From NCBI GenBank assembly GCA_020160805.1, contig JAIUPO010000007.1:84835-148834 (forward strand): DNA of 64,000 nt, in the 5' to 3' direction. Both the position numbers and the translations under genes were made by a program. Of this stretch, positions 1 to 64,000 are shown in pieces. The notes under the pieces are model-generated. The model saw nothing but the letters and a program-made list of their open reading frames with translations, did no database searches and had not been told where the DNA came from. Position 1 is the stretch's first letter; each line of letters opens with the position of its first letter. Source of the DNA: Actinomycetota bacterium (GTDB lineage Bacteria > Actinomycetota > Actinomycetes > Actinomycetales > Dermatophilaceae).

Positions 1-1
1 G

Positions 2-571
2 CCGCCATCGGCCCGCCGACTGCTCGCTCCGCAGGCTCCCGACGCGGCGCAGGTGCTCGCCGGGATCGGCCTCGCGTCAATGGCGGTCGCGACTTTCGCC
101 GTGCGCTCCGACGAGTGGCCTCCCGCGCCCGGCTCCGGCTTCCTGGTGCCGCCCATCGAGGGGCGCGCGATCAAGGCCAGCACCTTCAGCAGCGCGAAGT
201 GGGGGTGGCTCGCCGAGACCATCCCTGACCTCACCTATGTGCGCGCATCGCTGGGGCGCGCGGGCGAGGAGGCAATGCTGCAGCGATCGGATCGCGAGTT
301 GCTCGATTTCGCGTGGCGTGATCTCGGCGACATCCTCGGTGCCGATCGGCCGAGCCCGATCGCCACTCATGTCCAGCGGTGGGGCGGCGGACTGCCACAG
401 TATGCCGTGGGTCATCTCGACCGAATCGCCCTGCTGCGCAAAGAGATCGACGAGCTGCCCGGGGTGGAGGTGGCGGGGGCGGCATACGAAGGGGTCGGCA
501 TACCGGCGGTGATCGGGGGTGCGCGGGCCGCTGCCCAGCGCCTGCTCGGCGCCGCCGGGTTGAGAGACTGA
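2..571 (+). CDS. hemY: Coproporphyrinogen III oxidase (HemY/CgoX), C-terminal part
   Basis: FAD-dependent oxidase of the coproporphyrin-dependent heme route, converting coproporphyrinogen III to coproporphyrin III. The frame is open at the left edge of the window, so only about the last 189 residues are present. They contain the typical C-terminal half of the family: the GSGFLVP stretch, [10 protein letters not shown], a [10 protein letters not shown] segment, the [11 protein letters not shown] motif and the closing [17 protein letters not shown], which in this family contacts the FAD. It lies 4 bp upstream of chdC, the next enzyme of the same pathway, so the two are almost certainly cotranscribed. 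The N-terminal Rossmann motif is outside the window. Confidence 0.9.
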
Positions 572-575
572 GGCC

Positions 576-1292
576 ATGACCCGCCCCATCCCCGCCAAAC
601 CCACGCCCGCGCGCATGCGCGAGATCAACGACACGATCCGCTACGCGATGTGGTCGGTCTTTGCGGTCGAGACCCGGCTCGGGGAGGCCGACCGGGCGGC
701 ATACGCCGGCGAGGTGGAGGCGCTCTTCGCGGCCCTCGCAGCGGAGGGGGTGGTCGTGCGGGGGTTGTATGACGTGGCTGGTCTGCGCGCGGACGCTGAC
801 CTGATGATCTGGTGGCACGCGGAGCAGCCGGAGGCGCTGCAGTCGGCGTACCAGCGCTTCCTGCGCACCGGGCTCGGCGGGCACCTGAAGCCGGTGTGGT
901 CGCAGCTGGCGCTGCACCGGCCGGCGGAGTTCAACAAGAGCCACATTCCGGCCTTCCTCGCCGACGAGAACGCCCGGGCGTATGTCTGTGTGTATCCGTT
1001 TGTGCGGTCCTACGACTGGTATGTCCTCGAGGACGGCGAGCGGCGCGACATGTTGCGCGAGCACGGGCAGATGGCCCGCGACTATCCCGACGTGCGCGCC
1101 AACACGATCTCGTCCTTCGCGCTCGGTGATTACGAGTGGATCCTGGCCTTCGAGGCCGATGATTTGCACCGCATCGTGGACCTGATGCGCGAGCTTCGCG
1201 CCTCCCGCGCCCGCCTCCACGTGCGCGAGGAAACCCCCTTCTACACCGGCCCCCGCGTCACCCTCCCCGCCGCCGTGGCCGCGCTGCGGTAG
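576..1292 (+). CDS. chdC: Coproheme decarboxylase (ChdC/HemQ)
   Basis: Catalyses the last step of the actinobacterial heme pathway, the H2O2-dependent oxidative decarboxylation of coproheme to heme b. The 238-residue length is normal for the chlorite-dismutase-like family. His123, Tyr140 (in [11 protein letters not shown]) and His163 (in [10 protein letters not shown]) have the same mutual spacing (17 and 23 residues) as the distal His, catalytic Tyr and proximal heme-ligand His of the Corynebacterium diphtheriae enzyme. SFALGDYEW is the usual C-terminal family signature. The ATG follows a GAGG-containing leader and lies 4 bp after hemY. The start and the function are both secure. Confidence 0.95.
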
Positions 1293-1294
1293 TT

Positions 1295-1372
1295 GCTCAT
1301 TTCTCTCCGGATGCCGAAAGTGTGCGGTTGACCCTGCTTTAGAGCAGGGGGTAAGCGCAGACTTCCCGGGGT
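1295..1372 (-). repeat. Dispersed palindromic repeat, copy A
   Basis: One of three related intergenic repeats (the others are at 2433-2506 and 13483-13557). Read on the minus strand it matches them closely: AAGTCTGCGCTT, then a CCCTGCT...AGCAGGG hairpin, then CGCACACTTTCGGCATCCGGAG and an A-rich tail. It starts 3 bp after the chdC stop codon, so it may act as a 3'-end hairpin. Confidence 0.8.
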
Positions 1373-1483
1373 TAGGCGAAGCGGCACCTGCGTTTTCCCC
1401 AGGCCCTGGCGCCCAAAACGGGCTGATCCACAGATTCTCGAACCCCCTGGTGATGGGGCGGCCCGGGCGTAAGGCTCGATGGC

Positions 1484-2404
1484 ATGACCTTAGAACTCGG
1501 AATCCATCTCTTCGACTTGGCCAGCGCTCAGCACGGCATGCTCACTACAGAGCAAGCCAATCGAGCCGGATATCGATCCTGGGCACTTGCCCGCTTGGTG
1601 AAGGCGGGAGAATTGCTCCATCCGGGTCGGGGTCTGTATGCCGTCCCCGCCCTCGTCGACCAAAGCGAACTCGCCTGGCATCGGCATTTGAGCGTCGGCG
1701 GGCTCTTGATGTATCCCGATGCTCTGCTGACGGGTGCATCCGCCCTGATCGCTCGGGACCTGCCCGTTTGGGGTGCCGATCTGACGCGACCGCGGCTGGT
1801 GCGGCCTCCCGACCGGTCCCGAGGCGCGACATTTCTGTGGATTCGTCCCAATCGCGGTTCGCAGCCGTCGGTCAGCGAGCTGGGGCCGACAGTCGGGGTC
1901 GCCGATGCGCTCGTCCAGCATGCGCTCGATTCGGGTGTCCAGGCTGGCGTGGTCAGCGCGGACGCGGCAATGCACGCCCGCCTCGTGACACCCGAGGACA
2001 TCCAGATCGCTGCCCAGCGGGTGGAGAATTGGCCGAAGGGCAGCCGAGCAAGATCTATGACCGGGTTGATGGATGGTCGGCGCGAGTCTGTGGCCGAATC
2101 CCTTGCGGGCGTGAGCTTCGCCATGCACGGGATCCTGGTCGAGCCTCAGGTCCGGCTTTACGACCCGAACGGCACTTTCGTCGCCAGAGTCGACTTCCTC
2201 ATTCCGGGCACGAATGTCGTCGTGGAAGTCGACGGTCGGCTCAAGTACGCGTCTGGGGATCCTCAGGTCCTCTGGGATGAGAAGCGTCGCGAAGACGCGA
2301 TCCGTCGACTTGGCTATGTCGTGGTCCGCCTTACGTGGGCTGACTTGATGAACCCTGAGGTCTTGATCGCCAAGGTGCGCGCGGCATTGGCCATGGCCGC
2401 CTAG
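1484..2404 (+). CDS. AbiEi-type antitoxin-domain / DUF559 nuclease-like protein
   Basis: A 306-residue two-part protein. Residues about 8-60 resemble the winged-helix domain of AbiEi-type antitoxins (LTTEQANRAGYRSWALARLV, then GRGLYAVP). The C-terminal 100 residues resemble the DUF559/Vsr-like PD-(D/E)xK nuclease fold: VDFLIPG, then VVVEVDGR as a degenerate E-x-K strand, an EKRREDAIRRLGY helix and VVRLTWADL. This architecture is common and uncharacterised in actinobacteria and is usually an orphan without the AbiEii toxin; none is seen here. It is AT-richer than its neighbours and lies between inverted copies A and B of a repeat, which hints at acquisition. No good ribosome-binding site precedes the ATG. 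Function unknown. Confidence 0.75.
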   Translation: MTLELGIHLFDLASAQHGMLTTEQANRAGYRSWALARLVKAGELLHPGRGLYAVPALVDQSELAWHRHLSVGGLLMYPDALLTGASALIARDLPVWGADLTRPRLVRPPDRSRGATFLWIRPNRGSQPSVSELGPTVGVADALVQHALDSGVQAGVVSADAAMHARLVTPEDIQIAAQRVENWPKGSRARSMTGLMDGRRESVAESLAGVSFAMHGILVEPQVRLYDPNGTFVARVDFLIPGTNVVVEVDGRLKYASGDPQVLWDEKRREDAIRRLGYVVVRLTWADLMNPEVLIAKVRAALAMAA

Positions 2405-2432
2405 CCCACGACTACTCCGCCGCTGCTTACCA

Positions 2433-2506
2433 CCGGAAGTCTGCGCTTTGCCCCTGCTCTAAAGCAGGGTTAAGTGCACACTTTCGGCATCCGGAGTAAA
2501 ATGAGC
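2433..2506 (+). repeat. Dispersed palindromic repeat, copy B
   Basis: Copy B of the three-member family, in inverted orientation to copy A. The core at 2437-2483 is an interrupted palindrome: AAGTCTGCGCTT pairs with AAGTGCACACTT, and CCCTGCTCT pairs with AAAGCAGGG. It is followed by TCGGCATCCGGAGTAAAATGAGC. It fills the gap between the convergent genes ending at 2404 (+) and 2507 (-). Confidence 0.8.
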
Positions 2507-2938
2507 TTACTCAGCCGGGCGCAGGGTGAGGCTGATGGAGTTGATGCAGTAGCGCAGGTCGGTGGGGGTGGCGTAGCCCTCGCCCTCGAAGACGTGGCCG
2601 AGGTGGGAGCCGCAGGTGGCGCAGCGGACTTCAACGCGCGGGCGGCCGGGGAGCGAGCGGTCCTCGATGTACTCCACGCTCTCACCCGCCAGCGGCGAGT
2701 AGAACGACGGCCAGCCGCAGTGGCTCTCGAACTTCGTGTCCGAGGTGAACAGCTCGGCGCCGCAGGCGCGGCAGGCATAGGTCCCGACCGTCTTGGTGTC
2801 GGTGTATTCGCCGGTGAATGGCCGCTCGGTGCCGGCCTGGCGGAGCACGGCATACTCCTGCGGGCTCAACTGCTCGCGCCACTGCTCGTCGGTGCGCGTG
2901 ACGTCATACTCCCGGTCGCTGTGCAAGGTGCCCATCAC
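2507..2938 (-). CDS. msrB: Peptide-methionine (R)-S-oxide reductase MsrB
   Basis: Reduces methionine-R-sulfoxide in proteins with thioredoxin as donor. The 143-residue protein has both zinc CxxC pairs (Cys56/Cys59 and Cys106/Cys109), the HCGWPSFY motif with Cys74, the RCATCGSHLGHVFEG block and the catalytic Cys131 in RYCINS. The start could be either of two consecutive ATGs (2938 or 2935). The gene begins inside the 3' end of the upstream nucleotidyltransferase gene, a roughly 35-bp overlap that suggests translational coupling. msrB also lies near chdC in mycobacteria, so this is an old neighbourhood interrupted here by the AbiEi/DUF559 gene. Confidence 0.95.
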   Translation of the reverse strand: MMGTLHSDREYDVTRTDEQWREQLSPQEYAVLRQAGTERPFTGEYTDTKTVGTYACRACGAELFTSDTKFESHCGWPSFYSPLAGESVEYIEDRSLPGRPRVEVRCATCGSHLGHVFEGEGYATPTDLRYCINSISLTLRPAE

Positions 2939-3518
2939 TCGATTCTGGCATGCAATCGATGTCCCGCCCCCCGGCGAGATCGCCGCACTCGACCAGCAGC
3001 AACTCCGGCGTGGCCGCGAGATATGCCCGCCCGCCCGCGTCGCCTGTCAGGGTCGCCCGCATCGCGGCGAAGTGGTCGCGACCAAGGAGCACCGGGTGCC
3101 CGACGTGCCCGTTGTATGCCGCCCGCGCCAGCGCCGCTGTCCCGGCACCTGCGCGCCCCGCGACCCGGGCGACGACCTCGGGTCCGACATCCGGCAGGTC
3201 GACCAGGTGCAGCATGACCTGGTCAACCTCCAGGTCAAGCGCGAGATCGAGCGCCGCTCGCGTCGAGGCGCTCATCCCTTCGGACCAGTCCGGCACGGGT
3301 ACGGCGATGACCCCGTCCGGCGGCAGCACCTTGGCAGCACCCATGCACACCGCCACCGCATCGCAGCCCCCGACAGCCAGCGCCGCGATCGCCCCGCGCA
3401 ACCAGGCGCCATCGGCCGCCAAGATCTTCGGGCCACCGAAGCGCCGTCCAGCGCCCGCGGCCAGCACGACGCCGAGGCGCCGGGGCGATGGCGGGGGAGC
3501 GGGCGGCATACGCCCCAT
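2904..3518 (-). CDS. MobA-like NTP transferase (MocA-type)
   Basis: Nucleotidyltransferase of the MobA/MocA fold, which in related proteins transfers CMP or GMP to molybdopterin. The signature LGVVLAAGAGRRFGGPK opens the domain, and LVDLPDVGPEVV carries the metal-binding aspartate region. GHPVLLG is the usual late motif. I start it at the ATG at 3518 (about 204 residues) because the longer frame would run into the divergent gene starting at 3580; an ATG at 3509 is equally possible. No molybdenum-cofactor or molybdoenzyme genes are nearby, so the substrate cannot be inferred from context. Confidence 0.8.
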   Translation of the reverse strand: MGRMPPAPPPSPRRLGVVLAAGAGRRFGGPKILAADGAWLRGAIAALAVGGCDAVAVCMGAAKVLPPDGVIAVPVPDWSEGMSASTRAALDLALDLEVDQVMLHLVDLPDVGPEVVARVAGRAGAGTAALARAAYNGHVGHPVLLGRDHFAAMRATLTGDAGGRAYLAATPELLLVECGDLAGGRDIDCMPESSDGHLAQRPGV

Positions 3519-3579
3519 TGTGGTCGTCACCTCCGCAACGACGGACAAGGTGAGCGCGAGAACCTGAGACGATGACTCG

Positions 3580-4746
3580 GTGAGCAGGAAGGCAGTGGCC
3601 GTCAAGGCGGCGATCGGGGCTGCGGCGGTGGGCAGTTCGGCGGCCGCCGGCACCGCAGCGGCCTCCTTGACCGCGGCGGCCTACTTCGCGCGTCGGGTGC
3701 TCACCCCGGACCGCCGGCGCCCCGATGACGTCGAACTGCTCGAGACCGGCGTCGACGATGTGGTCTTCGCCGAGAGCCCGGAGGCGGACGTGCCGGGCAG
3801 GTATGGCGTGTGGCTGGAAGGCGGACGCGGGCACCTGCGCGTGGGCGAGATCCTCGAGCACGACACCACCGCCAAGACCGTCCGGCGGCGGATCATCTCG
3901 CGCGATTACGGCATCTTGCGGCCCGGCCCTGCGCGCTGGAATGGCTATTACTACTACGCCCCACCGGAGATCAGCCTCGGCCTCGCCACTCAACATGTCC
4001 ACGTCCTGAGCGATCTCGGGCCGATGCCCGCGTGGGTCGTGCCGGGTATGGGCGATGGCTCTCAGTGGGCGATCCTCGTCCACGGGCGCGGGGCCCGCCG
4101 CGAGGAAACCGTCCGAGCCATCTCACCGGTGCTGGCCGCCCGGCATACCGTCCTGGTCCCCAGCTATCGCAATGACGAAGGCGCACCGAGCGGACCGGAC
4201 GGTCGATACAACCTTGGCCTGTCGGAGTGGCGTGATATCGAGGCGGCCATCGCGTATGCCGTGGAGCGCGGCGCCACCGAGGTCGCGCTGATCGGCTGGT
4301 CGATGGGCGGGGCCATCGTGCTGCAATTGCTCGCCCGATCGCCGCTCGCGTCCGTCGTGAGCAAGGTGATTCTCGACGGCCCTGTCGTGGACTGGAATGA
4401 CGTCCTGGCCCACCACGCCCGCGCCCACGGGGTGCCGGAGCGGGTCGGGGGCCTGAGTCGCACGATCATGGGAAAGCGCTGGTCGCGGCGTCTGGTCGGG
4501 GTGCACGAGTCCGTCGATGTCGCCAAGACCAATTGGGTGGCCCGGGCGGCCGAGTTGCACCACCCGATCCTGCTCATCCACAGCCACGATGACGAATTCG
4601 TCCCGGTTGGACCGTCCGAGGCACTCGCCGAGGCGCGGCCCGATCTGGTCACCTTCGTGCCGTGGGAGCAGGCGCGGCATTGCAAGGAGTGGAACACCGA
4701 TCCGCTGCGGTGGGAGTCCGAGGTCGCGGCCTACCTGCGGCGCTGA
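3580..4746 (+). CDS. Membrane-anchored alpha/beta hydrolase
   Basis: A 388-residue alpha/beta hydrolase starting at GTG. Residues about 6-36 form an alanine-rich hydrophobic segment that would anchor the protein, leaving the catalytic domain probably outside the membrane. The triad is visible: nucleophile Ser241 in GWSMGGA, an acidic residue at Asp337/338 in HSHDDEFVP and His367 in ARHCKEWN. HGRGARREE (about 168-176) is the oxyanion-hole loop. A YYYY run near residue 123 is unusual. The family is broad (esterases, peptidases, lipases) and the substrate is unknown. Confidence 0.85.
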   Translation: MSRKAVAVKAAIGAAAVGSSAAAGTAAASLTAAAYFARRVLTPDRRRPDDVELLETGVDDVVFAESPEADVPGRYGVWLEGGRGHLRVGEILEHDTTAKTVRRRIISRDYGILRPGPARWNGYYYYAPPEISLGLATQHVHVLSDLGPMPAWVVPGMGDGSQWAILVHGRGARREETVRAISPVLAARHTVLVPSYRNDEGAPSGPDGRYNLGLSEWRDIEAAIAYAVERGATEVALIGWSMGGAIVLQLLARSPLASVVSKVILDGPVVDWNDVLAHHARAHGVPERVGGLSRTIMGKRWSRRLVGVHESVDVAKTNWVARAAELHHPILLIHSHDDEFVPVGPSEALAEARPDLVTFVPWEQARHCKEWNTDPLRWESEVAAYLRR

Positions 4747-4779
4747 TCCTCGACCTCGCGACGCCAAAAACTCGTCAGC

Positions 4780-5484
4780 TCAGCGCGCCCACAACCCCAG
4801 CAGCGTCCCGTCCGACTCCACCAAATGTCTTAACCTCATGTCGAGCGTGAAGTCCGTGCCGTGCGCGATTCGAGGCCCACCCCCGCCGACCAACTGCGGC
4901 ACCCAGGTCAGGGCCAGCTCATCGATCAGCCCGCGACGCAGCAGCTCGGCGTGCACGCGCGGCCCGCCCTCGGTGAGGATTCGTCGATGGCCGTGCTGCT
5001 GCAGGCGCACCAGCACCTGCGCCACATCGACCTGCCCGGCCCCGACCGTCCAGACATGCTCCTCGCCGAGCAGCTCCCGCGCCTGTGCCAGCCGCTTCGG
5101 CTCCGCGCCCTCCACCGTCACCAGGATGGCCAACCCCTGCTGGACGGGTTCGGACAGCCAGCCACGGGGGATCAGGCAGCGAGTGCTTAAGCCTACGAGG
5201 GGCTTGGTGCCGGCGGACGGCCCATACCCCTCCGCCTCCAGGGTGGCCGCCCCGACCACGACCACATCCGCGAGCTCGCGATTGAGGTCGAAGACCACCT
5301 TGTCCGCGGCATTGTTGATCGAACCCGTCAAGCCGTCGGCACCCGTTCCGGCCCCATCCAGGGTCGCGACGAAGTTGCTGCGCACCGCACCCGACTCGGG
5401 GAAGGAGTACAACTGCCGGAGCAGGGCGTCATCGGCGGCGGCACCAGGCGTCATACCCGGCAGATCGGAGGAGAGCAGGCGCAT
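4780..5484 (-). CDS. Pyrimidine reductase family protein (RibD C-terminal domain)
   Basis: A 234-residue protein with the dihydrofolate-reductase-like fold of the RibD reductase domain. Visible features are VRSNFVATLDGA near residue 35, the VVVGAATLEAEGYGP segment, the RILTEGGPRVHAELL loop that binds NADPH in the family, and LIDELALTWVPQLVGGGGPR. Actinobacterial stand-alone copies are usually annotated as pyrimidine reductase; the real substrate, riboflavin precursor or other, is not known. There is no deaminase domain and no riboflavin operon nearby. It is divergent from the PPK2 gene. Confidence 0.85.
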   Translation of the reverse strand: MRLLSSDLPGMTPGAAADDALLRQLYSFPESGAVRSNFVATLDGAGTGADGLTGSINNAADKVVFDLNRELADVVVVGAATLEAEGYGPSAGTKPLVGLSTRCLIPRGWLSEPVQQGLAILVTVEGAEPKRLAQARELLGEEHVWTVGAGQVDVAQVLVRLQQHGHRRILTEGGPRVHAELLRRGLIDELALTWVPQLVGGGGPRIAHGTDFTLDMRLRHLVESDGTLLGLWAR

Positions 5485-5522
5485 GCGGTCAGTCTGCGGG
5501 ACGGACCTGCCATGATGCCTGC

Positions 5523-6587
5523 ATGGCCAAGGACAAAAAGAGTAAGAAGAAGGACAAGAAGAGTAAGAAGGCGGCCAAGGAACTCGAGGTCATCGCCAAG
5601 GACCTGGCCCAGCGCAAGGCTGTGCGCAACGCCAAGAAGGCGAAGGACGCGAAGATCAAGGTCGCTGCGGAGAAGGTCGCCGAGGTCGTGGCGCCCAAGG
5701 CGTCCGACGCACCCAATCCGTTCGACCTCGCCGACGCCCTCCGCGCTGGCCCCGGCTTCGTGCTCACCGATCTCGACACCTCATCGACACCCGGCTTTGA
5801 CGGCAGCCGCGAGGAGGCCGAGGCCCTCATGGGCCCGCTGGCCGAGCAGGTCGCCGACCTGCAGGAGCGGTTGTATGCCGAGGCGAAAGCCGGCGGGAAG
5901 CGCTCGGTTCTCTTGGTCATCCAGGGCATGGACACCTCCGGCAAGGGCGGCATCATGCGCCATGTCGTCGGCGCGGCCGACCCGCAGGGCGTGGACATCA
6001 CCGCCTTCAAGGCCCCGACGAAGGAAGAGCGGGCCCACCCCTTCCTCTGGCGGATCCGCAATGCCCTTCCCGAGCCGGGCATCATCGGCGTCTTCGATCG
6101 CAGTCACTACGAGGATGTGCTCATCGTCCGTGTCCATGACCTGGTGCCGCGGACGCAGTGGGCTCGCCGCTATGCGCAGATCAATGCCTTCGAAAAGCAG
6201 GTCGTGGCGTCCGGGACGACCGTGATCAAGGTGATGCTCGACATCTCCCGGGACGAGCAGAAGGCCCGGCTCGCCGAGCGACTCGCCAATCCGGAGAAGC
6301 ATTGGAAGTTCAACCCGGGCGATCTCGACGAGCGCGCCTACTGGGATGACTACATGCAGGCCTATCAGGCTGCCATCGACAAGTGCTCCACCGACGAGGC
6401 GCCCTGGTATGTCGTGCCGGCGGACCGCAAATGGTATGCCCGCCTGGCCGTGATGAACCTGCTGCTCAACGCGCTGCAGGGCCTTGACCCGCAGTGGCCG
6501 GCCGCCGAATTCGACGTCGCCGAACAGCAGCGTCGGCTCGAGGAGGACGTCCAGAAGTCGGCCGACGAGGACTCAACGTCTAGCTGA
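5523..6587 (+). CDS. ppk2: Polyphosphate kinase 2 family protein
   Basis: Transfers phosphate between inorganic polyphosphate and a nucleotide. The P-loop is at residues 135-143 (GMDTSGKGG) and the Walker B-like motif VFDRSHYED follows with Asp192. RKWYARLAVMNLL near the C-terminus is also family-typical. The N-terminal 60 residues are lysine/alanine-rich; they begin with a KDKKSKK heptapeptide encoded by a 21-bp tandem duplication (5529-5549 and 5550-5570) and may bind polyphosphate. The stop codon overlaps the convergent aidB-like gene by 8 bp. Whether it makes ATP/GTP or consumes it cannot be told from sequence alone. Confidence 0.92.
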   Translation: MAKDKKSKKKDKKSKKAAKELEVIAKDLAQRKAVRNAKKAKDAKIKVAAEKVAEVVAPKASDAPNPFDLADALRAGPGFVLTDLDTSSTPGFDGSREEAEALMGPLAEQVADLQERLYAEAKAGGKRSVLLVIQGMDTSGKGGIMRHVVGAADPQGVDITAFKAPTKEERAHPFLWRIRNALPEPGIIGVFDRSHYEDVLIVRVHDLVPRTQWARRYAQINAFEKQVVASGTTVIKVMLDISRDEQKARLAERLANPEKHWKFNPGDLDERAYWDDYMQAYQAAIDKCSTDEAPWYVVPADRKWYARLAVMNLLLNALQGLDPQWPAAEFDVAEQQRRLEEDVQKSADEDSTSS

Positions 6588-8229
6588 GGTCCACGCCTGC
6601 GGGCGTGCGACTGAGCACAGCCGGGGCGGCGGAGCGCACCACATCAGCGGGCAAGGTCCCAAAGGTGGCGCCCCGCTCTCCGGCGATCCGCGTCGCGACG
6701 AAGGCCTGCGCCACGGGCGCCTCGGCATACCTCACCATCAGGCTCGCCTGCAGGGTGAGGGCGAGGTCCTCGACGCCTCGGCGGGCGATCAGTGGGGCAT
6801 CGACATCAAGGGCCCCGCCGGCCATCGGCTCGATCCGGTCAATGGCGGAGTCCAGTCGGGCATCGAAACCGCGCGCCAGCGTGGCCTCCTTGGCCAGCGC
6901 CGCCAGCGAGGCCGGCTCGCGGGCGATGGCGCGCAGCACGTCGAGGGCGTTGACATTGCCCGAGCCCTCCCAGATCGAGTTCAGCGGAGCCTCGCGGAGC
7001 AGGCGCGCCATGCCGTTCTCCTCGACATAGCCCAGCCCGCCCAGGCATTCCAGCGCCTCGGCCACCATCGGCGTCGCGCGCTTGCACACCCAGAACTTGC
7101 CCAGCGCCACCGCCAACCGCGCGAAATCGTCCTCGCCTTCATCGACGGCGTGGGCCAGGCGCATCGCGAGCAGGGTGGCGGCCTCGGACTCCAGCGCGAG
7201 ATCGGTCAGGACGTTGCGCATCAGGGGCGCATCGAGCAGGCGCGTCCCGAAGGCGCTGCGGTATGCCGTGTGGTGCACCGCCCGCACGAGCGCCGCGCGC
7301 ATCGTCGCCGCGGATCCGAGGACGCAGTCGAGCCGGGTCGCGGAGACCATCTCGATGATCGTCGCAATCCCACGGCCGGGCTCGCCGAGCGGCGTCGCCC
7401 AGGTGTCCTCGAACTCGACCTCGGAGGAGGCATTGGCGCGATTTCCCAGCTTGTCCTTCAGCCGCTGGATCGCAAAGGGATTGCGCGTGCCGTCGGGCAG
7501 GACGCGGGGGAGCAGGAAGCAGGTCAGCCCGGCGGGGGCCTGCGCGAGCACGAGGAAGCCATCGCTCATCGGCGCTGAACAGAACCATTTATGACCCCGC
7601 AGCCGGTGGCTTTGCTCTCCAAGCGGGCCGCTGGCGTCCGGCGTCGCGGTGGTGGTGTTGGCGCGGACATCGGAGCCGCCTTGCTTCTCGGTCATGCCCA
7701 TGCCGACGAGGGCACCGGGCTTGGCATCGATCGACGTCAGCTGCGGGTCGTAGGCACGGGACGCCAGCTTGGGGAGCCAGGTCCCGCGAGCCTGTGGGTC
7801 GCGGGCGAGGACGGACGCGGCGGCATACGTCATGGACACCGGGCACAGGTGCCCCGCCTCGACCTGGCCCCAGACGTAGAAGCCGGCCGCCCGCGCCAGG
7901 TGCGCGCCGCTGCCCGCCGGCCGAGTCCACGGCTCGGCCGTGAGTCCGTGCCCCACGGCCACCGTCATGAGCTGGTGGTATGCCGGGTGGTAGTCGACCT
8001 CGTCTACCCGCCGGCCCCGCGCGTCGTGGCTGCGCAGCACCGGGGGAGCGGTGTCGGCCTGAACGCCCCAGGTCAGGGCCTGCTCCGCGCCGGCCTGCGC
8101 TCCGAGTTGATGGACATCCGCGGTCGGGGCACCCCACCGGGCGGTGGCCTCCATCAGGGTTGAGTCGGTGCGGAAGAGGTCGTCCCCGCCATAGACCGGG
8201 CTTTGGTTGAACACCTCATGGGTCGGCAT
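6580..8229 (-). CDS. aidB: AidB-like acyl-CoA dehydrogenase
   Basis: A 549-residue flavoprotein of the AidB branch of acyl-CoA dehydrogenases, close to the 541 residues of E. coli AidB, a protein induced in the adaptive response to alkylation. It starts with the family-typical THEVFNQSP. GMGMTEKQGGSDVRANT is the AidB version of the FAD/substrate motif. Glu421 in SIWEGSGN corresponds to the acyl-CoA dehydrogenase catalytic glutamate. I place the start at the ATG at 8229 because the open frame continues upstream only through a divergent gene. The ogt and tag genes about 7.5 kb away support a role in alkylation tolerance, though isovaleryl-CoA dehydrogenase activity is also reported in this family. 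Confidence 0.88.
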   Translation of the reverse strand: MPTHEVFNQSPVYGGDDLFRTDSTLMEATARWGAPTADVHQLGAQAGAEQALTWGVQADTAPPVLRSHDARGRRVDEVDYHPAYHQLMTVAVGHGLTAEPWTRPAGSGAHLARAAGFYVWGQVEAGHLCPVSMTYAAASVLARDPQARGTWLPKLASRAYDPQLTSIDAKPGALVGMGMTEKQGGSDVRANTTTATPDASGPLGEQSHRLRGHKWFCSAPMSDGFLVLAQAPAGLTCFLLPRVLPDGTRNPFAIQRLKDKLGNRANASSEVEFEDTWATPLGEPGRGIATIIEMVSATRLDCVLGSAATMRAALVRAVHHTAYRSAFGTRLLDAPLMRNVLTDLALESEAATLLAMRLAHAVDEGEDDFARLAVALGKFWVCKRATPMVAEALECLGGLGYVEENGMARLLREAPLNSIWEGSGNVNALDVLRAIAREPASLAALAKEATLARGFDARLDSAIDRIEPMAGGALDVDAPLIARRGVEDLALTLQASLMVRYAEAPVAQAFVATRIAGERGATFGTLPADVVRSAAPAVLSRTPAGVDLS

Positions 8230-8320
8230 GCGCGTGAGGATACGTCTGCGCGTCGGGCCGCCCGTGAGTGGAGTAGCGCGACTCACGCCCTGCCGTCGCC
8301 GCGCGAGGAGACTGCTCGGC

Positions 8321-8848
8321 ATGAGCATCCGCCGATATGCCGCCGCCGTTCTGGCCGCCGCCCTGGTCCCCGCTCTGGCCGGCTGTGGGAATTTCATCAC
8401 CACGGAGATCGTCGGCATGGTCGGGGTGACGGCCGATGCCGAGGGTCGCCCGGTGGTCATCGTTGCGCCCTGTGGCGCCGCGATCGACCGGGTGCATGTC
8501 GTCGAACTGCTCGATCGCTCGAAAGTCAATGAGCAGGAGACCAATCCGGTGCTGCTCGAACTGGCCCGATCTTCGGCGAATACCGGTTCGACCACGCTCG
8601 ACCTGGCTGCGCCCGGCGAGTGGACCCCGCAGGGCGCCTTCGATCCGGCCGCCCAGGCCGCGGTCGTCATCGGCGCCGCCTCCAGCACCAAAGACCAAAG
8701 TGCCACTCCAGTCCAGGTGACGACGGCGCAGTATGCCGATCTCGACGCCTCCCACGTCCGGGTGCGGGAGGACGAGGTGTGGACGCGCGTGGACTTTGAT
8801 GCTCTGGCGTGCCGTCGGGATGCGTGGCCGACGGTGACCAGATCGTGA
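8321..8848 (+). CDS. Putative lipoprotein
   Basis: A 175-residue protein with a clear lipoprotein signal: MSIRR, a hydrophobic alanine-rich segment and the lipobox ALAGC with Cys22 as the modified residue. The start at 8321 is preceded by GAGGAG at a good distance; longer versions of the frame would overlap the aidB-like gene and lack a signal peptide. The mature part has no motif I recognise. It is predicted to be anchored to the outer face of the membrane. Function unknown. Confidence 0.75.
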   Translation: MSIRRYAAAVLAAALVPALAGCGNFITTEIVGMVGVTADAEGRPVVIVAPCGAAIDRVHVVELLDRSKVNEQETNPVLLELARSSANTGSTTLDLAAPGEWTPQGAFDPAAQAAVVIGAASSTKDQSATPVQVTTAQYADLDASHVRVREDEVWTRVDFDALACRRDAWPTVTRS

Positions 8849-8916
8849 ACTTTCCGGTGCCCGCGCCCCGCCGTGTCGGTCACAGCAATCACACACGTCA
8901 CAGTTACCGTTGAGAC

Positions 8917-10041
8917 GTGGTGGAGGCGAAAGGTGCGCTCAAGCGTGCCCTGGGGGACATTCCGGGTGGGCTGTGGCTCGCTCGGGTGATCGCCGAGACG
9001 GTTCGAATCTGTCTGCGCTATCGCGTTACCGGCCTCGCCTCGGAGGCCGGTTTCTTCGCACTGCTGAGTTTTCCGCCGCTGATCCTCGGGCTCTTCGGTG
9101 GCGTCGGCTATATCGGCCGGCGCCTCGGCGAGGTGACGGTCGACTCCTTCACCCAGCAAATCAGTGAGTATGCCGGCCGCTTCGTCACCCCCGAAGTCAT
9201 CGACGATCTGCTCTTGCCCACGATCTCCGACACCTTCTCCAGCGGCCGCAGCGATCTGATCTCGCTCGGCTTCCTGCTCTCGCTGTGGTCGGGCTCGCGT
9301 GCCTTGAATGTCTTCATCGACACCATCGCGATCATGTATGGCCAGTCCGGCGTGCGCGGGATCGTGCGCACCCGCGCGCTGTCGTTCACGATGTATATCG
9401 TCACGCTGGTCGTGGGGGTCGTCATGATCCCGCTGGTGTTGATCGGCCCGACGCTGCTGGGCCGGATCCTGCCGACCCGACTCGATTTCCTTGTCGGTGC
9501 CTATTGGCCGGTCGTGACCGTGCTCGTCCTCGCGTCCGTGACCACGCTATATCACATCGCCAATCCCAAGCGGACCCCGTGGTTGCGCGATCTGCCGGGC
9601 GCGATCCTGACGCTGGTGCTGTGGGCGATCGCGTCATATGCCGTGCGTGGCACCATTGCCGCCTCGCTCGGCGGGACCTCGATCTATGGACCGTTGTCGA
9701 CGCCGATCGTGCTGCTGATCTGGCTGTATTTCATCGCCATCGCGGTGCTCATCGGGGCCGCCTTCAATGCCGCGACGCTGCGCATCAATCCGGCCCAAAA
9801 GGCCGTCGCGGTGCGTCGCGAACGACCCAACCGGCCACTCACGCCGTTCCCCGAAGGACCGGACACCATGGAGCGTCTGACCCGATTTGGGTATGCCCGC
9901 TTGCATGGGTTAAGGTCTCTGAGCGCACGAACGAGGGCCACCTCGGACGTCGCAAGTGCGGATGTAGCTCAGTTGGTAGAGCGCAACCTTGCCAAGGTTG
10001 AGGTCGCCGGTTCGAGGCCGGTCATCCGCTCGGAGGGTTAA
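8917..10041 (+). CDS. YihY/BrkB family membrane protein, frame runs through tRNA-Gly
   Basis: An inner-membrane protein of the YihY/BrkB family (once called RNase BN, now regarded as a membrane protein of unclear function). Family motifs visible are ASEAGFFALLSFPPLILGLF near residue 42, LWSGSRALNVFIDTI and, late, LIWLYFIAIAVLIGAAFNA. About six hydrophobic segments are present. The start is GTG (8917 or 8920). After the family domain ends near residue 300 the frame has no stop until 10039-10041, so its last 28 residues would be encoded by tRNA-Gly. The reading frame is as stated; whether the tail is made is uncertain. Confidence 0.85.
   Translation: MVEAKGALKRALGDIPGGLWLARVIAETVRICLRYRVTGLASEAGFFALLSFPPLILGLFGGVGYIGRRLGEVTVDSFTQQISEYAGRFVTPEVIDDLLLPTISDTFSSGRSDLISLGFLLSLWSGSRALNVFIDTIAIMYGQSGVRGIVRTRALSFTMYIVTLVVGVVMIPLVLIGPTLLGRILPTRLDFLVGAYWPVVTVLVLASVTTLYHIANPKRTPWLRDLPGAILTLVLWAIASYAVRGTIAASLGGTSIYGPLSTPIVLLIWLYFIAIAVLIGAAFNAATLRINPAQKAVAVRRERPNRPLTPFPEGPDTMERLTRFGYARLHGLRSLSARTRATSDVASADVAQLVERNLAKVEVAGSRPVIRSEG
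9958..10030 (+). tRNA. tRNA-Gly (GCC)
   Basis: A 73-nt cloverleaf. The acceptor GCGGATG pairs with CATCCGC, the D arm is GCTCAGTTGGTAGAGC, the anticodon arm CAACCTTGCCAAGGTTG shows GCC, and the T arm is GCCGGTTCGAGGCCGG. The discriminator is T and CCA is not encoded. It lies wholly inside the open reading frame of the BrkB-family gene. Confidence 0.97.
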
Positions 10042-10051
10042 GGCCCCCTTT

Positions 10052-10122
10052 GGTGGAGTGGCCGAGAGGCGAGGCAGCGGCCTGCAAAGCCGCGTACACG
10101 GGTTCAAATCCCGTCTCCACCT
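10052..10122 (+). tRNA. tRNA-Cys (GCA)
   Basis: A 71-nt tRNA, the short form usual in actinobacteria. The acceptor GGTGGAG pairs with CTCCACC. The anticodon loop CCTGCAAA gives GCA, and the T arm is ACGGGTTCAAATCCCGT. It follows tRNA-Gly by 21 bp. Confidence 0.96.
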
Positions 10123-10135
10123 CAACCTTAGACTT

Positions 10136-10207
10136 GGGCGATTGGCGCAGCGGTAGCGCGCTTCCTTGACACGGAAGAGGTCACTGGTTCAAACCCAGTA
10201 TCGCCCA
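10136..10207 (+). tRNA. tRNA-Val (GAC)
   Basis: A 72-nt tRNA. The acceptor GGGCGAT pairs with ATCGCCC. The anticodon arm CTTCCTTGACACGGAAG shows GAC, and the T arm is ACTGGTTCAAACCCAGT. It is the third gene of the Gly-Cys-Val cluster. Confidence 0.96.
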
Positions 10208-10219
10208 CCTGCACGAAAC

Positions 10220-10264
10220 GGCCCCTGACCAGCGGAAACGCAAGGTCAGGGGCCTTTCTCTTTT
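10220..10264 (+). terminator. Rho-independent terminator of the tRNA cluster
   Basis: A perfect 11-bp stem, GGCCCCTGACC (10220-10230) pairing with GGTCAGGGGCC (10244-10254), followed by TTTCTCTTTT. It begins 13 bp after tRNA-Val. Confidence 0.88.
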
Positions 10265-10314
10265 GCATCGCGTGCTACGTCCGCGCTGGATCCGCGCACC
10301 ACTGCCGCCAGCCC

Positions 10315-10380
10315 CCGTCGAGTTCGGGAAACACGCCGAGCGCGCGCGGTGCGCATCGGCGTGTTTCCCGAACTCGACGG
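10315..10380. repeat. Perfect 25-bp inverted repeat with 16-nt loop
   Basis: The 25-bp arm at 10315-10339 (containing GAGTTCGGGAAACACGCCG) is matched exactly by its reverse complement at 10356-10380. No run of T follows on either side. It separates the tRNA terminator from the 3' end of the convergent GH13 gene. A bidirectional barrier to transcription is possible; I see no second copy in the window. Confidence 0.85.
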
Positions 10381-10395
10381 CGCTCTCCGGGCCCC

Positions 10396-12207
10396 TCAGG
10401 CGTCCTGGGAGTAGACAAGCGCGGCATACGGCCCGATGCTCACCTCAGCCCGGTACGGCAAGCCGTCGCACCAGCCCTCCTGCGCCTGGACATCCCGCGC
10501 GTGCACTGCCCCCAGTCCCGGCCCGAAGCACGGCGCGTCGGTGTTGAGCCGCAACGTCCACTGGCCGGCGCGAGGCAGGCCCACGGCATACCCATGCACG
10601 GGCCGGGCCGAGAGGTTCACGACAACGACGGTGTCATCCCTGGGCCCGCCCTGATGCCAGCGGTGGACCGCGATGATCCCGCGCGCCGGATCGACCCGCA
10701 GAACGCGCGTGCCGCGACCTCGCAGACCCGCCGTCGACCCGGGGAGGTTGCGGCGCAACGCGATCAGGGCGCGGGTCAGGTGCAGGAAGCCGGTATGCCG
10801 ATGCGCTTTGCCCCAGTCCACCGGTCGGGTGTCCTCGAACCATCGATCCTCCAGGATGTCTTGGCCTTGGAAGAGCAGGGGTATGCCGGGGGAGGTGAGC
10901 GTGAGCACCAGGCCGAGGGCGGCGCGCTGGCGGGCTGGCAGCGAGTCGGCCGCGCCGGGAGCTATCGATTCCGGCAGCCGGCTGCGGCCGTTGGCCACCT
11001 CGTCGTGGGATTCAGTGAAGATCACGCGCTGGTGCACCTCGCCCAGCCCGGCCGCGGCGATCGCCTCCGCAACACCGCCGACATCCCGATCCTCGTCGCG
11101 CAGCGCTTCAAGGGCTCCGCGGACAGTGCGGACAAAATGCGCATCCCACTGTCCGTGAAAGCCCAAGCCGCCGTCGGCGGCGTCGGCCGTCACGAGGGGG
11201 TCGGACTGCATATCCTCGGCAATCAGCAGCTTCCACGGCTGGCGGGAACGCAGATCGCTGGTCAGCGACGCGAGGTAGCGATGGCCAGCGCCGAGCCGCT
11301 GGGCCGGGTCGCGGACATCGCCCCATCGCGCGCGGATGTAGTTGGTGGCATCGAAGCGCAGCCCGTCGACGCGGAAGTCCTCCAGCCACATGACGGCTGA
11401 GTCGCGCAGATAGTTGCGCACGTCCTTGCGGTGGTAGTTGGGTCGCGTTGCGCCCCACGGTGTTCGGGCTCGCTGGTCGTTGTAGAAGTAGATCCCGCCG
11501 TAGTGCGATCGATGCCATCCGTCGAACCGCCAGAGGTCCAGATCGCTTGGCCCGAGATGGTTGTGGACGACGTCGAGGATCACCGCGATCCCGCGCCGGT
11601 GGGCCTCGCGAACGAAGTGCGCCAGGCCGCGGGGGCCGCCATACGAACTCTCCACCGCAAAGGGGTGAGCCGGGTTGTAGCCCCACGAGGTATCGCCCGC
11701 GAACTCCGCACACGGCATGATCTCGACGGCATTGACCCCGAGCCAGGCGAGATGATCTAGTCGCGCGGCCGCGGTCTCGAAGGTCCGTCCGCTGGGGCCG
11801 CCGGCCGCGAAGGTGGGAATGTGGACCTCGTACACAACGACGTCATTCCAGGCGGGCATCTCGAATTGCTCGCTGCCCCAGTCCACAGCGCGCGGATCGA
11901 AAACGATGGCATTGCCGCGGGAGTGGGTCACCTGACGGGCGACGGGGTCGATGCGCCACAGATAGGGCCCGCCGCGCCGGACGAGAAAGCGGTATTCGGA
12001 GCCGGTGCGGGCCGCGGGGACGAAGGCCGACCAGGTGCCGGCCCGCGAGTGATCGCGGGCCATCGGCGTCATCCGTCGGCGCTCCCAGCCGCAGAAGTCG
12101 CCGATCACGGCGACATTGCGGGCGTTCGGCGCCCACACCCGGAAGGTCACGCCGCCGTCGTGGGGGATGGCGCCCATGCCGCCGTGGAGTGATCGTTGGC
12201 CGGGCAT
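10396..12207 (-). CDS. GH13 alpha-glucan enzyme with CBM48-like domain (branching-enzyme-like)
   Basis: A 603-residue protein. The first 110 residues look like the CBM48/E-set domain found before GH13 branching and trehalohydrolase enzymes (VTFRVWAPNARNVAVIGDF). The catalytic barrel has all four GH13 regions: DVVHNHLG, GLRFDATNY with the nucleophile Asp286, LIAEDM with the acid/base Glu331 and ESHDEV with Asp402. SHDEV resembles glycogen branching enzyme, but region II differs from classical GlgB and the protein is shorter. TreZ is less likely because its motifs differ. I start at the ATG at 12207, since the frame further upstream has no domain content. No other glycogen genes are adjacent. 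Confidence 0.82.
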   Translation of the reverse strand: MPGQRSLHGGMGAIPHDGGVTFRVWAPNARNVAVIGDFCGWERRRMTPMARDHSRAGTWSAFVPAARTGSEYRFLVRRGGPYLWRIDPVARQVTHSRGNAIVFDPRAVDWGSEQFEMPAWNDVVVYEVHIPTFAAGGPSGRTFETAAARLDHLAWLGVNAVEIMPCAEFAGDTSWGYNPAHPFAVESSYGGPRGLAHFVREAHRRGIAVILDVVHNHLGPSDLDLWRFDGWHRSHYGGIYFYNDQRARTPWGATRPNYHRKDVRNYLRDSAVMWLEDFRVDGLRFDATNYIRARWGDVRDPAQRLGAGHRYLASLTSDLRSRQPWKLLIAEDMQSDPLVTADAADGGLGFHGQWDAHFVRTVRGALEALRDEDRDVGGVAEAIAAAGLGEVHQRVIFTESHDEVANGRSRLPESIAPGAADSLPARQRAALGLVLTLTSPGIPLLFQGQDILEDRWFEDTRPVDWGKAHRHTGFLHLTRALIALRRNLPGSTAGLRGRGTRVLRVDPARGIIAVHRWHQGGPRDDTVVVVNLSARPVHGYAVGLPRAGQWTLRLNTDAPCFGPGLGAVHARDVQAQEGWCDGLPYRAEVSIGPYAALVYSQDA

Positions 12208-12289
12208 TGGTTCACTGTATGTCGTTCCGCCGCAGCGACTCTGGGCGCCGTGTGCGGCGGCATCACAAATGCGGCCCCTCGCAGCACCG

Positions 12290-12583
12290 CTAGGAGCGGC
12301 CCTCCCAATGGCGTTGGTCGCTCGCCGCCCGGTCCCGGTCACTGCGCGAACGGCTGGCGTCATTCTTGGCCGCTCGAGCGCGCTGCGCTTCATAGCGCGC
12401 GGTGCGCCGACGACCCTCCGCGCGGTCCGCAGCGGCCTGATCGTTCCGTCGGCGTTCGTCGGCCATGCCTTCGCGCACCTGCCTGTCGAGGTAGTCGTCG
12501 GACTCCTTCATGTCGGTGGCAAGGGCGCCGCCGAAGAAGCCGAGCGCCCGCATGATGAAGGGCACGATGAAGCCGGCGAACAT
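12290..12583 (-). CDS. Small membrane protein with charged tail
   Basis: Predicted 97-residue protein: a hydrophobic N-terminus (MFAGFIVPFIMRALGFFGG) followed by about 70 strongly charged residues rich in Arg, Asp, Glu and Ala, probably a coiled coil. No family recognised. The overlapping plus-strand frame has the composition of an antisense shadow, so I prefer this one. It lies just downstream of another membrane-protein gene on the same strand. Function unknown. Confidence 0.5.
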   Translation of the reverse strand: MFAGFIVPFIMRALGFFGGALATDMKESDDYLDRQVREGMADERRRNDQAAADRAEGRRRTARYEAQRARAAKNDASRSRSDRDRAASDQRHWEGRS

Positions 12584-12618
12584 GACACTCGCGAAGAGGT
12601 ACAGTTCCGCGGCGAGGC

Positions 12619-13050
12619 TCAGCCAGGTGAGTTACCTTGACGCAATGACGTGAGCATCAGAACGGCCAAGAGGGCCGCGACGGGCAGCACCCGAGAGGAC
12701 CGTTTGGCGATCCGCCAACTCGCAGGGTCGATGACGTTGGCCTCAACGACAGCCCGCGGGCGCACCCAGAGGGTCACGGCATACGCGAGGCAGGCGCCCA
12801 CCAGAAGCAGGAGGACGGCGCGAGGGATCAAGCCCGCGTGGCCAGCGGGCCCGGCATACGCGAAGCCCGCGACGGCGCAGCAGGCGACCGTATGCGCGGC
12901 GACCACGAGGTAGGTCGTGGCGCGCGACGCCAGGGCGACCAGAGCGGCGGCGCCAAGCGCCAGGATGCAGCCGGTGGCCACCGTGGACAGTTCTTCGACG
13001 GTGCCGCGGCGGGTCAGACCAATCGTGGTGGTGGCGCACCAGTCGTCCAA
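12619..13050 (-). CDS. Hypothetical membrane protein
   Basis: About 143 residues from a TTG start at 13050, or 120 from a GTG at 12981; no ATG is suitably placed because the upstream frame enters the divergent ankyrin gene. Four hydrophobic segments are visible, with a basic loop (WVRPRAVVEANVIDPASWR) between the third and the fourth. No conserved motif recognised. The membrane topology is clear but the start is not. Confidence 0.5.
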   Translation of the reverse strand: MDDWCATTTIGLTRRGTVEELSTVATGCILALGAAALVALASRATTYLVVAAHTVACCAVAGFAYAGPAGHAGLIPRAVLLLLVGACLAYAVTLWVRPRAVVEANVIDPASWRIAKRSSRVLPVAALLAVLMLTSLRQGNSPG

Positions 13051-13087
13051 TCCTGGGACCGGCGCTGTCGGCGCATAGGGTGGCCTG

Positions 13088-13471
13088 ATGCTCAGTCCCG
13101 AACAGCACGATCGCGTTGTCGCGCTCGCACAGGACTTTGCGCGAGAGGGGCGCACACAGGATCTGGCCGACTTCATCGACCACGGCGTGCCTGTGGACCT
13201 GCTCGATGGCGACGGGAACAGCTTGCTGATGCTCGCGGCATACAGCGGGCAGGAGGCGACCGTGGCCATGCTCCTGGAGCGCGGCGCGGATGCCAACCGT
13301 CGCAATAGCCGCGACCAGTCGCCGGTGGCCGGGGCGATCTTCAAGGGCGAGGACGCGATCGTCGCGCTGCTTTTGGCCGCCGGCGCTGATCTCGACGCCG
13401 GCACCCCGACGGCGCGTCAGGCGGCGCACCTCTTCGGCCGCGGGCACCTGCTCCCCGATCAGGCCGTATGA
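13088..13471 (+). CDS. Ankyrin-repeat protein
   Basis: A 127-residue soluble protein made almost only of ankyrin-type repeats. GNSLLMLAAYSGQEATVAML with LERGADANRR is a canonical repeat; SPVAGAIFKGEDAIVALLLA with AGADLDAG is the next, and QAAHLFGRG begins a partial third. Such proteins bind other proteins; stand-alone bacterial copies often lie beside catalase genes, and katA is the next gene here on the opposite strand. The partner is unknown. Confidence 0.85.
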   Translation: MLSPEQHDRVVALAQDFAREGRTQDLADFIDHGVPVDLLDGDGNSLLMLAAYSGQEATVAMLLERGADANRRNSRDQSPVAGAIFKGEDAIVALLLAAGADLDAGTPTARQAAHLFGRGHLLPDQAV

Positions 13472-13482
13472 CGCCCGCTTCC

Positions 13483-13557
13483 CCCGGGAAGTCTGCGCTT
13501 CACCCCTGCTCTCAAGCACGGTGAAGCGCACACTTTCGGCATCCGGAGAAAAATGGG
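13483..13557 (+). repeat. Dispersed palindromic repeat, copy C
   Basis: Third copy of the family seen at 1295-1372 and 2433-2506, same orientation as copy B: GAAGTCTGCGCTT, CCCCTGCTCTCAAGCACGG, GAAGCGCACACTT, then TCGGCATCCGGAGAAAAATGGG. It is again at a convergent gene junction. Confidence 0.8.
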
Positions 13558-13564
13558 TGACGGA

Positions 13565-13598
13565 AGGGGCCCGGGTGTGGTGTCGCACCCGGGCCCCT
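13565..13598 (-). terminator. Probable katA terminator
   Basis: A perfect 13-bp stem (13565-13577 with 13586-13598, AGGGGCCCGGGTG) and an 8-nt loop. On the minus strand it is followed after about nine bases by a TTTTT run that belongs to repeat copy C. It lies 12 bp past the catalase stop. Confidence 0.75.
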
Positions 13599-13609
13599 CG
13601 TCGCTCAGA

Positions 13610-15151
13610 TCAGAGCAGGTCGCCGTCGAAGTCGGGACCGGACTCTAGGTCGTCCATGCCGGCCTTCGGGGCCTCGCCGGCACCGAGGGCGCGGATGGCC
13701 TCGGTGACGCCCGCGCCATACGCCGGGTCGGCGCTGGTGCAGTTGGCGATATGGCGGTCGATCGTCTCCTGCGAGGCGCCCGAGATCGCGCGAGCGGTGT
13801 TCTCGAAGAGCCGCTGCTTTTGGGCGTCGGTGAAGGAGTTGAACAGCGCCCGCGGCTGGCTGAAGTAGTCGTCGTCGTCCTCGCGGAAGTTGAACCGGTC
13901 GGCGAAGGGGTCGATCTTCAGGCCCGGCTCGCGGAACTGCGGCTGCTCCTGCCAGCGCCCGTAGGAGTTGGGCTCGATACCCGGCGTCGGCTCGGAGTGG
14001 ATCCGCATGGCACCGTCGCGGTGGTAGGAGTTGGTGCCGGGCGCTCCCTTGGGCGAGTTCACCGGGATCTGGTGGTGGTTGACGCCGAGGCGGTAGCGCT
14101 GCGCGTCGCCATACGAGAAGAGGCGACCCTGCAGCATACGGTCAGGCGAAAAACCAATGCCGGGAACGACATTCGCGGGGGAGAAGGCCGACTGCTCGAC
14201 CTCGGCGTGGTAGTTGTCCGCATTGCGGTTCAGCTCCCACTCGCCGACCTCGATCAGCGGGTAGTCCGCCTTCGGCCACACCTTCGTCAGATCGAACGGG
14301 TGATAGGGCACCTTCTCGGCGTCGGCCTCGGGCATGACCTGGACATACATCTTCCACTTCGGGAAGTCGCCCGCCTCGATCGCGTCGAAGAGCGCGCGCT
14401 GGCTCGACTCGCGGTCGCCGGCGATGATGTCGGCGGACTGCTGGTCGGTGAGATTCTTCAGGCCCTGCTGGCTGCGGTGGTGGAATTTCACCCAGTAGCG
14501 CTCGCCGGCCTCGTTGTAGAACGAGTAGGTGTGGCTGGAGAAGCCGTTCATGAAGCGGTAGTCCGCCGGGATGCCGCGGTCCGACATCACGATGGTGACC
14601 TGGTGCAGCGCCTCGGGCAGGTTGGTCCAGAAGTCCCAGTTGTTCTCGGCATTGCGCAGGTTGGTCTTCGGGTCGCGCTTGACGGCGTGGTTGAGGTCGG
14701 GGAATTTCAGCGGGTCGCGGAAGAAGAAGACCGGAGTGTTGTTGCCGACGATGTCCCAGTTGCCCTGGTCGGTGTAGAACTTCACCGCAAAGCCGCGGAT
14801 GTCGCGCTCGGCGTCGGCGGCGCCGCGCTCACCGGCGACGGTGGAGAAGCGCACGAAGAGCTCGGTCTGCTTGCCGATCTCGCGGAAGATCGAGGCGCCG
14901 GTGTATGCCGTGATGTCACCGGTGACCGTGAAGGTGCCATAGGCGCCGGAGCCCTTGGCGTGCATGCGTCGCTCCGGGATGACCTCGCGGTCGAAGTGGG
15001 CGAGCTTCTCGAGGAACCACACATCTTGCAACAACAAGGGTCCGCGGGCACCCGCGGTCATGCTGTTCTGGTTCTCCCACACGGGAGCGCCGGCGACCGT
15101 GGTCAGTGGGGCGGTGTTGCCAGGGTTCTGGCGGGGGCCGGAGACTGACAT
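13610..15151 (-). CDS. katA: Monofunctional heme catalase
   Basis: Dismutates hydrogen peroxide. At 513 residues it is a small-subunit clade-3-type catalase. Catalytic His64 is in [12 protein letters not shown], the distal Asn in [11 protein letters not shown] (residues about 136-146), and the proximal heme ligand Tyr347 in [14 protein letters not shown]. It lies 15 bp downstream of a Fur-family gene on the same strand, the usual furA-kat arrangement, so expression is expected to rise when the regulator is oxidised or loses its metal. An ankyrin protein is convergent with it. Confidence 0.97.
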
Positions 15152-15166
15152 TGTTGCGAGGACCTC

Positions 15167-15616
15167 CTAGTCCTGTTGTGGTGGAACGGAATTTTGACAA
15201 TTGGGGCAAAGACCCCAATAGATGACCTCGGCTTCGTCGACGACGAATCCGTGGTCCGAGCTTTCGGTTTCCAAGCACGGCCGTGTGCCGGTCGCACACG
15301 GCACGTCGACCAGCGCACCGCAGCCACGACAGACCAGGTGGTGGTGGTTGTCGCCGCGGTCGAGTTCGTAACGCGCGGGGGAGCCGGCAGGCTCGATGCG
15401 CCGCACCAAGCCCGCGTCACTGAGGGCCCGCAGCACGTCATACACGGCCTGGGTCGAGACGCCACCGAGGCGAACCCGAAGCTGCCCGGCGAGTGAGTCA
15501 ACATCGACATGGCGCGACTCGTGCAATTCGGTCAGCGTCGCCACGCGCGGCGCCGTCACCCGCAGCCCGGCCCGGCGCAGCACCGCTGCGGGCTCGGTTC
15601 CGGCGGGGAAGGGCAT
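15167..15616 (-). CDS. furA: Fur-family regulator (FurA/PerR-like)
   Basis: A 149-residue ferric-uptake-type repressor. The N-terminal winged helix contains LRVTAPRVATLTELHESRHVD and the recognition region STQAVYDVLRAL. The dimerisation part has the metal-binding DNHHHLVCRGCG motif and a second Cys pair in LCPNCQ, the structural zinc site. Placed directly before katA, it is most likely a peroxide-sensing repressor of its own operon. Redox versus iron sensing cannot be settled from sequence. Confidence 0.92.
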   Translation of the reverse strand: MPFPAGTEPAAVLRRAGLRVTAPRVATLTELHESRHVDVDSLAGQLRVRLGGVSTQAVYDVLRALSDAGLVRRIEPAGSPARYELDRGDNHHHLVCRGCGALVDVPCATGTRPCLETESSDHGFVVDEAEVIYWGLCPNCQNSVPPQQD

Positions 15617-15641
15617 ATCCCCACCCTGGCATGGAAACTGG

Positions 15642-15655
15642 AATCCTTCAAGATT
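15642..15655. promoter_or_regulatory. Candidate Fur-family operator before furA
   Basis: The inverted repeat AATCCTTCAAGATT lies 26-39 bp upstream of the furA start in an AT-rich island. Position and A/T-rich symmetry fit an autoregulatory site; no experimental consensus was checked. Confidence 0.35.
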
Positions 15656-15700
15656 TGGCGTCCTGCCTCACATTGCGTGTCGGCAGCACGTCTGTGCGGT

Positions 15701-16222
15701 ATGACTGTCGCCGTGACCGCCACCGTCCACACCGTGATCGACACTCCGGTCGGTCCGCTGACGCTGACCGCTGAGGACGGCCACCTGACCGGCATCTACT
15801 TCGCGGTTCACCGTCGGAGGCATCGCGTTCCGGACTTCGGCCTGGCCGTCGCTGGCCTGCCGGTCTTTGCGGAGACGGCGCGGCAACTGGGGGAGTACTT
15901 CGACCGCCAGCGACAGGATTTTGACCTTCCGCTCGCACCACGCGGCGAACCCTTCCAGCAATCGGTCTGGGCCCTCCTTCGGGGAATCCCTTATGGCGCA
16001 ACGCGATCGTATGGCGATCTGGCGCGGGATCTCGGGCAACCTGGGGCCGCGCAGGCCGTCGGCGTGGCCAATGGCGCCAACCCCATCAGCATCGTCATCC
16101 CGTGTCACCGGGTGATCGGGGCCGACGGCTCCCTCACGGGATATGCGGGCGGGTTGGACCGAAAGCGTTTCCTGTTGTCGCTGGAACAGCCCCCTGCGGA
16201 GGAAGCCGGCCGCCTCTTTTGA
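15701..16222 (+). CDS. ogt: Methylated-DNA--protein-cysteine methyltransferase (Ogt)
   Basis: Suicide repair enzyme removing the methyl group from O6-methylguanine. The acceptor Cys135 lies in IVIPCHRVIG, and the C-terminal helix-turn-helix PYGATRSYGDLARDLG and the GYAGGLDRKRFLL segment are typical. With 173 residues it is a stand-alone Ogt without an Ada domain. I use the ATG at 15701, since the longer frame overlaps the divergent furA gene. It is followed 37 bp later by tag, forming an alkylation-repair pair. Confidence 0.95.
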   Translation: MTVAVTATVHTVIDTPVGPLTLTAEDGHLTGIYFAVHRRRHRVPDFGLAVAGLPVFAETARQLGEYFDRQRQDFDLPLAPRGEPFQQSVWALLRGIPYGATRSYGDLARDLGQPGAAQAVGVANGANPISIVIPCHRVIGADGSLTGYAGGLDRKRFLLSLEQPPAEEAGRLF

Positions 16223-16259
16223 CGCATGTCCGTGGTGCGGTGGGTCATAGGGTCGGTGT

Positions 16260-16865
16260 GTGACCGAGCCAGCATCGAGTGATCTGATCGTCGGCGAGGA
16301 CGGGCTGGCACGGCCCACGTGGGCGGCGCGGGATCCGTTGCTTCGGGCGTACTACGACACCGAGTGGGGTATGCCGATCCGCGACGAGCAGGGCCTCTTC
16401 GAGCGACTCTCGCTGGAGGCATTCCAGTCCGGCCTGTCGTGGGCCACGATCTTGCGCAAGCGTCCGGCCTTCCGCGCAGCCTTCGACGACTTCGAACCGG
16501 ATCGTGTTGCGGCATATGACGATTCGGATCGAGAACGGCTGGTTGCCGATGCCGGCATCGTCCGCAACCGGCGCAAAGTGGACGCGACGATCACCAACGC
16601 GCGGGCCACGCTCGCGCTCCGGGAGCGGGAGGGCTTGGCCGACTTCATTTGGTCCTTCCGGCCCGCGCGGACGCCACAGCCGCGGTCGTATGCCGAGGTC
16701 CCGACCCAGTCTGCGGAATCGCTCGCGCTTTCCAAGGCCCTCAAGCGAGCCGGTTTTGCTCATGTCGGACCGACGACGATGTTCGCGCTGATGGAGGCCG
16801 TCGGCATCGTCGACACGCACCTCCTCGGCTCTCACCGCCGCGGCAGTTCCGGCGTCTGGTCGTGA
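16260..16865 (+). CDS. tag: DNA-3-methyladenine glycosylase I (Tag)
   Basis: Base-excision glycosylase for 3-methyladenine. It starts at GTG and is 201 residues long. Recognisable blocks are RAYYDTEWGMPIRDEQGLFE, LSLEAFQSGLSWATILRKR with the conserved Glu, and NRRKVDATITNARA. The C-terminus ends in HLLGSHRRGSSGVW, the actinobacterial form lacking the CxxxH zinc ligands of the E. coli enzyme. It is adjacent to ogt. Confidence 0.95.
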   Translation: MTEPASSDLIVGEDGLARPTWAARDPLLRAYYDTEWGMPIRDEQGLFERLSLEAFQSGLSWATILRKRPAFRAAFDDFEPDRVAAYDDSDRERLVADAGIVRNRRKVDATITNARATLALREREGLADFIWSFRPARTPQPRSYAEVPTQSAESLALSKALKRAGFAHVGPTTMFALMEAVGIVDTHLLGSHRRGSSGVWS

Positions 16866-16892
16866 GCCGGTGACGCCGGAAGGCGGTGTGGC

Positions 16893-17231
16893 TCAGCGGG
16901 ACTGAACGTTCACTTCATAGATCGAGTAGCCATATGTCGTCGCCCGCCCGGTGAAGGCCAACCGGACGTAGCGCGCCGAGCGAGGCGCGAAGGCCGTGAC
17001 CTCCGTGCCGCCTTGACCGGCCGTCACCGTCGCGGCCGTTGACCACGAGCTGCCGTCGAGCGAGGTCTCGATGCGGTAGGAGCGGGCGTATGCCGACTCC
17101 CAGTCGATGGTGACTCGGCCGACCTGCTTGGCCGAGCCGAGATCGACGCGCCACCACTGACTGTCGCTCCAGTTGCTCGCCCAGCGCGTTGACATCGCTG
17201 CGTACCGGGTAAGTGCCAGATTCCCGCCCAT
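16893..17231 (-). pseudogene. CBM32 / F5-8 type C domain fragment
   Basis: A 112-codon frame that holds little more than a discoidin-like carbohydrate-binding module: TRWASNWSDSQWWRVDLG, VTIDWESAYARSYRIETS and RYVRLAFTGRATTYGYSIYE. The module should be preceded by NLAL-GKPA... and a longer loop; here NLAL is followed directly by TRYAAMSTRW, as if DNA were deleted. There is no signal peptide and no catalytic domain. It is best read as the last exported domain of a lost glycosidase, just downstream of the GH4 gene. Confidence 0.65.
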
Positions 17232-17237
17232 TGCCGG

Positions 17238-17284
17238 AACCTGGACATACGCAACGGATCATTACCGCTGCGTACGTCCAGGTT
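17238..17284. repeat. 16-bp inverted repeat between CBM32 remnant and GH4 gene
   Basis: AACCTGGACATACGCA (17238-17253) and TGCGTACGTCCAGGTT (17269-17284) are inverted repeats with a single mismatch and a 15-nt loop. It lies 18 bp beyond the GH4 stop, so it may terminate that gene, but no T run follows on the minus strand. Confidence 0.6.
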
Positions 17285-17301
17285 CTCTCCCAGACCTGCG
17301 G

Positions 17302-18642
17302 CTACTGTCCCAGCACTGAGGCGATGGCCGGTTCCGCGGCGCAATAGTCGCGCACCAGGGCGCGCGCGGTCGTGACGGAGTCGATGAGCGGATGGAGTGC
17401 GAAAGCGCGCACCGCCGCCGCTCGGGAGCCGGTGGTCGCCGCCTCGATCGTGGCGTGTTCGACGGCCTTCACCTGACTCACCAAACCCTGCATATGCAGG
17501 TCCAGAGGAGTCGTCGCCAGAGGTGATACCCCGGCCGCCGTGACCGTGCACGGCACCTCCGCCACGGCGTCTTCGGGCAGCCCGACCTGTGCCCCGGCGC
17601 GGACGTTGAGAATCAACTGCGCGGGTATGCCGCCCGCGAGCGCCCGCATGAGCACCAGGGCCACCCCTTCATACCCCCCACTGACCAGGTCCTCCTCGTG
17701 GCGGTGGGCATCGACTCCCCGAGCCGCTGCCATGTACGTCGAATTACGTTCGGCCAGAACACGTTCCCACTCTCGTGAGCTCGACTCCGGCCTGGCCGCG
17801 ATGGCGTCGAAGAAGTCCTGCTGCTGGCCGGCCAGGAACTCCCCGCGGGTGCGATGCCCCGGCCCGTGCTGCTCGGCGAGCGCCTCCCGGTGCAGGTAGT
17901 AGTAGTGCAGATACTCGTTGGGCACGGCACCCAACGAACGCAGCCACTCGACCCCGAAGATCTCACCCTCCTCGGTGCCGAGAACCGCCGCGTCGTCCGC
18001 GAGGAATCGGGGAACCAGGTCACCCTCCTGATCCTCCAGGCGGTGCAACCACCCGAGATGGTTCAGCCCCGAATAGTCGATGCGACAGTCCTCGACACGC
18101 CGCCCCAGCGAACGCGCCACCCGGCGGGCGAGACCCAATGGGGAGTCGCAGATACCAATGACCCGATCACCGAGCGCTGTGGACATCGCCTCGGTCACCA
18201 TCCCCGCCGGGTTGGTGAAATTGACGACCCAAGCGGCCGGCGCGACCTCGCGCACCGTGCGCGCCAACGCCATGGCGACGGGGATCGTGCGTAGCCCGAA
18301 CGCGATCCCGCCGGCCCCCACAGTCTCTTGTCCGAGAACGCCATTCGCGATGGCGACGCGCTCGTCTGTCACCCGCCCGACAAGTCCGCCGACTCGGATC
18401 GCCGAGAAAACGTATGCCGCTCCCGCCAGCGCCGCCCGCGCATCCGTCGTCGTGGTGACCGGTAACGGGCGCCCGCCGAGCTGTGCCGCAGACTGGGCCA
18501 CGACATTGGCGATCGCGGAGAGGCGGACGGGATCCGCGTCATACAGCGAGACCTCCGTGACCGGAGAGTCGACCTCGCGAAGCAGTGCACGGACGACCAG
18601 CGGCACCCGGAACCCGCCGCCGCCGAGGATCGCCAACTTCAT
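17302..18642 (-). CDS. Family 4 glycosidase (6-phospho-beta-glucosidase-like)
   Basis: GH4 enzymes hydrolyse glycosides by an NAD- and metal-dependent redox mechanism. MKLAILGGGGFRVPLVV is the N-terminal NAD-binding motif, NFTNPAGMVTEA and GICDSPLG hold the conserved Asn and metal-binding Cys-Asp region, and GLNHLGWL contains the next conserved His. I start at the ATG at 18642 (446 residues), where the Rossmann fold begins; earlier ATGs at 18651 and 18696 exist. Most relatives act on 6-phospho-beta-glucosides, but the nearby transporter is ABC type, not PTS, so the substrate may be unphosphorylated or phosphorylated by the adjacent kinase. Confidence 0.88.
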   Translation of the reverse strand: MKLAILGGGGFRVPLVVRALLREVDSPVTEVSLYDADPVRLSAIANVVAQSAAQLGGRPLPVTTTTDARAALAGAAYVFSAIRVGGLVGRVTDERVAIANGVLGQETVGAGGIAFGLRTIPVAMALARTVREVAPAAWVVNFTNPAGMVTEAMSTALGDRVIGICDSPLGLARRVARSLGRRVEDCRIDYSGLNHLGWLHRLEDQEGDLVPRFLADDAAVLGTEEGEIFGVEWLRSLGAVPNEYLHYYYLHREALAEQHGPGHRTRGEFLAGQQQDFFDAIAARPESSSREWERVLAERNSTYMAAARGVDAHRHEEDLVSGGYEGVALVLMRALAGGIPAQLILNVRAGAQVGLPEDAVAEVPCTVTAAGVSPLATTPLDLHMQGLVSQVKAVEHATIEAATTGSRAAAVRAFALHPLIDSVTTARALVRDYCAAEPAIASVLGQ

Positions 18643-18730
18643 ACCCACCATCATGGCCGAGTCGGCCTCGCCTCCCTCGGCGGCTGGCCCGGACACGAGA
18701 GACTAGCGACGGCCCACGAGGAGGTATGCC

Positions 18731-19843
18731 GTGCCCAACGTCCGCTTCGACCCACTCGCCGCCGTCCGGATCCCCGACGGCCCTGAGGTCGATCTCTTCG
18801 TGCACGGCACGGTCTTCCTCGACATCATCTTCACCGGGCTGGCCCGGGCCCCGCAGCCGGGGACGGAAGAGTGGGCCGACGGGATGGCGTCGTGTCCCGG
18901 CGGCATCGCCAATCTCGCCATCGCGGCTCGCCGACTTGCGTTGCGGACAGCCTTGGCCGCGGCCTTTTCCGATGACGACTATGGCGATTTCTGTTGGCGC
19001 ACACTGGAAGCCGGCGAGCACATCGACCTGAGCCACTCACGGCGCTTCGATGACTGGCACAGTCCGGTGACAGTGTCGATGTCCGTGGACCGCGACCGCA
19101 CGATGGTCACGCACGGCCATCCGGCGCCCGTCACGTCGGCCGATCTGATCGGGGAGCCGCCGCGATCCGCAGCCGTAATGATCGACCTCGCGGAGCACGA
19201 AGATGGCGCTGCGCCGGCGTGGGTCACGCGGTCCTACGAGCAAGGAGCGCTGGTCTTTGCCGATGTCGGGTGGGATGCGACGGAAACGTGGGACCGCTCC
19301 GTGCTGACCCGGTTGTCCACGGCTCACGCCTTCTTTCCCAATGCCGTGGAGGCGATGGCCTATACGCGGACCCGCACAGCGCAAGAAGCCCTCTATGCGA
19401 TTGCCGACCGCGTGCCGCTCGCGGTGGTGACCAATGGCGCCGACGGGGCGCTGGCGATCGACGCCACAACGGGGGAGGAGGCGATGGTGCCGGCGCTACG
19501 CGTCGATGCTTTGGACCCGACCGGCGCCGGCGATGTCTTCGGTGCCGCCCTGGTTCTCGGCACCCTCGCCCGCTGGCCGCTCGCGGACCGCCTGGGCTTC
19601 GCGGGCCTGTGTTCGGCGCTGGCGATTCAGCAGTTCGGCGGCTCCCTCGCCGCGCCCGGCTGGGGCGATATCGCGGATTGGTGGCGGGTGGCGCGCACGA
19701 AGGTGAACGGCACGGCATACGAGGCCTCGATCGCGCGCCGGTATGGCTTCCTGGATGCCATCATGCCGACCCTGCCCGAGTCGGCCTGCCGCCGCGCCAC
19801 CGCCACCATCGCCCGACGGGCCGACGTCGAGGGCCTCGCCTAG
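18731..19843 (+). CDS. PfkB-family carbohydrate kinase
   Basis: A 370-residue ribokinase-like sugar kinase with GTG start. The second PfkB signature is clear: DPTGAGDVFGAALV with catalytic Asp268; VVTNGADGALAI precedes it and the CPGGIANLAIAARRL block near residue 55 is the first signature, which binds the sugar. It is divergent from the GH4 gene and convergent with a sugar ABC operon, so it probably phosphorylates the imported sugar or its hydrolysis product. The sugar identity is unknown. Confidence 0.85.
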   Translation: MPNVRFDPLAAVRIPDGPEVDLFVHGTVFLDIIFTGLARAPQPGTEEWADGMASCPGGIANLAIAARRLALRTALAAAFSDDDYGDFCWRTLEAGEHIDLSHSRRFDDWHSPVTVSMSVDRDRTMVTHGHPAPVTSADLIGEPPRSAAVMIDLAEHEDGAAPAWVTRSYEQGALVFADVGWDATETWDRSVLTRLSTAHAFFPNAVEAMAYTRTRTAQEALYAIADRVPLAVVTNGADGALAIDATTGEEAMVPALRVDALDPTGAGDVFGAALVLGTLARWPLADRLGFAGLCSALAIQQFGGSLAAPGWGDIADWWRVARTKVNGTAYEASIARRYGFLDAIMPTLPESACRRATATIARRADVEGLA

Positions 19844-19857
19844 CTCCGCAGAGAGAG

Positions 19858-20709
19858 TCAGTCTCCGCCCATGCCGGTGCGTTCGACGCCTTCGACGATC
19901 CAGCGCTGCAGGAATAGGAACATCAGCAGCAAGGGGGCGATGGCGACCAGGGCGGCGGCGAAGAGTTGGCTGAGGTTGACCGACTGCGCCGTCAGGAAGG
20001 TCGACAGCGCGATCTGCACCGTCCACGTTGTCTGGTCTCGACCGATGACGAGGGGCCACAAGAAGGCATTCCACGAGCCGATGAAAGTGATCGTCCCGAT
20101 GGCTGCCGCGAAGCCAAAGCTGTTGGGGACGACGACGCGCCAGAACGTCCCCCAGTAGCCCAGGCCGTCCAGGAAGGCCGCTTCTTCGATTTCCTTGGGG
20201 AAGCTCAAGAAGAACTGCCGGAACAAGAAGGTCGCGAGGGCCTGGAACAGGCCCGGGATGATCAGGCCGCGCAGCGTCGAGATCCAGCCGAGCGACGAGA
20301 CGAGGACGAAGCTCGGCACGAAGGTCACGGCCGCCGGGATGAGGAGGGTCGCGGTGATGAGATAGAAGACCGCATTCGACCAGCGATAGGGGATCCGCGC
20401 GAGGCCATAGCCGGCGAGGCCGCTGATCACGAGCACCCCTGCGGTCTGGAACACCGAGATGGCGATCGAGTTGAGCAGGCTGCGCGTCATCGGCAGCGCC
20501 GGATCGTGGAAGATCGCCGAGAAGTTGCCCCACTCCCAGGTCGGCGGCAACCAGTGCCACTTCGGCGAGCCCAGGTCGCTCTCCGACATCAGGGCGTTGC
20601 GCAGCAACAGATAGAAGGGCATCAAGAAGAGCAGCGCCGCAACGATCAGCGCCGAATAGCGAAGCGCAGCACCGACCTTGGCACCGCGCGAGTTGTCGAC
20701 AATCGCCAC
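19858..20709 (-). CDS. Sugar ABC transporter permease (MalG type)
   Basis: A 283-residue inner-membrane permease with six hydrophobic segments and a MalG-like EAA loop (FPKEIEEAAFLDGLGYWGTF) that docks the ATPase. Third gene of a binding protein-permease-permease operon, separated by 3 bp from the preceding permease. No ATPase gene follows, as is common for actinobacterial CUT1 systems served by a shared MsiK-type ATPase. Confidence 0.92.
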   Translation of the reverse strand: MAIVDNSRGAKVGAALRYSALIVAALLFLMPFYLLLRNALMSESDLGSPKWHWLPPTWEWGNFSAIFHDPALPMTRSLLNSIAISVFQTAGVLVISGLAGYGLARIPYRWSNAVFYLITATLLIPAAVTFVPSFVLVSSLGWISTLRGLIIPGLFQALATFLFRQFFLSFPKEIEEAAFLDGLGYWGTFWRVVVPNSFGFAAAIGTITFIGSWNAFLWPLVIGRDQTTWTVQIALSTFLTAQSVNLSQLFAAALVAIAPLLLMFLFLQRWIVEGVERTGMGGD

Positions 20710-20712
20710 GGT

Positions 20713-21684
20713 CTAGTCCTCCCCTCGGAAGCTAAAGAAGCGGTTGAAGACCACCGCGGCCAGGGCGATGACCAGGGTCAGAATCACGGCACCAGCGCTG
20801 CCGTGCCCGAAGTCTTGCCCCTGCCCGAGCGCGACGTAATAGAGATAGACCAGTGGCGGACGGGCATACGGGGGATAGGTCCCGAATGAGGCGAGGATGT
20901 TGTAGAACTCATCGAACGCCTGGAAGGCGTTGATCAGTAACAGCAGCAGCACCGCGGCGGAGGTGGGCCGCAACTGCGGCAGCGTGATGTAGCGGAAGGA
21001 CTGCCAGCCACTCGCCCCATCGATGGCGGCCGCTTCATACAAGGTGGGCGAGATCCGTTGCAGCGCAGCAAGGAACAGGATCATGTAGAACCCGACCTGC
21101 AACCACAGGCGGGCGCTGACGATCACCAGCCAGTACCACGGCGGTTTGGTCAAGGAGAGCCACGGAATCGAATCTGCCCCGAAGAGGCCGAGCATCGCAT
21201 TGGCCGCGCCCGAACGCACGCCGGCGAAGATCGACATCTTCCAGATGAGGGCGGCCACGACATACGAGCAGGCCGTCGGCAGGAAGAAGACCGAGCGGAA
21301 GAAGGCCTGCATGACGCGCGTGCGCGCGACGAGGATCGCCGTCAGCAGCGAGAGCGCGAAGGTCGTCGGGACGATGAAGAGCGCGAAGCCGATGAAGGTG
21401 CCGAGGCTGGAGCGGAAGGACTCGTCCCGCAGCATGTCGAGGTAGTTGCCGGCGCCGACGAACTTCGTCGGCGTCACCGTGTTGTAGGACTCGAAGAAGC
21501 TGAGGTAGATACTCCAGATGATCGGGATGTAGATGAAGATGATCAGCCCGAGGACGAAGGGGCCGACGAAGACCCAGAACCACAGGTTCTGATTCTGTCG
21601 GCCGCGCAGCCGAGCCCCCAGCGACGGCCGCGCGGTGGCGGCCGTCGCTGGGGACGGATCGACTGGAAGGCTCGAGGTCGTCAC
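20713..21684 (-). CDS. Sugar ABC transporter permease (MalF type)
   Basis: A 323-residue permease. A cytoplasmic N-terminal tail of about 35 residues is followed by six hydrophobic segments. The EAA loop YEAAAIDGASGWQSFRYIT lies near residue 225. It is separated by 6 bp from the upstream binding-protein gene and 3 bp from the MalG-type gene, so a single operon is certain. Confidence 0.92.
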   Translation of the reverse strand: MTTSSLPVDPSPATAATARPSLGARLRGRQNQNLWFWVFVGPFVLGLIIFIYIPIIWSIYLSFFESYNTVTPTKFVGAGNYLDMLRDESFRSSLGTFIGFALFIVPTTFALSLLTAILVARTRVMQAFFRSVFFLPTACSYVVAALIWKMSIFAGVRSGAANAMLGLFGADSIPWLSLTKPPWYWLVIVSARLWLQVGFYMILFLAALQRISPTLYEAAAIDGASGWQSFRYITLPQLRPTSAAVLLLLLINAFQAFDEFYNILASFGTYPPYARPPLVYLYYVALGQGQDFGHGSAGAVILTLVIALAAVVFNRFFSFRGED

Positions 21685-21690
21685 CGGCGA

Positions 21691-23016
21691 CTAGCCCAGG
21701 ACGCGCTTGACCTCGGCGTCGGCGATCGCCTTGACCTTGGCGATCTCGGCCTTGGCGTCGGCGCCGTCCTTGACGACCTTGGTCATCATGTCGCCAAAAG
21801 CGGTGCTGCACTTGGGAGTCCACAAGATCGTGCTCTGCGCGTGGCCGAACTCCTGAGCGGCCGCGGCCGCATCCTTGGCCGCACCGGACTGCAGGGTCTT
21901 GGCCTGCGGGACCAGCGAGGCGCGGGCCGGGATGTGGAAGCCGTATGCCGTGGCGAAGTCCAGTTGCTTGTCGGTCTGGTCGACCCACAGCCACTTGACG
22001 AACTCCTTGGCGGCATCGGCATTCGCCGACTTCGCCGAGACGCACGAGCCATAGGCGCCGACGACGACCGACTTCTTGCCGCCCGGCATGGCTGGCCACG
22101 GCACGCAGCCGTAGTCGTCGCCGAGCGCCTTGGTCAGGTCGGGGAAGGTCCACAGGCCGGTGAACTGCATGGCGGTCAGGCCTTGGGCGAGGGCGGACCC
22201 GTCATACCAGTCCTTGGGGGCCCCGAGCAGGAGGTACTTGCTCTGGAACATCTCGCGCAATTTGCTTAGGGCCGCAACGACATTGTCGTTGTCGAAGCCG
22301 AAGGATCCGTCCTCGTTGAGGTAGTCCGCGCCGGCGGAGAAGAGCATCGGGCCACCCATGAGGCCGACGCCGCCGTCATTGCCGAGGAAGAGACCCTTGG
22401 TGTCGCCGCTGTTGAGCTTCTCGGCGGCCGCCATCAACTCATCCATCGTCTCCGGCGGCTTGACGCCGGCCTTCTCCAGGAGCGACTTGCGGTAGACCAG
22501 GATCTGCATGTCGACGACCTGCGGGACGGCCCACAGCTTGCCGTCATAGGTCATCCGCTTGACCATCGCCGGGTTGAAGTCTGCTTCGGCGTCGCCGAGC
22601 AGCCCGGTCAGGTCGACGACCTGGCCACCCTTGATCATGTCGATGGTGGGGCCATTGCCGTACTCGAAGACATCGGGACCGTTGGCGGTCAGCAGGGACG
22701 CGGCCGTGGTCTGGTCGTAGTCACCGGGCTTCCAGGTGACCTTGACGTCGGCCGCGGTGTAGGCCTTGGCGTAGCCCTCGACCGCCTGCTGCGTGCCGGC
22801 CTCGCCATATTGGTGATACCACTGCTGCAGAACAGCTTTCGCTCCCCCCGAGCTGCTGCCGCCAGAGGTGCTCCCGCTCGCGCTGCTCGTCGAACTCGAG
22901 GTCGCCCGGCCGGTGTTTCCCCCACACGCGGCCAGTGCGCCACTCGCGGCGACCGCTCCACCAAAGGCGAGCAGATGGCGACGGTTGAGCGTCGCGCGAA
23001 CGGTCTTGTCCGACAT
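21691..23016 (-). CDS. Sugar ABC transporter substrate-binding lipoprotein
   Basis: A 441-residue family 1 extracellular solute-binding protein. The signal sequence has a twin-arginine-like NRRHLLAFGG and a lipobox ALAAC with Cys31, followed by a serine/glycine-rich linker, so it is probably a Tat-exported lipoprotein. Family motifs include WYHQYGEAGTQQAVEGY and FEYGNGPTIDMI. GGAGG lies just upstream of the ATG. First gene of the ABC operon; with GH4 and PfkB neighbours the ligand is probably an oligo- or disaccharide. Confidence 0.93.
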   Translation of the reverse strand: MSDKTVRATLNRRHLLAFGGAVAASGALAACGGNTGRATSSSTSSASGSTSGGSSSGGAKAVLQQWYHQYGEAGTQQAVEGYAKAYTAADVKVTWKPGDYDQTTAASLLTANGPDVFEYGNGPTIDMIKGGQVVDLTGLLGDAEADFNPAMVKRMTYDGKLWAVPQVVDMQILVYRKSLLEKAGVKPPETMDELMAAAEKLNSGDTKGLFLGNDGGVGLMGGPMLFSAGADYLNEDGSFGFDNDNVVAALSKLREMFQSKYLLLGAPKDWYDGSALAQGLTAMQFTGLWTFPDLTKALGDDYGCVPWPAMPGGKKSVVVGAYGSCVSAKSANADAAKEFVKWLWVDQTDKQLDFATAYGFHIPARASLVPQAKTLQSGAAKDAAAAAQEFGHAQSTILWTPKCSTAFGDMMTKVVKDGADAKAEIAKVKAIADAEVKRVLG

Positions 23017-23113
23017 GGATCCTCCGATCTCTGGGCGCCGACCCTCGGCACCCCTACGCCACGCTAGTGCGGCGGCGCGGTCGGTCCAGGGATTTCCGCG
23101 TCACGGGAGGGTC

Positions 23114-23524
23114 TCAGCTCATGCCACCCATGCCGGGGCCGGCCACATTGCCCACCCAGAGCGCGCTGTCGGGCGCCGGCGAGGAGCCGCGACGGTCGGT
23201 GCCGCAATTGCGGCAGCGCAGGTAGCGGTACCCGTCCTCGGTGTAGGCGTCGGACCAGGAATGGCCGAGGTGGACCTTGCAGCGCAGACTCGGATAGATC
23301 GGCATATCCGGGCCCAGGAGGACCCGGCGTGGCGCGTTCACGGCGAAGGCGAGGGCCGGCATCCGCGCCGCCAGGCGCAGGAGGTATGCCGCCCGCTGCC
23401 CTGGCGGCATCGCGTCCAGTTCGCCGAGGAACTCCACGCGATAGCGATTGCGGGCCGGGCCCGATGGCAGGGCGAAAGTCAAGAACTCCACGATCCGCCG
23501 GCTCACGGCCCCTGCTGCGCTCAT
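23114..23524 (-). CDS. Hypothetical protein with zinc-ribbon-like C-terminus
   Basis: A 136-residue protein. Residues about 15-65 are helical and amphipathic, near a LPSGPARNRYRVEFLGEL segment; the C-terminal third has YPSLRCKVHLGHSW and YRYLRCRNCGTDRRG, in which Cys, His, Cys and Cys could bind zinc. Its ATG overlaps the PadR stop codon, so the two are translationally coupled and this is probably the PadR partner. No family name can be given. Confidence 0.7.
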   Translation of the reverse strand: MSAAGAVSRRIVEFLTFALPSGPARNRYRVEFLGELDAMPPGQRAAYLLRLAARMPALAFAVNAPRRVLLGPDMPIYPSLRCKVHLGHSWSDAYTEDGYRYLRCRNCGTDRRGSSPAPDSALWVGNVAGPGMGGMS

Positions 23525-23883
23525 CAGGAAGCTCCAATCGGTCGCCCAGCAGCGCCGGGCTGCCGGGAGTGGTTGCGGGCGAAGGTCTCGGTCACCGGCG
23601 CGGGGCGCACGGCCGCCAGCGTCTCCACGGCGCTCGCCGCCCCGGACTCGGTGAGGGAGTAATAGCGGCGGGCACGTCGCCCCGCCGCGGATTCGTCGAC
23701 CTGCTCCCAGTGGGAGGTGACCCAGCCGGCTGCTTCGAGTCGGGCGAGGATCGGATGCACGGTGCCGCTGGCCAGCCCGGCCTGCTGGCCGATGTCATAA
23801 CCGTGGTGTTCAGCGCCCGGGTCGCTCGCCAGCACCGCCAGCACGCGCTGGGTAGGGATCGTGAGACGAAAGGACCTTTCCAT
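23524..23883 (-). CDS. PadR-family transcriptional regulator
   Basis: A 119-residue PadR regulator. The winged helix spans residues about 8-75: LTIPTQRVLAVLASDP, the recognition helix ASGTVHPILARLEAAGWV, and the wing RRARRYYSLTESG. Only a short C-terminal dimerisation region follows, so it is a minimal PadR. A perfect 12-bp inverted repeat lies directly before the start, indicating autoregulation of the PadR/zinc-ribbon operon. Signal unknown. Confidence 0.92.
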   Translation of the reverse strand: MERSFRLTIPTQRVLAVLASDPGAEHHGYDIGQQAGLASGTVHPILARLEAAGWVTSHWEQVDESAAGRRARRYYSLTESGAASAVETLAAVRPAPVTETFARNHSRQPGAAGRPIGAS

Positions 23884-23917
23884 ACTTTGGTATTCTACCT
23901 AGCACCTAGGTAGAATA
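23882..23917. promoter_or_regulatory. PadR operator/promoter region
   Basis: TATTCTACCTAG (23891-23902), spacer CAC, then CTAGGTAGAATA (23906-23917): a perfect 12-bp inverted repeat just upstream of the padR-like start. ATACTTTGGTAT at 23883-23894 forms a second, overlapping dyad. On the minus strand TAGAAT could serve as the -10 element, giving a very short leader. The AT-richness stands out from the surroundings. Confidence 0.75.
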
Positions 23918-23938
23918 AAAGTCTTTTCGGTGACGATT

Positions 23939-24907
23939 TCAGGTCCGGAAGACGATCTTCCCGTTCACCTCACCAGCAGCCATCCGTTCGAAGCCCGCGC
24001 GCGCCTCGGCTAGGGGGAGCACCGCATCGATCCGGGGTTCGAGGCCCCGGTCAGCCACGAACCGAGCCAGTCGCGCCAATTCCTCCCGTGTGCCCATCGT
24101 CGAGCCGATCACCCGCAGTTGTTTGAAGAAGATCTTCGTCAGCTCCGCCTTCGCCGGAGCGTCGCCTGAGGTCGCCCCGGACAGCACGATCGTCCCGCCG
24201 GGCCGCAGCGCGTTGACCGAATGTGACCAGGTCGCCGCGCCCACGGTCTCGATGACGGCATCGACGCGCTCGGGCAGCCGGGCGCCGGATTCGAAGACCT
24301 CGATCGCCCCCAACTCCCGGGCCAGTTCGCGCTTGGCGCCATCGCGGGAGGTCGCAAAGACCCGCAAGCCGGCCGCGGCGCCGAGCTGAATGGCCGCCGT
24401 CGCCACGCCGCCCCCCGCGCCCTGGACGAGGATCGTGTCGCCGGGGCTGACGCTGGCGTTCGTGAAGAGCATGCGGTATGCCGTCAGCCAGGCCGTCGGC
24501 AGGCAGGCCGCCTGTTCCCAGGACAGCCCCTTGGGCTTGGGGACGAGATTGCCGGCAGGGATGCGCACCCGCTCGGCCAGCGTGCCGGGATAGATCTCCG
24601 ACAGCAGCGACCGCTTGGGGTCCATCGTCACATCGGCGCCCCACCCCGGCGAGGACACCACCGGGTAGACGATCACCTCATTGCCCTGCGCGTCATGCCC
24701 CACCGCGTCGCAGCCGAGAATCATCGGCAGACGCTCCGCAGGCAGGCCGACCCCCTTGAGTGACCAGAGGTCGTGGTGGTTCAGCGCTGCCGCCACGACG
24801 TCCACGCTGACCCAGTCCTCGGGCGTCTGCGGCTCGTCCAACTCGCCGACATGCAGGCCGGCGAGCGGATCGGTGGCGGATTGGGCGACGGCGGCGACAG
24901 CAAACAT
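23939..24907 (-). CDS. Zinc-binding-dehydrogenase-family (MDR) oxidoreductase
   Basis: A 322-residue medium-chain dehydrogenase/reductase, probably NADPH-dependent. VQGAGGGVATAAIQLG is the nucleotide-binding motif, LNHHDLWSLKGVGLP the N-terminal GroES-like domain, and AVIETVGAATWSHSV the Rossmann core. The structural and catalytic zinc ligands of alcohol dehydrogenase are not evident, which suggests a quinone-reductase-like member. The ATG at 24907 is chosen because the frame upstream has no family content. Confidence 0.85.
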   Translation of the reverse strand: MFAVAAVAQSATDPLAGLHVGELDEPQTPEDWVSVDVVAAALNHHDLWSLKGVGLPAERLPMILGCDAVGHDAQGNEVIVYPVVSSPGWGADVTMDPKRSLLSEIYPGTLAERVRIPAGNLVPKPKGLSWEQAACLPTAWLTAYRMLFTNASVSPGDTILVQGAGGGVATAAIQLGAAAGLRVFATSRDGAKRELARELGAIEVFESGARLPERVDAVIETVGAATWSHSVNALRPGGTIVLSGATSGDAPAKAELTKIFFKQLRVIGSTMGTREELARLARFVADRGLEPRIDAVLPLAEARAGFERMAAGEVNGKIVFRT

Positions 24908-24992
24908 GCCCGCCACGCTATCGTGCCGACCGTCGCTGCCAGTGGAGAAAGTTGCTGACCCAGGGCAACGGTGAGTTACCACACCGATGGGG

Positions 24993-26183
24993 TCAGGGGG
25001 CGCTCGCCACTCCCGAGCAGGCGCCAGCCTGCTCCCACAGCGTATGCAGACGGGTTGCGTCCGCGTCCGGCGGCCGAGCTGGTATGCCATCGCGTCCGAT
25101 CAGCAGCGGCTGCCAATCCGCTTGCTGCACAATGGCTTTGGTGCGTTGTGCAGGAGGCTGCCGCGCGATGGTGGGGTCGATGGTCAGCCGCAGGATGCCG
25201 GTGCGCGAATCCGGCTCGACCGAGCGCCACCAAACAAAATTGCCGAGCCCGTAAGCGACATACGACCTGCCGAGCCAACCGGCACCACCGACCCGGTGGC
25301 TGTGCGCGCCGACGATGACATCTGCGCCAGCCGCTTCCAACTCGGTGGCCGTTTGTTTCGATCGGGCATCCGCGCACTCTTGATAGTCGATGCCCCAATG
25401 CAAAAAGACGATGACAACATCGGCCTGCGCGCGAGCCGCGCGCACGGCCGCGACGAGGCGGGTCGTTGGCACGGCACTCGCGATCCCGCCGCTGCTCGGG
25501 CTGGCCGAAAAGCGCGCGAGCGTCTCCTCCTGCACCTGACTGGCGGCGAGCAACGCGATCGTGACGCCATCGGCTTTGACGATTCGTGGCGCGAAGGCCG
25601 AACGCTCATCCGCACCGATGCCGACGACGGGAACGGGGGAGCGACTAATCGCGGCGAGGGTGTCGGCCAGTCCCTGAGGCCCGAAGTCGACTCCGTGGTT
25701 GTTGGCCATGCTTAGTGCGCCGAGGCCGGCGTTCTTCAGTGTTGTCAGGGCGCTCTCGGGCGCCCGGAAGGTAAAGGCTTTGACCTGCCTCGTGCCCCGC
25801 TCGGTGATGGCCGTTTCGAGATTTGCCATCCGCAGGTCGGCATCTGGCCATAGTGCCCGCAGGGCGGCCAAGCCATGGGGATCGCGGGCGACGGGTGCCA
25901 GATAGTCCTCGAAGTGGATATCGCCGGCGAAGGCCAGGACGAGTTTTGTCGGATCGTCCGGCGCCATCGGGGTTAGACCGCCCAATCCAGGGGGCTCGGA
26001 CCCACCGGGTGCGCTGGACGAAGCGCCCTGGTCCGCGGGCATCGCCTCGTCGTCCGGTGGGACCTGGCCGGCCGTCAGGTTCAGCTCCGCCTTCGAGGGC
26101 GTGGTCCCGGTTCCACCACAGGCCACGAGCGAGAACGCCAGGACCGGAAAAGCCCACCAGCGTTGCCGCCGCCTCCCCGTCAC
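24993..26183 (-). CDS. CapA-family (PGA_cap) metallophosphatase-like lipoprotein
   Basis: About 396 residues. The GTG at 26183 overlaps the stop of the upstream gene (GTGA) and gives an ideal lipoprotein signal: MTGRRRQRWW, a hydrophobic stretch, and SLVAC with Cys22. The domain has the calcineurin-like metal motifs of CapA/PgsA proteins: FAGDIHFE, NLETAITE, MANNHGVDFG, FLHWGIDYQ and GAHSHRVGG. The family includes enzymes of poly-gamma-glutamate capsule synthesis, but no other capsule gene is here, so the role is open. Translationally coupled to a DUF2231 membrane protein. Confidence 0.87.
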   Translation of the reverse strand: MTGRRRQRWWAFPVLAFSLVACGGTGTTPSKAELNLTAGQVPPDDEAMPADQGASSSAPGGSEPPGLGGLTPMAPDDPTKLVLAFAGDIHFEDYLAPVARDPHGLAALRALWPDADLRMANLETAITERGTRQVKAFTFRAPESALTTLKNAGLGALSMANNHGVDFGPQGLADTLAAISRSPVPVVGIGADERSAFAPRIVKADGVTIALLAASQVQEETLARFSASPSSGGIASAVPTTRLVAAVRAARAQADVVIVFLHWGIDYQECADARSKQTATELEAAGADVIVGAHSHRVGGAGWLGRSYVAYGLGNFVWWRSVEPDSRTGILRLTIDPTIARQPPAQRTKAIVQQADWQPLLIGRDGIPARPPDADATRLHTLWEQAGACSGVASAP

Positions 26184-26641
26184 CGCACAGGTGCCGCGGA
26201 GGTAATGCGGCCTTCCCACACCGACTGCGCGCCGGAATGCCCGGCCATGACAACGGCGACCACGGCCGCGCCCGCCGCGAGCACGGCCAGCACCGTCGCG
26301 AGGGCCACCCGAGAGGGAGCGGGCAGGGGCTTGGCCAGGAGCACAACGACAACGGTGACGACGAAGAGCAGCACGAGGGCTAGGAAAGCGCGGTCGCCCT
26401 TTTCGGCATGATCAAATCCGGGCTCCGCGGTGAGGTGTTCCAACGCCTCGCCGGCCTCCTGCGCGACGAACGCCGAACCGGCCGCTGCGGCCGACATCAG
26501 CAGCAAGGGGATCCGCAGGCCATAGCGCCAGCGGGGCACGACGGCATACGCCAGCAGCATCACGGCCGCGAGCGGCCCCAGGACGACGACGGCGTGGACG
26601 ATCAGCGGATGCAATGGCAATCCCAAGACGGTGTCGAACAT
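26180..26641 (-). CDS. DUF2231 family membrane protein
   Basis: A 153-residue membrane protein with four hydrophobic segments. The family hallmark GLPLHPLIVHAVVVLGPLAA follows the start, with two His residues facing the membrane. I prefer the ATG at 26641, which has AAGGA upstream, over the one at 26686. DUF2231 proteins often accompany heme or redox membrane proteins, but function is not established. Operon with the CapA-like lipoprotein. Confidence 0.87.
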   Translation of the reverse strand: MFDTVLGLPLHPLIVHAVVVLGPLAAVMLLAYAVVPRWRYGLRIPLLLMSAAAAGSAFVAQEAGEALEHLTAEPGFDHAEKGDRAFLALVLLFVVTVVVVLLAKPLPAPSRVALATVLAVLAAGAAVVAVVMAGHSGAQSVWEGRITSAAPVR

Positions 26642-26757
26642 GGCTGGGTCCTTTGTGGGGCGTCGTGCGGCGTTGGTGCCGTTCACGGTAGGCGCCGAGC
26701 GCTCGACATTGGGGCAGATGCGCGACCCGACACGCAGGTCGATCGTTAAGATCAGGC

Positions 26758-27774
26758 GTGGCGTGGGCCCGATTTGGCACGATGACGGCCTACGCGCCGG
26801 TGTCGGTCACCCATGACATCGATGACCTGACGGAGGGCTTTTGGGCCGTTGTCCTGGACTTCGAATCGTCCTTGACAGCAATCCGTTTCGCGCGACGAGG
26901 GCGGCGGACCATGGCCCGGCCCCCGGGCTATCGGGAGTGGGCGCCGCTCACCGGTGAGTGGCGCAGCAGCCTGGATCGGGCGGCATATATCGGCGGGGTG
27001 CGGGAGATCCGGGAGCGGATCGCCGCGGGCACGGTTTATCAAGTCAACCTTTGCCGGATCCTGAGCCACGACCTGCCCGAGGATGCCTACCTGCCCGCCC
27101 TCGCTCGCCTGCTGCGGCGCGGCAATCCGGCGCCCTACGAGGCGTTGATCCACGCCCCCGAACTCGGGGTGGATGTGGTCTGCGCGTCACCGGAACGGTA
27201 TCTGCGCCGCGTCGGCGACCGGCTGCTCTCGTGCCCCATCAAGGGAACGTCGGCAACGCCGGAACAGATGCTGCCGAAGGACTTCGCCGAAAATGTCATG
27301 ATCGCGGACCTGGTCCGCAACGACCTGCAGCAGGTATGCCGCCCGGGCACCGTGGTCGTTGAGGATCTGTGCGCTTTCGAGGAACACCCGGGGCTCGTGC
27401 ACTTGGTCACCGATATCGCCGGGCAGGTGCGGCCGGAGGTGACCTGGCGCGAGATTCTCGACGCGAGCTTCCCGCCTGGATCGGTCTCGGGAGCCCCCAA
27501 AAGCTCCGCGCTCGCGACGATCCGGGATCTCGAGCCGGTGCCGCGAGGGCCATACTGCGGCGCCGTCGGCTACATCGACGCGGACCGGGACGAAGCGGAA
27601 CTCGCGGTGGGTATCCGGACGTTCTGGGGGACGCCGGGAGCGACCGGCCGCGTGCTGAATTTCGGGGCCGGGGCCGGGATCACGTGGGGGTCGGACCCGG
27701 ACGCGGAATGGGAGGAGACGCAGTTGAAGGCGCGCCGGTTGATCGGTCTGGCCTCGGGGTGGATGGCACCATGA
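26758..27774 (+). CDS. pabB: Aminodeoxychorismate synthase component I (PabB)
   Basis: Converts chorismate and ammonia to 4-amino-4-deoxychorismate for folate synthesis. At 338 residues it lacks the N-terminal domain of longer PabB/TrpE proteins but has the whole chorismate-binding core: GGVREIRERIAAGTVYQVNL, CPIKGTSAT (PabB-type PIKGT rather than the TrpE PIAGT), DFAENVMIADLVRND, PPGSVSGAPK and GAGAGITWGSDP. A GTG start is used. The PabA amidotransferase is not adjacent. Its stop overlaps the pabC start (ATGA). Confidence 0.93.
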   Translation: MAWARFGTMTAYAPVSVTHDIDDLTEGFWAVVLDFESSLTAIRFARRGRRTMARPPGYREWAPLTGEWRSSLDRAAYIGGVREIRERIAAGTVYQVNLCRILSHDLPEDAYLPALARLLRRGNPAPYEALIHAPELGVDVVCASPERYLRRVGDRLLSCPIKGTSATPEQMLPKDFAENVMIADLVRNDLQQVCRPGTVVVEDLCAFEEHPGLVHLVTDIAGQVRPEVTWREILDASFPPGSVSGAPKSSALATIRDLEPVPRGPYCGAVGYIDADRDEAELAVGIRTFWGTPGATGRVLNFGAGAGITWGSDPDAEWEETQLKARRLIGLASGWMAP

Positions 27775-28619
27775 GTGGCGTGATTCGGATTTGGGTCAAT
27801 GGCGACCTCTACGACTCCAGCGCCCCGGCGATCTCGGCGATCGACCACGGCCTGACGGTTGGCGACGGCATTTTTGAGACGTGCAAGATCGTCGACGGGC
27901 GCGCCTTCGCGGTGACCCGGCATCAGCAGCGGATGGCCCGCAGCGCCCACGGACTAGGTTTGCCGGAGCCGGACTTTTCGGTCATCGATGCCGGCATCGC
28001 GGCCGTCCTCGCAGCCGGAGACCCAATCGCCTGGGGCCGATTGCGCTTCACCGTCACGGCCGGCCAGGGCCCCTTGGGTTCAGAGCGCCACGACTCACCC
28101 CTGACCTATGTCGTGACTGCCGTCCCTGCCGAACCTCCCGCCGGGCCGGGGAGCCTGGCCGTCACTCCCTGGACGCGCAACGAGCGCTCGGCTGTTGCTG
28201 GGCTGAAGACCACGTCATATGCCGAAAATGTCGTCGCGCTCGCATTCGCCAAAGAACGCGGCGCCAGCGAGGCGATCTTCGCCAACTCGCGCGGGGACCT
28301 GTGCGAGGGCACGGCGAGCAATGTCTTCGTCGCGATCGGGGGGCGACTGCATACGCCGCCGTTGTCGTCCGGAGCACTGGGCGGGATCACCCGCGCGCTG
28401 ACGGTTCAGTGGTGCCGCGAGGCCGATCTCGAGGTCGTGGAGGAGGCCATGCCGCTCGGGGTGCTGCGCACCTGCGACGAGGTCTTCATCACCTCCAGCC
28501 TGCGCGATGTCTATCCCATCGAGCGGATTGACGACCGAAGGCTTCCCGCCCCAGGTCCGCTCACCCAGCAGGCGTCGGCCATCTTCGCCGCGCGCTCCGC
28601 TGAGGACATCGACCCATGA
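27771..28619 (+). CDS. pabC: Aminodeoxychorismate lyase (PabC)
   Basis: PLP fold-type IV enzyme releasing pyruvate from aminodeoxychorismate to give p-aminobenzoate. VNGDLYDSSAPAISAIDHGL, VGDGIFETCKI, the PLP-binding lysine in GLKTTSYAENV, and EGTASNVFV and ITSSLRDVYPIE are all present. 282 residues. Branched-chain or D-amino-acid aminotransferases share the fold, but coupling to pabB makes PabC by far the best call. It overlaps the next gene by 4 bp. Confidence 0.92.
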   Translation: MSGVIRIWVNGDLYDSSAPAISAIDHGLTVGDGIFETCKIVDGRAFAVTRHQQRMARSAHGLGLPEPDFSVIDAGIAAVLAAGDPIAWGRLRFTVTAGQGPLGSERHDSPLTYVVTAVPAEPPAGPGSLAVTPWTRNERSAVAGLKTTSYAENVVALAFAKERGASEAIFANSRGDLCEGTASNVFVAIGGRLHTPPLSSGALGGITRALTVQWCREADLEVVEEAMPLGVLRTCDEVFITSSLRDVYPIERIDDRRLPAPGPLTQQASAIFAARSAEDIDP

Positions 28620-29083
28620 CCGAGGGCGAACGCATCGACCGCCTGGAACGGTCCCGGCATGACGACAACATCCTGCTGGACGCCGACGATGACGACTGGG
28701 CGTGGCGTCGCCGAATCCGCGCCAATCCGGCCACGGCGCGCATCTATCGGCTGACGGTCGGGGTCGTGGGCTTACTGATTGTCGTCACCGGTCTGGCCTT
28801 GGTGCCACTTCCCGGCCCTGGTTGGCTCATCGTCTTTGCCGGGCTGGCCGTGTGGGGCAGCGAGTTCGAGTGGGCGCAACGCCTGCTCAATTGGGTGCGC
28901 GCAAAGGTCCGGGCCTGGGACGGGTGGATCCGTGCGCAGCCGGTCTGGCTGCAGGGGCTGGCGATCCTGGGGACTGCGATCGTCGTGTTGGCGTTGATGT
29001 GGGGGCTGCTCAAAGTCTCCGGTGTCCCGGCCTTCTTCCCGGACGCCGCCGAGAACTGGCTGCACGGCGTGGCTGGCTTATGA
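28616..29083 (+). CDS. PGPGW-motif membrane protein (TIGR02611-like)
   Basis: A 155-residue protein with an acidic cytoplasmic N-terminus, a hydrophobic pair of segments around VPLPGPGWLIVFAGLAVWG (the hallmark PGPGW turn) and a final hydrophobic segment near residue 115. The family is widespread in actinobacteria and uncharacterised. Its ATG overlaps the pabC stop, so it is in the pab operon although a link to folate is not known. Confidence 0.85.
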   Translation: MTEGERIDRLERSRHDDNILLDADDDDWAWRRRIRANPATARIYRLTVGVVGLLIVVTGLALVPLPGPGWLIVFAGLAVWGSEFEWAQRLLNWVRAKVRAWDGWIRAQPVWLQGLAILGTAIVVLALMWGLLKVSGVPAFFPDAAENWLHGVAGL

Positions 29084-29099
29084 CGCTGACCTGCTCAAT

Positions 29100-29252
29100 T
29101 CAGCAGGGGCTCACGTTCGGCCAACTCGCCGTCGTGGAGATCGTCTTCAGAGCCCCATTGGCATCGGTGTAGTTATTGGTCAACGCCAGGACCATCGTGC
29201 CCTGCGCCGCACAGGTCGATTCGGTCGTCGTGGGGACTGCTGCTCGACCCAC
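29100..29252 (-). pseudogene. Possible remnant of a secreted-protein gene
   Basis: A 50-codon minus-strand frame reads STCAAQGTMVLALTNNYTDA and then SWPNVSPC before its stop. It looks like the end of a small exported domain with paired Cys, but there is no signal peptide and the frame closes upstream. The whole 29084-29351 gap holds nothing else I recognise. Low confidence. Confidence 0.25.
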
Positions 29253-29351
29253 AGGTCAACACCAACGCACTGACCTGGGCCGCAGACACCAACAAGGCCC
29301 GAACCTCTACCAACCTTGACGTTCGCAAGGGTTCGAGCCTTGTGCTTGGGG

Positions 29352-29425
29352 TGGATGTGAAGGGACTCGAACCCCTGACCTCTCGCGTGTGAAGCGAACG
29401 CTCTAACCAACTGAGCTACACATCC
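29352..29425 (-). tRNA. tRNA-Val (CAC)
   Basis: A 74-nt minus-strand tRNA. The acceptor GGATGTG pairs with CACATCC (discriminator A), the D arm is GCTCAGTTGGTTAGAGC, the anticodon loop TTCACAC gives CAC, and the T arm is CAGGGGTTCGAGTCCCTT. It complements the GAC-anticodon tRNA-Val at 10136. Confidence 0.95.
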
Positions 29426-29487
29426 GGATGCCGAAGCGGCCAGGTGAGCTTACCTGCCGCCTCGCTGGTAGCGGAAATCGCGCTGAA

Positions 29488-29835
29488 TCACGCATCTGCC
29501 TTGCTGATGGTCACGGTGTCTCCGACGCGAACCGAGCCCGGGGCCAGCACCTCGGCATACATCCCAGCGCAGCTGCCGGCCGGGCCGAGAATGCCCAGCC
29601 GGACCGGGCCGATGGTCACAACGCCCCCGGCTGAGGCGGCCACGTCGATGGCAGCCAGGGAGAGGACCAGATTGGCGCGCGTGCCGCCGGCCTCCTCCGC
29701 CGTGATGATGTGCACGGCCGCCTTCTTGCGGCGATCTCCCGCTAGGCCATCGGGCTCGATCTCGACGTCGTCGAGGAGAATGCTTGGCGCGTCCTTTTCC
29801 GGATGGATGCGGATCTCCACGAGGGTCGCCGTCAT
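29488..29835 (-). CDS. MOSC-domain protein (minimal)
   Basis: A 115-residue protein resembling a short MOSC domain, a sulfur-carrier domain related to the C-terminus of molybdenum-cofactor sulfurase. GLAGDRRKKAAVHIIT is the conserved core and GSCAGMYAEVLAPG holds the conserved Cys expected to carry the sulfur. It overlaps the end of the TetR gene (ATGA) and is probably cotranscribed with it. The substrate is unknown. Confidence 0.8.
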   Translation of the reverse strand: MTATLVEIRIHPEKDAPSILLDDVEIEPDGLAGDRRKKAAVHIITAEEAGGTRANLVLSLAAIDVAASAGGVVTIGPVRLGILGPAGSCAGMYAEVLAPGSVRVGDTVTISKADA

Positions 29836-30504
29836 AACGAGCTCATCTTTGCTGGGTGGAAGGCGGTGGACACGCCATGCCAGACGATCTCGGTGAGGGC
29901 CGCGATCAGGTCATTGCGGGGGATCGGTGCAGGCGAGCGTTGCCAGATGTCCACGCCAACGCGCACCATCCCGAGGAGCGAATGCGCCCATAGCTCGGTC
30001 ACCAGCGGCGAGCGATGGGACTGCGGGGCGGCAGTGTCCAGCAGCGCGCGCACTTGCTGCGCCAGGGACTGGGTCCCGCGTCCACGTTGCAGGTCGCCGC
30101 GCATCACGGGCAGTTCGGGGTTCGGGCCGAGCATCATGAAGCGATAGAGGTGCGGCTCTTGCTCGACCAACTCGACGTATGCCGCCACGCCGGCCTCCAC
30201 GACATCGCGCGGGTGAGTCACGCCAGGCCCAGCGACAAGGACCTCGCGCACTTTGGTGATGAGGATCTGTTCGATCATCATCAATGATGGCCGCGTGCAG
30301 ACCGATTCGGTCTTCGAAGTGCCGGTACAACACGGTTTTGGACGTTCCGGCGGCAGCCGCGAAGTCATCCATCCCGAGATTGGCGCCGCGTTCCCGGATC
30401 GCCACAATCGAGGAGTCGATCAGTTCCCGGCGACGGGTTTCGCGATGAGCAGCCCAGCGTGTCGAGCGCCCATCCGGGCGGACCTGTGCGGTGGGATCGC
30501 TCAC
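29832..30504 (-). pseudogene. TetR-family regulator, frameshifted
   Basis: The DNA-binding half (ELIDSSIVAIRERGANLGMD, then TSKTVLYRHFEDRIGLHAAI) is read in the frame starting at 30504, while the ligand-binding half (MIEQILITKVREVLVAG to WHGVSTAFHP) is in another frame ending at 29832. The break is at a GATGATGATC run near 30275-30285, where loss or gain of one base would restore a normal TetR of about 220 residues. It is a recent frameshift, a base-call error, or less likely slippage. It would have controlled the coupled MOSC gene. Confidence 0.8.
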
Positions 30505-30635
30505 TGCCCGACGGTATCAGCCGGAATCACCGTTACTGTCCTACGCCGAATTCTTGGGTGACGGGCGGCCCCGGCGATGCGGATCGGCCACCGCTTCGCC
30601 GGTCGCGCCGGAGCGCCGAGGTGCTATTTGGTTGG

Positions 30636-31985
30636 CTACGCCTGCTTGGTCCGGGCGATCAGGTCGGCGTACCAGGCATACGACTGCTTCGGGGTGCGCA
30701 CGAGAGTGTCGAAGTCGACATGCACCAGGCCGAACCGTTTGGAGTAGCCCTCGGCCCACTCGAAGTTGTCCAGCAAAGACCACGCGAAATAACCCCGGAC
30801 GTCCACGCCCAGGTCGATCGCGTCGGCAACGGCGCGAATGTGGCTGTTGTAGTAGTCGATTCGGCCGGTGTCCGCCACCACGCCGTTCGCGTCCGGACCG
30901 TCGTTGTAGCAGGCGCCATTCTCGGTGATGTAGACCGGCGGGAGGCGGTCGCCATACCGCTCTTTGAGCATCGTCAGCACGTCGGTCAAGCCTTGGGGGA
31001 CCACCGGCCAGCCGAAATCGGTCACCGGGTAGCCGGTGATGGGGTAGTGGTCGAAGGGCAGATCGGAGGCGACATTGGCCCCGATATTGCTGCCATTGCC
31101 CGGGATGCCAACGCAGGTCGGGTTGTAGTAGTTGACGCCATAGAAATCGATCGGGGCGCTGATCACCGATAGGTCGATGTCAACCGGGCCCGGCATGACG
31201 GCGGCGATGCCCTCGGGATAGCGGCCCAGCAGAATCGGGTCGGTGTAGATGCGATTCCACATCGTGTCGAAGAGCTCTGCGGCGCCCCGGTCGGCTTCGG
31301 AGTCCGAGCGCGGCCAGACGACTGTGTGATTGCCGGCCAGCCCGACCGAGCGTGCGCCGCCGGCCCGCAACGCGCTGACGGCGAGTCCGTGTCCGAGCAT
31401 CAGGTGGTGCGCGACCGGCAGGGCGTAGAGGCCGAGAGTGCGGCCCGGTGCGTGAATGCCCGTCGAGTAGCCGAGGCTGGTGAAGACATTCGGCTCGTTC
31501 AACGTCATCCATTGCGAGACGCGGTCCCCGAGGCGCGCGATGACGATCCGCGCATAGTCGGCGAAGGCCTCGGCCGTGTCGCGCTGCAGCCAGCCCCCGT
31601 CCACCTCCAGCGCCGAGGGCAAGTCCCAGTGGAAGAGTGTCGCGGCCGGTTGGATCCCCTTGGCGCACAAGGCATCCACGAGCCGGTCGTAATAATCGAG
31701 GCCGGCCTGGTTGACCGAGCCGGTGCCGTCGGGCAGCACCCGGGGCCAGGCGATGGAGAAGCGATAGGCGTCGACACCTAGACCGCTCATCAGCTCGATG
31801 TCCTCGCCAAAGCGGTGGTAGCTGTCACAGGCCACATCGCCATTGCTGCCGTCGGCGATGACCCCCGAGCGGTCGCAGAAGTCGTCCCACACGCTGCGGC
31901 CGCGGCCGCCCTCGGTGACGCCGCCTTCGATCTGATAGGACGAGGTCGCGACGCCGAATTGGAAATCCGGGGGAAGCTGCGGCAT
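30636..31985 (-). CDS. bglA: GH1 beta-glucosidase
   Basis: A 449-residue family 1 glycoside hydrolase. The acid/base Glu164 is in TLNEPNVF and the nucleophile Glu355 in YITENGACY; GVATSSYQIEGG at the N-terminus and SLLDNFEWAEGYSKRFGLV at the C-terminus complete the family set. There is no signal peptide, so it works in the cytoplasm on imported disaccharides such as cellobiose. It is a single gene; the nearest sugar importer is 8 kb away. Confidence 0.95.
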   Translation of the reverse strand: MPQLPPDFQFGVATSSYQIEGGVTEGGRGRSVWDDFCDRSGVIADGSNGDVACDSYHRFGEDIELMSGLGVDAYRFSIAWPRVLPDGTGSVNQAGLDYYDRLVDALCAKGIQPAATLFHWDLPSALEVDGGWLQRDTAEAFADYARIVIARLGDRVSQWMTLNEPNVFTSLGYSTGIHAPGRTLGLYALPVAHHLMLGHGLAVSALRAGGARSVGLAGNHTVVWPRSDSEADRGAAELFDTMWNRIYTDPILLGRYPEGIAAVMPGPVDIDLSVISAPIDFYGVNYYNPTCVGIPGNGSNIGANVASDLPFDHYPITGYPVTDFGWPVVPQGLTDVLTMLKERYGDRLPPVYITENGACYNDGPDANGVVADTGRIDYYNSHIRAVADAIDLGVDVRGYFAWSLLDNFEWAEGYSKRFGLVHVDFDTLVRTPKQSYAWYADLIARTKQA

Positions 31986-32098
31986 ACCGGCTCCTGTGCC
32001 TTAGGGCGAACATGACAAGGGCGCCGCACCCGGCGCCACTTCGCGGACCACAATAGCTTCACGTCACCCGGCCGGGCGCGCTCAATAGGATCGGTGTC

Positions 32099-32698
32099 AT
32101 GTGCAGCAGCGATGGCGCCGGCACCTCGCCGTATGCAGACCGGACCGGCCCCGCAGCTGACTTGCCGGGGAGCCCGGACGGCTTCGAACGGCTCTGGACG
32201 CCGCACCGGCTGGCATACATCCGCGGCGAGCGACCCGACCCGAACGAGGGTCAGGGCTGTCCGTTCTGCGCGGCGCCCACGCGAGCCGATGATGAGGGGC
32301 TCGTGGTGTATCGCGGCGAGCACTGCTATGTCGTGATGAACCTCTTCCCCTACAACCCCGGGCACGTCCTGATCTGCCCCTACCGGCATGTGTCTTTGTA
32401 TGTCGATCTGACCGACGATGAGACGCTGGAGTTCTCGGCGCTGACGAAGGCGGCAATTGCTGCGCTGAGCGCGGCATCCGCGCCGCATGGCTTCAATATC
32501 GGAATGAATCAGGGCGAGGTCGCTGGGGCCGGTGTGGCCGCGCACCTGCACCAGCATGTCGTCCCGCGCTGGGGAGGGGATGCCAACTTCTTGCCGATCA
32601 TCGGGCGGACGAAGGCGCTGCCTGCTCTGCTAGAGGATGTGCGCTCCCAGCTTGTCGCCGCCTGGCCCACCACGCCGGGATCCGCTCCATCGGCATGA
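32099..32698 (+). CDS. HIT-family protein (Ap4A phosphorylase-like)
   Basis: A 199-residue histidine-triad protein. The triad HLHQHVV lies in AAHLHQHVVPRW, preceded by GFNIGMNQGEVAGAG; the N-terminal zinc-type CPFC and NLFPYNPGHVLICPYRH are typical of the actinobacterial form. In mycobacteria the orthologue directly precedes pgsA and is described as a diadenosine-tetraphosphate phosphorylase. Here two membrane-protein genes on the other strand separate it from pgsA, and its last 101 bp overlap the 3' end of one of them. Confidence 0.9.
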   Translation: MCSSDGAGTSPYADRTGPAADLPGSPDGFERLWTPHRLAYIRGERPDPNEGQGCPFCAAPTRADDEGLVVYRGEHCYVVMNLFPYNPGHVLICPYRHVSLYVDLTDDETLEFSALTKAAIAALSAASAPHGFNIGMNQGEVAGAGVAAHLHQHVVPRWGGDANFLPIIGRTKALPALLEDVRSQLVAAWPTTPGSAPSA

Positions 32699-33476
32699 AA
32701 GCCGTCAAGCACACCACGAGCGGCAGGAAGTGGATCCGCAAGAGGTAAAAGGTGCTCGCGTGGAAGACGAGGAAGAAGGCGAGCCCGAGGCGCAGCGCCT
32801 GCCCGCGCGCCCACAACAACAGGGGTGACAGGAACTCGGCGATGAGCATGATCCATTGCAATGTGTGTGTCAGCGCCGGGTGCGAGCCGATCCACGGCGC
32901 GATCCCATTCGGACGACGGGTCAGCGCCCAGATCAAGGTGGCCCCATTGGCCCACCCCCAGGTCCCGAACCGCATCTTCGCCCAGGCGCTGAGGAAGTAG
33001 ATCGACACCGCGCTCATCTGGATCGTGCGCACCACCCAGCCGACCGCCTCGGACACCACCGCCGTGTCGGAGAAACGCGCCCGGCCCACCGTCGGCAAGA
33101 CGCACAAGGCGATCATTAGGGCGTAGTGATCGTGGTCAATCTTGCTGTACGAGAAGGCATTCGACATCCAGTCGAACATGGCCACCGCGCAGATCCCGCC
33201 CGCCAGGCGAGGCAGGCGGCCCGTGGCAGCGATGAGCGCGCTCGTCAGCAGCACCGCGCGAAGCACCTGAACATAGACCGGGCTGGGCTGCGGAAAACCG
33301 AGCAGTTCTCGGCCGATGAGCGGGTGATAAAGCTCCACCGGCACCTGGCCGTGCGCGATCGGGTCGCGCACCACGACAAGGACGTCGAAGACGACATACA
33401 GATAGATCACCAAGCGCAGCCAGGCAATCCGCGCGAGCGAAACCGGCGGGGCAAAGAAGGTGCGCAGCGCGCTCAT
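32598..33476 (-). CDS. HTTM-domain membrane protein
   Basis: A 292-residue polytopic protein with the horizontally-transferred transmembrane (HTTM) domain also found in vitamin-K-dependent gamma-carboxylases. Visible are SLARIAWLRLVIYLYVVFD, FSYSKIDHDHYALMIALC with clustered His/Asp, and VVRTIQMSAVSIYFLSAWAK. It is coupled by ATGA to the gene upstream on the same strand and overlaps the HIT gene end-to-end by 101 bp. The biochemical activity is unknown. Confidence 0.82.
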   Translation of the reverse strand: MSALRTFFAPPVSLARIAWLRLVIYLYVVFDVLVVVRDPIAHGQVPVELYHPLIGRELLGFPQPSPVYVQVLRAVLLTSALIAATGRLPRLAGGICAVAMFDWMSNAFSYSKIDHDHYALMIALCVLPTVGRARFSDTAVVSEAVGWVVRTIQMSAVSIYFLSAWAKMRFGTWGWANGATLIWALTRRPNGIAPWIGSHPALTHTLQWIMLIAEFLSPLLLWARGQALRLGLAFFLVFHASTFYLLRIHFLPLVVCLTAFMPMERIPAWWARRRQAGSAHPLAEQAAPSSAR

Positions 33477-33955
33477 GTCCGGCCCGACCAATCCTGCGGA
33501 TTCTGCGGGTTCTCCACGATCCACGTGGCGATATCGATGATCTTCTGCGTGCGCTGGCCGTCGAGCGAGGTTTGCCGGTTGCGCAGAAAGATCGCCGTAT
33601 AGCGCGGCTGATCCGGGGCCCGTCGGGCGTGCAGGATCGCCAGGGCCTGCATCAGGGACGGATCGCGGACGAAGGCCGGCAGCTGGCCCTCCATCTCCGA
33701 TCTCTCCAGCCCCACGCCGGTCCCGCTCAACGCCACCCCCACGATGTCGCCGTCGGTGGTGCGGGCCTGCATAAAGGGGGAATTGATGACGCCGTCGTTG
33801 TGGACCAGAAAGGCGTACTGCGACATCGGGGCAAAGGGCCACCACCGGTCGTTCCCCACAGCGGTGCCGAGCACAACCATGGTCGTCGCGGCGAGCCCGA
33901 CCACCAATCGCCAGGCCAGCGCGGGCGCCGACAGCCGGTGGATCCCCTCCTGCAT
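33473..33955 (-). CDS. HTTM-partner membrane protein
   Basis: A 160-residue protein starting at the ATG at 33955. One hydrophobic segment (LVVGLAATTMVVLGTAV) is followed by WWPFAPMSQYAF, a motif I know from proteins encoded next to HTTM genes, and a soluble domain outside the membrane. The overlap with the HTTM gene indicates a functional pair. No function can be assigned. Confidence 0.7.
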   Translation of the reverse strand: MQEGIHRLSAPALAWRLVVGLAATTMVVLGTAVGNDRWWPFAPMSQYAFLVHNDGVINSPFMQARTTDGDIVGVALSGTGVGLERSEMEGQLPAFVRDPSLMQALAILHARRAPDQPRYTAIFLRNRQTSLDGQRTQKIIDIATWIVENPQNPQDWSGRT

Positions 33956-34040
33956 ACCCCGTATGGTGCCACGGCGCGCGTCCGCCCCAGCGCTGACCTG
34001 CACCGTGCGGGGCCGTCGAGTCACTACCCTTAGACCCACC

Positions 34041-34655
34041 ATGCTCAATCGATATGCGCGGGCCTTCTTCACCAAGGTCTTCACGCCGGTGGCCAAGCTC
34101 TTCCTCGGTCTCGGCATCTCACCCGACGTCGTGACGATCGTCGGCACCTTGGGCGTCTGTTTCGGGGCCCTGGCCTTTTATCCCCGGCACATGTTCTTCG
34201 TCGGCACGCTCGTCATCACGGCCTTTGTCTTCTCCGACACCATCGACGGAGTCATGGCGCGGATGTCCGGCCGCTCCGGCAAGTGGGGTGCCTACCTCGA
34301 CTCCACGCTCGACCGCCTCGGGGATGCGGCCATCTTCGGTGGCCTGGTGCTCTGGTATGCCGGTGGTGGCGACAATGTGGTCATGGCCGGCCTCGCCTTG
34401 GCCTGCCTCATTCTCGGCAGCGTGGTGTCCTATGCGAAGGCCCGTGCCGAAGGGCTGGGCATGACCGCCAATGTCGGCATCGCCGAGCGCGCTGATCGGC
34501 TCGTCGCGGTGCTCGTGACCACCGGTCTGGTGGGACTCGGATTGCCGGAGATCGTGCTCGGGGTCGTCCTCGGGTTGCTGGCTCTCGCCAGCCTGATCAC
34601 GATCATCCAACGGATGTGGGCGGTGCGGGTCCAGGCGCTGGCCGCCGCCTCGTGA
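34041..34655 (+). CDS. pgsA: Phosphatidylinositol phosphate synthase (PgsA1)
   Basis: CDP-alcohol phosphotransferase, probably joining CDP-diacylglycerol with inositol-3-phosphate to start PI and PIM synthesis. The catalytic motif is intact: the DTIDGVMARMSG segment, then G..YLDSTLDR, giving D-x2-DG-x2-AR-x8-G-x3-D-x3-D. Six hydrophobic helices in 204 residues. Position before patA and pimA, as in mycobacteria, picks PI-phosphate synthase over phosphatidylglycerol-phosphate synthase. The GTG of the next gene overlaps its stop. Confidence 0.93.
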   Translation: MLNRYARAFFTKVFTPVAKLFLGLGISPDVVTIVGTLGVCFGALAFYPRHMFFVGTLVITAFVFSDTIDGVMARMSGRSGKWGAYLDSTLDRLGDAAIFGGLVLWYAGGGDNVVMAGLALACLILGSVVSYAKARAEGLGMTANVGIAERADRLVAVLVTTGLVGLGLPEIVLGVVLGLLALASLITIIQRMWAVRVQALAAAS

Positions 34656-35611
34656 TCTTGCGCCCGCCCTCGCCGCTCGCGCTCGCCCGCAAGCTGCCGC
34701 TGCCGGGTATGCCGCTCGATCAAGTGAGCGTCGCGGGATACCGCCTCGGCTGGGCCGGGGTGCGCGCCCTGCCGGAGGGGGCGGCATACGCCCTGTTCGA
34801 CCGGCTCGCCGACGCGAGCGTGCAGCGCGGCGGCAAGGGGATGGACCGGCTCCGCACCAACTATGCGAGGGTCCGGCCGGACCTGAGTGCGGCCGAGTTG
34901 GACGCGCTCGTGCGAGCCGGAATGCGGGCCTACCTGCGCTACTTCTGCGAGGCCTTCCGGCTGCCGACGATGAGCCCCGAGGATGTGCGGGCGCGCGTGC
35001 GTGTCGAGGGCGACGGGCCGATCCGCGAGCGGCTGTCGCAGGGCCGGCCGGTCGTCTGCTTCCTGGCACATATGGGCAATTGGGACCTCGCCGGAGCGTG
35101 GTGCTGCGCCGAACTCGGCCGAGTCGTCACCGTCGCCGAACGCCTCAAACCGGAGGCCGTCTTCGAGGAGTTCCTGAACTTCCGGACCTCCCTGGGTATG
35201 ACGATCATCCCCCTCGACAGTGACAGCTTCGCCCGGCTGCGCGCCGAGACGCGCGGACCGGTTGTCGTGCCACTGCTCGCCGATCGGGACCTGACGGGTG
35301 GGGGACTGACCGTCGACTTCCGCGGGCATCCGGCACGCATGGCACCTGGTCCAGCGGCTCTCGCGTTGACCACGCGATCCGCGCTGCATCCAGTCTCGAT
35401 CCGCCACGAGCAGCGTGCTGGGGGTGGCTGGGGAATCGTCATCACCTTTCACGAGGAGATCGCGCCCCCCACGAGCGGGACGACCCGGGAAAAGACGCAG
35501 GTGATGACCCAAGAGTGCGCTCGCGTTCTCGGCGAGGCGATCACCCGGCATACCCCGGACTGGCACATGCTGCAGCGGGTCTTCGTCGCGGACTTGGGGG
35601 GGCGGGCCTGA
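34652..35611 (+). CDS. patA: PIM acyltransferase (PatA-like)
   Basis: A 319-residue acyltransferase of the lipid A acyltransferase superfamily. The catalytic HxxxxD motif is in LAHMGNWDLAGAWC. GTG at 34652 overlaps the pgsA stop. In mycobacteria the gene in this position acylates the mannose of phosphatidylinositol mannosides at the inner face of the membrane. VPLLADRDLTGGGLTVDF is the second conserved block. Followed by pimA with a one-base TGATG overlap. Confidence 0.88.
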   Translation: MILRPPSPLALARKLPLPGMPLDQVSVAGYRLGWAGVRALPEGAAYALFDRLADASVQRGGKGMDRLRTNYARVRPDLSAAELDALVRAGMRAYLRYFCEAFRLPTMSPEDVRARVRVEGDGPIRERLSQGRPVVCFLAHMGNWDLAGAWCCAELGRVVTVAERLKPEAVFEEFLNFRTSLGMTIIPLDSDSFARLRAETRGPVVVPLLADRDLTGGGLTVDFRGHPARMAPGPAALALTTRSALHPVSIRHEQRAGGGWGIVITFHEEIAPPTSGTTREKTQVMTQECARVLGEAITRHTPDWHMLQRVFVADLGGRA

Positions 35612-36741
35612 TGCGCGTCGGGCTGGTGTGTCCCTACAGCTTCGATGTCCCCGGCGGAGTTCAATTCCATGTGCGTGATCTCGCCGAATGGCTGGCCGCG
35701 CACGGGCACGCCGCGCAGGTCCTGGCGCCGGCCGATGATGACGCCGACCTGCCGCCCTATCTCACCAGTTGTGGCCGGGCAATTCCGGTGCGCTACAACG
35801 GTTCTGTGGCGCGGCTGACCTTTGGCCCGGTCACCGCCGCGCGCGTGAACCGGTGGCTCGCCGACGGCGACTTCGACGTTCTGCACCTGCACGAACCGAT
35901 GACCCCAAGCGCCTCAGTGCTGGCCTTGTGGGCCTTCGACGGGCCGATCGTCGCGACCTTCCACACGGCAACGCTGCGCTCACGGGCGATGTCCGCGGCA
36001 TACCCCCTGCTCCGGCCGTCGCTGGAAAAGATCAGCGGCCGCATCGCCGTCTCCGAAGCCGCCCGACGCACCGTCATCCGGCATATCGGCGGGGATGCCG
36101 TCGTCATCCCCAATGGCGTTGATGTCGCCGCCTTCGCTGGCGCCCGCCCGGAGCCCGCCTGGTGCGGCCGGCCCGGAGCCCCGACCATCGGCTTCCTCGG
36201 CCGGATCGACGAGCCGCGCAAGGGGCTCGCCGTCCTGTCGGCGGCGATGGAGCACGTGCTCGGACGTATGCCGGGCGCTCGCCTGGTCGTGGCCGGCCCC
36301 GGGGATGTTGACGGCGCGCGCGACGCGATGAGCCCCGTGGTCGCTGCCGCGAGTGAATTCCTCGGTCCGCTCAGTGATGCCGACAAGGCCCGCTTCCTGC
36401 ACTCCGTCGATCTGTATGTCGCCCCCAATACCGGTGGGGAGAGCTTCGGCATCATCCTCGTGGAGGCGATGGCCGCCGGCGCGCCGGTGCTCGCGAGCGA
36501 CTTGCCGGCCTTCCTGCGGGTGCTCGGCGAAGGTGCCGGCGCGTCCTTCACCAATGAGGACAGCGGCGCCCTCGCCTCCGAGATACTGCGGCTCCTCGAC
36601 AACGACGGGCTGCGCGTTGCGCTCGCGGCGGCGGGGAGTGTCCGCGCGCGAGACTTTGACTGGTCGATCGTGGCGAATGACATCCTCGCCGTCTATGACA
36701 CCGTCACCCCGCCCGGACTTCGGAGTCGCGCATGGAACTGA
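35611..36741 (+). CDS. pimA: Phosphatidylinositol mannosyltransferase (PimA)
   Basis: GT4 glycosyltransferase adding the first mannose from GDP-mannose to phosphatidylinositol. 376 residues. VCPYSFDVPGGVQFHV is the family-specific N-terminus, IPNGVDVAAF and GFLGRIDEPRKGL are in the hinge and donor-binding region, and GGESFGIILVEAMAAG is the GT4 E-x7-E motif. It is the third gene of the pgsA-patA-pimA operon and overlaps the next gene by 10 bp. Confidence 0.94.
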   Translation: MRVGLVCPYSFDVPGGVQFHVRDLAEWLAAHGHAAQVLAPADDDADLPPYLTSCGRAIPVRYNGSVARLTFGPVTAARVNRWLADGDFDVLHLHEPMTPSASVLALWAFDGPIVATFHTATLRSRAMSAAYPLLRPSLEKISGRIAVSEAARRTVIRHIGGDAVVIPNGVDVAAFAGARPEPAWCGRPGAPTIGFLGRIDEPRKGLAVLSAAMEHVLGRMPGARLVVAGPGDVDGARDAMSPVVAAASEFLGPLSDADKARFLHSVDLYVAPNTGGESFGIILVEAMAAGAPVLASDLPAFLRVLGEGAGASFTNEDSGALASEILRLLDNDGLRVALAAAGSVRARDFDWSIVANDILAVYDTVTPPGLRSRAWN

Positions 36742-37307
36742 TCAGTTGGGTCATTCTCGCGGTGGCGCTCGCCCTCGGCGTGGCGTGGTATCTCTCGTAT
36801 AGCGCGGCCCGGCTCGACCGGCTGCACGCCAAGGTCGAAGGGGCGTTGTCGGCCCTGGATGCCAACTTGGTCCGGCGCGCCGAATCGAGTCTGGAACTGG
36901 CCAATAGCGGGGTCCTCGATCCGGCCTCCGCCCTGCTGTTGGCCACGGCGGCCTCCGATGCTTTGGAGCGCGAGACCGAGCACGCTCTGCCCGACGATCT
37001 CCTCGACGGACAGCGCTTCGGTGGTCGGGAGGATGTTGAATCCGACCTGACCGAAACGATCCGCGCCACGTTGACGCCAGGGGTTGTCGCGCAGATTGCC
37101 TCCGACGAAGGCCCGGCCGCCGAGGAACTCGAGCGACTGATCGCCGCCGGACGCCGAGTGCAGTTCGCCCGGAACTTCCACAACCAGGCGGTCCGTGATG
37201 TCCGCCGGGTCCGGGGCAAGCGCGTGGTGCGCTGGTTCCGGCTCGCCGGCCACGCCGAACTTCCCGAACCGGTCGACTTCGACGACGCGGTGCCGGGAGA
37301 CCGCTGA
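36732..37307 (+). CDS. LemA-like single-span membrane protein
   Basis: A 191-residue protein with an N-terminal hydrophobic helix (WVILAVALALGVAWYLSY) and a helical domain. ALSALDANLVRR and FARNFHNQAVRDVRR resemble the two conserved helices of LemA proteins, though similarity is weak. It starts inside pimA and is therefore part of the PIM operon. Its role is unknown. Confidence 0.65.
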   Translation: MELISWVILAVALALGVAWYLSYSAARLDRLHAKVEGALSALDANLVRRAESSLELANSGVLDPASALLLATAASDALERETEHALPDDLLDGQRFGGREDVESDLTETIRATLTPGVVAQIASDEGPAAEELERLIAAGRRVQFARNFHNQAVRDVRRVRGKRVVRWFRLAGHAELPEPVDFDDAVPGDR

Positions 37308-37383
37308 GCCCGCTCGCGCGCGGGACGTAGACTGCGGACGGCCGCCCACGCGGCATACCCCCTGAACTGGCAAGCGAGGCACC

Positions 37384-38283
37384 ATGTCCGAAATCACCAC
37401 CCCCTCCACCGGCACCGCGCGGGTCAAGCGCGGCATGGCCGAGATGCTCAAGGGCGGGGTCATCATGGATGTCGTCACCCCTGATCAGGCCAAAATCGCC
37501 GAGGACGCTGGCGCGGTGGCCGTGATGGCGCTGGAGCGGGTGCCGGCGGACATTCGTGCGCAGGGCGGCGTGTCGCGCATGAGCGACCCCGACATGATCG
37601 ACGGCATCATCGCGGCGGTCTCGATCCCGGTGATGGCCAAGACCCGGATCGGTCACTTCGTCGAGGCGCAGGTGCTGCAAGCGCTCGGTGTCGACTACAT
37701 CGATGAGTCCGAGGTGCTGACTCCGGCCGACTACGCCAACCACATCGACAAGTGGGCCTTCACGGTGCCATTCGTCTGCGGCGCAACGAATCTGGGAGAG
37801 GCACTGCGCCGGATCACCGAGGGGGCGGCGATGATCCGCTCCAAGGGCGAAGCCGGCACCGGTGATGTCTCGAATGCCACGACGCATATGCGCCAGATCC
37901 GCCAGGAAATCCGCCGCCTGCAGAACCTGCCCGAGGACGAACTCTTCGTCGCGGCCAAGGAGTTGCAGGCGCCCTATGAGCTGGTGCGTGAGGTCGCGCA
38001 GGCGGGCAAGCTGCCGGTCGTGCTCTTCACGGCGGGGGGCATCGCTACTCCCGCGGATGCCGCGATGATGATGCAACTGGGCGCCGAGGGCGTCTTCGTC
38101 GGCTCGGGCATCTTCAAGTCCGGGAATCCCGCTCAGCGGGCGGAGGCGATCGTCAAGGCGACGACCTTCTTTGACGACCCCGATGTGATCGCCAAGGTCT
38201 CCCGTGGGCTCGGCGAGGCGATGGTCGGCATCAATGTCGAGGAGATCGCGCAGCCGCATCGGCTGGCCGAGCGCGGCTGGTAA
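37384..38283 (+). CDS. pdxS: Pyridoxal 5'-phosphate synthase subunit PdxS
   Basis: Synthase subunit of the deoxyxylulose-independent vitamin B6 route, joining ribose-5-phosphate, glyceraldehyde-3-phosphate and ammonia. Family blocks are complete: [36 protein letters not shown] with the ribose-5-phosphate-binding Lys, KGEAGTGDV and [16 protein letters not shown] with the phosphate loop. 299 residues. pdxT, encoding the glutaminase that supplies ammonia, follows 630 bp later, with an acetyltransferase gene inserted on the opposite strand. Confidence 0.97.
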
Positions 38284-38365
38284 TTCTCGTCGGCGCGCTG
38301 GAGGGGGCGTTGAAGATGAGGCTGCCGGCGCCGCCGAATTCGTCCGGCTGCTACACCAGTCCGGG

Positions 38366-38863
38366 TCAGCCTGATGCCGTCCTGCCCGCCAGGCGCGGTC
38401 CCGGCGAGCTGCCGGACCACACCATGAGCACATCCGGTGCGCCTTCATCGTTGTCACCATCGGTCCAGGCGACCTGCGTGAAGCCATGCCGTTCATAGAA
38501 CCGGATGGCCGAGACATTGGACTGGAAGGCCCACAGCTGCAGTCCGCCGGGCAGGGTGTCCTTGGCCAGTTCCACCAGGCGCGACCCCAGACCGGAACCG
38601 GTGTGCTCGCGACGCAGATACAGGTGGTCGAGGTGGTCGGGCTCGCTGAGGACGAGAAAGCCGATCAGGTCACCGCCCACCTGGGCGACCCAGGTCGTCG
38701 CCGTCTCGATCTGGCCGCGCAGGAAAGGCTCGACGGTGTCGCGGGGGTGGACGATCATCGGGATCTGGGGCACGCACTCCTGCCGGATCTGCCAGAAGAG
38801 TTCCGCCAGGGCTGGGGCGTCGTCGGTCGTGGCCGGTCGCACGATGGGGTCCACGTGCGTCAT
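38366..38863 (-). CDS. GNAT-family N-acetyltransferase
   Basis: About 165 residues from the ATG at 38863 (a longer form from 38893 is possible). VRPATTDDAPALAELFW opens the fold, LYLRREHTGSGLGSRLVELA contains the acetyl-CoA-binding R-x-x-G-x-G/A motif, and NVSAIRFYERHGFTQV is the final conserved helix. The acceptor is unknown. It sits on the opposite strand between pdxS and pdxT. Confidence 0.85.
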   Translation of the reverse strand: MTHVDPIVRPATTDDAPALAELFWQIRQECVPQIPMIVHPRDTVEPFLRGQIETATTWVAQVGGDLIGFLVLSEPDHLDHLYLRREHTGSGLGSRLVELAKDTLPGGLQLWAFQSNVSAIRFYERHGFTQVAWTDGDNDEGAPDVLMVWSGSSPGPRLAGRTASG

Positions 38864-38916
38864 GATCCCAGCGTTCGCCGCAGATGCTGCCAAGACGGCG
38901 AAAGACGAGGAGCGAT

Positions 38917-39519
38917 ATGACCACGCCGACGATCGGGGTGCTCGCCGTGCAGGGCGATGTGCGCGAACACCTCGTCGCGCTGGAGGCGGCCGGGGCGACT
39001 GGCGTCCGGGTTCGGCGGCCCGAAGAGATTGAGGGGATTGACGGGCTCGTTATCCCCGGGGGCGAGTCGACGGTGATGGACAAACTCGTCCGCACCTTCG
39101 GGCTGCACGAGCCGCTGCGGGCGCGCCTCACCGGTGGGCTCCCGGCATACGGCTCCTGCGCGGGGATGATCATGCTTGCGGACCGAATCGCCGACGGTCG
39201 CGATGACCAGCAGACGCTTGGTGGTCTGGATATCACGGTGCGCCGCAACGCTTTTGGGCGCCAGGTCGACTCCTTCGAGGCGGATCTGCATATCCGCGAG
39301 CTCGGCCCCGAGCCGATGCGCGCAGTCTTTATCCGGGCTCCGTGGGTGGAGGAGACGGGTGCCGCGGTCCGGGTTCTCGCGCGGGTCGAGTCGGGCCCGG
39401 CGGCCGGCCGCGTCGTCGCGGTGCGAGAGGGCAACCTGCTTGCCACCTCCTTCCACCCCGAGGTGACCGGCGACCATCGCGTGCACAGCTATTTCGTCGC
39501 GATGGTGCGCTCCGCGTAG
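38917..39519 (+). CDS. pdxT: Pyridoxal 5'-phosphate synthase glutaminase PdxT
   Basis: Class I glutamine amidotransferase delivering ammonia to PdxS. The catalytic triad is visible: Cys81 in GSCAGMIML, His180 and Glu182 in [21 protein letters not shown] and [11 protein letters not shown] are the other family motifs. ATG at 38917 with GAGGAG upstream. 200 residues. It ends 45 bp before yebC. Confidence 0.96.
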
Positions 39520-39564
39520 GATCATTCGCCAGCCCCGAACACCGCCGACGAATGAGGACCACGC

Positions 39565-40323
39565 ATGTCCGGCCACTCCAAATGGGCCACCACCAAGCAC
39601 CAGAAGGCCGCCAAGGATGCCAAGCGCGGCAAGCTCTTCGCCAAGCTGATCAAGAACATCGAGGTCGCGGCGAAGCAGGGTGGCGGCGACCCCGAAGGCA
39701 ATCCCACGCTGTGGGATGCGATCTATAAGGCCAAGAAGTCATCGGTCCCCAACGACAATATCGACCGCGCGGTCAAGCGCGGCTCCGGCGCCGAAGCCGG
39801 CGGTTCCGACTGGCAGACGATCATGTATGAGGGGTACGCCCCCGGCGGAGTCGCCCTCCTCATCGAGTGCCTGACCGACAACCGCAACCGCGCGGCGGCC
39901 GAGGTGCGCACGGCGCTGACCCGCAATGGCGGCAACCTGGCCGACCCCGGCTCGGTCGCCTATATCTTCAACCGTAAGGGCGTTGTCATTGTCCCCAAGG
40001 GCGCGAAGTCCGAGGACGACATCCTCGAGGTCGTGCTCGATGCCGGTGCCGAAGAAGTCAATGACAATGGCGACACCTGGGAGATCGTCTCCGAGGCCAC
40101 CGATGTCATTGCCGTCCGCAGCGCCTTGCAGGAGGCCGGCATCGACTACGACTCCGCTGAGGCGTCCTTCGTGCCCAACCTCCAGGTCCCGCTCGACCTC
40201 GATGGCGCCAAAAAGATGATCCGCGTCGTCGAAGCGCTCGAAGACTCCGACGACGTCCAGAACGTCTTCGCCAATGGCGATATCCCCGACGACGTCCTCG
40301 CCGAGCTCGAAGAAGAAGACTGA
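39565..40323 (+). CDS. yebC: YebC/PmpR family protein
   Basis: A 252-residue member of the YebC/TACO1 family: [20 protein letters not shown] at the N-terminus, [14 protein letters not shown] and the acidic C-terminus. Long regarded as a transcription factor; YebC proteins have more recently been linked to translation through difficult peptide stretches. Its place between pdxT and ruvCAB is the normal actinobacterial one. A large palindromic element follows within 10 bp of the stop. Confidence 0.96.
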
Positions 40324-40332
40324 CCCCGGGGG

Positions 40333-40426
40333 CGTTTGTAACGTGTGCTAGCACCAGATAGGTGACTGTGCACAGGTTGCAACCTGTGCACAGTCACCTA
40401 AGTAGTGCTAGCACTACTTAGGTGAC
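40333..40426. repeat. Compound palindromic element, copy 1
   Basis: Contains a perfect 42-bp palindrome (40359-40400, centre TTGCAA) overlapping a perfect 34-bp palindrome (40393-40426, centre GCTAGC), and an earlier degenerate GTGCTAGCAC at 40345-40354. The two TGCTAGCA cores (40347 and 40406) are 59 bp apart and symmetric about the central TTGCAA. The same architecture recurs at 49243-49332. The rest of the 226-bp yebC-ruvC gap holds no recognisable gene. Confidence 0.85.
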
Positions 40427-40549
40427 GGGCGACCGAGTCCCTGCGGCCGCCGTTCGGCCCGCGTGGCGTGTCGGCCGTTGCCGTCGAGGCTGGGTAGCCT
40501 GTCTCCCGAACATCTGTTCGCACGAGTCAGCGACGGGAAGGAGGTCGGT

Positions 40550-41068
40550 ATGCGCGTCCTCGGCGTCGACCCCGGGCTGACCCGCTGCGGTCTAGGAGTG
40601 GTCGACGGCCAACCCGGTCGGGCCAGCATGGTCGCCGTCGGCGTCGTGCGGACCCCGAGCGATGGGGACCCGGGGGAGCGGCTGGTCTATCTCGAGCAGG
40701 AATTGCTTGCCTGGATCGAGCGCTTCGAGCCCGAGGTCATCGCCATCGAGCGCGTTTTCGCCGATGTCAATGTCGCGTCCGTCATGACCACGGCGCACGC
40801 GACCGCGATTGCTCTGCTGCTGGCTGCTAAGAAGGGCATTCCGGTCGCCTTCCACACCCCGACTGAGGTCAAGGCCGCCGTCACCGGCGATGGCCGCGCG
40901 GGCAAAGCGCAGGTTACGGCCATGGTCACCCGCATCCTCAAACTCACCGAACGTCCTCGGCCGGCCGATGCGGCAGACGCCCTAGCCCTCGCCATTTGCC
41001 ATACCTGGCGAGGCAGCACCCAGGCGCGCTATGCCGCCGCAGCCGCCACTCACGGAGGTCGCCGATGA
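40550..41068 (+). CDS. ruvC: Crossover junction endodeoxyribonuclease RuvC
   Basis: Holliday-junction resolvase. Asp7 in [12 protein letters not shown], Glu in IAIERVFAD and the acidic pair in [14 protein letters not shown] form the metal site. 172 residues from an ATG with a strong GGAGG 8 bp upstream. First gene of ruvCAB; it overlaps ruvA by 4 bp. Confidence 0.96.
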
Positions 41069-41670
41069 TTGCCAGCCTCACCGGGAGCATCGAGTATGTC
41101 GGCCTCGACCGCCTGATCCTGCGCGTCGGCGGGGTCGGTCTGCTCGTCCACACCACGCCCGCCACGGCCGCCGCCGCCCGTGCCGGAAGCGAGGCCGCGC
41201 TCGCCACCAGCCTTGTGGTCCGCGAGGACAGCCTGACGATCTTCGGCTTCGACACGCCCGCTGAGCGCGAAATGTTCGAGACCCTGCAATCGGTCTCCGG
41301 CGTCGGCCCGCGGTTGGCCCTGGCGATGCTGGCCGTCATGGGTCCCGAAGAACTGCGCACGGCTCTCGCCTCCGGCGACACCCGCTCGCTGACCAAGATC
41401 CCCGGCATCGGCGCCAAATCCGCGGAGCGCCTCGTCCTGGAGCTGCGCGACAAGGTCGGCCGTCTCCCCGGGGCCACCGCGCCCGCTGCCACCTCACCGC
41501 GGCCCGCTGCCGGCGACTGGCGCGAGCCGGTCACCGAGGCGCTCGTCGGTCTGGGCTGGAACGCCAAGCAGGCCGAGGGCGCCGTGGATAAGGTCGCGGC
41601 CGCCGAGCCGCCCGCGGAGGGCGAGATCGCGGCATACCTGCGCCTGGCCCTGCGAGAGTTGCGCCGATGA
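41065..41670 (+). CDS. ruvA: Holliday junction branch migration protein RuvA
   Basis: A 201-residue junction-binding tetramer subunit. [12 protein letters not shown] begins the OB domain; [12 protein letters not shown] and [16 protein letters not shown] are the two helix-hairpin-helix motifs, and the last 50 residues form the RuvB-binding domain ([17 protein letters not shown]). ATGA overlaps on both sides. Confidence 0.96.
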
Positions 41671-42782
41671 GCAAGGGGTATGCCAGCGAAGTCCGCGAGG
41701 GGGAGGGCGGCGACTTCGAGTCCAGCCGCGTTCTCGACGCGCGCGGCGAGGCCGACGAGCAGCAGGTCGAGGCGGCGCTGCGCCCGAAGCGGCTGGCCGA
41801 ATTCCCTGGCCAGACGCGGGTGCGCGATCAGCTCGACCTGGTCCTGCAGGCGGCCAAGGGGCGCGGCGCCGCGCCCGACCACATCCTGCTCTCGGGTCCA
41901 CCCGGCCTTGGCAAGACCACTCTGGCCATGATCGTCGCCGCCGAATTGGAGCGCCCCATCCGCGTGACCAGCGGCCCGGCGATCCAGCACGCCGGCGACC
42001 TCGCCGCCGTGCTCTCCTCGCTCGACGAGGGTGAAGTGCTTTTCCTCGACGAGATCCACCGGATGGCGCGAGCGGCCGAGGAAATGCTCTATCTCGCGAT
42101 GGAGGACTTCCGAGTCGATGTCATCGTGGGCAAGGGGGCCGGCGCCACCGCCATACCCCTGGAGTTGCCGCCGTTCACGGTCGTCGGCGCGACCACCCGC
42201 TCGGGCCTGCTGCCCGCGCCTTTGCGTGACCGCTTCGGCTTCACCGGTCACCTCGACTTCTATGCCCCCGAGGACCTCGCGCTGATCCTCGCCCGCTCGG
42301 CCGGACTGCTGAAGGTCGACGCGGACGCCGCCGCGATTGAGGTCATCGCCGGCCGCTCCCGCGGCACCCCACGCATCGCCAACCGCCTCCTGCGGCGAGT
42401 GCGCGACTGGGCCCAGGTGCACGGCTCGGGGCGGGTCGATGTGGCCGCCACGCAGGCAGCGCTGGAACTCTTCGATGTCGACGAACTCGGACTAGACCGG
42501 CTGGACCGAGCCGTCCTCGATGCTCTGTGCCGGCGGTATGCCGGGGGGCCAGTCGGCATCGCCACCCTCGCCGTCGCGGTGGGGGAGGAGAGCGACACCG
42601 TCGAGACGGTCGCCGAGCCTTATCTGGTGCGTCAAGGCTTCATCATCCGCACCCCGCGTGGCCGGGCCGCGAGCCCGCTTGCGTGGTCGCACCTGGGGCT
42701 GACGGCGCCGGCGGGGGCGGGCATACCGCCAGCACAACAGACCCTTCCCCTGGACGATTCTGGCCCCGGTCGATTTGCGTAG
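41667..42782 (+). CDS. ruvB: Holliday junction branch migration helicase RuvB
   Basis: AAA+ motor of branch migration, 371 residues. Walker [13 protein letters not shown], Walker B LFLDEIHR, sensor 1 in GATTRSG and arginine finger region RDRFGF are all present; the C-terminal winged helix ends in [12 protein letters not shown] 30-residue acidic N-terminal extension precedes the family start ([11 protein letters not shown]). Confidence 0.97.
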
Positions 42783-42929
42783 TGCGAGCCCATGTCGCGC
42801 TGGCTGGAAGCGGCGGAGGAACGCGCCGAGCAGGGCGGACGTTTGGGCATGCGGCGAGGGCGAGTCGTAGACTCCCCCGTGGCCCCCGCTCGGGCCCGCT
42901 CATCTTGCACGCCCACATAAGGACTCTCC

Positions 42930-43262
42930 ATGCACTCGGGCCTGGCTACCGCCACCGCGTCCAATGGCATACCGATGGCCAATCTGCTGCTCTTGCTGCT
43001 GCCATTGCTCTTGCTCTTTTGGATGGTGACCAATCAGCGGCGCCGGATGCGCACCGTGCAGACCATGCAGCAAGCCCTGCAGGTTGGCGATGAGGTCGTG
43101 ATGACCTCGGGCCTTTTCGGGCGGATCGCCGCTTTCGAGGGCGAGAAGGTCGTGTTGCAGGTCGCCCCCGGAGTGCAATTGCGCTTTGATCGGCGCGCGA
43201 TCGGGGCCAAGGCCCCGGACGCGCCGGACGCGGTCAGCCCGGCCGACGGGGTGGAGAACTGA
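42930..43262 (+). CDS. yajC: Preprotein translocase subunit YajC
   Basis: A 110-residue single-span membrane protein. Hydrophobic helix LLLLLLPLLLLFWMVTNQRR is followed by the conserved QALQVGDEVVMTSGLFGRI. Partner of SecDF. Its stop overlaps the secD start (TGATG). The 147-bp gap from ruvB shows no other gene. Confidence 0.94.
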   Translation: MHSGLATATASNGIPMANLLLLLLPLLLLFWMVTNQRRRMRTVQTMQQALQVGDEVVMTSGLFGRIAAFEGEKVVLQVAPGVQLRFDRRAIGAKAPDAPDAVSPADGVEN

Positions 43263-45145
43263 TGGCGCGCACGTCTCGACCCGATGTTGAGAAGCGGACC
43301 TTGATCGGGTTCATCCTGCTCATCGTCGCGCTGGGCGCGGTGCTCGGCGGCGCCCACTGGCGCAGTGATGCGCAATTCGCGCCGAAGCTGGGTCTGGACC
43401 TGCAGGGTGGCACGCAACTGATCCTCAAGCCGCGGCTCGTGGGGGACCAGACGGTCTCGAGCGAGCAGGTGGCGCAGGCCCGCGACATCATCGCCGAGCG
43501 CGTGGACTCGCAGGGTGTGTCGGGGTCCGAGGTCACCACGCAGGGCGCGGACAATATTGTCGTCTCGATCCCGGAGAACCCAACGCGCCAGCAGGAGGAG
43601 AACCTCCGGCGCTCGTCGGCCCTGCAGTTCCGTCCCGTGCTCGTGGCGGAGCCCACGACGCCCGTGCCGACCCCGACCGCGGGCACGCCGTCCTCGTCCA
43701 GCACCAGCGACGGCTCGACGGGCTCCTCCAGCACCAGCGACGGCTCGACGGGCTCCTCCAGCACCTCGGGCAGTTCCAGTGCGTCGACATCGTCGGCCTC
43801 GGACACCTCTTCGTCGTCGCAGCGCCGGGCGGCCGCGACCAGCACGTCGGGGTCTGAGAGCTCGACATCCGCCACCTCGTCGGAGTCCAGCACCTCGGGA
43901 AGCACCTCCACTTCCGGCTCTGGCACTGAGAGCCCCGCCACGCCGACGGCGAAGCCGACCAGCACGACGGACCAGAACTGGGTCACGCCGGAACTCATGT
44001 CAGCCCTGGCCGCGTTGAACTGCGGCGATCCGGAGGCAACCGCCGGAATCGTCGATGACCCCGCAAAGCCGCTGGTCACGTGCAGCACCGATGGCACCGA
44101 GAAGTACATCCTCGGTCCGGTCGCCGTTGGTGGCTCGGATATCACCAATGCCGTCGCGGGCTATCAGCTCGGCCCGACAGGGCAGCCGACGAATACCGTC
44201 GAGATCCAGCTGACTTTCGACTCCAAGGCCGCCAAGACCTATGGCGACCTCTCGATCGAGATGCTCAACCTGCCGTCGCCGCGCAACCGGCTCGCCTCGA
44301 CCCTCGACAGCCAGGTTCTCATTGCGCCCTCCTTCAACTCCGCCATTCCCAATGGTCAGGCCTCCATCACTGGTGGCTTCGGCTTCCAGGAGGCGCAGGA
44401 CCTCGCCAAGCAGCTGAAGTTCGGCGCTCTGCCGATCTCCTTCGACCTGCAGACCCGCAGCCAGATCAGCCCGACGCTCGGCGAAGAGCAATTGCGCCTC
44501 GGCCTGTTCGCCGGCCTGATCGGTCTGCTGCTCGTCGTCGGCTACTCCCTGTTGCAATATCGCGCTCTCGGCCTGGTCACGGTCGGATCGATCGTCATGG
44601 CGGCCCTGATCACCTATCTGGTGATCACCATCCTCGGCTGGGCGCAGAACTACCGCCTGGACATGGCCGGCGTGACGGGTCTGATCGTCGCGATTGGTGT
44701 CACGGCCGACTCCTTCATCGTCTACTTCGAGCGCATCCGTGACGAATTGCGTGAAGGCCGCACCCTGCGCACCGCCGTCGATGTCGGCTGGCGGCGGGCC
44801 CGGCGCACCATCCTGGTCGCCGATGGCGTGAACTTCCTTGGCGCCCTCGTGCTCTACCTGCTCGCGAGTTCGAGCGTCCGCGGCTTCGCCTTCACGCTCG
44901 GCCTTACGACGCTCATCGACATCATCGTCGTCTACTTCTTCACCCACCCGGTCGTCACCTTGCTGGCCCGCCGCCGCTTCTTCGCCGAGGGCCACCCGTG
45001 GTCCGGCGTCGACCCGGATCGCCTCGGCGCCAAGCCGAGGTATGTCGGTCGCGGCCGCTTCGCCGGCCCCGCACCCACCGGTGCGGCCACCCGGGGGGCG
45101 AGCGGGCGGCATACGGCCAGCACGACCGAAGGGAGCCGGGCATGA
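43262..45145 (+). CDS. secD: Protein translocase subunit SecD
   Basis: Proton-driven export factor, 627 residues. GLDLQGGTQLIL is the conserved DLRGG-like motif after the first membrane helix; six-helix RND part follows with GVTADSFIVYFERIRDE. Unusual is a Ser/Thr-rich low-complexity insert (residues about 125-240) in the periplasmic P1 region, built partly from a 30-bp tandem repeat at 43700-43759 encoding STSDGSTGSS twice. This should be a flexible extracytoplasmic linker. Overlaps secF by 4 bp. Confidence 0.96.
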   Translation: MARTSRPDVEKRTLIGFILLIVALGAVLGGAHWRSDAQFAPKLGLDLQGGTQLILKPRLVGDQTVSSEQVAQARDIIAERVDSQGVSGSEVTTQGADNIVVSIPENPTRQQEENLRRSSALQFRPVLVAEPTTPVPTPTAGTPSSSSTSDGSTGSSSTSDGSTGSSSTSGSSSASTSSASDTSSSSQRRAAATSTSGSESSTSATSSESSTSGSTSTSGSGTESPATPTAKPTSTTDQNWVTPELMSALAALNCGDPEATAGIVDDPAKPLVTCSTDGTEKYILGPVAVGGSDITNAVAGYQLGPTGQPTNTVEIQLTFDSKAAKTYGDLSIEMLNLPSPRNRLASTLDSQVLIAPSFNSAIPNGQASITGGFGFQEAQDLAKQLKFGALPISFDLQTRSQISPTLGEEQLRLGLFAGLIGLLLVVGYSLLQYRALGLVTVGSIVMAALITYLVITILGWAQNYRLDMAGVTGLIVAIGVTADSFIVYFERIRDELREGRTLRTAVDVGWRRARRTILVADGVNFLGALVLYLLASSSVRGFAFTLGLTTLIDIIVVYFFTHPVVTLLARRRFFAEGHPWSGVDPDRLGAKPRYVGRGRFAGPAPTGAATRGASGRHTASTTEGSRA

Positions 45146-46338
45146 GCAAGTTCTCCGATTTCGGCAACGACCTCTACACCGGAAAGCGCTCGATCGACTT
45201 CGTCGGCAAGAGGCGCACCTGGTATGCCATCTCCCTCGTCGCCCTGCTGATCGCTCTGGCCGGCATGGGTTTGCGCGGCCTGAACCTCGGCATTGAGTTC
45301 ACCGGCGGCTCGGAGTTCCGGGTCTCGCAGGTGAGCATCCCGGACAACTACGAAAGCACAGCGCAGGACGCCGTCCGCAGCACCGACGCCGGACAGACGG
45401 CCAAGGTCAGTCGGCTCGGCAGCGATACCGTTCGCGTCCAGACCGAGAAGCTCGACGATGCGCAGGTCAGCGACGTGCGGGACGCGCTCGCGAAGGCCTT
45501 CGACACCAATGCCGACAAGGTCAGTGCCTCCTTCATCGGGCCATCGTGGGGTGAGTCCGTCAGCAAGCAGGCGTTGCGGGCGCTCGTCGTCTTCCTCATC
45601 CTGACGATGCTCGTCATGGCGCTCTACTTCCGTACCTGGAAGATGGCGGTTGCCGCGCTCGTCGCGCTCGCGCATGACATGGTCTTCACGGTCGGCTTCT
45701 ACTCCTTGACCGGCCTGGAGATCTCGCCGGCGACGATGATCGGCTTCTTGACGGTCCTCGGCTACTCGCTCTATGACACGGTCGTCGTCTTCGACAAGGT
45801 CCGCGAGAACACCCAAGAGGCCTTCGCCAACAAGCGCTCCACCTTCGCCGCTGCCGCGAACCTCGGTGTCAACCAGACCGTCGTGCGATCCATCAACACC
45901 ACGGTCGTCGCGCTGCTGCCGATCGCTGCCGTGCTCGCGGTCGCCTTCACGCGCCTCGGCCCGGGCACCCTGCTCGACCTTTCCCTGGCGTTGTTCATCG
46001 GTATGGCGGTCGGTGCCTACTCCTCGATCTTCATCGCCACCCCGCTGCTCGTCAGCCTGCGGGCCAAGGAAGAGGCGGTCGTCGCGCTCGACAAGCACGC
46101 CGCCCGGGTGCAGGACAAGGTGGCCAAAGCGACGGTGGCGGCAGCGGCCCCGGCCGGCCGGGGTTCGGCGGCGGCGCCCCCGACCCCGACCGCGCGCCCG
46201 ATCGGCGGCGACCCCGCCTCGGCGCTTGAGGACTCGGTCCCGGAGACGGGCGGGACGGTGACCGGTCGCGCGGTGCACAAGTATGCGCAGTCCGGTCCCC
46301 GCAACCAGCCCCGCAAGCAGCCGAAGTCCAAGCGCTGA
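45142..46338 (+). CDS. secF: Protein translocase subunit SecF
   Basis: A 398-residue partner of SecD. GIEFTGGSEFRV is the family motif, and FLTVLGYSLYDTVVVFDKVR the conserved membrane motif. The C-terminal 85 residues are a soluble tail rich in Ala, Pro and basic residues. The start ATG overlaps the secD stop, and the SecF stop overlaps apt by one base (TGATG). Confidence 0.96.
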   Translation: MSKFSDFGNDLYTGKRSIDFVGKRRTWYAISLVALLIALAGMGLRGLNLGIEFTGGSEFRVSQVSIPDNYESTAQDAVRSTDAGQTAKVSRLGSDTVRVQTEKLDDAQVSDVRDALAKAFDTNADKVSASFIGPSWGESVSKQALRALVVFLILTMLVMALYFRTWKMAVAALVALAHDMVFTVGFYSLTGLEISPATMIGFLTVLGYSLYDTVVVFDKVRENTQEAFANKRSTFAAAANLGVNQTVVRSINTTVVALLPIAAVLAVAFTRLGPGTLLDLSLALFIGMAVGAYSSIFIATPLLVSLRAKEEAVVALDKHAARVQDKVAKATVAAAAPAGRGSAAAPPTPTARPIGGDPASALEDSVPETGGTVTGRAVHKYAQSGPRNQPRKQPKSKR

Positions 46339-46862
46339 TGAGCACCGTTCAGGAGGTCGTCGCGGCCACTATTCGTGACGTCCCCGACTTCCCGAGCCCG
46401 GGGATCCTGTTCAAGGACATCGGCCCGCTCGTGGGCGACCCGGAAGCCTTCGGCGCCGTCATCGAGCACTGGCGCGGCCGGCATACAGGCAGCATCGACA
46501 AGGTCGTCGGAATCGACGCCCGCGGCTTCATCTTCGGCGGCGCCCTGGCGCTGGCGCTCGGCGTGGGGTTCGTGCCGGTGCGCAAGGCTGGCAAGCTGCC
46601 CGGGGCGACCATCGAACGGTCATACGACCTGGAGTATGGCCAGGCAACCCTGGCGGTGCAGGCCGATGCGTTGACGCCGGGGGAGCGGGTTGTCGTCGTC
46701 GACGATGTGCTGGCGACGGGCGGGACCGCGGAGGCGGCGTGCGAGCTGATTGAGCAGGTCGGCGGGGTGGTCGCCGAATTTCTCGTGGTTCTCGAACTCG
46801 TGGCGCTTGGCGGAAGGGACCGGTTGACCGGTCGCGTCGTGGAGGCCCTGGCGTCGGCCTGA
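46338..46862 (+). CDS. apt: Adenine phosphoribosyltransferase
   Basis: Salvages adenine to AMP with PRPP. 174 residues; the PRPP-binding loop [17 protein letters not shown], the [15 protein letters not shown]-terminal motif and [14 protein letters not shown] are present. Located between secF and relA, as in other actinobacteria. Confidence 0.96.
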
Positions 46863-46887
46863 GAAAAGTACCGACTACCCTCTGTTC

Positions 46888-49212
46888 ATGGAAGAGGGCG
46901 TCACTACTCGCACCGCGCACACCCCCGCGCCGAGTCCCACCGCACGCAGCCGGGCGCGGATCCGCCTGGAGCGGCTCAGCCGGCCTCGCACCTCGACAAC
47001 CAACCCCACGCTGGAACCGCTCTTCGCGCTCGTGCGCGCGAACCATCCGCGGGCCGACCTGGGGATCATCGAGCGGGCCTATGAGGTCGCCGAGCTGGCC
47101 CACCGGGAGCAGAAGCGCAAGTCGGGCGAGCCCTACATCACCCACCCGCTGGCCGTCGCCTCGATCCTCGCGGGGCTGGGTATGCCGCCCGACACGCTCG
47201 CTGCCGCCCTGCTGCACGATGTGGTCGAGGACACCGACTACCCCCTCGCCGAGATCGAGCGGCAGTTCGGCGCGGAAGTCGCCGGCATGGTCGACGGGGT
47301 GACCAAGCTCGACAAGGTCAAGTTCGGTGATGCGGCGGTCTCCGAGACGCTGCGCAAAATGGTCATCGCCATGGCCGGCGACATCCGGGTGCTCGTCATC
47401 AAGCTCGCCGACCGCCTGCACAATGCACGCACCTGGCAGTACGTCCCGGCCGCGTCCGCCGAACGCAAGGCCACCGAAACCCTCGACATCTATGCTCCGC
47501 TGGCGCACCGGCTCGGCATGAACACGATCAAGTGGGAATTGGAGGATCTGTCGTTCAAGACGCTCTATCCGAAGATCTACGACGAGATCAAGCGGCAGGT
47601 GGCCAGCAGCGCCGATGAGCGCAGCGAGTACCTCGAGAGCGTCAAGAAGGAGATCAAGGCTGACCTGTCCGAAGCGCGGGTCAAGGCGACGGTCACGGGG
47701 CGACCGAAGCACTACTACAGCGTCTACCAGAAGATGATGGCCGGCGGGCGGACCTTCGACGATATCCACGACCTGGTGGCCCTGCGGGTGCTGGTCGACA
47801 CCTCGCGCGATTGTTATGCCGCCCTGGGCGCCCTGCACGCGCGGTGGAAGCCGCTGAGCGGGCGCTTCAAGGACTACATCGCGATGCCGAAGTTCAATAT
47901 GTACCAGTCGCTTCATACGACCGTGATCGGCCCGGCCGGCCGACCCGTGGAGGTGCAGATCCGCACCTGGGATATGCACCGGCGGGCCGAATATGGCGTC
48001 GCGGCGCACTGGAAGTACAAGGAGAACAAGTCCACCGGCCGCCACGAATTGGCGACCAGCGATACCGGTCCGCTCGGGGATATGTCGTGGCTGAAGCAGG
48101 TCATGGACTGGCAACGCGAGACCGCCGATCCCGATGAATTCCTCGACTCGCTGCGCTTCCAGATCAACACCCGCGAGGTCTATGTCTTCACCCCGAAGGG
48201 CGATGTCCTGTCCTTGCCCGCCGGGTCCACCCCGGTGGATTTCGCGTATGCCGTGCACACCGAGGTCGGGCACCGCACGGTGGGGGCTCGCGTCGCGGGA
48301 CGCCTGGTGCCTTTGGAATCGGTGCTCGAAAATGGTGATGTCGTCGAGGTCTTGACGACCAAGGCCGAGGGCGCCGGGCCGTCGCGCGACTGGCTGACCT
48401 TCGTCCGCAGCCCGCGCGCGAAGAGCAAGATCAAGCAGTGGTACTCCAAGTCACGGCGCGACGAGGCGATCGATCGAGGCAAGGACGCCATCGCCAAAGC
48501 CCTGCGCCGCCAGCACCTGCCACTCCAGCGGATGATGACCGCCGAGTCCATGACCGGCGTCGCCACGGACCTCCGCTACACCGATATCCACGCGCTCTAT
48601 GCCGCGGTGGGGGAGAACCACGTCTCGGCCCAGCACGTCGTCGCCCGTCTGACCGCCGCCTTCGGTGGGGTCGAGGGCGTCTCCGAGGACACAGCGGAGG
48701 TTCAAAACCCGAATCGGCAAATGCGCGCCCGCTCCGACGACCCCGGAGTGCGCGTCAACGGGATGGATTCCAGCGATATCGTCGTGCGGCTCAAGCGCTG
48801 CTGCACCCCCGTGCCGGGCGACGCGATCCTGGGCTTCATCACCCGCGGCGATGGCATCGCGGTGCACCGCACCGACTGCACCAATGCCGGGAGCCTGCGC
48901 GCGCACCCGGACCGCCTGGTCGATGTCGAGTGGGCGCCACGCGCGGGTTCGGTCTTCCTCGTTCAGATCGTCGTCGAGGCGCTGGATCGCAACCACCTGC
49001 TTGCCGATATCACCCGGGTGCTGTCGGACAACTCCGTGAACATCCTTGGCGCCCAGGTGCATACGACCAAGAAGCGGGTGGCCTACTCCACCTTCATGTT
49101 CGAAATGGGCGACCCCGCCCACCTCGAGCACGTCCTGAACGCGGTGCGCAATGTCCAGGGCGTCTTTGACGTCACCCGCGGCGGCGCTGCCCCCACCCCC
49201 GACTTCGCCTGA
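46888..49212 (+). CDS. relA: Bifunctional (p)ppGpp synthetase/hydrolase RelA/SpoT
   Basis: Stringent-response enzyme of 774 residues. Order: HD hydrolase domain ([14 protein letters not shown]), synthetase domain ([30 protein letters not shown]), TGS domain ([20 protein letters not shown]), zinc-finger/helical region with [12 protein letters not shown], and a final ACT domain. Both catalytic halves have their key motifs, so both activities are expected. TACCCT lies near position -10 of the ATG, so the transcript may be nearly leaderless. A compound palindrome follows the stop. Confidence 0.97.
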
Positions 49213-49242
49213 TCGGGCATATTGCGCGTGTGGTCCAGGGGG

Positions 49243-49332
49243 TTGACTAACTTCTGCTAGCAGAGGTTAGTCAAATCCGCCATCTTGCAAGGTCTGCGGA
49301 TTCAACTAACGTCTGCTAGCAGAGGTTAGTCG
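49243..49332. repeat. Compound palindromic element, copy 2
   Basis: Outer palindromes at 49243-49274 (16-bp arms, one T/G mismatch) and 49305-49330 (13-bp arms, one mismatch), each with a TGCTAGCA core (49255 and 49314, 59 bp apart). Between them AATCCGC/GCGGATT pair around CTTGCAAG. Same layout as copy 1 at 40333. The hisS stop codon (49326-49328) lies inside the second palindrome. Confidence 0.85.
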
Positions 49333-50660
49333 ACCCCGCCGACCCCGGCCGCCAGCACGGCGGGGCGCAGGTCGGCAGGGGGCGGGGACCAGGTGGCCGG
49401 GTCGGCGGCGACCTGATCGCCGGAGCGGATGTCCTTGACCTGGTCGCCGTCGTCGCGGGGGAACCAGACGTAGGGGATGCCGCGGCGGTCGGCATACCGG
49501 ATCTGCTTGCCGAATTTGTCCGCCTTCGGCGCGACCTCGCAGGGTATGCCGCGGGCCCGCAGCGCGGTCGCGATGGCCGTGGAGTTGGCCCGCCCGGCCT
49601 CGTCGTTGACGGCGACGAGCACGGCCGCCGGGGTGGAGCGGGAGGCGCTGAGTTCGCCGGCGCCGAAGAGCAGCCCGAGGATGCGGGTGACCCCGATCGA
49701 GATGCCGACCCCGGGGTATGTCGTGCGGCCGTCGGAGGCGAGGGCGTCATAGCGGCCGCCCGCGCTGACGGTGCCCCAATCCTCGCGCCCGACCAATTGC
49801 ACCTCATAGACGGTGCCCGTGTAGTAGTCGAGGCCGCGGGCGATCTTCAGATCGGCCACCACCTTGCCCGGCGCATTCGCGGCAGCGAACTCGACGACCT
49901 GCGCCAGCGACTCCAGCCCCTCGTCGAGCATCGGATTCGACACGCCGAGCGTGCGAACCTGCTCAACGAAGGAGGTGTCGGCGCTACTGATCTGCGCCAG
50001 CCGCAGGCAGCCGTCGGCCTGCTCGGCCGTCAGGCCACGCTCCAGGAGCAGCGCGCGCACCGCCTCAGCACCAATCTTGTCCAGCTTGTCGACCGCGCGC
50101 AGCGTGCCCTGCAAGTCCTTGATGCCCAGCCCGGCATAGAAGCCATTGGCGAGCTTGCGGTTGTTGACCCGGATCACGAACTCACCGATGGGGAACTTCC
50201 CGAAGACATCGGCGATCACCAGCGGCATCTCGGCCTCGAAGTGCGGCGCCAACGCCCCGACATCGACGACATCGATGTCCGCTTGCGTGAACTCCCGATA
50301 CCGCCCTTCCTGGGGCCGCTCGCCGCGCCACGACTTCTGGATCTGATAGCGGCGGAACGGAAATTCCAGGGTCCCGGCGTTCTCCAAGACATAGCGCGCA
50401 AAGGGCACGGTCAGGTCGAAGTGCAGCCCCCACTTCGCGTCGCTCGCGCCGTCGGCCAGCCGCTGCACGCCATAAATTTCCTTATCCGCGTCTTCGCCCT
50501 GGCTCGCAAGCCGCTCGACCGGCTCGATGGAGCGGGTCTCGATGGAGGCGAAACCGTGAAGCTCGAAGGTCTCCCGGATGACGTCGAGGAAGCGTTGTTC
50601 GACGATGCGCTGGGCGGGGGAGTACTCCGGGAAACCGGAAATCGGGGCGATCTTGCTCAC
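49326..50660 (-). CDS. hisS: Histidyl-tRNA synthetase
   Basis: Class II synthetase of 444 residues. Motif 2 region and histidine-binding block: WGLHFDLTVPFARYV and YQIQKSWRGERPQEGRYREF; the histidine A region is RGLDYYTGTVYEVQL. The C-terminal anticodon domain contains AKADKFGKQI-type sequence. It is convergent with relA. Its ATG overlaps the stop of the upstream hydrolase gene on the same strand. Confidence 0.96.
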   Translation of the reverse strand: MSKIAPISGFPEYSPAQRIVEQRFLDVIRETFELHGFASIETRSIEPVERLASQGEDADKEIYGVQRLADGASDAKWGLHFDLTVPFARYVLENAGTLEFPFRRYQIQKSWRGERPQEGRYREFTQADIDVVDVGALAPHFEAEMPLVIADVFGKFPIGEFVIRVNNRKLANGFYAGLGIKDLQGTLRAVDKLDKIGAEAVRALLLERGLTAEQADGCLRLAQISSADTSFVEQVRTLGVSNPMLDEGLESLAQVVEFAAANAPGKVVADLKIARGLDYYTGTVYEVQLVGREDWGTVSAGGRYDALASDGRTTYPGVGISIGVTRILGLLFGAGELSASRSTPAAVLVAVNDEAGRANSTAIATALRARGIPCEVAPKADKFGKQIRYADRRGIPYVWFPRDDGDQVKDIRSGDQVAADPATWSPPPADLRPAVLAAGVGGVD

Positions 50661-51358
50661 GGGCGCAATCCTCGCAAATACGGATTGGTGGCGCGCTCCC
50701 TTTCCATCGTGGTCGCCGGGCCGTGGCCGGGCAGCAGCAGGGTGGAGTCGGGCAGCGGATAGACCACTTCGCGCAGCGAGTTCCGCATCGCCACGTCGCT
50801 GCCGCCATGCAGGTCGGTGCGCCCGATCGCGCCGGCGAACAGGACGTCACCGGTGAGCATCGTGCGATCCAGGCCCTCGGGTATGCCGCCCGGCACCGCC
50901 TCGATCCCGAACATCACTGAGCCCTCGGTGTGGCCGGGGGCATGCAGGGTGCGCAGGTCGATCCCGGCAATGCTGACTCGCTCGTCATCCCCGACCGTGA
51001 CGACCTCGCTCGGCTCGCTCCACGTCGCCTTCGCGCCGAACTGCTGCTCAAAGGCCAACACGAGCATGGGGTCGAGCAAGCGGATCGGGTCCTGGAGGCG
51101 ATAGCGGTCCTGCTCGTGGATGTATGCCGGCAGCACCGCGGGAGCCTCGCCACCGCATACCGGAGTGACGGAATAGACGTGGTCCAGGTGGCCGTGGGTC
51201 AGGAGCACGGCGGCGGGACGCAATCGGTGTTCGGCGAAGACCGCTTGCAGGGTATCGAGCACCCCGATGCCCGGATCGACGACCAGGCACTCCTGACCGG
51301 GGGCTGTGGCGATGACATAGCAATTGGTCGCGAAGGCGGCCGCCGGGAAGCTCAACAT
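50657..51358 (-). CDS. MBL-fold metallo-hydrolase (glyoxalase II-like)
   Basis: A 233-residue metallo-beta-lactamase-fold hydrolase. LLTHGHLDHVYS is the THxHxDH metal motif, HAPGHTEGSVMF the second metal His, LTGDVLFAGAIGRTDL the bridging Asp, and LLPGHGPATTM the last His. The glyoxalase-II-like gene next to hisS is a conserved actinobacterial pair. The start ATG at 51358 is preferred; the frame further up is not conserved-looking. Confidence 0.87.
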   Translation of the reverse strand: MLSFPAAAFATNCYVIATAPGQECLVVDPGIGVLDTLQAVFAEHRLRPAAVLLTHGHLDHVYSVTPVCGGEAPAVLPAYIHEQDRYRLQDPIRLLDPMLVLAFEQQFGAKATWSEPSEVVTVGDDERVSIAGIDLRTLHAPGHTEGSVMFGIEAVPGGIPEGLDRTMLTGDVLFAGAIGRTDLHGGSDVAMRNSLREVVYPLPDSTLLLPGHGPATTMERERATNPYLRGLRP

Positions 51359-51429
51359 GAACACGAGGCCCGACCCTATCCGGCGGTTATCGCGCGGTCG
51401 TGCCCGCGCGGCTCCATACACTGTGGCGC

Positions 51430-52236
51430 GTGACGAAGGAGCAGGAGCGCGCTCGGGCCAAGCGGCGGTATGAGCGTCAGCAGGCCAATCTGGTGCGCCA
51501 AGAGGCGGAACGAAAGAGGAATGCGCAGGTCGCGGCGGTGGTGGTCGCGCTGCTTGCGGTCATCGGCGGCTTCATTCTGCTGGCCGGGAAACTGGGCAAG
51601 GACGACAAGTCCGCTGGCGCCTCGTCCTCCTCGACCTCAGCGGCCCCTGCCTCGCTCGCGGCCGGCTGCACGGCTCCTCCCGCGGTGCCGAATACCGAGG
51701 GCAAGCTGAGCGCGCCGAGCGCGGATGAGGTGAGCGCTGTGACGGGCAAGACCGTCATCGCCCAGCTGGAAACCAACTGCGGCACAATCGAACTCACGCT
51801 GGACGGGGCCAAGGCACCCAAGACCGTGGCGTCCTTCGTCCAACTAGCGCAGGTCGGCTATTGGAAGGATGCGCCCTGCCACCGGCTCACGGTGCAAGGC
51901 ATCTTCGTTCTGCAGTGCGGCGACCCCACCGGAGGCGGTTCGGGCAATCCTGGGTACGGCTACGGGATCGAGAACCCGCCGGCTGACGGCACGTATCCGC
52001 GAGGCACGGTCGCCATGGCACGAACCGATGACCCAAACAGCAATGGCGGCCAATACTTCATCGTCTACAAGGATTCCGACCTGCCGACCGATGGCGGCGG
52101 CTACTCCATATTCGGAACCGTCACGGCGGGGATGGATATTGTGGACAAGATCGCCGCGGGCGGAGTTGGAGCGGACGGCGTCGCGCCGGCGCTGCCGATC
52201 AGTACGCTCTCGGTGACGACCGAAACGAAGGGCTGA
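51430..52236 (+). CDS. ppiB: Membrane-anchored cyclophilin-type peptidyl-prolyl isomerase
   Basis: A 268-residue protein starting at GTG: a basic N-terminus, one hydrophobic helix (VAAVVVALLAVIGGFILLAG), a Ser/Ala linker and an extracytoplasmic cyclophilin domain. VASFVQLAQVGYWKDAPCHR, VLQCGDPTGGGSGNPGYGYG and NSNGGQYFIVY are the catalytic-core motifs, although the usual FHR is CHR here. It is placed next to relA/hisS, as in mycobacteria, and is divergent from the hydrolase gene. Confidence 0.92.
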   Translation: MTKEQERARAKRRYERQQANLVRQEAERKRNAQVAAVVVALLAVIGGFILLAGKLGKDDKSAGASSSSTSAAPASLAAGCTAPPAVPNTEGKLSAPSADEVSAVTGKTVIAQLETNCGTIELTLDGAKAPKTVASFVQLAQVGYWKDAPCHRLTVQGIFVLQCGDPTGGGSGNPGYGYGIENPPADGTYPRGTVAMARTDDPNSNGGQYFIVYKDSDLPTDGGGYSIFGTVTAGMDIVDKIAAGGVGADGVAPALPISTLSVTTETKG

Positions 52237-52239
52237 GCA

Positions 52240-53904
52240 GTGACCGACAACCCGAGCACCCCGGGTGCCGAGCCGACCGGACCGACCCCAGAGGTCGGGT
52301 TGACCGCGCCCGGAGAACCCGCAGTCGAGGCGGAATCATCCACCGAGGCACTGGCAGAGGACACGGTCGAGGGCGCCGCCGCACAGCCGACGGCCGAGGC
52401 ATCGGTCACCGATTTCGTTGTTGAGGAGCCCGAGGCAGCACCCGAGGCCGATGTGAACTCTGCCGAGCCGGTGGCCGAGGAAGCGCCCGTTGAGGAGCCG
52501 GTCGCGCAGGAAGCGCCCGACGAGGAGCCGGTCGCGCAGGCGTCCGAGGCCCAGGCCCCACCACCGGCCGCCGCCCCCGCGGCGCCCAGCCCGAAGATGT
52601 TCGCGGCCCGACCCAAGCCACCGGCCGCGACCGTCGTCCAGGCCCACACCCCGTCGGATTCGGCGCGCTTCGGCCGCGTCGGCGAGGACGGCACGGTCTA
52701 TGTCCGCGATGGCGAGGGCGAGCGGGCCGTCGGGTCCTATCCCGGCGCGGGGGCGGACGACGCCCTGCAGTACTTCGCCCGGAAGTATGACGAGTTGTAT
52801 GCCGCCGCCGACCTGCTGCACCAACGCGCCGGACTGCCGGAGGTCACGAGCAAGGATCTCGCCGAGGGCCTATCGGGCCTGCGGACGCACATCGGCGAGG
52901 CCAATGTCGTCGGCGACCTCGCCGCCTTGAACACCCTTGTCGAGGGTGTCGAGTCCCAGATCAGCGTCCGCCGCGAAACCGAATCCGCCGCCCGCGCTGC
53001 CGCCCGAGCCGAAGCGCTGACCGTGCGCGAAGGACTGGTCAGCGAGGCTGAGGCGATTGCCGCGCAGCCGCTGGAGAAGGTCCAGTGGAAGACCTCAAGT
53101 GCCACCATGCGCTCCCTCCTGGACTCGTGGAAGGAGCAGCAGCGCTCGGGCGCCCGGTTGGACAAGGAGTCCGAGGCGGCCTTGTGGCAGCGCTTCTCCA
53201 AGGCGCGCAACTCCTTCGACAAGGCCCGGCGCAGCCACTTCGCCGAGGTCGAGGCGACCCGCGGCGCCGCCAAGGGCGCGAAGGAGAAGCTGGTCGCCGA
53301 GGCCGAGAAGCTCTCGACCAGCACCGACTGGGCCCCGACAGCAGGCGCCTTCAAGCGGCTGATGGACCAGTGGCGCGTCGCGGGGCGTGCCTCGCGGTCC
53401 GAGGACGACGCCCTTTGGGCCCGTTTCAAGGCCGCCCAGGACAGCTTCTTCGCGGCCAAGGACCAGGTCGTTGCGGCCGAGGACGAGGAATTCCGCAAGA
53501 ACCTCGATGTCAAGCTGGGCCTGCTCGCCGAAGCCGAGAAGCTGCTTCCGGTGACGAATCTGGAGTCGGCGAAGTCCGCACTGCGCGGCATCCAAGACCG
53601 TTGGGAGGCCGCCGGCAAGGTGCCGCGCGCCGACATCGAGCGCACCGAAAAGGGCCTGCGCCGCATCGAGGCCGCGATCCGCGAGGCCGAGGACAAGAAG
53701 TGGCGCCGGACCAATCCCGAGGTCACCGCCCGGGCACAGTCGCTCGCCACCCAGCTGGAGGCTTCGGTCGCCAAACTGGAGACCGATCTCGCCGATGCCC
53801 AGGCCAAGGGCAATGCCAAGAAGATCGCCGACGTGCAGGCCAAGTTGGATGCACAGCGCGCCTGGCTCGACCAAGCTCGCGGCGGTCTGGCCGAGTTCGG
53901 CTAA
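52240..53904 (+). CDS. DUF349 repeat protein with acidic N-terminus
   Basis: A 554-residue protein with GTG start, 3 bp after the cyclophilin gene. Residues 1-120 are acidic and disordered and include a 30-bp tandem repeat (52480-52509 and 52510-52539) encoding EAPVEEPVAQ/EAPDEEPVAQ. The rest is helical with at least three DUF349 units, for example WKEQQRSGARLDKESEAALW, WRVAGRASRSEDDALWARFK and RWEAAGKVPRADIERTEK. DUF349 proteins are uncharacterised; a coiled-coil scaffold is plausible. Confidence 0.85.
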   Translation: MTDNPSTPGAEPTGPTPEVGLTAPGEPAVEAESSTEALAEDTVEGAAAQPTAEASVTDFVVEEPEAAPEADVNSAEPVAEEAPVEEPVAQEAPDEEPVAQASEAQAPPPAAAPAAPSPKMFAARPKPPAATVVQAHTPSDSARFGRVGEDGTVYVRDGEGERAVGSYPGAGADDALQYFARKYDELYAAADLLHQRAGLPEVTSKDLAEGLSGLRTHIGEANVVGDLAALNTLVEGVESQISVRRETESAARAAARAEALTVREGLVSEAEAIAAQPLEKVQWKTSSATMRSLLDSWKEQQRSGARLDKESEAALWQRFSKARNSFDKARRSHFAEVEATRGAAKGAKEKLVAEAEKLSTSTDWAPTAGAFKRLMDQWRVAGRASRSEDDALWARFKAAQDSFFAAKDQVVAAEDEEFRKNLDVKLGLLAEAEKLLPVTNLESAKSALRGIQDRWEAAGKVPRADIERTEKGLRRIEAAIREAEDKKWRRTNPEVTARAQSLATQLEASVAKLETDLADAQAKGNAKKIADVQAKLDAQRAWLDQARGGLAEFG

Positions 53905-53931
53905 GCCCACCTCGCCCCGCCGGGTCCAGTC

Positions 53932-54867
53932 ATGCTAGGTGCGACAACAGACCCGCTGGATCGGGCCCTGCGGGACTGGCTGACCCACCTCGACGTCGAG
54001 CGCGGGCTCAGCCGGCATACCCTCGCCGCGTATCAGCGCGATGTGTCGCGCTATGTGGCACGCCTGAACGCCCTGGGCATCACCGACCCCGCCCACGTGA
54101 CCAGCGCCCACGTCAGCGATCACCTCGCGGCTTTGCGCACCGGCGACGAGGACCACCCGCCGCTCGCCGCCTCCTCCTCCGCCCGCGCGCTGATCGCGGT
54201 CCGCGCCTTCCACCGCTTCCTCGCGATCGAGGGGGACCTGAGCGCTGACCCGGCCAAGCCCATCGTCCCTCCGCGCGCCGCACTGCGCCTGCCCAAAGCC
54301 ATCCCGCTGGATCAGGTCGAGGCCCTCCTCGACGCGGCCGCCGTGGGGGACACCCCGGCCGCCCTGCGCGACCGGGCGGTCCTGGAGGTCCTGTATGGCG
54401 CGGGCGCCCGCGTCTCCGAGGTCGTCACTCTTGATGTGGACGACCTGGACCGGGACGGCGAGATCCTGCGGCTGCGCGGCAAGGGCGAGAAGGAACGGAT
54501 CGTTCCGCTTGGGTCGTATGCCGCCGTCGCCCTCGACGCCTATCGCACCCGCGCACGTCCGGCCCTCGCGGTCCAGGGCCGCGGCACCCCTGCCCTCTTC
54601 CTCAACCAGCGCGGCGGCCGGCTAACCCGGCAAGGCATCTGGGGCCTGCTCAAGGCCGCCGCCGACCGGGCCGGCCTGGGGGAGGCGATCTCTCCGCATA
54701 CCCTCCGGCACTCCTTCGCCACCCATCTGCTGGAGGGCGGCGCGGACGTGCGGATCGTCCAGGAACTGCTCGGCCACGCCTCGGTCACAACCACGCAGAT
54801 CTACACCAAGGTGACGATCGCCCAGTTGCGGGAGGTGTATGCCGGGAGCCACCCACGCGCCCGCTGA
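53932..54867 (+). CDS. xerD: Tyrosine recombinase XerD
   Basis: Resolves chromosome dimers at dif together with XerC. 311 residues. The catalytic set is visible: Arg in YGAGARVSEV, Lys in LRGKGEKERIVPLG, HxxR in SPHTLRHSFATHLLEGGA, His in LLGHASV and the nucleophile Tyr in TQIYTKVT. The N-terminal SAM-like domain starts with WLTHLDVERGLSRHTLAAYQ. XerD rather than XerC is inferred from the parA-scpAB context. Confidence 0.93.
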   Translation: MLGATTDPLDRALRDWLTHLDVERGLSRHTLAAYQRDVSRYVARLNALGITDPAHVTSAHVSDHLAALRTGDEDHPPLAASSSARALIAVRAFHRFLAIEGDLSADPAKPIVPPRAALRLPKAIPLDQVEALLDAAAVGDTPAALRDRAVLEVLYGAGARVSEVVTLDVDDLDRDGEILRLRGKGEKERIVPLGSYAAVALDAYRTRARPALAVQGRGTPALFLNQRGGRLTRQGIWGLLKAAADRAGLGEAISPHTLRHSFATHLLEGGADVRIVQELLGHASVTTTQIYTKVTIAQLREVYAGSHPRAR

Positions 54868-54898
54868 GCGCGAGCGGCCTAGTTGATAAGGTCACCGG

Positions 54899-55789
54899 GT
54901 GGAGCAAACCGAGCAGCATCTGCCCGGCACCGAGGACGCCGAGATCGGCCAGTACGGTCCGACCGGGCGCCGGCTTCCCGCCTTCCCCGCGCCTGCGCCG
55001 CTGACCAGCCACGGTCCGGCCCGCGTCATCGCCTTGTGCAACCAAAAGGGCGGCGTTGGCAAGACGACGACGACGATCAACCTCGGCGCGGCGCTGGCCG
55101 AATATGGCCGCAAGGTCTTGCTCGTCGACTTCGACCCGCAAGGCGCGCTCTCGGTTGGCTTGGGCGTCAACAGCAACGACCTCGACGTCACGATCTACAA
55201 CCTGCTGATCGAGCGCGGGCACGACATCCGCGAAGTCATCCAGCACACGCGCACGCCCAATATCGACATCGTCCCCGCGAATATCGACCTCTCCGCGGCC
55301 GAGGTCCAGCTCGTCGGCGAGGTCGCCCGCGAGCAAGTCCTGACCCGCGTGCTGCGCCCGGTCATGGACGACTACGACGTCATCCTCATCGACTGCCAGC
55401 CCTCACTGGGGCTGCTCACCGTCAACGCACTGACGGCCGCGCACGGCGTGCTCATCCCGCTGGAGACCGAATATTTCGCGATGCGCGGCGTCGCCCTGCT
55501 CGTGGAGACGATCGAGAAAATCATCGACCGGCTCAATCCTCGCCTGCAGATCGACGGCATCCTCGCGACGATGTATGACGGGCGCACCCTGCACTCGCGC
55601 GAGGTCGTGGAGTCGGTGGTGGCCCACTTCGGGGACCAGGTGCTGCATACGGTCATCTCCCGGACGGTGAAGTTCCCGGACGCGACCCTGGCGGCCGAAC
55701 CCATCACGAGCTATGCCAGCGCACACTCGGGCGCCAATGCCTACCGTCAACTCGCCCGCGAGTTGATCGCCCGCGGCAGCGCCCCCTAG
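54899..55789 (+). CDS. parA: ParA-family ATPase
   Basis: A 296-residue MinD/ParA-type ATPase starting at GTG. The deviant Walker A is CNQKGGVGKTTTTINLG and Walker B VILIDCQPSLG; LVDFDPQGALSVGLG follows. It lacks a partner parB here; in actinobacteria this second ParA, next to scpA/scpB, is separate from the parAB locus near oriC. A role in chromosome organisation together with SMC-ScpAB is likely but inferred. Confidence 0.92.
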   Translation: MEQTEQHLPGTEDAEIGQYGPTGRRLPAFPAPAPLTSHGPARVIALCNQKGGVGKTTTTINLGAALAEYGRKVLLVDFDPQGALSVGLGVNSNDLDVTIYNLLIERGHDIREVIQHTRTPNIDIVPANIDLSAAEVQLVGEVAREQVLTRVLRPVMDDYDVILIDCQPSLGLLTVNALTAAHGVLIPLETEYFAMRGVALLVETIEKIIDRLNPRLQIDGILATMYDGRTLHSREVVESVVAHFGDQVLHTVISRTVKFPDATLAAEPITSYASAHSGANAYRQLARELIARGSAP

Positions 55790-55800
55790 AGGCCGCGCCG

Positions 55801-56691
55801 GTGAGCCAGTCCCTCCTGCCCACGCAGGCCTATGACGCGCAGGCCGTGCCGGGCGGGGTCATCACGCGCCGAGCTCCGCAGAACTCTTTCTCGGTGCACC
55901 TCGACAATTTCGAGGGACCCTTCGATCTGCTGCTCGGCCTGATCGCCAAACACAAACTCGATATCACCGAGATCGCGCTGGCCAAGGTCACCGATGAGTT
56001 CCTCGCGCACCTGCGCACGATGCGCGAGGGCGGCGACTGGGATCTCGATCAGGCCAGCGAGTTCCTGCTGGTCGCGGCGACCTTGCTGGATCTGAAGGCG
56101 GCCCGGCTGCTGCCGCAATTGGATCCCGAGGACGAGGAGGATCTCGCGCTCATCGAGGCTCGGGACCTGCTTTTCGCCCGGCTGCTGCAATATCGCGCTT
56201 TCAAGCACATCGCCCACGACTTCGAGGAGCGTCTCGCGGTCAACCGCGCCATGGTGGCCCGTCGGGCCGGCATCGACCCGCGGTATGCCGCCCTGCTGCC
56301 CGAACTCGTCCTTGGCATCACCCCCGAACAATTGGCGATGATCGCGGCCCGGGCCCTGACCCCCAAGGCCGCGCCGACGGTCGGACTCGACCACTTGCAC
56401 GCCCCAGCCGTCAGCGTCCAAGAACAGGCGGCCATCATCGGCACGCGGCTGCGACGCGCCCAGGTGGCGACCTTCCGCACCCTGGTCGCCGATGCCGAGT
56501 CGACCCTGGTCATCGTGGCGCGCTTCCTCGCGGTGCTGGAGCTTTATCGCGAGGCGAGCATCGCCTTCGAGCAAGCAGAAGCCTTGGGGGAGTTGACGAT
56601 TCGCTGGACAGGCAGCGATGAGGGCGAGATCTCCGTGAGCGACGAATTCGACGACATCCCCGCCGAACCGGCGAGGAAGGACCAGTCATGA
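55801..56691 (+). CDS. scpA: Segregation and condensation protein A
   Basis: Kleisin subunit of the SMC condensin, 296 residues, GTG start. FSVHLDNFEGPFDLLLGLI is the N-terminal SMC-binding motif, ASEFLLVAATLLDLKAARLL follows, and the C-terminal winged helix contains RFLAVLELYREASIAFEQ. Overlaps scpB by 4 bp. Confidence 0.95.
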   Translation: MSQSLLPTQAYDAQAVPGGVITRRAPQNSFSVHLDNFEGPFDLLLGLIAKHKLDITEIALAKVTDEFLAHLRTMREGGDWDLDQASEFLLVAATLLDLKAARLLPQLDPEDEEDLALIEARDLLFARLLQYRAFKHIAHDFEERLAVNRAMVARRAGIDPRYAALLPELVLGITPEQLAMIAARALTPKAAPTVGLDHLHAPAVSVQEQAAIIGTRLRRAQVATFRTLVADAESTLVIVARFLAVLELYREASIAFEQAEALGELTIRWTGSDEGEISVSDEFDDIPAEPARKDQS

Positions 56692-57302
56692 CGCAGGACC
56701 CGGTGCCTCCGGAGGAGACCGACGACGGACCGCTGGCTTTGGACATCGACGCCATGCCCGGCGGTGCGAAGGCGGCCATCGAGGCCATCCTCATGGTCAC
56801 CGACGAGCCAGTGACCCCGGTCGCCCTCGCGACCGCCCTGGAGGTGACGCTCGAGCAGGTGCTGGGCCACCTCGCCACCTTGGAGCAGGAGTATGCGGAC
56901 CGCGGCTTCGCCCTGCGCGAGGTCGCCGGCGGCTGGCGGATCTACAGCCGCCCAGAGTATGCCGCGGCCGTCGAGCGCTTCATCCTCGAGGGCGCGACCG
57001 CCAAGCTGACGCAGGCCTCCCTGGAGACCTTGGCCGTCGTGGCCTACCGCCAACCGATTTCCCGGGGACGGATCGGAGCGGTACGTGGGGTCAATGTCGA
57101 TGGCGTCGTGCGCACTCTGCTTGCCCGCGGCCTGATCGAAGAGGTTGGGTCGGAGCCGGAGTCCGGTGCCTTGCTCTATGGCACCACGGGATACTTCCTC
57201 GAACGACTCGGCCTGCGTGATCTGGCCGAGCTGCCCGCATTGGCCCCCTATCTGCCCGAGGTGGATGTCTTGGACGAACTCGCCGAACAGGGACGCGCAT
57301 GA
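56688..57302 (+). CDS. scpB: Segregation and condensation protein B
   Basis: A 204-residue double winged-helix partner of ScpA. AAIEAILMVTDEPVTPVALA and ETLAVVAYRQPISRGRIGAV with RGVNVDGVVRTLL are family signatures. Acidic short ends. ATGA overlaps with scpA and rluB. Confidence 0.95.
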   Translation: MTQDPVPPEETDDGPLALDIDAMPGGAKAAIEAILMVTDEPVTPVALATALEVTLEQVLGHLATLEQEYADRGFALREVAGGWRIYSRPEYAAAVERFILEGATAKLTQASLETLAVVAYRQPISRGRIGAVRGVNVDGVVRTLLARGLIEEVGSEPESGALLYGTTGYFLERLGLRDLAELPALAPYLPEVDVLDELAEQGRA

Positions 57303-58258
57303 CGCCCCCGAAGCCCCGCGGCGGCGGTAGCAGCAGTGGCGGCGGTGGTCGCGGCGGCAGCAGCGGCGCCGGTGGCCGCGGTGCGCGCGGTGGCCGGTCC
57401 GGAGGGCCGAGCGGCGGGACGGGCGGCATACCCGGGCGGCGGCGGGGACCACAGCATGCCGGGACGACCAAGAAGAGCCAGCCGACCCGCATACCCAAGG
57501 AGCCGGCACGGCCGCAGATCGATGTGCACGATCCGGAGGGCATCCGACTGCAAAAGCTGCTCGCCGCGTGCGGGATCGGCTCGCGCCGAGCCTGCGAGCA
57601 GCTGATCAGCGAGGGTCGGGTCGAGGTCGACGGGCAGATCGTCACGGAGCTCGGCGTGCGGGTCGATCCGTCGCGTCAGCTGATCCATGTCGACGGAGTG
57701 CGGGTCCAGACCGACCCGGAGAAGGTCTATCTCGCCTTCAACAAGCCACTCGGCGTCGTCACGACGATGCAGGACGATCTCGGCCGGCCGTGCGTCGGGG
57801 ACTATGTCGCGGGCCGCCGCGAGCGACTCTTCCACGTCGGTCGGCTCGATGCGGACACCGAAGGCCTGCTGCTGCTCACCAATGACGGTGAGCTCGCCAA
57901 CCGGCTGGCCCACCCGTCCTATGGCGTGCTGAAGACCTATGTCGCGCAAATTCCCGGCCCGGTGCCGCGCGATCTCGGCAAGCAATTGCGCGCCGGGGTG
58001 GAGTTGGACGACGGGCCCGCAAGCGTCGACAGCTTCAAGCTCGTGGATTCCTTCCCCGGCAAGGCGGTCGTCGAGGTGGTGCTGCACGAGGGTCGCAATC
58101 ACATCGTGCGGCGCCTGCTCGAGGCCGTTGGCCACCCGGTCGTCGCGCTGGCGCGCACCGAGTTCGGTCCGGTGCGGCTCGGGGCGACCAAGGCCGGCAA
58201 GTTCCGCGCCCTCAGTGCCCAGGAGATCAGCGCGCTGTATGACGCGGTGGGTCTGTGA
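57299..58258 (+). CDS. rluB: 23S rRNA pseudouridine synthase (RluB family)
   Basis: A 319-residue synthase modifying 23S rRNA near the peptidyl-transferase region. An S4 domain (RLQKLLAACGIGSRRACEQL) precedes the catalytic domain with Asp in VGRLDADTEGLLLLTNDGEL. The first 60 residues are a Gly/Ser/Arg-rich low-complexity tail, probably an RNA-binding disordered extension common in actinobacterial homologues. GTGA overlap with tyrA. Confidence 0.93.
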   Translation: MTPPKPRGGGSSSGGGGRGGSSGAGGRGARGGRSGGPSGGTGGIPGRRRGPQHAGTTKKSQPTRIPKEPARPQIDVHDPEGIRLQKLLAACGIGSRRACEQLISEGRVEVDGQIVTELGVRVDPSRQLIHVDGVRVQTDPEKVYLAFNKPLGVVTTMQDDLGRPCVGDYVAGRRERLFHVGRLDADTEGLLLLTNDGELANRLAHPSYGVLKTYVAQIPGPVPRDLGKQLRAGVELDDGPASVDSFKLVDSFPGKAVVEVVLHEGRNHIVRRLLEAVGHPVVALARTEFGPVRLGATKAGKFRALSAQEISALYDAVGL

Positions 58259-59391
58259 GCGCTGAGCGCCGGCGGCTGCCTGCGCCTGTGCTGCCGCAGC
58301 GCGTGCACATCATCGGCTCAGGCCTGATCGGCACCAGTTTGGCCATGGCCCTCGTGCGGGCCGGGGTCGTTGTCAGCGTCGCCGACGCCTCGCCGACCAA
58401 TGAGGCGCTGGCCTCGGACTTAAGCGGTGCCCGCCTCGGGGCGGGCGATCCGGTCGACCTGGTCGTCGTCGCGACTCCGCCGGATGTGACGGCGCAGGTC
58501 ATCACGGCCGCGCTGGCCGAGTGGCCGAATGCGGTGGTCACCGATGTCGCGTCGGTCAAGGAGATCGTGCAGGCCGAGCTCGTGGCCATCGGCGTGAAGG
58601 GCCTGGAGAGGTATGTCGGCGGGCACCCGATGGCCGGTCGCGAGCGGTCCGGGGCGATTGCCGCGCGCATCGACCTTTTCGAGGGGCGCCCCTGGGTCGT
58701 GACGGCCGGGGAGGGGAGCAGTGACGAGGCCGTCGCGCTGGTGCGCGGCATCGCCGAGGCGACCGGTGCGGTCGTCCGCCTGCTCACACCCGCCGAGCAT
58801 GACGCCGCGGTGGCCGCGGTCTCGCATGTTCCGCAGGTGGTTGCAAGCCTGGTCGCCGCGCGATTGGCCGACCTCAGCGAGGACGCTGTTGGCTTGTCCG
58901 GCACGGGGATTCGCGATGTCACCCGCATCGCAGCGAGCGATCCGGTGCTGTGGACGCAGATCCTGACCGGCAACGCACGGGCCGTCGCCGACGTGCTGCG
59001 GGGCCTCGCCGACGACCTCGGACAGGTCGTCGCCGCCCTCGACGCGCTGGCCACGGGCACCAGCGCCGAGGGCCGGATCGGGGCTCCCGGCGCGCGGGCG
59101 GTGCTCGCCACCGCCATCGCCAAAGGCAATACCGGCCACGCGCGGATTCCGGGCAAGCACGGGGCGGCGCCCGCGGCGTATAGCATCGTCACCGTCCTGA
59201 TCCCGGACCAACCTGGCCAGCTCGGGCGGCTTTTCCAGGATGTCGGCGACGCCGGCATCAACCTCGAAGAGCTCAACCTCGAGCACAACCTCGGTCAGCC
59301 CTTCGGCCAACTCGAGCTGTCGGTCCTGCCGGCCGTCGCCGGCGAATTGGCGCAGTGGCTCACCGGGCGTGGCTGGCGCATTCATGCCTGA
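58255..59391 (+). CDS. tyrA: Prephenate dehydrogenase
   Basis: Converts prephenate to 4-hydroxyphenylpyruvate for tyrosine synthesis. 378 residues, GTG start. NAD motif VHIIGSGLIGTSLAMAL, the GGHPMAGRERSGA substrate loop with conserved His, and a C-terminal ACT domain (YSIVTVLIPDQPGQLGRLF) that likely gives tyrosine feedback. It ends inside or just before the cmk start. Confidence 0.93.
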   Translation: MSAERRRLPAPVLPQRVHIIGSGLIGTSLAMALVRAGVVVSVADASPTNEALASDLSGARLGAGDPVDLVVVATPPDVTAQVITAALAEWPNAVVTDVASVKEIVQAELVAIGVKGLERYVGGHPMAGRERSGAIAARIDLFEGRPWVVTAGEGSSDEAVALVRGIAEATGAVVRLLTPAEHDAAVAAVSHVPQVVASLVAARLADLSEDAVGLSGTGIRDVTRIAASDPVLWTQILTGNARAVADVLRGLADDLGQVVAALDALATGTSAEGRIGAPGARAVLATAIAKGNTGHARIPGKHGAAPAAYSIVTVLIPDQPGQLGRLFQDVGDAGINLEELNLEHNLGQPFGQLELSVLPAVAGELAQWLTGRGWRIHA

Positions 59392-59413
59392 GCCCGACCA
59401 CTACGCTGCCGCC

Positions 59414-60127
59414 ATGTCCGATCCCATCGTCGTCGCCATCGATGGCCCCTCCGGCTCCGGCAAGTCCTCCGTCGCCAAGGCGGTGGCCGCGCACTTCGGC
59501 TATGGCTATCTCGACACCGGCGCCATGTATCGCGCCGTCACGCTGTGGTGCCTGCGCACCGGCGTCGACCTCGCCGACCAGGAGGCCGTCGTCGCGGCGG
59601 CGGAGGACTTGCCGCTCGGGCTCGGGGTCGATCCCGAGGAGAGCACCGTGGAACTGGACGGCGAGGATGTCGCCGACGCCATCCGCACCAGCGAGGTATC
59701 CAGCGTCGTGTCCGCCGTCGCGACCAATCTCGGGGTCCGCGCCGTGCTGCAACAGGCGCAACGCGACCTGATCGAGTTGATCGCCGACGACTTCGGCGGG
59801 GTGGTCGCCGAGGGCCGCGACATCACGACGGTCGTGGCGCCGGACGCGGCGGTGCGCATCCTCCTCACGGCTTCGGAGGCGGCGCGGCTCGCGCGCCGCA
59901 GCACCCAGTTGCATGGCAGCGCCGATGCGGCGACGGTCGCGGCCACCCACGATGAGGTCGTGCGGCGGGACCGCGATGACTCGACCGTCTCGCAGTTCAC
60001 CCAGGCCGCGGACGGCGTCGTGCTCCTGGACACCTCCGATCTCGACTTCGAGGGCAGCGTCGCCGCCGCGATTGCCGTGGTGACGGCGGGCCTAGAGGCC
60101 CTGCCTGCGGACAGCCCGTCCGCGTGA
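59414..60127 (+). CDS. cmk: Cytidylate kinase
   Basis: Phosphorylates CMP and dCMP. VVAIDGPSGSGKSSVAKAVA holds the P-loop, YLDTGAMYRAVTLWCL the CMP-binding DTGAMYR motif, and VVAEGRDITTVV the next conserved block. I use the ATG at 59414 (237 residues) because the fold begins two residues later; an in-frame ATG at 59384 would overlap tyrA by 8 bp. GTGA overlap with plsC. Confidence 0.94.
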   Translation: MSDPIVVAIDGPSGSGKSSVAKAVAAHFGYGYLDTGAMYRAVTLWCLRTGVDLADQEAVVAAAEDLPLGLGVDPEESTVELDGEDVADAIRTSEVSSVVSAVATNLGVRAVLQQAQRDLIELIADDFGGVVAEGRDITTVVAPDAAVRILLTASEAARLARRSTQLHGSADAATVAATHDEVVRRDRDDSTVSQFTQAADGVVLLDTSDLDFEGSVAAAIAVVTAGLEALPADSPSA

Positions 60128-60801
60128 GCAGCCCCGACTCGTGGCGGGCCGGCTGGGCCCGGCCGGTCGGTGCGGCGATCTTCCGCACGCTGTATGCCGG
60201 TCGCTCCGTCGGCGCCGCCCATGTGCCCCGTTCGGGCCCGGTGATCCTCGCGGCCAATCACACCGGCTTCCTCGACGGCGCCGTGATCGTCGGGCTCGCG
60301 CCGCGGCCGGTGCACTTCCTCGTCTATGACAAGTCCTTTGAGCGCTGGGTTGGGTCGATCCTGCGGGCCTCGGGCCAGATTCCGTTGGCGATGGATCGTG
60401 GCGCCCGGGCCGGGCTGCATGCCGGGCTCGACGTCCTGTCTCGTGGGGGAGTGCTGGGCATCTTCCCGGAGGGGGCGCGCGGGCGAGGGGACCTCGCCGA
60501 TGCCGAGCGAGGAGTGGCCTGGTTGGCCATCCAGTCGGGGGCGGACGTCATACCCACGGCTTGTCTGGGCACGCGGGCCACGGGTGCGCTCGCGGACTCG
60601 GTGCCGGCGCCGCGCTCGAAGCTGGTCGTGGACTTCGGGGAAGCGTTGGCGTTCGACATCCCACAGGGCGTGCCGGGGCGCCGTCGCGTCCAACTGGTCG
60701 CGGACCAGATCCGCGAGGGGCTCGCGGCGCACGTTGCGGCGGCATCCCGGGAGCACGGCATACCCCTGCCTGAGGATGTGCCGCCCGACCTGTGGGACTG
60801 A
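60124..60801 (+). CDS. plsC: 1-acyl-sn-glycerol-3-phosphate acyltransferase family protein
   Basis: A 225-residue acyltransferase; motif I is [12 protein letters not shown] (H-x4-D) and motif [10 protein letters not shown]. It starts with GTG overlapping the cmk stop. The cmk-plsC-der order is widespread in actinobacteria. It acts at the membrane in phospholipid synthesis. Confidence 0.9.
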
Positions 60802-60847
60802 CGGCTGGCGTGTCGGGCCGCGGCTTCGGATACGGGACACTGGAGGT

Positions 60848-62314
60848 ATGACGAGCACCCCGCCGCCCACCGGCCCGGACGAGCAGGCCCTCGATGCCGC
60901 CCTGCGGGTCGGCCTGGACGACTTCGACCTGACCGAAGAGGACCGCGCCCTCCTCGACGGTGACGGCCTGCCGGGCGAGGACGGTCCGACCACCGAACTG
61001 CTGCCCGTGGTCGCCATCGTCGGGCGGCCCAATGTCGGCAAGTCCACCCTCGTCAATCGCATCCTGCGCCGCCGCGAGGCGGTTGTCGAGGACGTGCCGG
61101 GCGTGACCCGGGACCGGGTCTCGTATGAAGCCGAATGGGCGGGCCGCCGTTTCACCATCGTCGACACAGGCGGGTGGAGCATCGACGCCACCGGCATCCA
61201 CCTGCGGGTCGCCGAGCAAGCCGAGGTCGCTGTCGATTTGGCGGATGTCGTCATGTTTGTCGTGGACGCGAAGGTCGGGGCGACGGACGACGACGAGGCG
61301 GTCGTGCGGATGCTGCGTCGCTCCGGCAAGCCGGTCGTTCTCGTCGCCAACAAGGTCGATGATGACCGCTTCGAGGCCGACGCGATGGCCCTGTGGAATC
61401 TGGGGTTGGGGGAGCCGTATGCCGTTTCCGCCCTCCACGGCCGCGGCTCCGGTGATGTGCTGGACCGGGTGGTCGAGTTGCTGCCCGAGCGCTCCCAGGT
61501 CCCGGCCTCGGGTGCCGAGGGGGGCCCCCGCCGGGTGGCCCTGATCGGGCGCCCGAATGTCGGCAAGTCCTCGCTGCTGAACAAACTGGCCGGCGCCGAG
61601 CGGGTTGTCGTCGACGACCTGGCGGGCACCACCCGCGACCCGGTCGACGAAGTCATCGAGATCGGCGGCGTGCCGTGGCGCTTCGTCGACACCGCGGGCA
61701 TCCGGCGCCGCGTCCACCAGACGCAGGGCGCGGACTTCTACGCCTCGCTGCGCACGCAGGGCGCCTTGGAGAAGGCCGAAATCGCCGTCGTCCTGATCGA
61801 CGCGGGCACCTCCATCACTGAGCAGGACATTCGCGTCGTCCAGCAGGTCATCGACGCCGGGCGGGCGCTGGTCATCGCCTACAACAAGTGGGACACCCTC
61901 GATGAGGAGCGCCGCTACTACTTGGAGCGGGAGATTGAGCGCGAGCTGGTGCAGGTGCCGTGGGCGCCGCGGGTGAACATCTCGGCCCGGACCGGGCGGC
62001 ATACGGACAAGCTCGTCCCGGCTCTCGAGGGCGCGCTGGAGTCGTGGGACCGGCGCATCCCGACCGCCCGTCTCAACGCCTTCCTCGGCGAGGTCGTCGC
62101 CGCCCACCCCCACCCCGTGCGCGGCGGCAAGCAACCACGGATCCTGTTCGGCACCCAGGCCGGCACCCGCCCGCCCCGCTTCGTGCTCTTCGCCTCGGGC
62201 TTCCTGGAGGCCGGCTACCGCCGCTTCCTGGAGCGGCGGCTGCGCGAGGAGTTCGGCTTCGAGGGCACCCCGATCGAGGTCTCGGTGCGTGTGCGGGAGA
62301 AGCGGAAGCGCTGA
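60848..62314 (+). CDS. der: Ribosome biogenesis GTPase Der (EngA)
   Basis: A tandem-GTPase of 488 residues for 50S subunit assembly. Two G1 loops ([13 protein letters not shown] and [13 protein letters not shown]), DTGG and DTAG G3 motifs, NKVDD and NKWD G4 motifs, and a C-terminal KH-like domain ending in basic residues. A 50-residue acidic N-terminal extension precedes the first domain. ATG at 60848 has TGGAGG upstream. Confidence 0.96.
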
Positions 62315-62318
62315 GGCG

Positions 62319-62950
62319 TCACCCGGACACCGCGGCTGCAGCCAAGGTGACCAAGGCACTCGCTCCGGTCACGCCGAGCAGTCCGGCCAGGTCGGTTCGG
62401 TGCCGCACGCCATACACGGGCGCGACCAGCGCCGCGGCGAGACCCGGGACCACGAAGTGCCCGCCGAGGGCGTTCGTGGCCCACGTGACGCCGACCCCGA
62501 CCGCGGTCAGCAGGCCCGCGGGGTGCCGCGTGGTCGGCCGACGGACCATCGTGGAGGCGAGGGTGCCCGCGAGGACGGCGACGCCGGCGTACCAGATCGC
62601 GTGACCGGCCAGTTCGTCCCACAGATGGGCGGTCGCGGACGGCTTGGCGTTGCCGATCGAGTGGCGCTCAGGTGGATTCCGTGGCCTTGGGTATAGAGCA
62701 GCGCTCCGATCCCGAGGCTGATCCAGTGTGCCGTCGACGCCCGCGCCGCGCGCATCGTCGCGGCGGCCAGGGCGAGCACGACGTAGGGCAGGAGCAGATC
62801 CAGCCAGTCGACCCAAGTGGTCGCGCGCCAGCGCTACGTCCCCGTCGGCAGGAGCCCGAGATGGTGCAGCAGCGCGTATGCCGCGCCGGTCCCCAGGAGC
62901 AGTCGCGGATAGGTGGGTTCCACCTCGGCGTTGGCCTCCTCCTGGTTCAT
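62319..62950 (-). pseudogene. Decayed polytopic membrane protein gene
   Basis: The gene starts at ATG 62950 (NQEEANAEVEPTYPRLLLG) and reads a plausible membrane protein, but an in-frame TAG lies at 62834-62836 and, further on, the frame shifts near 62672: GALLYTQGHGIHLSA is in one frame and HSIGNAKPSATAHLWDELAG continues in the next. A single missing base explains the shift. The end, with several hydrophobic segments, is convergent with der. Two independent lesions argue for a true pseudogene. Family function unknown. Confidence 0.8.
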
Positions 62951-63053
62951 CCGCCCATTCTCCTGTTACGCACCGCCCGCGCGACCGGATTCGGGGCTGG
63001 GCGGGGGAGTGAGGTAAGGTTTCACCGCCTCCCGCTCGCGGGAGGCATTGCCA

Positions 63054-63127
<74 letters not shown>

Positions 63128-63132
63128 CGTAA

Positions 63133-63167
63133 AAGCCCAGGTGAGAGCAGGTTTCTCGCCTGGGCTT
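63133..63167 (-). terminator. Hairpin between tRNA-Pro and integrase remnant
   Basis: A 14-bp stem with one wobble pair (63133-63146 with 63154-63167, arm AAGCCCAGGTGAGA) and a 7-nt loop. On the minus strand the stem is followed by TTTTACG, so it best serves as terminator for the integrase gene; on the plus strand it could also stop tRNA transcription. Confidence 0.65.
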
Positions 63168-63192
63168 CATCATGTCCCGTGGTCGCTTTTCG

Positions 63193-63296
63193 TGGTCCCC
63201 CTCTGGTCCCCCTGGAGTGGCGCCGGACGATCGCCTGTGGACAGCCGGACCGCCTCGGCCCGCTTCCCTGTGGATAAGGGGACCAAAAGGGGACCA
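63193..63296. repeat. Paired GGTCCCC repeats, candidate integrase arm sites
   Basis: TGGTCCCCCT occurs at 63193 and 63204; the inverse AGGGGACCA occurs at 63277 and 63288. Both pairs have an 11-bp period, one helical turn, and they face each other across 70 bp between tRNA-Pro and the integrase 3' end. This fits arm-type binding sites; the 63128-63335 gap contains no gene. Confidence 0.5.
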
Positions 63297-63335
63297 GAAC
63301 TCCTGCGCGGCCACTCGCACCGCCGCCGCCGCACA

Positions 63336-63601
63336 TCACAGTCCCCTGGCTGACGGGCCGCTGCACCGAGCCTGTTTGCGTTGTCCGGCGGCGGAAAGGA
63401 AGGCATTGGCCTGCTCGGCCGCCGAGGCGAGATGCCGGTCGTCGGGGTGAAGGTAGCCGCGGATGGTTTCCATCGAGGCGTGCCCAAGGATGTCTTGGAG
63501 CACATGCGGCGGGATGCCGGCGTCGGCCATCCAGGTCGCTCCGGTATGGCGCAGGCCGTGCCGGGTGAGGTCGGGCAGTCCGAGCCCTGCGACGACACTG
63601 T
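63336..63601 (-). pseudogene. Tyrosine integrase, C-terminal remnant
   Basis: The last 88 codons of a phage- or element-type tyrosine recombinase: LPDLTRHGLRHTGATWMADA (HxxR box), then VLQDILGHASMETIRGYLHP with His and the nucleophile Tyr. The N-terminal domain and the catalytic Arg are missing because an IS3-type end joins at 63602. The frame runs on, unbroken, into the IS sequence. Next to tRNA-Pro, this is the integrase end of a once-integrated element. Confidence 0.82.
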
Positions 63602-63868
63602 CTGAACCGCCCCGGGTTCGGTGGAGAGTCAGGCGTTCTTCCTCGACGGTCGTCGGGGAAGGGTTGTGGGCAGCGTAGTAGGTGTTCTCGTACTCGACGG
63701 GTGGGATGTCGCCGGTCCAGCCGTGGAGGCGTCGCTGGTTGTACCAGTCGACCCAGCGCAGGACTTCGAACTCGACGTGTCGAGGGTGCGCCACGGCCCG
63801 AGGCGGCGGATGACCTGGGTCTTGAAGAGCCGGTTGAGTGCCTCGGCGGCGGCATTGTCGTAGCTTTA
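63602..63868 (-). mobile_element. IS3-family element remnant (transposase C-terminus, frameshifted)
   Basis: Read on the minus strand: YDNAAAEALNRLFKTQVIRR and LGPWRTLD in one frame, then, after a missing base near 63778, VEFEVLRWVDWYNQRRLHGW and TGDIPPVEYE in the next. These are the final D,D,E-domain motifs of IS3 transposases (catalytic Glu in AAAEALNR). The element ends at 63602 with TGAACCGCCCCGGGTTCGGT, typical of an IS3 terminus. Its upstream part is cut off near 63868 by other DNA. Confidence 0.75.
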
Positions 63869-63921
63869 ACCGGCTAATCGCAGCGGACTTCTTTCCGGTT
63901 CGGCCCTTTTCGTTGTTTGCC

Positions 63922-64000
63922 TCACATGGCGGTCGGGTGTGTCGCGGTGTCGTCGATCAGGGCGGTGAGGCGGTGGATGAGTCGGAGGTGTCGTTCGGTC
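63922..64000 (-). CDS. Partial transposase-like C-terminus at window edge
   Basis: A minus-strand frame open at the right edge reads ERHLRLIHRLTALI, then DDTATHPTAM and a TGA at 63922-63924. It is likely the end of a transposase of another insertion sequence that interrupts the IS3 remnant; the stretch 63869-63921 would be its non-coding terminus. The family cannot be named from 25 residues. Confidence 0.4.
   Translation of the reverse strand, partial: TERHLRLIHRLTALIDDTATHPTAM

Follow-up and report, generated by a model that had tools for sequence, protein, structure and literature searches.

Uptake-word systems known so far rely on type IVa pili. DUS and USS are so far two isolated cases, both from Gram-negative bacteria, and USS occur at a density of about one copy per kb, much like the word described here. 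The requirement for an uptake word has been described as unique to two groups, Neisseria species and Pasteurellaceae members (PMC3630211). Transformation of Micrococcus luteus needs comEC and both tad clusters (PMC4322843), and the term 'uptake sequence' occurs in the available text of neither PMC4322843 nor PMC8467076. Here we characterize an octamer, GTATGCCG/CGGCATAC, in an actinobacterial genome (G000) whose closest named relative is Tetrasphaera.

Results

A stretch of 64,000 bases (the window) was scanned on both strands. A preliminary description had counted about 80 copies of GTATGCC/GGCATAC, some 45 and 35 by strand, about 70 of them extended to the octamer. The recount gave 80 (45/35), and 70 exact copies of GTATGCCG/CGGCATAC with a strand split of 40/30. 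Exact matches on the forward strand are located at 400–407, 1636–1643, 3114–3121, 4254–4261, 5873–5880, 7261–7268, 7978–7985, 8731–8738, 9168–9175, 10793–10800, 10881–10888, 14903–14910, 16369–16376, 16688–16695, 17088–17095, 17625–17632, 18412–18419, 18724–18731, 21943–21950, 23384–23391, 24476–24483, 27334–27341, 30177–30184, 34355–34362, 34707–34714, 36266–36273, 42536–42543, 47180–47187, 48246–48253, 49544–49551, 50881–50888, 51122–51129, 52797–52804, 54516–54523, 54837–54844, 56283–56290, 56957–56964, 60192–60199, 61417–61424 and 62876–62883. Those on the reverse strand are at 480–487, 496–503, 697–704, 2848–2855, 3504–3511, 4141–4148, 6723–6730, 7821–7828, 10422–10429, 10584–10591, 12777–12784, 12852–12859, 13236–13243, 19713–19720, 26542–26549, 29553–29560, 31980–31987, 34782–34789, 35546–35553, 35996–36003, 37351–37358, 39143–39150, 41630–41637, 45107–45114, 46479–46486, 49490–49497, 54013–54020, 57424–57431, 60756–60763 and 61997–62004. 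The single positions listed earlier agreed to within 1–2 bases (480, 697, 1636, 3114, 57424, 61997). Two ranges, 10741–10870 and 34681–34760, contain the copies at 10793 and 34707, while those at 10881 and 34782 fall just outside.

GTATGCCG was the top octamer under an order-2 Markov model of the window (70 copies vs 2.5 expected), and 100 dinucleotide shuffles yielded a mean of 1.76 and a maximum of 6. Genome-wide (3.75 Mb) there are 1,545 + 1,526 = 3,071 copies, compared with 207 + 163 = 370 for a control consisting of the reversed string. The resulting density, 0.82/kb, is close to the spacing first estimated (one per 0.8–0.9 kb) and bears out the proposed resemblance to uptake words. A count near Markov expectation had been named as grounds for abandoning the claim, and 400 kb from other contigs contained 352 copies against 15.2 under the model. 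The excess is thus real and larger than first claimed. The flanks of the 70 window copies are variable, the commonest base reaching at most 43/70 at every position.

In the window, script-called genes contain 58 of the 70 copies, and all six phases are occupied. The two commonest, xxG TAT GCC G (22) and xCG GCA TAC (20), are those in which Tyr-Ala had been said to be written TAT-GCC and Ala-Tyr GCA-TAC. We tested the role of codon usage on genome samples by synonymous shuffles and by comparing flanks of a fixed codon pair. In 464 kb of G000, 345 in-gene copies were found, of which synonymous-codon shuffling reproduced only 45.5 (7.6-fold). Enrichment extended to each of the six phases (143, 17, 23, 103, 27 and 32 vs 31.3, 1.1, 3.7, 2.5, 4.6 and 2.2 after shuffling), and density was alike in intergenic (0.85/kb) and genic (0.90/kb) DNA. 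With the codon pair held fixed, TAT-GCC had G on both flanks in 143/259 cases and TAC-GCC in 4/70. Codon preference yields to the word: the Ala codon preceding TAC was GCA in 103 of 123 sites following CG and in 18 of 107 other sites. Sequence sampled from five further genomes with the word had 87 rare ATA codons, 47 of which sit within it. Because all six phases are enriched, intergenic density is equal and copies exceed synonymous shuffles 7.6-fold, codon usage is not the cause of GTATGCCG; this agrees with the original proposal of selection or biased repair at the DNA level rather than tRNA usage. A codon-pair or codon-context preference in translation, such as TAT before G, is in line with an enrichment that GTATGACG, GTATGGCG and GTATGTCG show as well. 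It is contradicted by the phases, the intergenic density and the fixed-pair comparison, and a shuffle preserving both the amino acid and the next base left only 48 of the 345 copies, so that the TAT-before-G preference suggested earlier explains little. As the main cause it is refuted, and we attach next to no probability to it.

Across 186 genomes of the family, 105 carry GTATGCCG at 0.14/kb or more. Five have in its place a one-base dialect, GGATGCCG, at 0.70–1.25/kb, differing solely at position 2; two have both words interspersed, ten show a weak word excess, and 64 have neither, sometimes within a genus. Outside the family, GTATGCCG was found in 0 of 290 genomes of the class. Presence is patchy: a 37-tip tree needs nine or more changes to explain it, and GGATGCCG has two origins on that tree. 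The dialect has for the most part been built anew elsewhere: none of seven aligned GTATGCCG sites of G083 reads GGATGCCG in G081, and none of 14 aligned GGATGCCG sites of G081 reads GTATGCCG in G083. Along 54 kb of G083 both words occur intermixed, with 29 switches vs 31.2 expected. Dialects alone are no proof of uptake, since HIP1 of cyanobacteria also has alternates (PMC4390886). Close relatives share word sites at rates not clearly above background, a point against uptake: G083 and G084 have 14 of 17 sites in common vs 64% of all octamers, and G081 and G082 three of seven vs 55%.

The lack of clear strand polarity noted earlier held on a larger scale. On 200 kb of one contig the strands carried 87/87 copies, strand heterogeneity over 21 pieces was not significant (p 0.99), and orientation relative to genes was 183/162. 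A non-palindromic and strongly over-represented octamer could be a polar recombination or segregation word, i.e. Chi (RecBCD/AdnAB) or KOPS (FtsK). Polarity is, however, required by KOPS and usual for Chi, and the even strand counts make such a function very improbable. Unpolarised sites of similar density in genes and gaps would also suit an abundant nucleoid-organising or chromosome-segregation protein that binds GTATGCCG and needs dense sites, as would the slight under-dispersion in 2-kb bins of one contig (variance/mean 0.66, p 0.003; window 0.87, p 0.32). Such proteins are usually conserved, whereas both words are missing from 64 of the 186 genomes, at times inside one genus, and the letters of the word change twice on the tree; we consider this explanation rather unlikely. 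Inverted pairs, whose rarity counts against uptake, are few in G000: among 401 neighbouring pairs 11 lie within 60 bp, five of them facing each other (+-).

Variants of GTATGCCG with one mismatch at position 6 were enriched (83, 69 and 78 vs 9, 17 and 10 expected), as were those at positions 1, 7 and 8 for most letters, while variants at positions 3–5 showed little or no enrichment. This pattern points to graded recognition with a strict TATG core, looser flanks and a nearly free position 6. No such signature was seen for GGATGCCG, whose 24 neighbours amount to 234.7 per 100 kb in GGATGCCG genomes vs 234.5 in wordless ones, and this argues against uptake.

The neighbour counts also bear on a process resembling that of HIP1, in which a DNA methyltransferase together with biased mismatch repair or deamination makes and keeps the word without uptake. 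HIP1, too, is an octamer common throughout the genome; some genomes use alternates in its place, each with a matching methyltransferase (PMC4390886). Word genomes are poor in the C-to-T precursor GTACGCCG (4.7 vs 15.7 per 100 kb in wordless genomes), and where the word was lost in G123, GTACGCCG was found at seven of 11 ungapped comparisons with two sisters. On the other hand, words at 90 per 100 kb outnumber both this precursor in wordless genomes (15.7) and even the sum of all 24 one-step neighbours (70.0). Rather than being rarer, 19 of these 24 have a higher density in word genomes. The dialect's precursor GGACGCCG shows hardly any depletion (23.8 vs 31.7 per 100 kb) and is too scarce to yield 113 copies of GGATGCCG per 100 kb. 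GTATGCCG/CGGCATAC is not a palindrome, and the 49-kb phage TJE1 of Tetrasphaera jenkinsii carries two copies vs 0.94 expected. In a search limited to Pfam PF00145, PF01555 and PF02384, 59 genomes with the word were tested for the C5 methylase PF00145, and 23 of them gave no match; five of these 23 also lacked a match to PF01555 or PF02384, among them G010, the densest word genome of those over 95% complete. On this evidence a methylation-driven origin is unlikely. The neighbour spectrum, the missing matches to these methyltransferase families and the dialects argue for recognition by something trans-acting rather than for an origin by deamination, although they do not prove uptake.

ComEC matches were present in 180 and T2SSF matches in 183 of the 186 family genomes, and of 39 comEC loci 38 include comEA. 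In G000, comEA is directly upstream of comEC, and the tad genes comprise T2SSE, T2SSF, TadE and TadE/G-like. Wordless genomes have ComEC, comEA and Tad genes just as often; being near-universal in the family, comEC and Tad genes would allow uptake without being predictors of the word. All eight genomes at least 95% complete with no more than two T2SSF (Tad) domains are wordless, in three lineages on the tree, an association spotted post hoc. G074 (94% complete, two T2SSF domains) shows a weak excess of 295 copies. As a point against uptake, G065, G143, G123, G004 and G013 are wordless despite T2SSF matches at two or more tad loci, so that no gene found predicts the word. The family is mostly without type IVa pili, a further point against uptake: PilM was detected in seven of the 186 genomes and not in G000.

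Discussion

GTATGCCG is probably a DUS-like uptake word and is likely to label DNA as self, so that it is taken up from relatives. Cells made competent by ComEA/ComEC and Flp/Tad pili would bind and import DNA fragments with the word in preference to others, and recombination of these fragments may spread it and keep it in place where the coding sequence permits. A putative sequence-specific receptor would read the word, the likeliest candidates being a Tad minor pilin and ComEA, and altered receptor specificity could give rise to dialects. Methylation, Chi/KOPS and codon context fit the data worse than a DUS-like word. A more far-reaching proposal, for which the chances seem to us evenly balanced, is a family-wide self-recognition language for transformation. 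Here an ancestral GTATGCCG, read by a Tad-pilus or a ComEA receptor, would have undergone about ten losses and two independent changes to GGATGCCG; sites would have been rebuilt by the thousand, and some genomes would be caught between dialects.

If a DUS-like function is correct, this would be a third, independent uptake-word case, in Gram-positives with Tad instead of type IVa pili, and uptake words would evolve repeatedly. Losses within genera and two-dialect genomes would make the origin and change of such words directly testable. Natural transformability and a barrier to genetic exchange would be predicted for the Tetrasphaera-type polyphosphate accumulators of wastewater plants (PMC9123174), and the word would offer a practical handle for their genetics.

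Several known systems share features with the word. HIP1 of cyanobacteria is likewise a frequent octamer that is low or swapped for alternates in some lineages (PMC4390886), but it is palindromic and methyltransferase-linked, whereas GTATGCCG is non-palindromic and five word genomes gave no match to the three methyltransferase families searched. USS of the Pasteurellaceae also have two dialects with a common inner core (PMC12616744); they consist of a 9-mer core inside a longer extended motif, unlike GTATGCCG, whose window flanks have no base above 43/70. Flp/Tad-dependent transformation of Micrococcus luteus, another actinobacterium with comEA, comEC and tad genes, comes without an uptake word in the available text of its description (PMC4322843). 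DUS of the Neisseriaceae comprise at least 10 bases, and ComP, a minor pilin of type IVa, binds them (PMC6370729), compared with an octamer in Gram-positives with Tad genes, and inverted word pairs are rare here, unlike in DUS. Micrococcus luteus belongs to the same order as the word-bearing family. As with DUS and USS, GTATGCCG has copies in the hundreds to thousands, far over composition and codon expectation, lies in genes and between them on both strands without polarity, and forms clade dialects with GGATGCCG around a common core. The likeness to DUS extends to copy numbers in the thousands (2,245–3,603 for DUS dialects; PMC3630211), dialects one or few bases apart with a conserved core, wordless family members, and single-base changes better tolerated outside the core than inside. 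The type IVa filament of DUS and USS was not found, only Tad-type genes, with PilM in few genomes; the word is therefore best described as working like DUS and USS rather than as a member of their class.

Abundance and shape of the word

Over the window, the octamer GTATGCCG (the GT word) occurs 70 times against 1.76 expected, and GTATGCC occurs 80 times, with 45 and 35 copies on the two strands. The hand counts of the preliminary description, about 70 and about 80, were exact. The octamer ranks first both in the window and in 400 kb sampled from other contigs, where its excess also held against an order-2 Markov model (352 observed, 15.2 expected). The window spans positions 84835–148834 of contig C7 of the source genome, G000 (3.75 Mb), which carries 3,071 copies in total, or 0.82 per kb. 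Within the window (positions 1–64000), words near the octamer are avoided, AGCATA/TATGCT being found twice where 15.7 copies were expected; TCGCA/TGCGA is avoided as well (83 versus 177 expected). Near the window end, at 63336–63794, lies a fragment whose translation, judged by eye, resembles the C-terminus of an IS-element integrase.

The one-mismatch spectrum of G000 falls off at TATG, which was therefore taken as the strict core. Words with A, G or T at position 6 are strongly enriched (83, 69 and 78 versus 9, 17 and 10), most mismatch letters at positions 1, 7 and 8 moderately so, and mismatch words at positions 3–5 little or not at all. At position 2, G alone is raised (103 versus 60). 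The GG dialect GGATGCCG, which differs from the GT word at this position, has no such halo: counted together, its neighbours reach 234.7 per 100 kb in three genomes of that dialect, compared with 234.5 in wordless genomes (those with neither word). No strong flanking consensus was seen around the window copies, and no strand polarity was found, either along the contigs sampled or with respect to gene direction; a Chi- or KOPS-like reading was rejected because polarity is absent. Copies on contig C1 are spaced somewhat more evenly than chance would give (variance/mean 0.66 in 2-kb bins, p 0.003); in the window such a tendency is not clear (0.87, p 0.32).

Codon use does not account for the word

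Gene calls and all codon tests relied on purpose-written scripts rather than curated annotation. A 464-kb sample of G000 has 422 copies: 345 in called genes (0.90 per kb), 69 intergenic (0.85 per kb) and 8 straddling a boundary. Synonymous shuffling within genes left 45.5 of the 345 copies (maximum 55 in 20 shuffles), a shuffle that held the amino acid and the next base left 48.0 (maximum 58 in 20 shuffles), and all six phases were enriched. Smaller samples gave in-gene counts of 105 versus 7.2 after synonymous shuffling (G010), 52 versus 3.4 (G034) and 65 versus 6.0 (G007), and for GGATGCCG in G028 of 65 versus 9.8; the empty phases among them, two in G034 and one in G028, occurred where the expectation is about zero. 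Intergenic and in-gene densities per kb were 1.51 and 1.32 in G010, 0.75 and 0.64 in G034, 1.55 and 0.79 in G007, and 1.27 and 1.14 in G028. Thus, shuffle tests, phases and intergenic density together led us to reject a cause in translation or codon context.

With the codon pair fixed, G stands on both flanks of 143 of 259 TAT-GCC pairs but of only 4 of 70 TAC-GCC pairs, the corresponding figures for wordless genomes being 5 of 30 and 70 of 308. GCA is the alanine codon before TAC at 103 of 123 sites following CG compared with 18 of 107 elsewhere. ATA codons lie inside the word in 32 of 171 cases in G000, in 47 of 87 in samples of five other word-bearing genomes and in 1 of 73 in wordless genomes.

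Distribution within and outside the family

Judged by RelA, which is 83% identical, the nearest relative with a name is Tetrasphaera australiensis Ben110 (now Nostocoides australiense), where the word has a density of 0.72 per kb over 22 kb. Other named loci with the word belong to Janibacter sp. HTCC2649 (0.81 per kb), Knoellia sp. Soil729 (0.63 per kb) and an Intrasporangium MAG (0.27 per kb). From four named loci (L001, L002, L006 and L041) and general taxonomy, we take Tetrasphaera, Janibacter, Knoellia and Intrasporangium to share the family of G000. In the remaining 76 named loci the density stays at or below 0.09 per kb, except for a short locus of a Nocardioidaceae MAG with 2 copies in 7.6 kb.

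With cut-offs set for the present analysis, 186 family genomes were tallied. The GT word reaches at least 0.14 per kb (394–4,724 copies) without the GG dialect in 105, both words are present in two (G083 and G084), and GGATGCCG reaches at least 0.70 per kb with little GT in five (G018, G070, G028, G081 and G082); ten are weak (GT 0.04–0.10 per kb) and 64 have neither word. Word-bearing genomes occur in 32 of 53 genera. Loss within a genus is seen in G065 (37 copies versus 1,251–1,660 in four sisters), G143 (50 versus 394–1,901 in thirty sisters) and G123 (19 versus 3,681 and 1,062 in its sisters). None of the 290 outside-family genomes among 296 class genomes exceeded about 0.05 per kb (maximum 386 copies in 7.5 Mb). 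In a set of 22 outside-family genomes the densest, G054, has 0.06 per kb, and its reversed control, the octamer read backwards, is higher (184 versus 167). In the open PMC literature, none of the 20 papers listed out of 643 full-text hits for the octamer has a title on such a word, and the matches listed for uptake words in actinobacteria or in this family include none, which does not prove its absence from print.

Other repeated words were encountered. The 64-kb contig C1 of G126 (L159–L162) contains 23 ACAAGTAG/CTACTTGT boxes, many paired 30 bp apart in repeated blocks, which look like a dispersed or iterated element rather than an uptake word. In Sphaerimonospora and Planotetraspora loci (L066, L071 and L073), CAAGATCA/TGATCTTG occurs 13 times versus 0.3–0.4 expected and CATGATCA 15 times versus 0.6 in 22 kb; these may be repeats of local extent or additional words spread over the genome.

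Gain, loss and turnover of dialects

On a LeuS+ComEC tree of 37 tips, with two weak genomes left out and G003, G010, G019 and G082 placed by ComEC alone, presence and absence require at least nine parsimony changes versus 12.6 with shuffled labels. A single gain would need ten losses, and the root state is ambiguous. Since the word is spelled identically on either side of the root, a single origin followed by several losses, or transfer between lineages, appears likelier than repeated gain. The GG dialect itself requires two changes. In G004, whose genus is the tree sister of a GG genus, GGATGCCG is weakly over-represented (34 copies in 99.5 kb, 10.0 expected; L121–L124 and L201), possibly a decaying dialect. 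Wordless G013 (L167–L170) has 53 copies of GGACGCCG/CGGCGTCC, one base off GGATGCCG, versus 11.5 in 80 kb, which may represent another dialect or simply reflect normal codon usage.

Dialects are mostly rebuilt at new sites and not mutated in place. None of seven aligned GT words of G083 is GGATGCCG in G081, six reading GTAC... or GTAG..., and none of 14 aligned GG words of G081 is GTATGCCG in G083, three being kept; one same-site exchange was found, between G028 and G198. An imported-block mosaic was sought in the two-dialect genome G083 and not seen: in 54 kb, 28 GT words and 36 of the GG type are mixed in a random-looking order (29 switches, against an expectation of 31.2; 32% of shuffles gave a value as low). 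A changed trans-acting specificity would best account for this dialect pattern.

In samples totalling 969 kb, six word-bearing genomes have 90 words per 100 kb, and 1,039 kb sampled from eleven wordless genomes gave 2.2. In wordless genomes all 24 one-step neighbours together amount to 70.0 and the C-to-T precursor to 15.7 per 100 kb, both below 90, so that repeated deamination of a single precursor cannot yield that many words. C-to-T deamination was therefore rejected as the only source, although word-bearing genomes have less of that precursor (4.7 per 100 kb). Words of G124 and G027 were compared with the sites where G123 has lost them: in 7 of 11 ungapped cases G123 reads GTACGCCG, the GC-richer synonym, as expected once a driver is removed. 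Shared word sites (14 of 17 for G083/G084 versus 64% of all octamers; 3 of 7 for G081/G082 versus a 55% background; 4 of 8 for the window and T. australiensis versus 23%) are too few to show site-level maintenance.

A driver of the HIP1 kind, in which methylation maintains the word, was weakened by a search for three methyltransferase families (C5 methylase, PF01555 and PF02384): 23 of the 59 word-bearing genomes tested (of 112) gave no C5 methylase match, and five of these (G064, G093, G010, G194 and G201) had no PF01555 or PF02384 match either.

Candidate uptake machinery

ComEC was found in 180 of 186 genomes, the six misses being drafts 58–95% complete. Of 39 comEC loci retrieved, 38 contain a ComEA match and the other is a contig of 3.6 kb. 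G000 encodes an HhH/SLBB ComEA with a Competence/lactamase-B ComEC, and its tad locus encodes T2SSE, T2SSF, TadE and TadE/G-like proteins; Pfam gave no match for a 71-aa Flp-like and a 153-aa pilin-like protein of this locus. T2SSF is present in 183 of 186 genomes. Type IVa pili were rejected as the uptake apparatus, PilM occurring in just 7 of 186. Comparison of ComEC, T2SSF, comEA and the tad locus between word-bearing and wordless genomes revealed no discriminating gene. TadE-like minor pilins occur in G000, G066, G144 and G081, which have the word, and in wordless G065 and G143; the pattern search found none in the examined stretches of G028, G198 and G123.

All eight genomes that are at least 95% complete and have at most two T2SSF domains are wordless (G009, G058, G016, G072, G085, G111, G132 and G015), and they represent five genera, which the tree places in three lineages. 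G074, with two domains and 94% completeness, shows a weak excess of the word. Transformation of Micrococcus luteus is reported to require comEC and both tad clusters (PMC4322843). The association, though noticed post hoc, therefore fits tad-dependent transformation. G065, G143, G123, G004 and G013 have at least two tad loci with hits, yet are wordless.

The word with its dialects is a genome-wide, DNA-level and family-specific feature, best explained by a putative function in DNA uptake like that of the DUS, a moderately probable reading. Because the family of G000 mostly lacks the type IVa pilus, a feature of the DUS of Neisseriaceae and the USS of Pasteurellaceae, we keep its word apart from that class.
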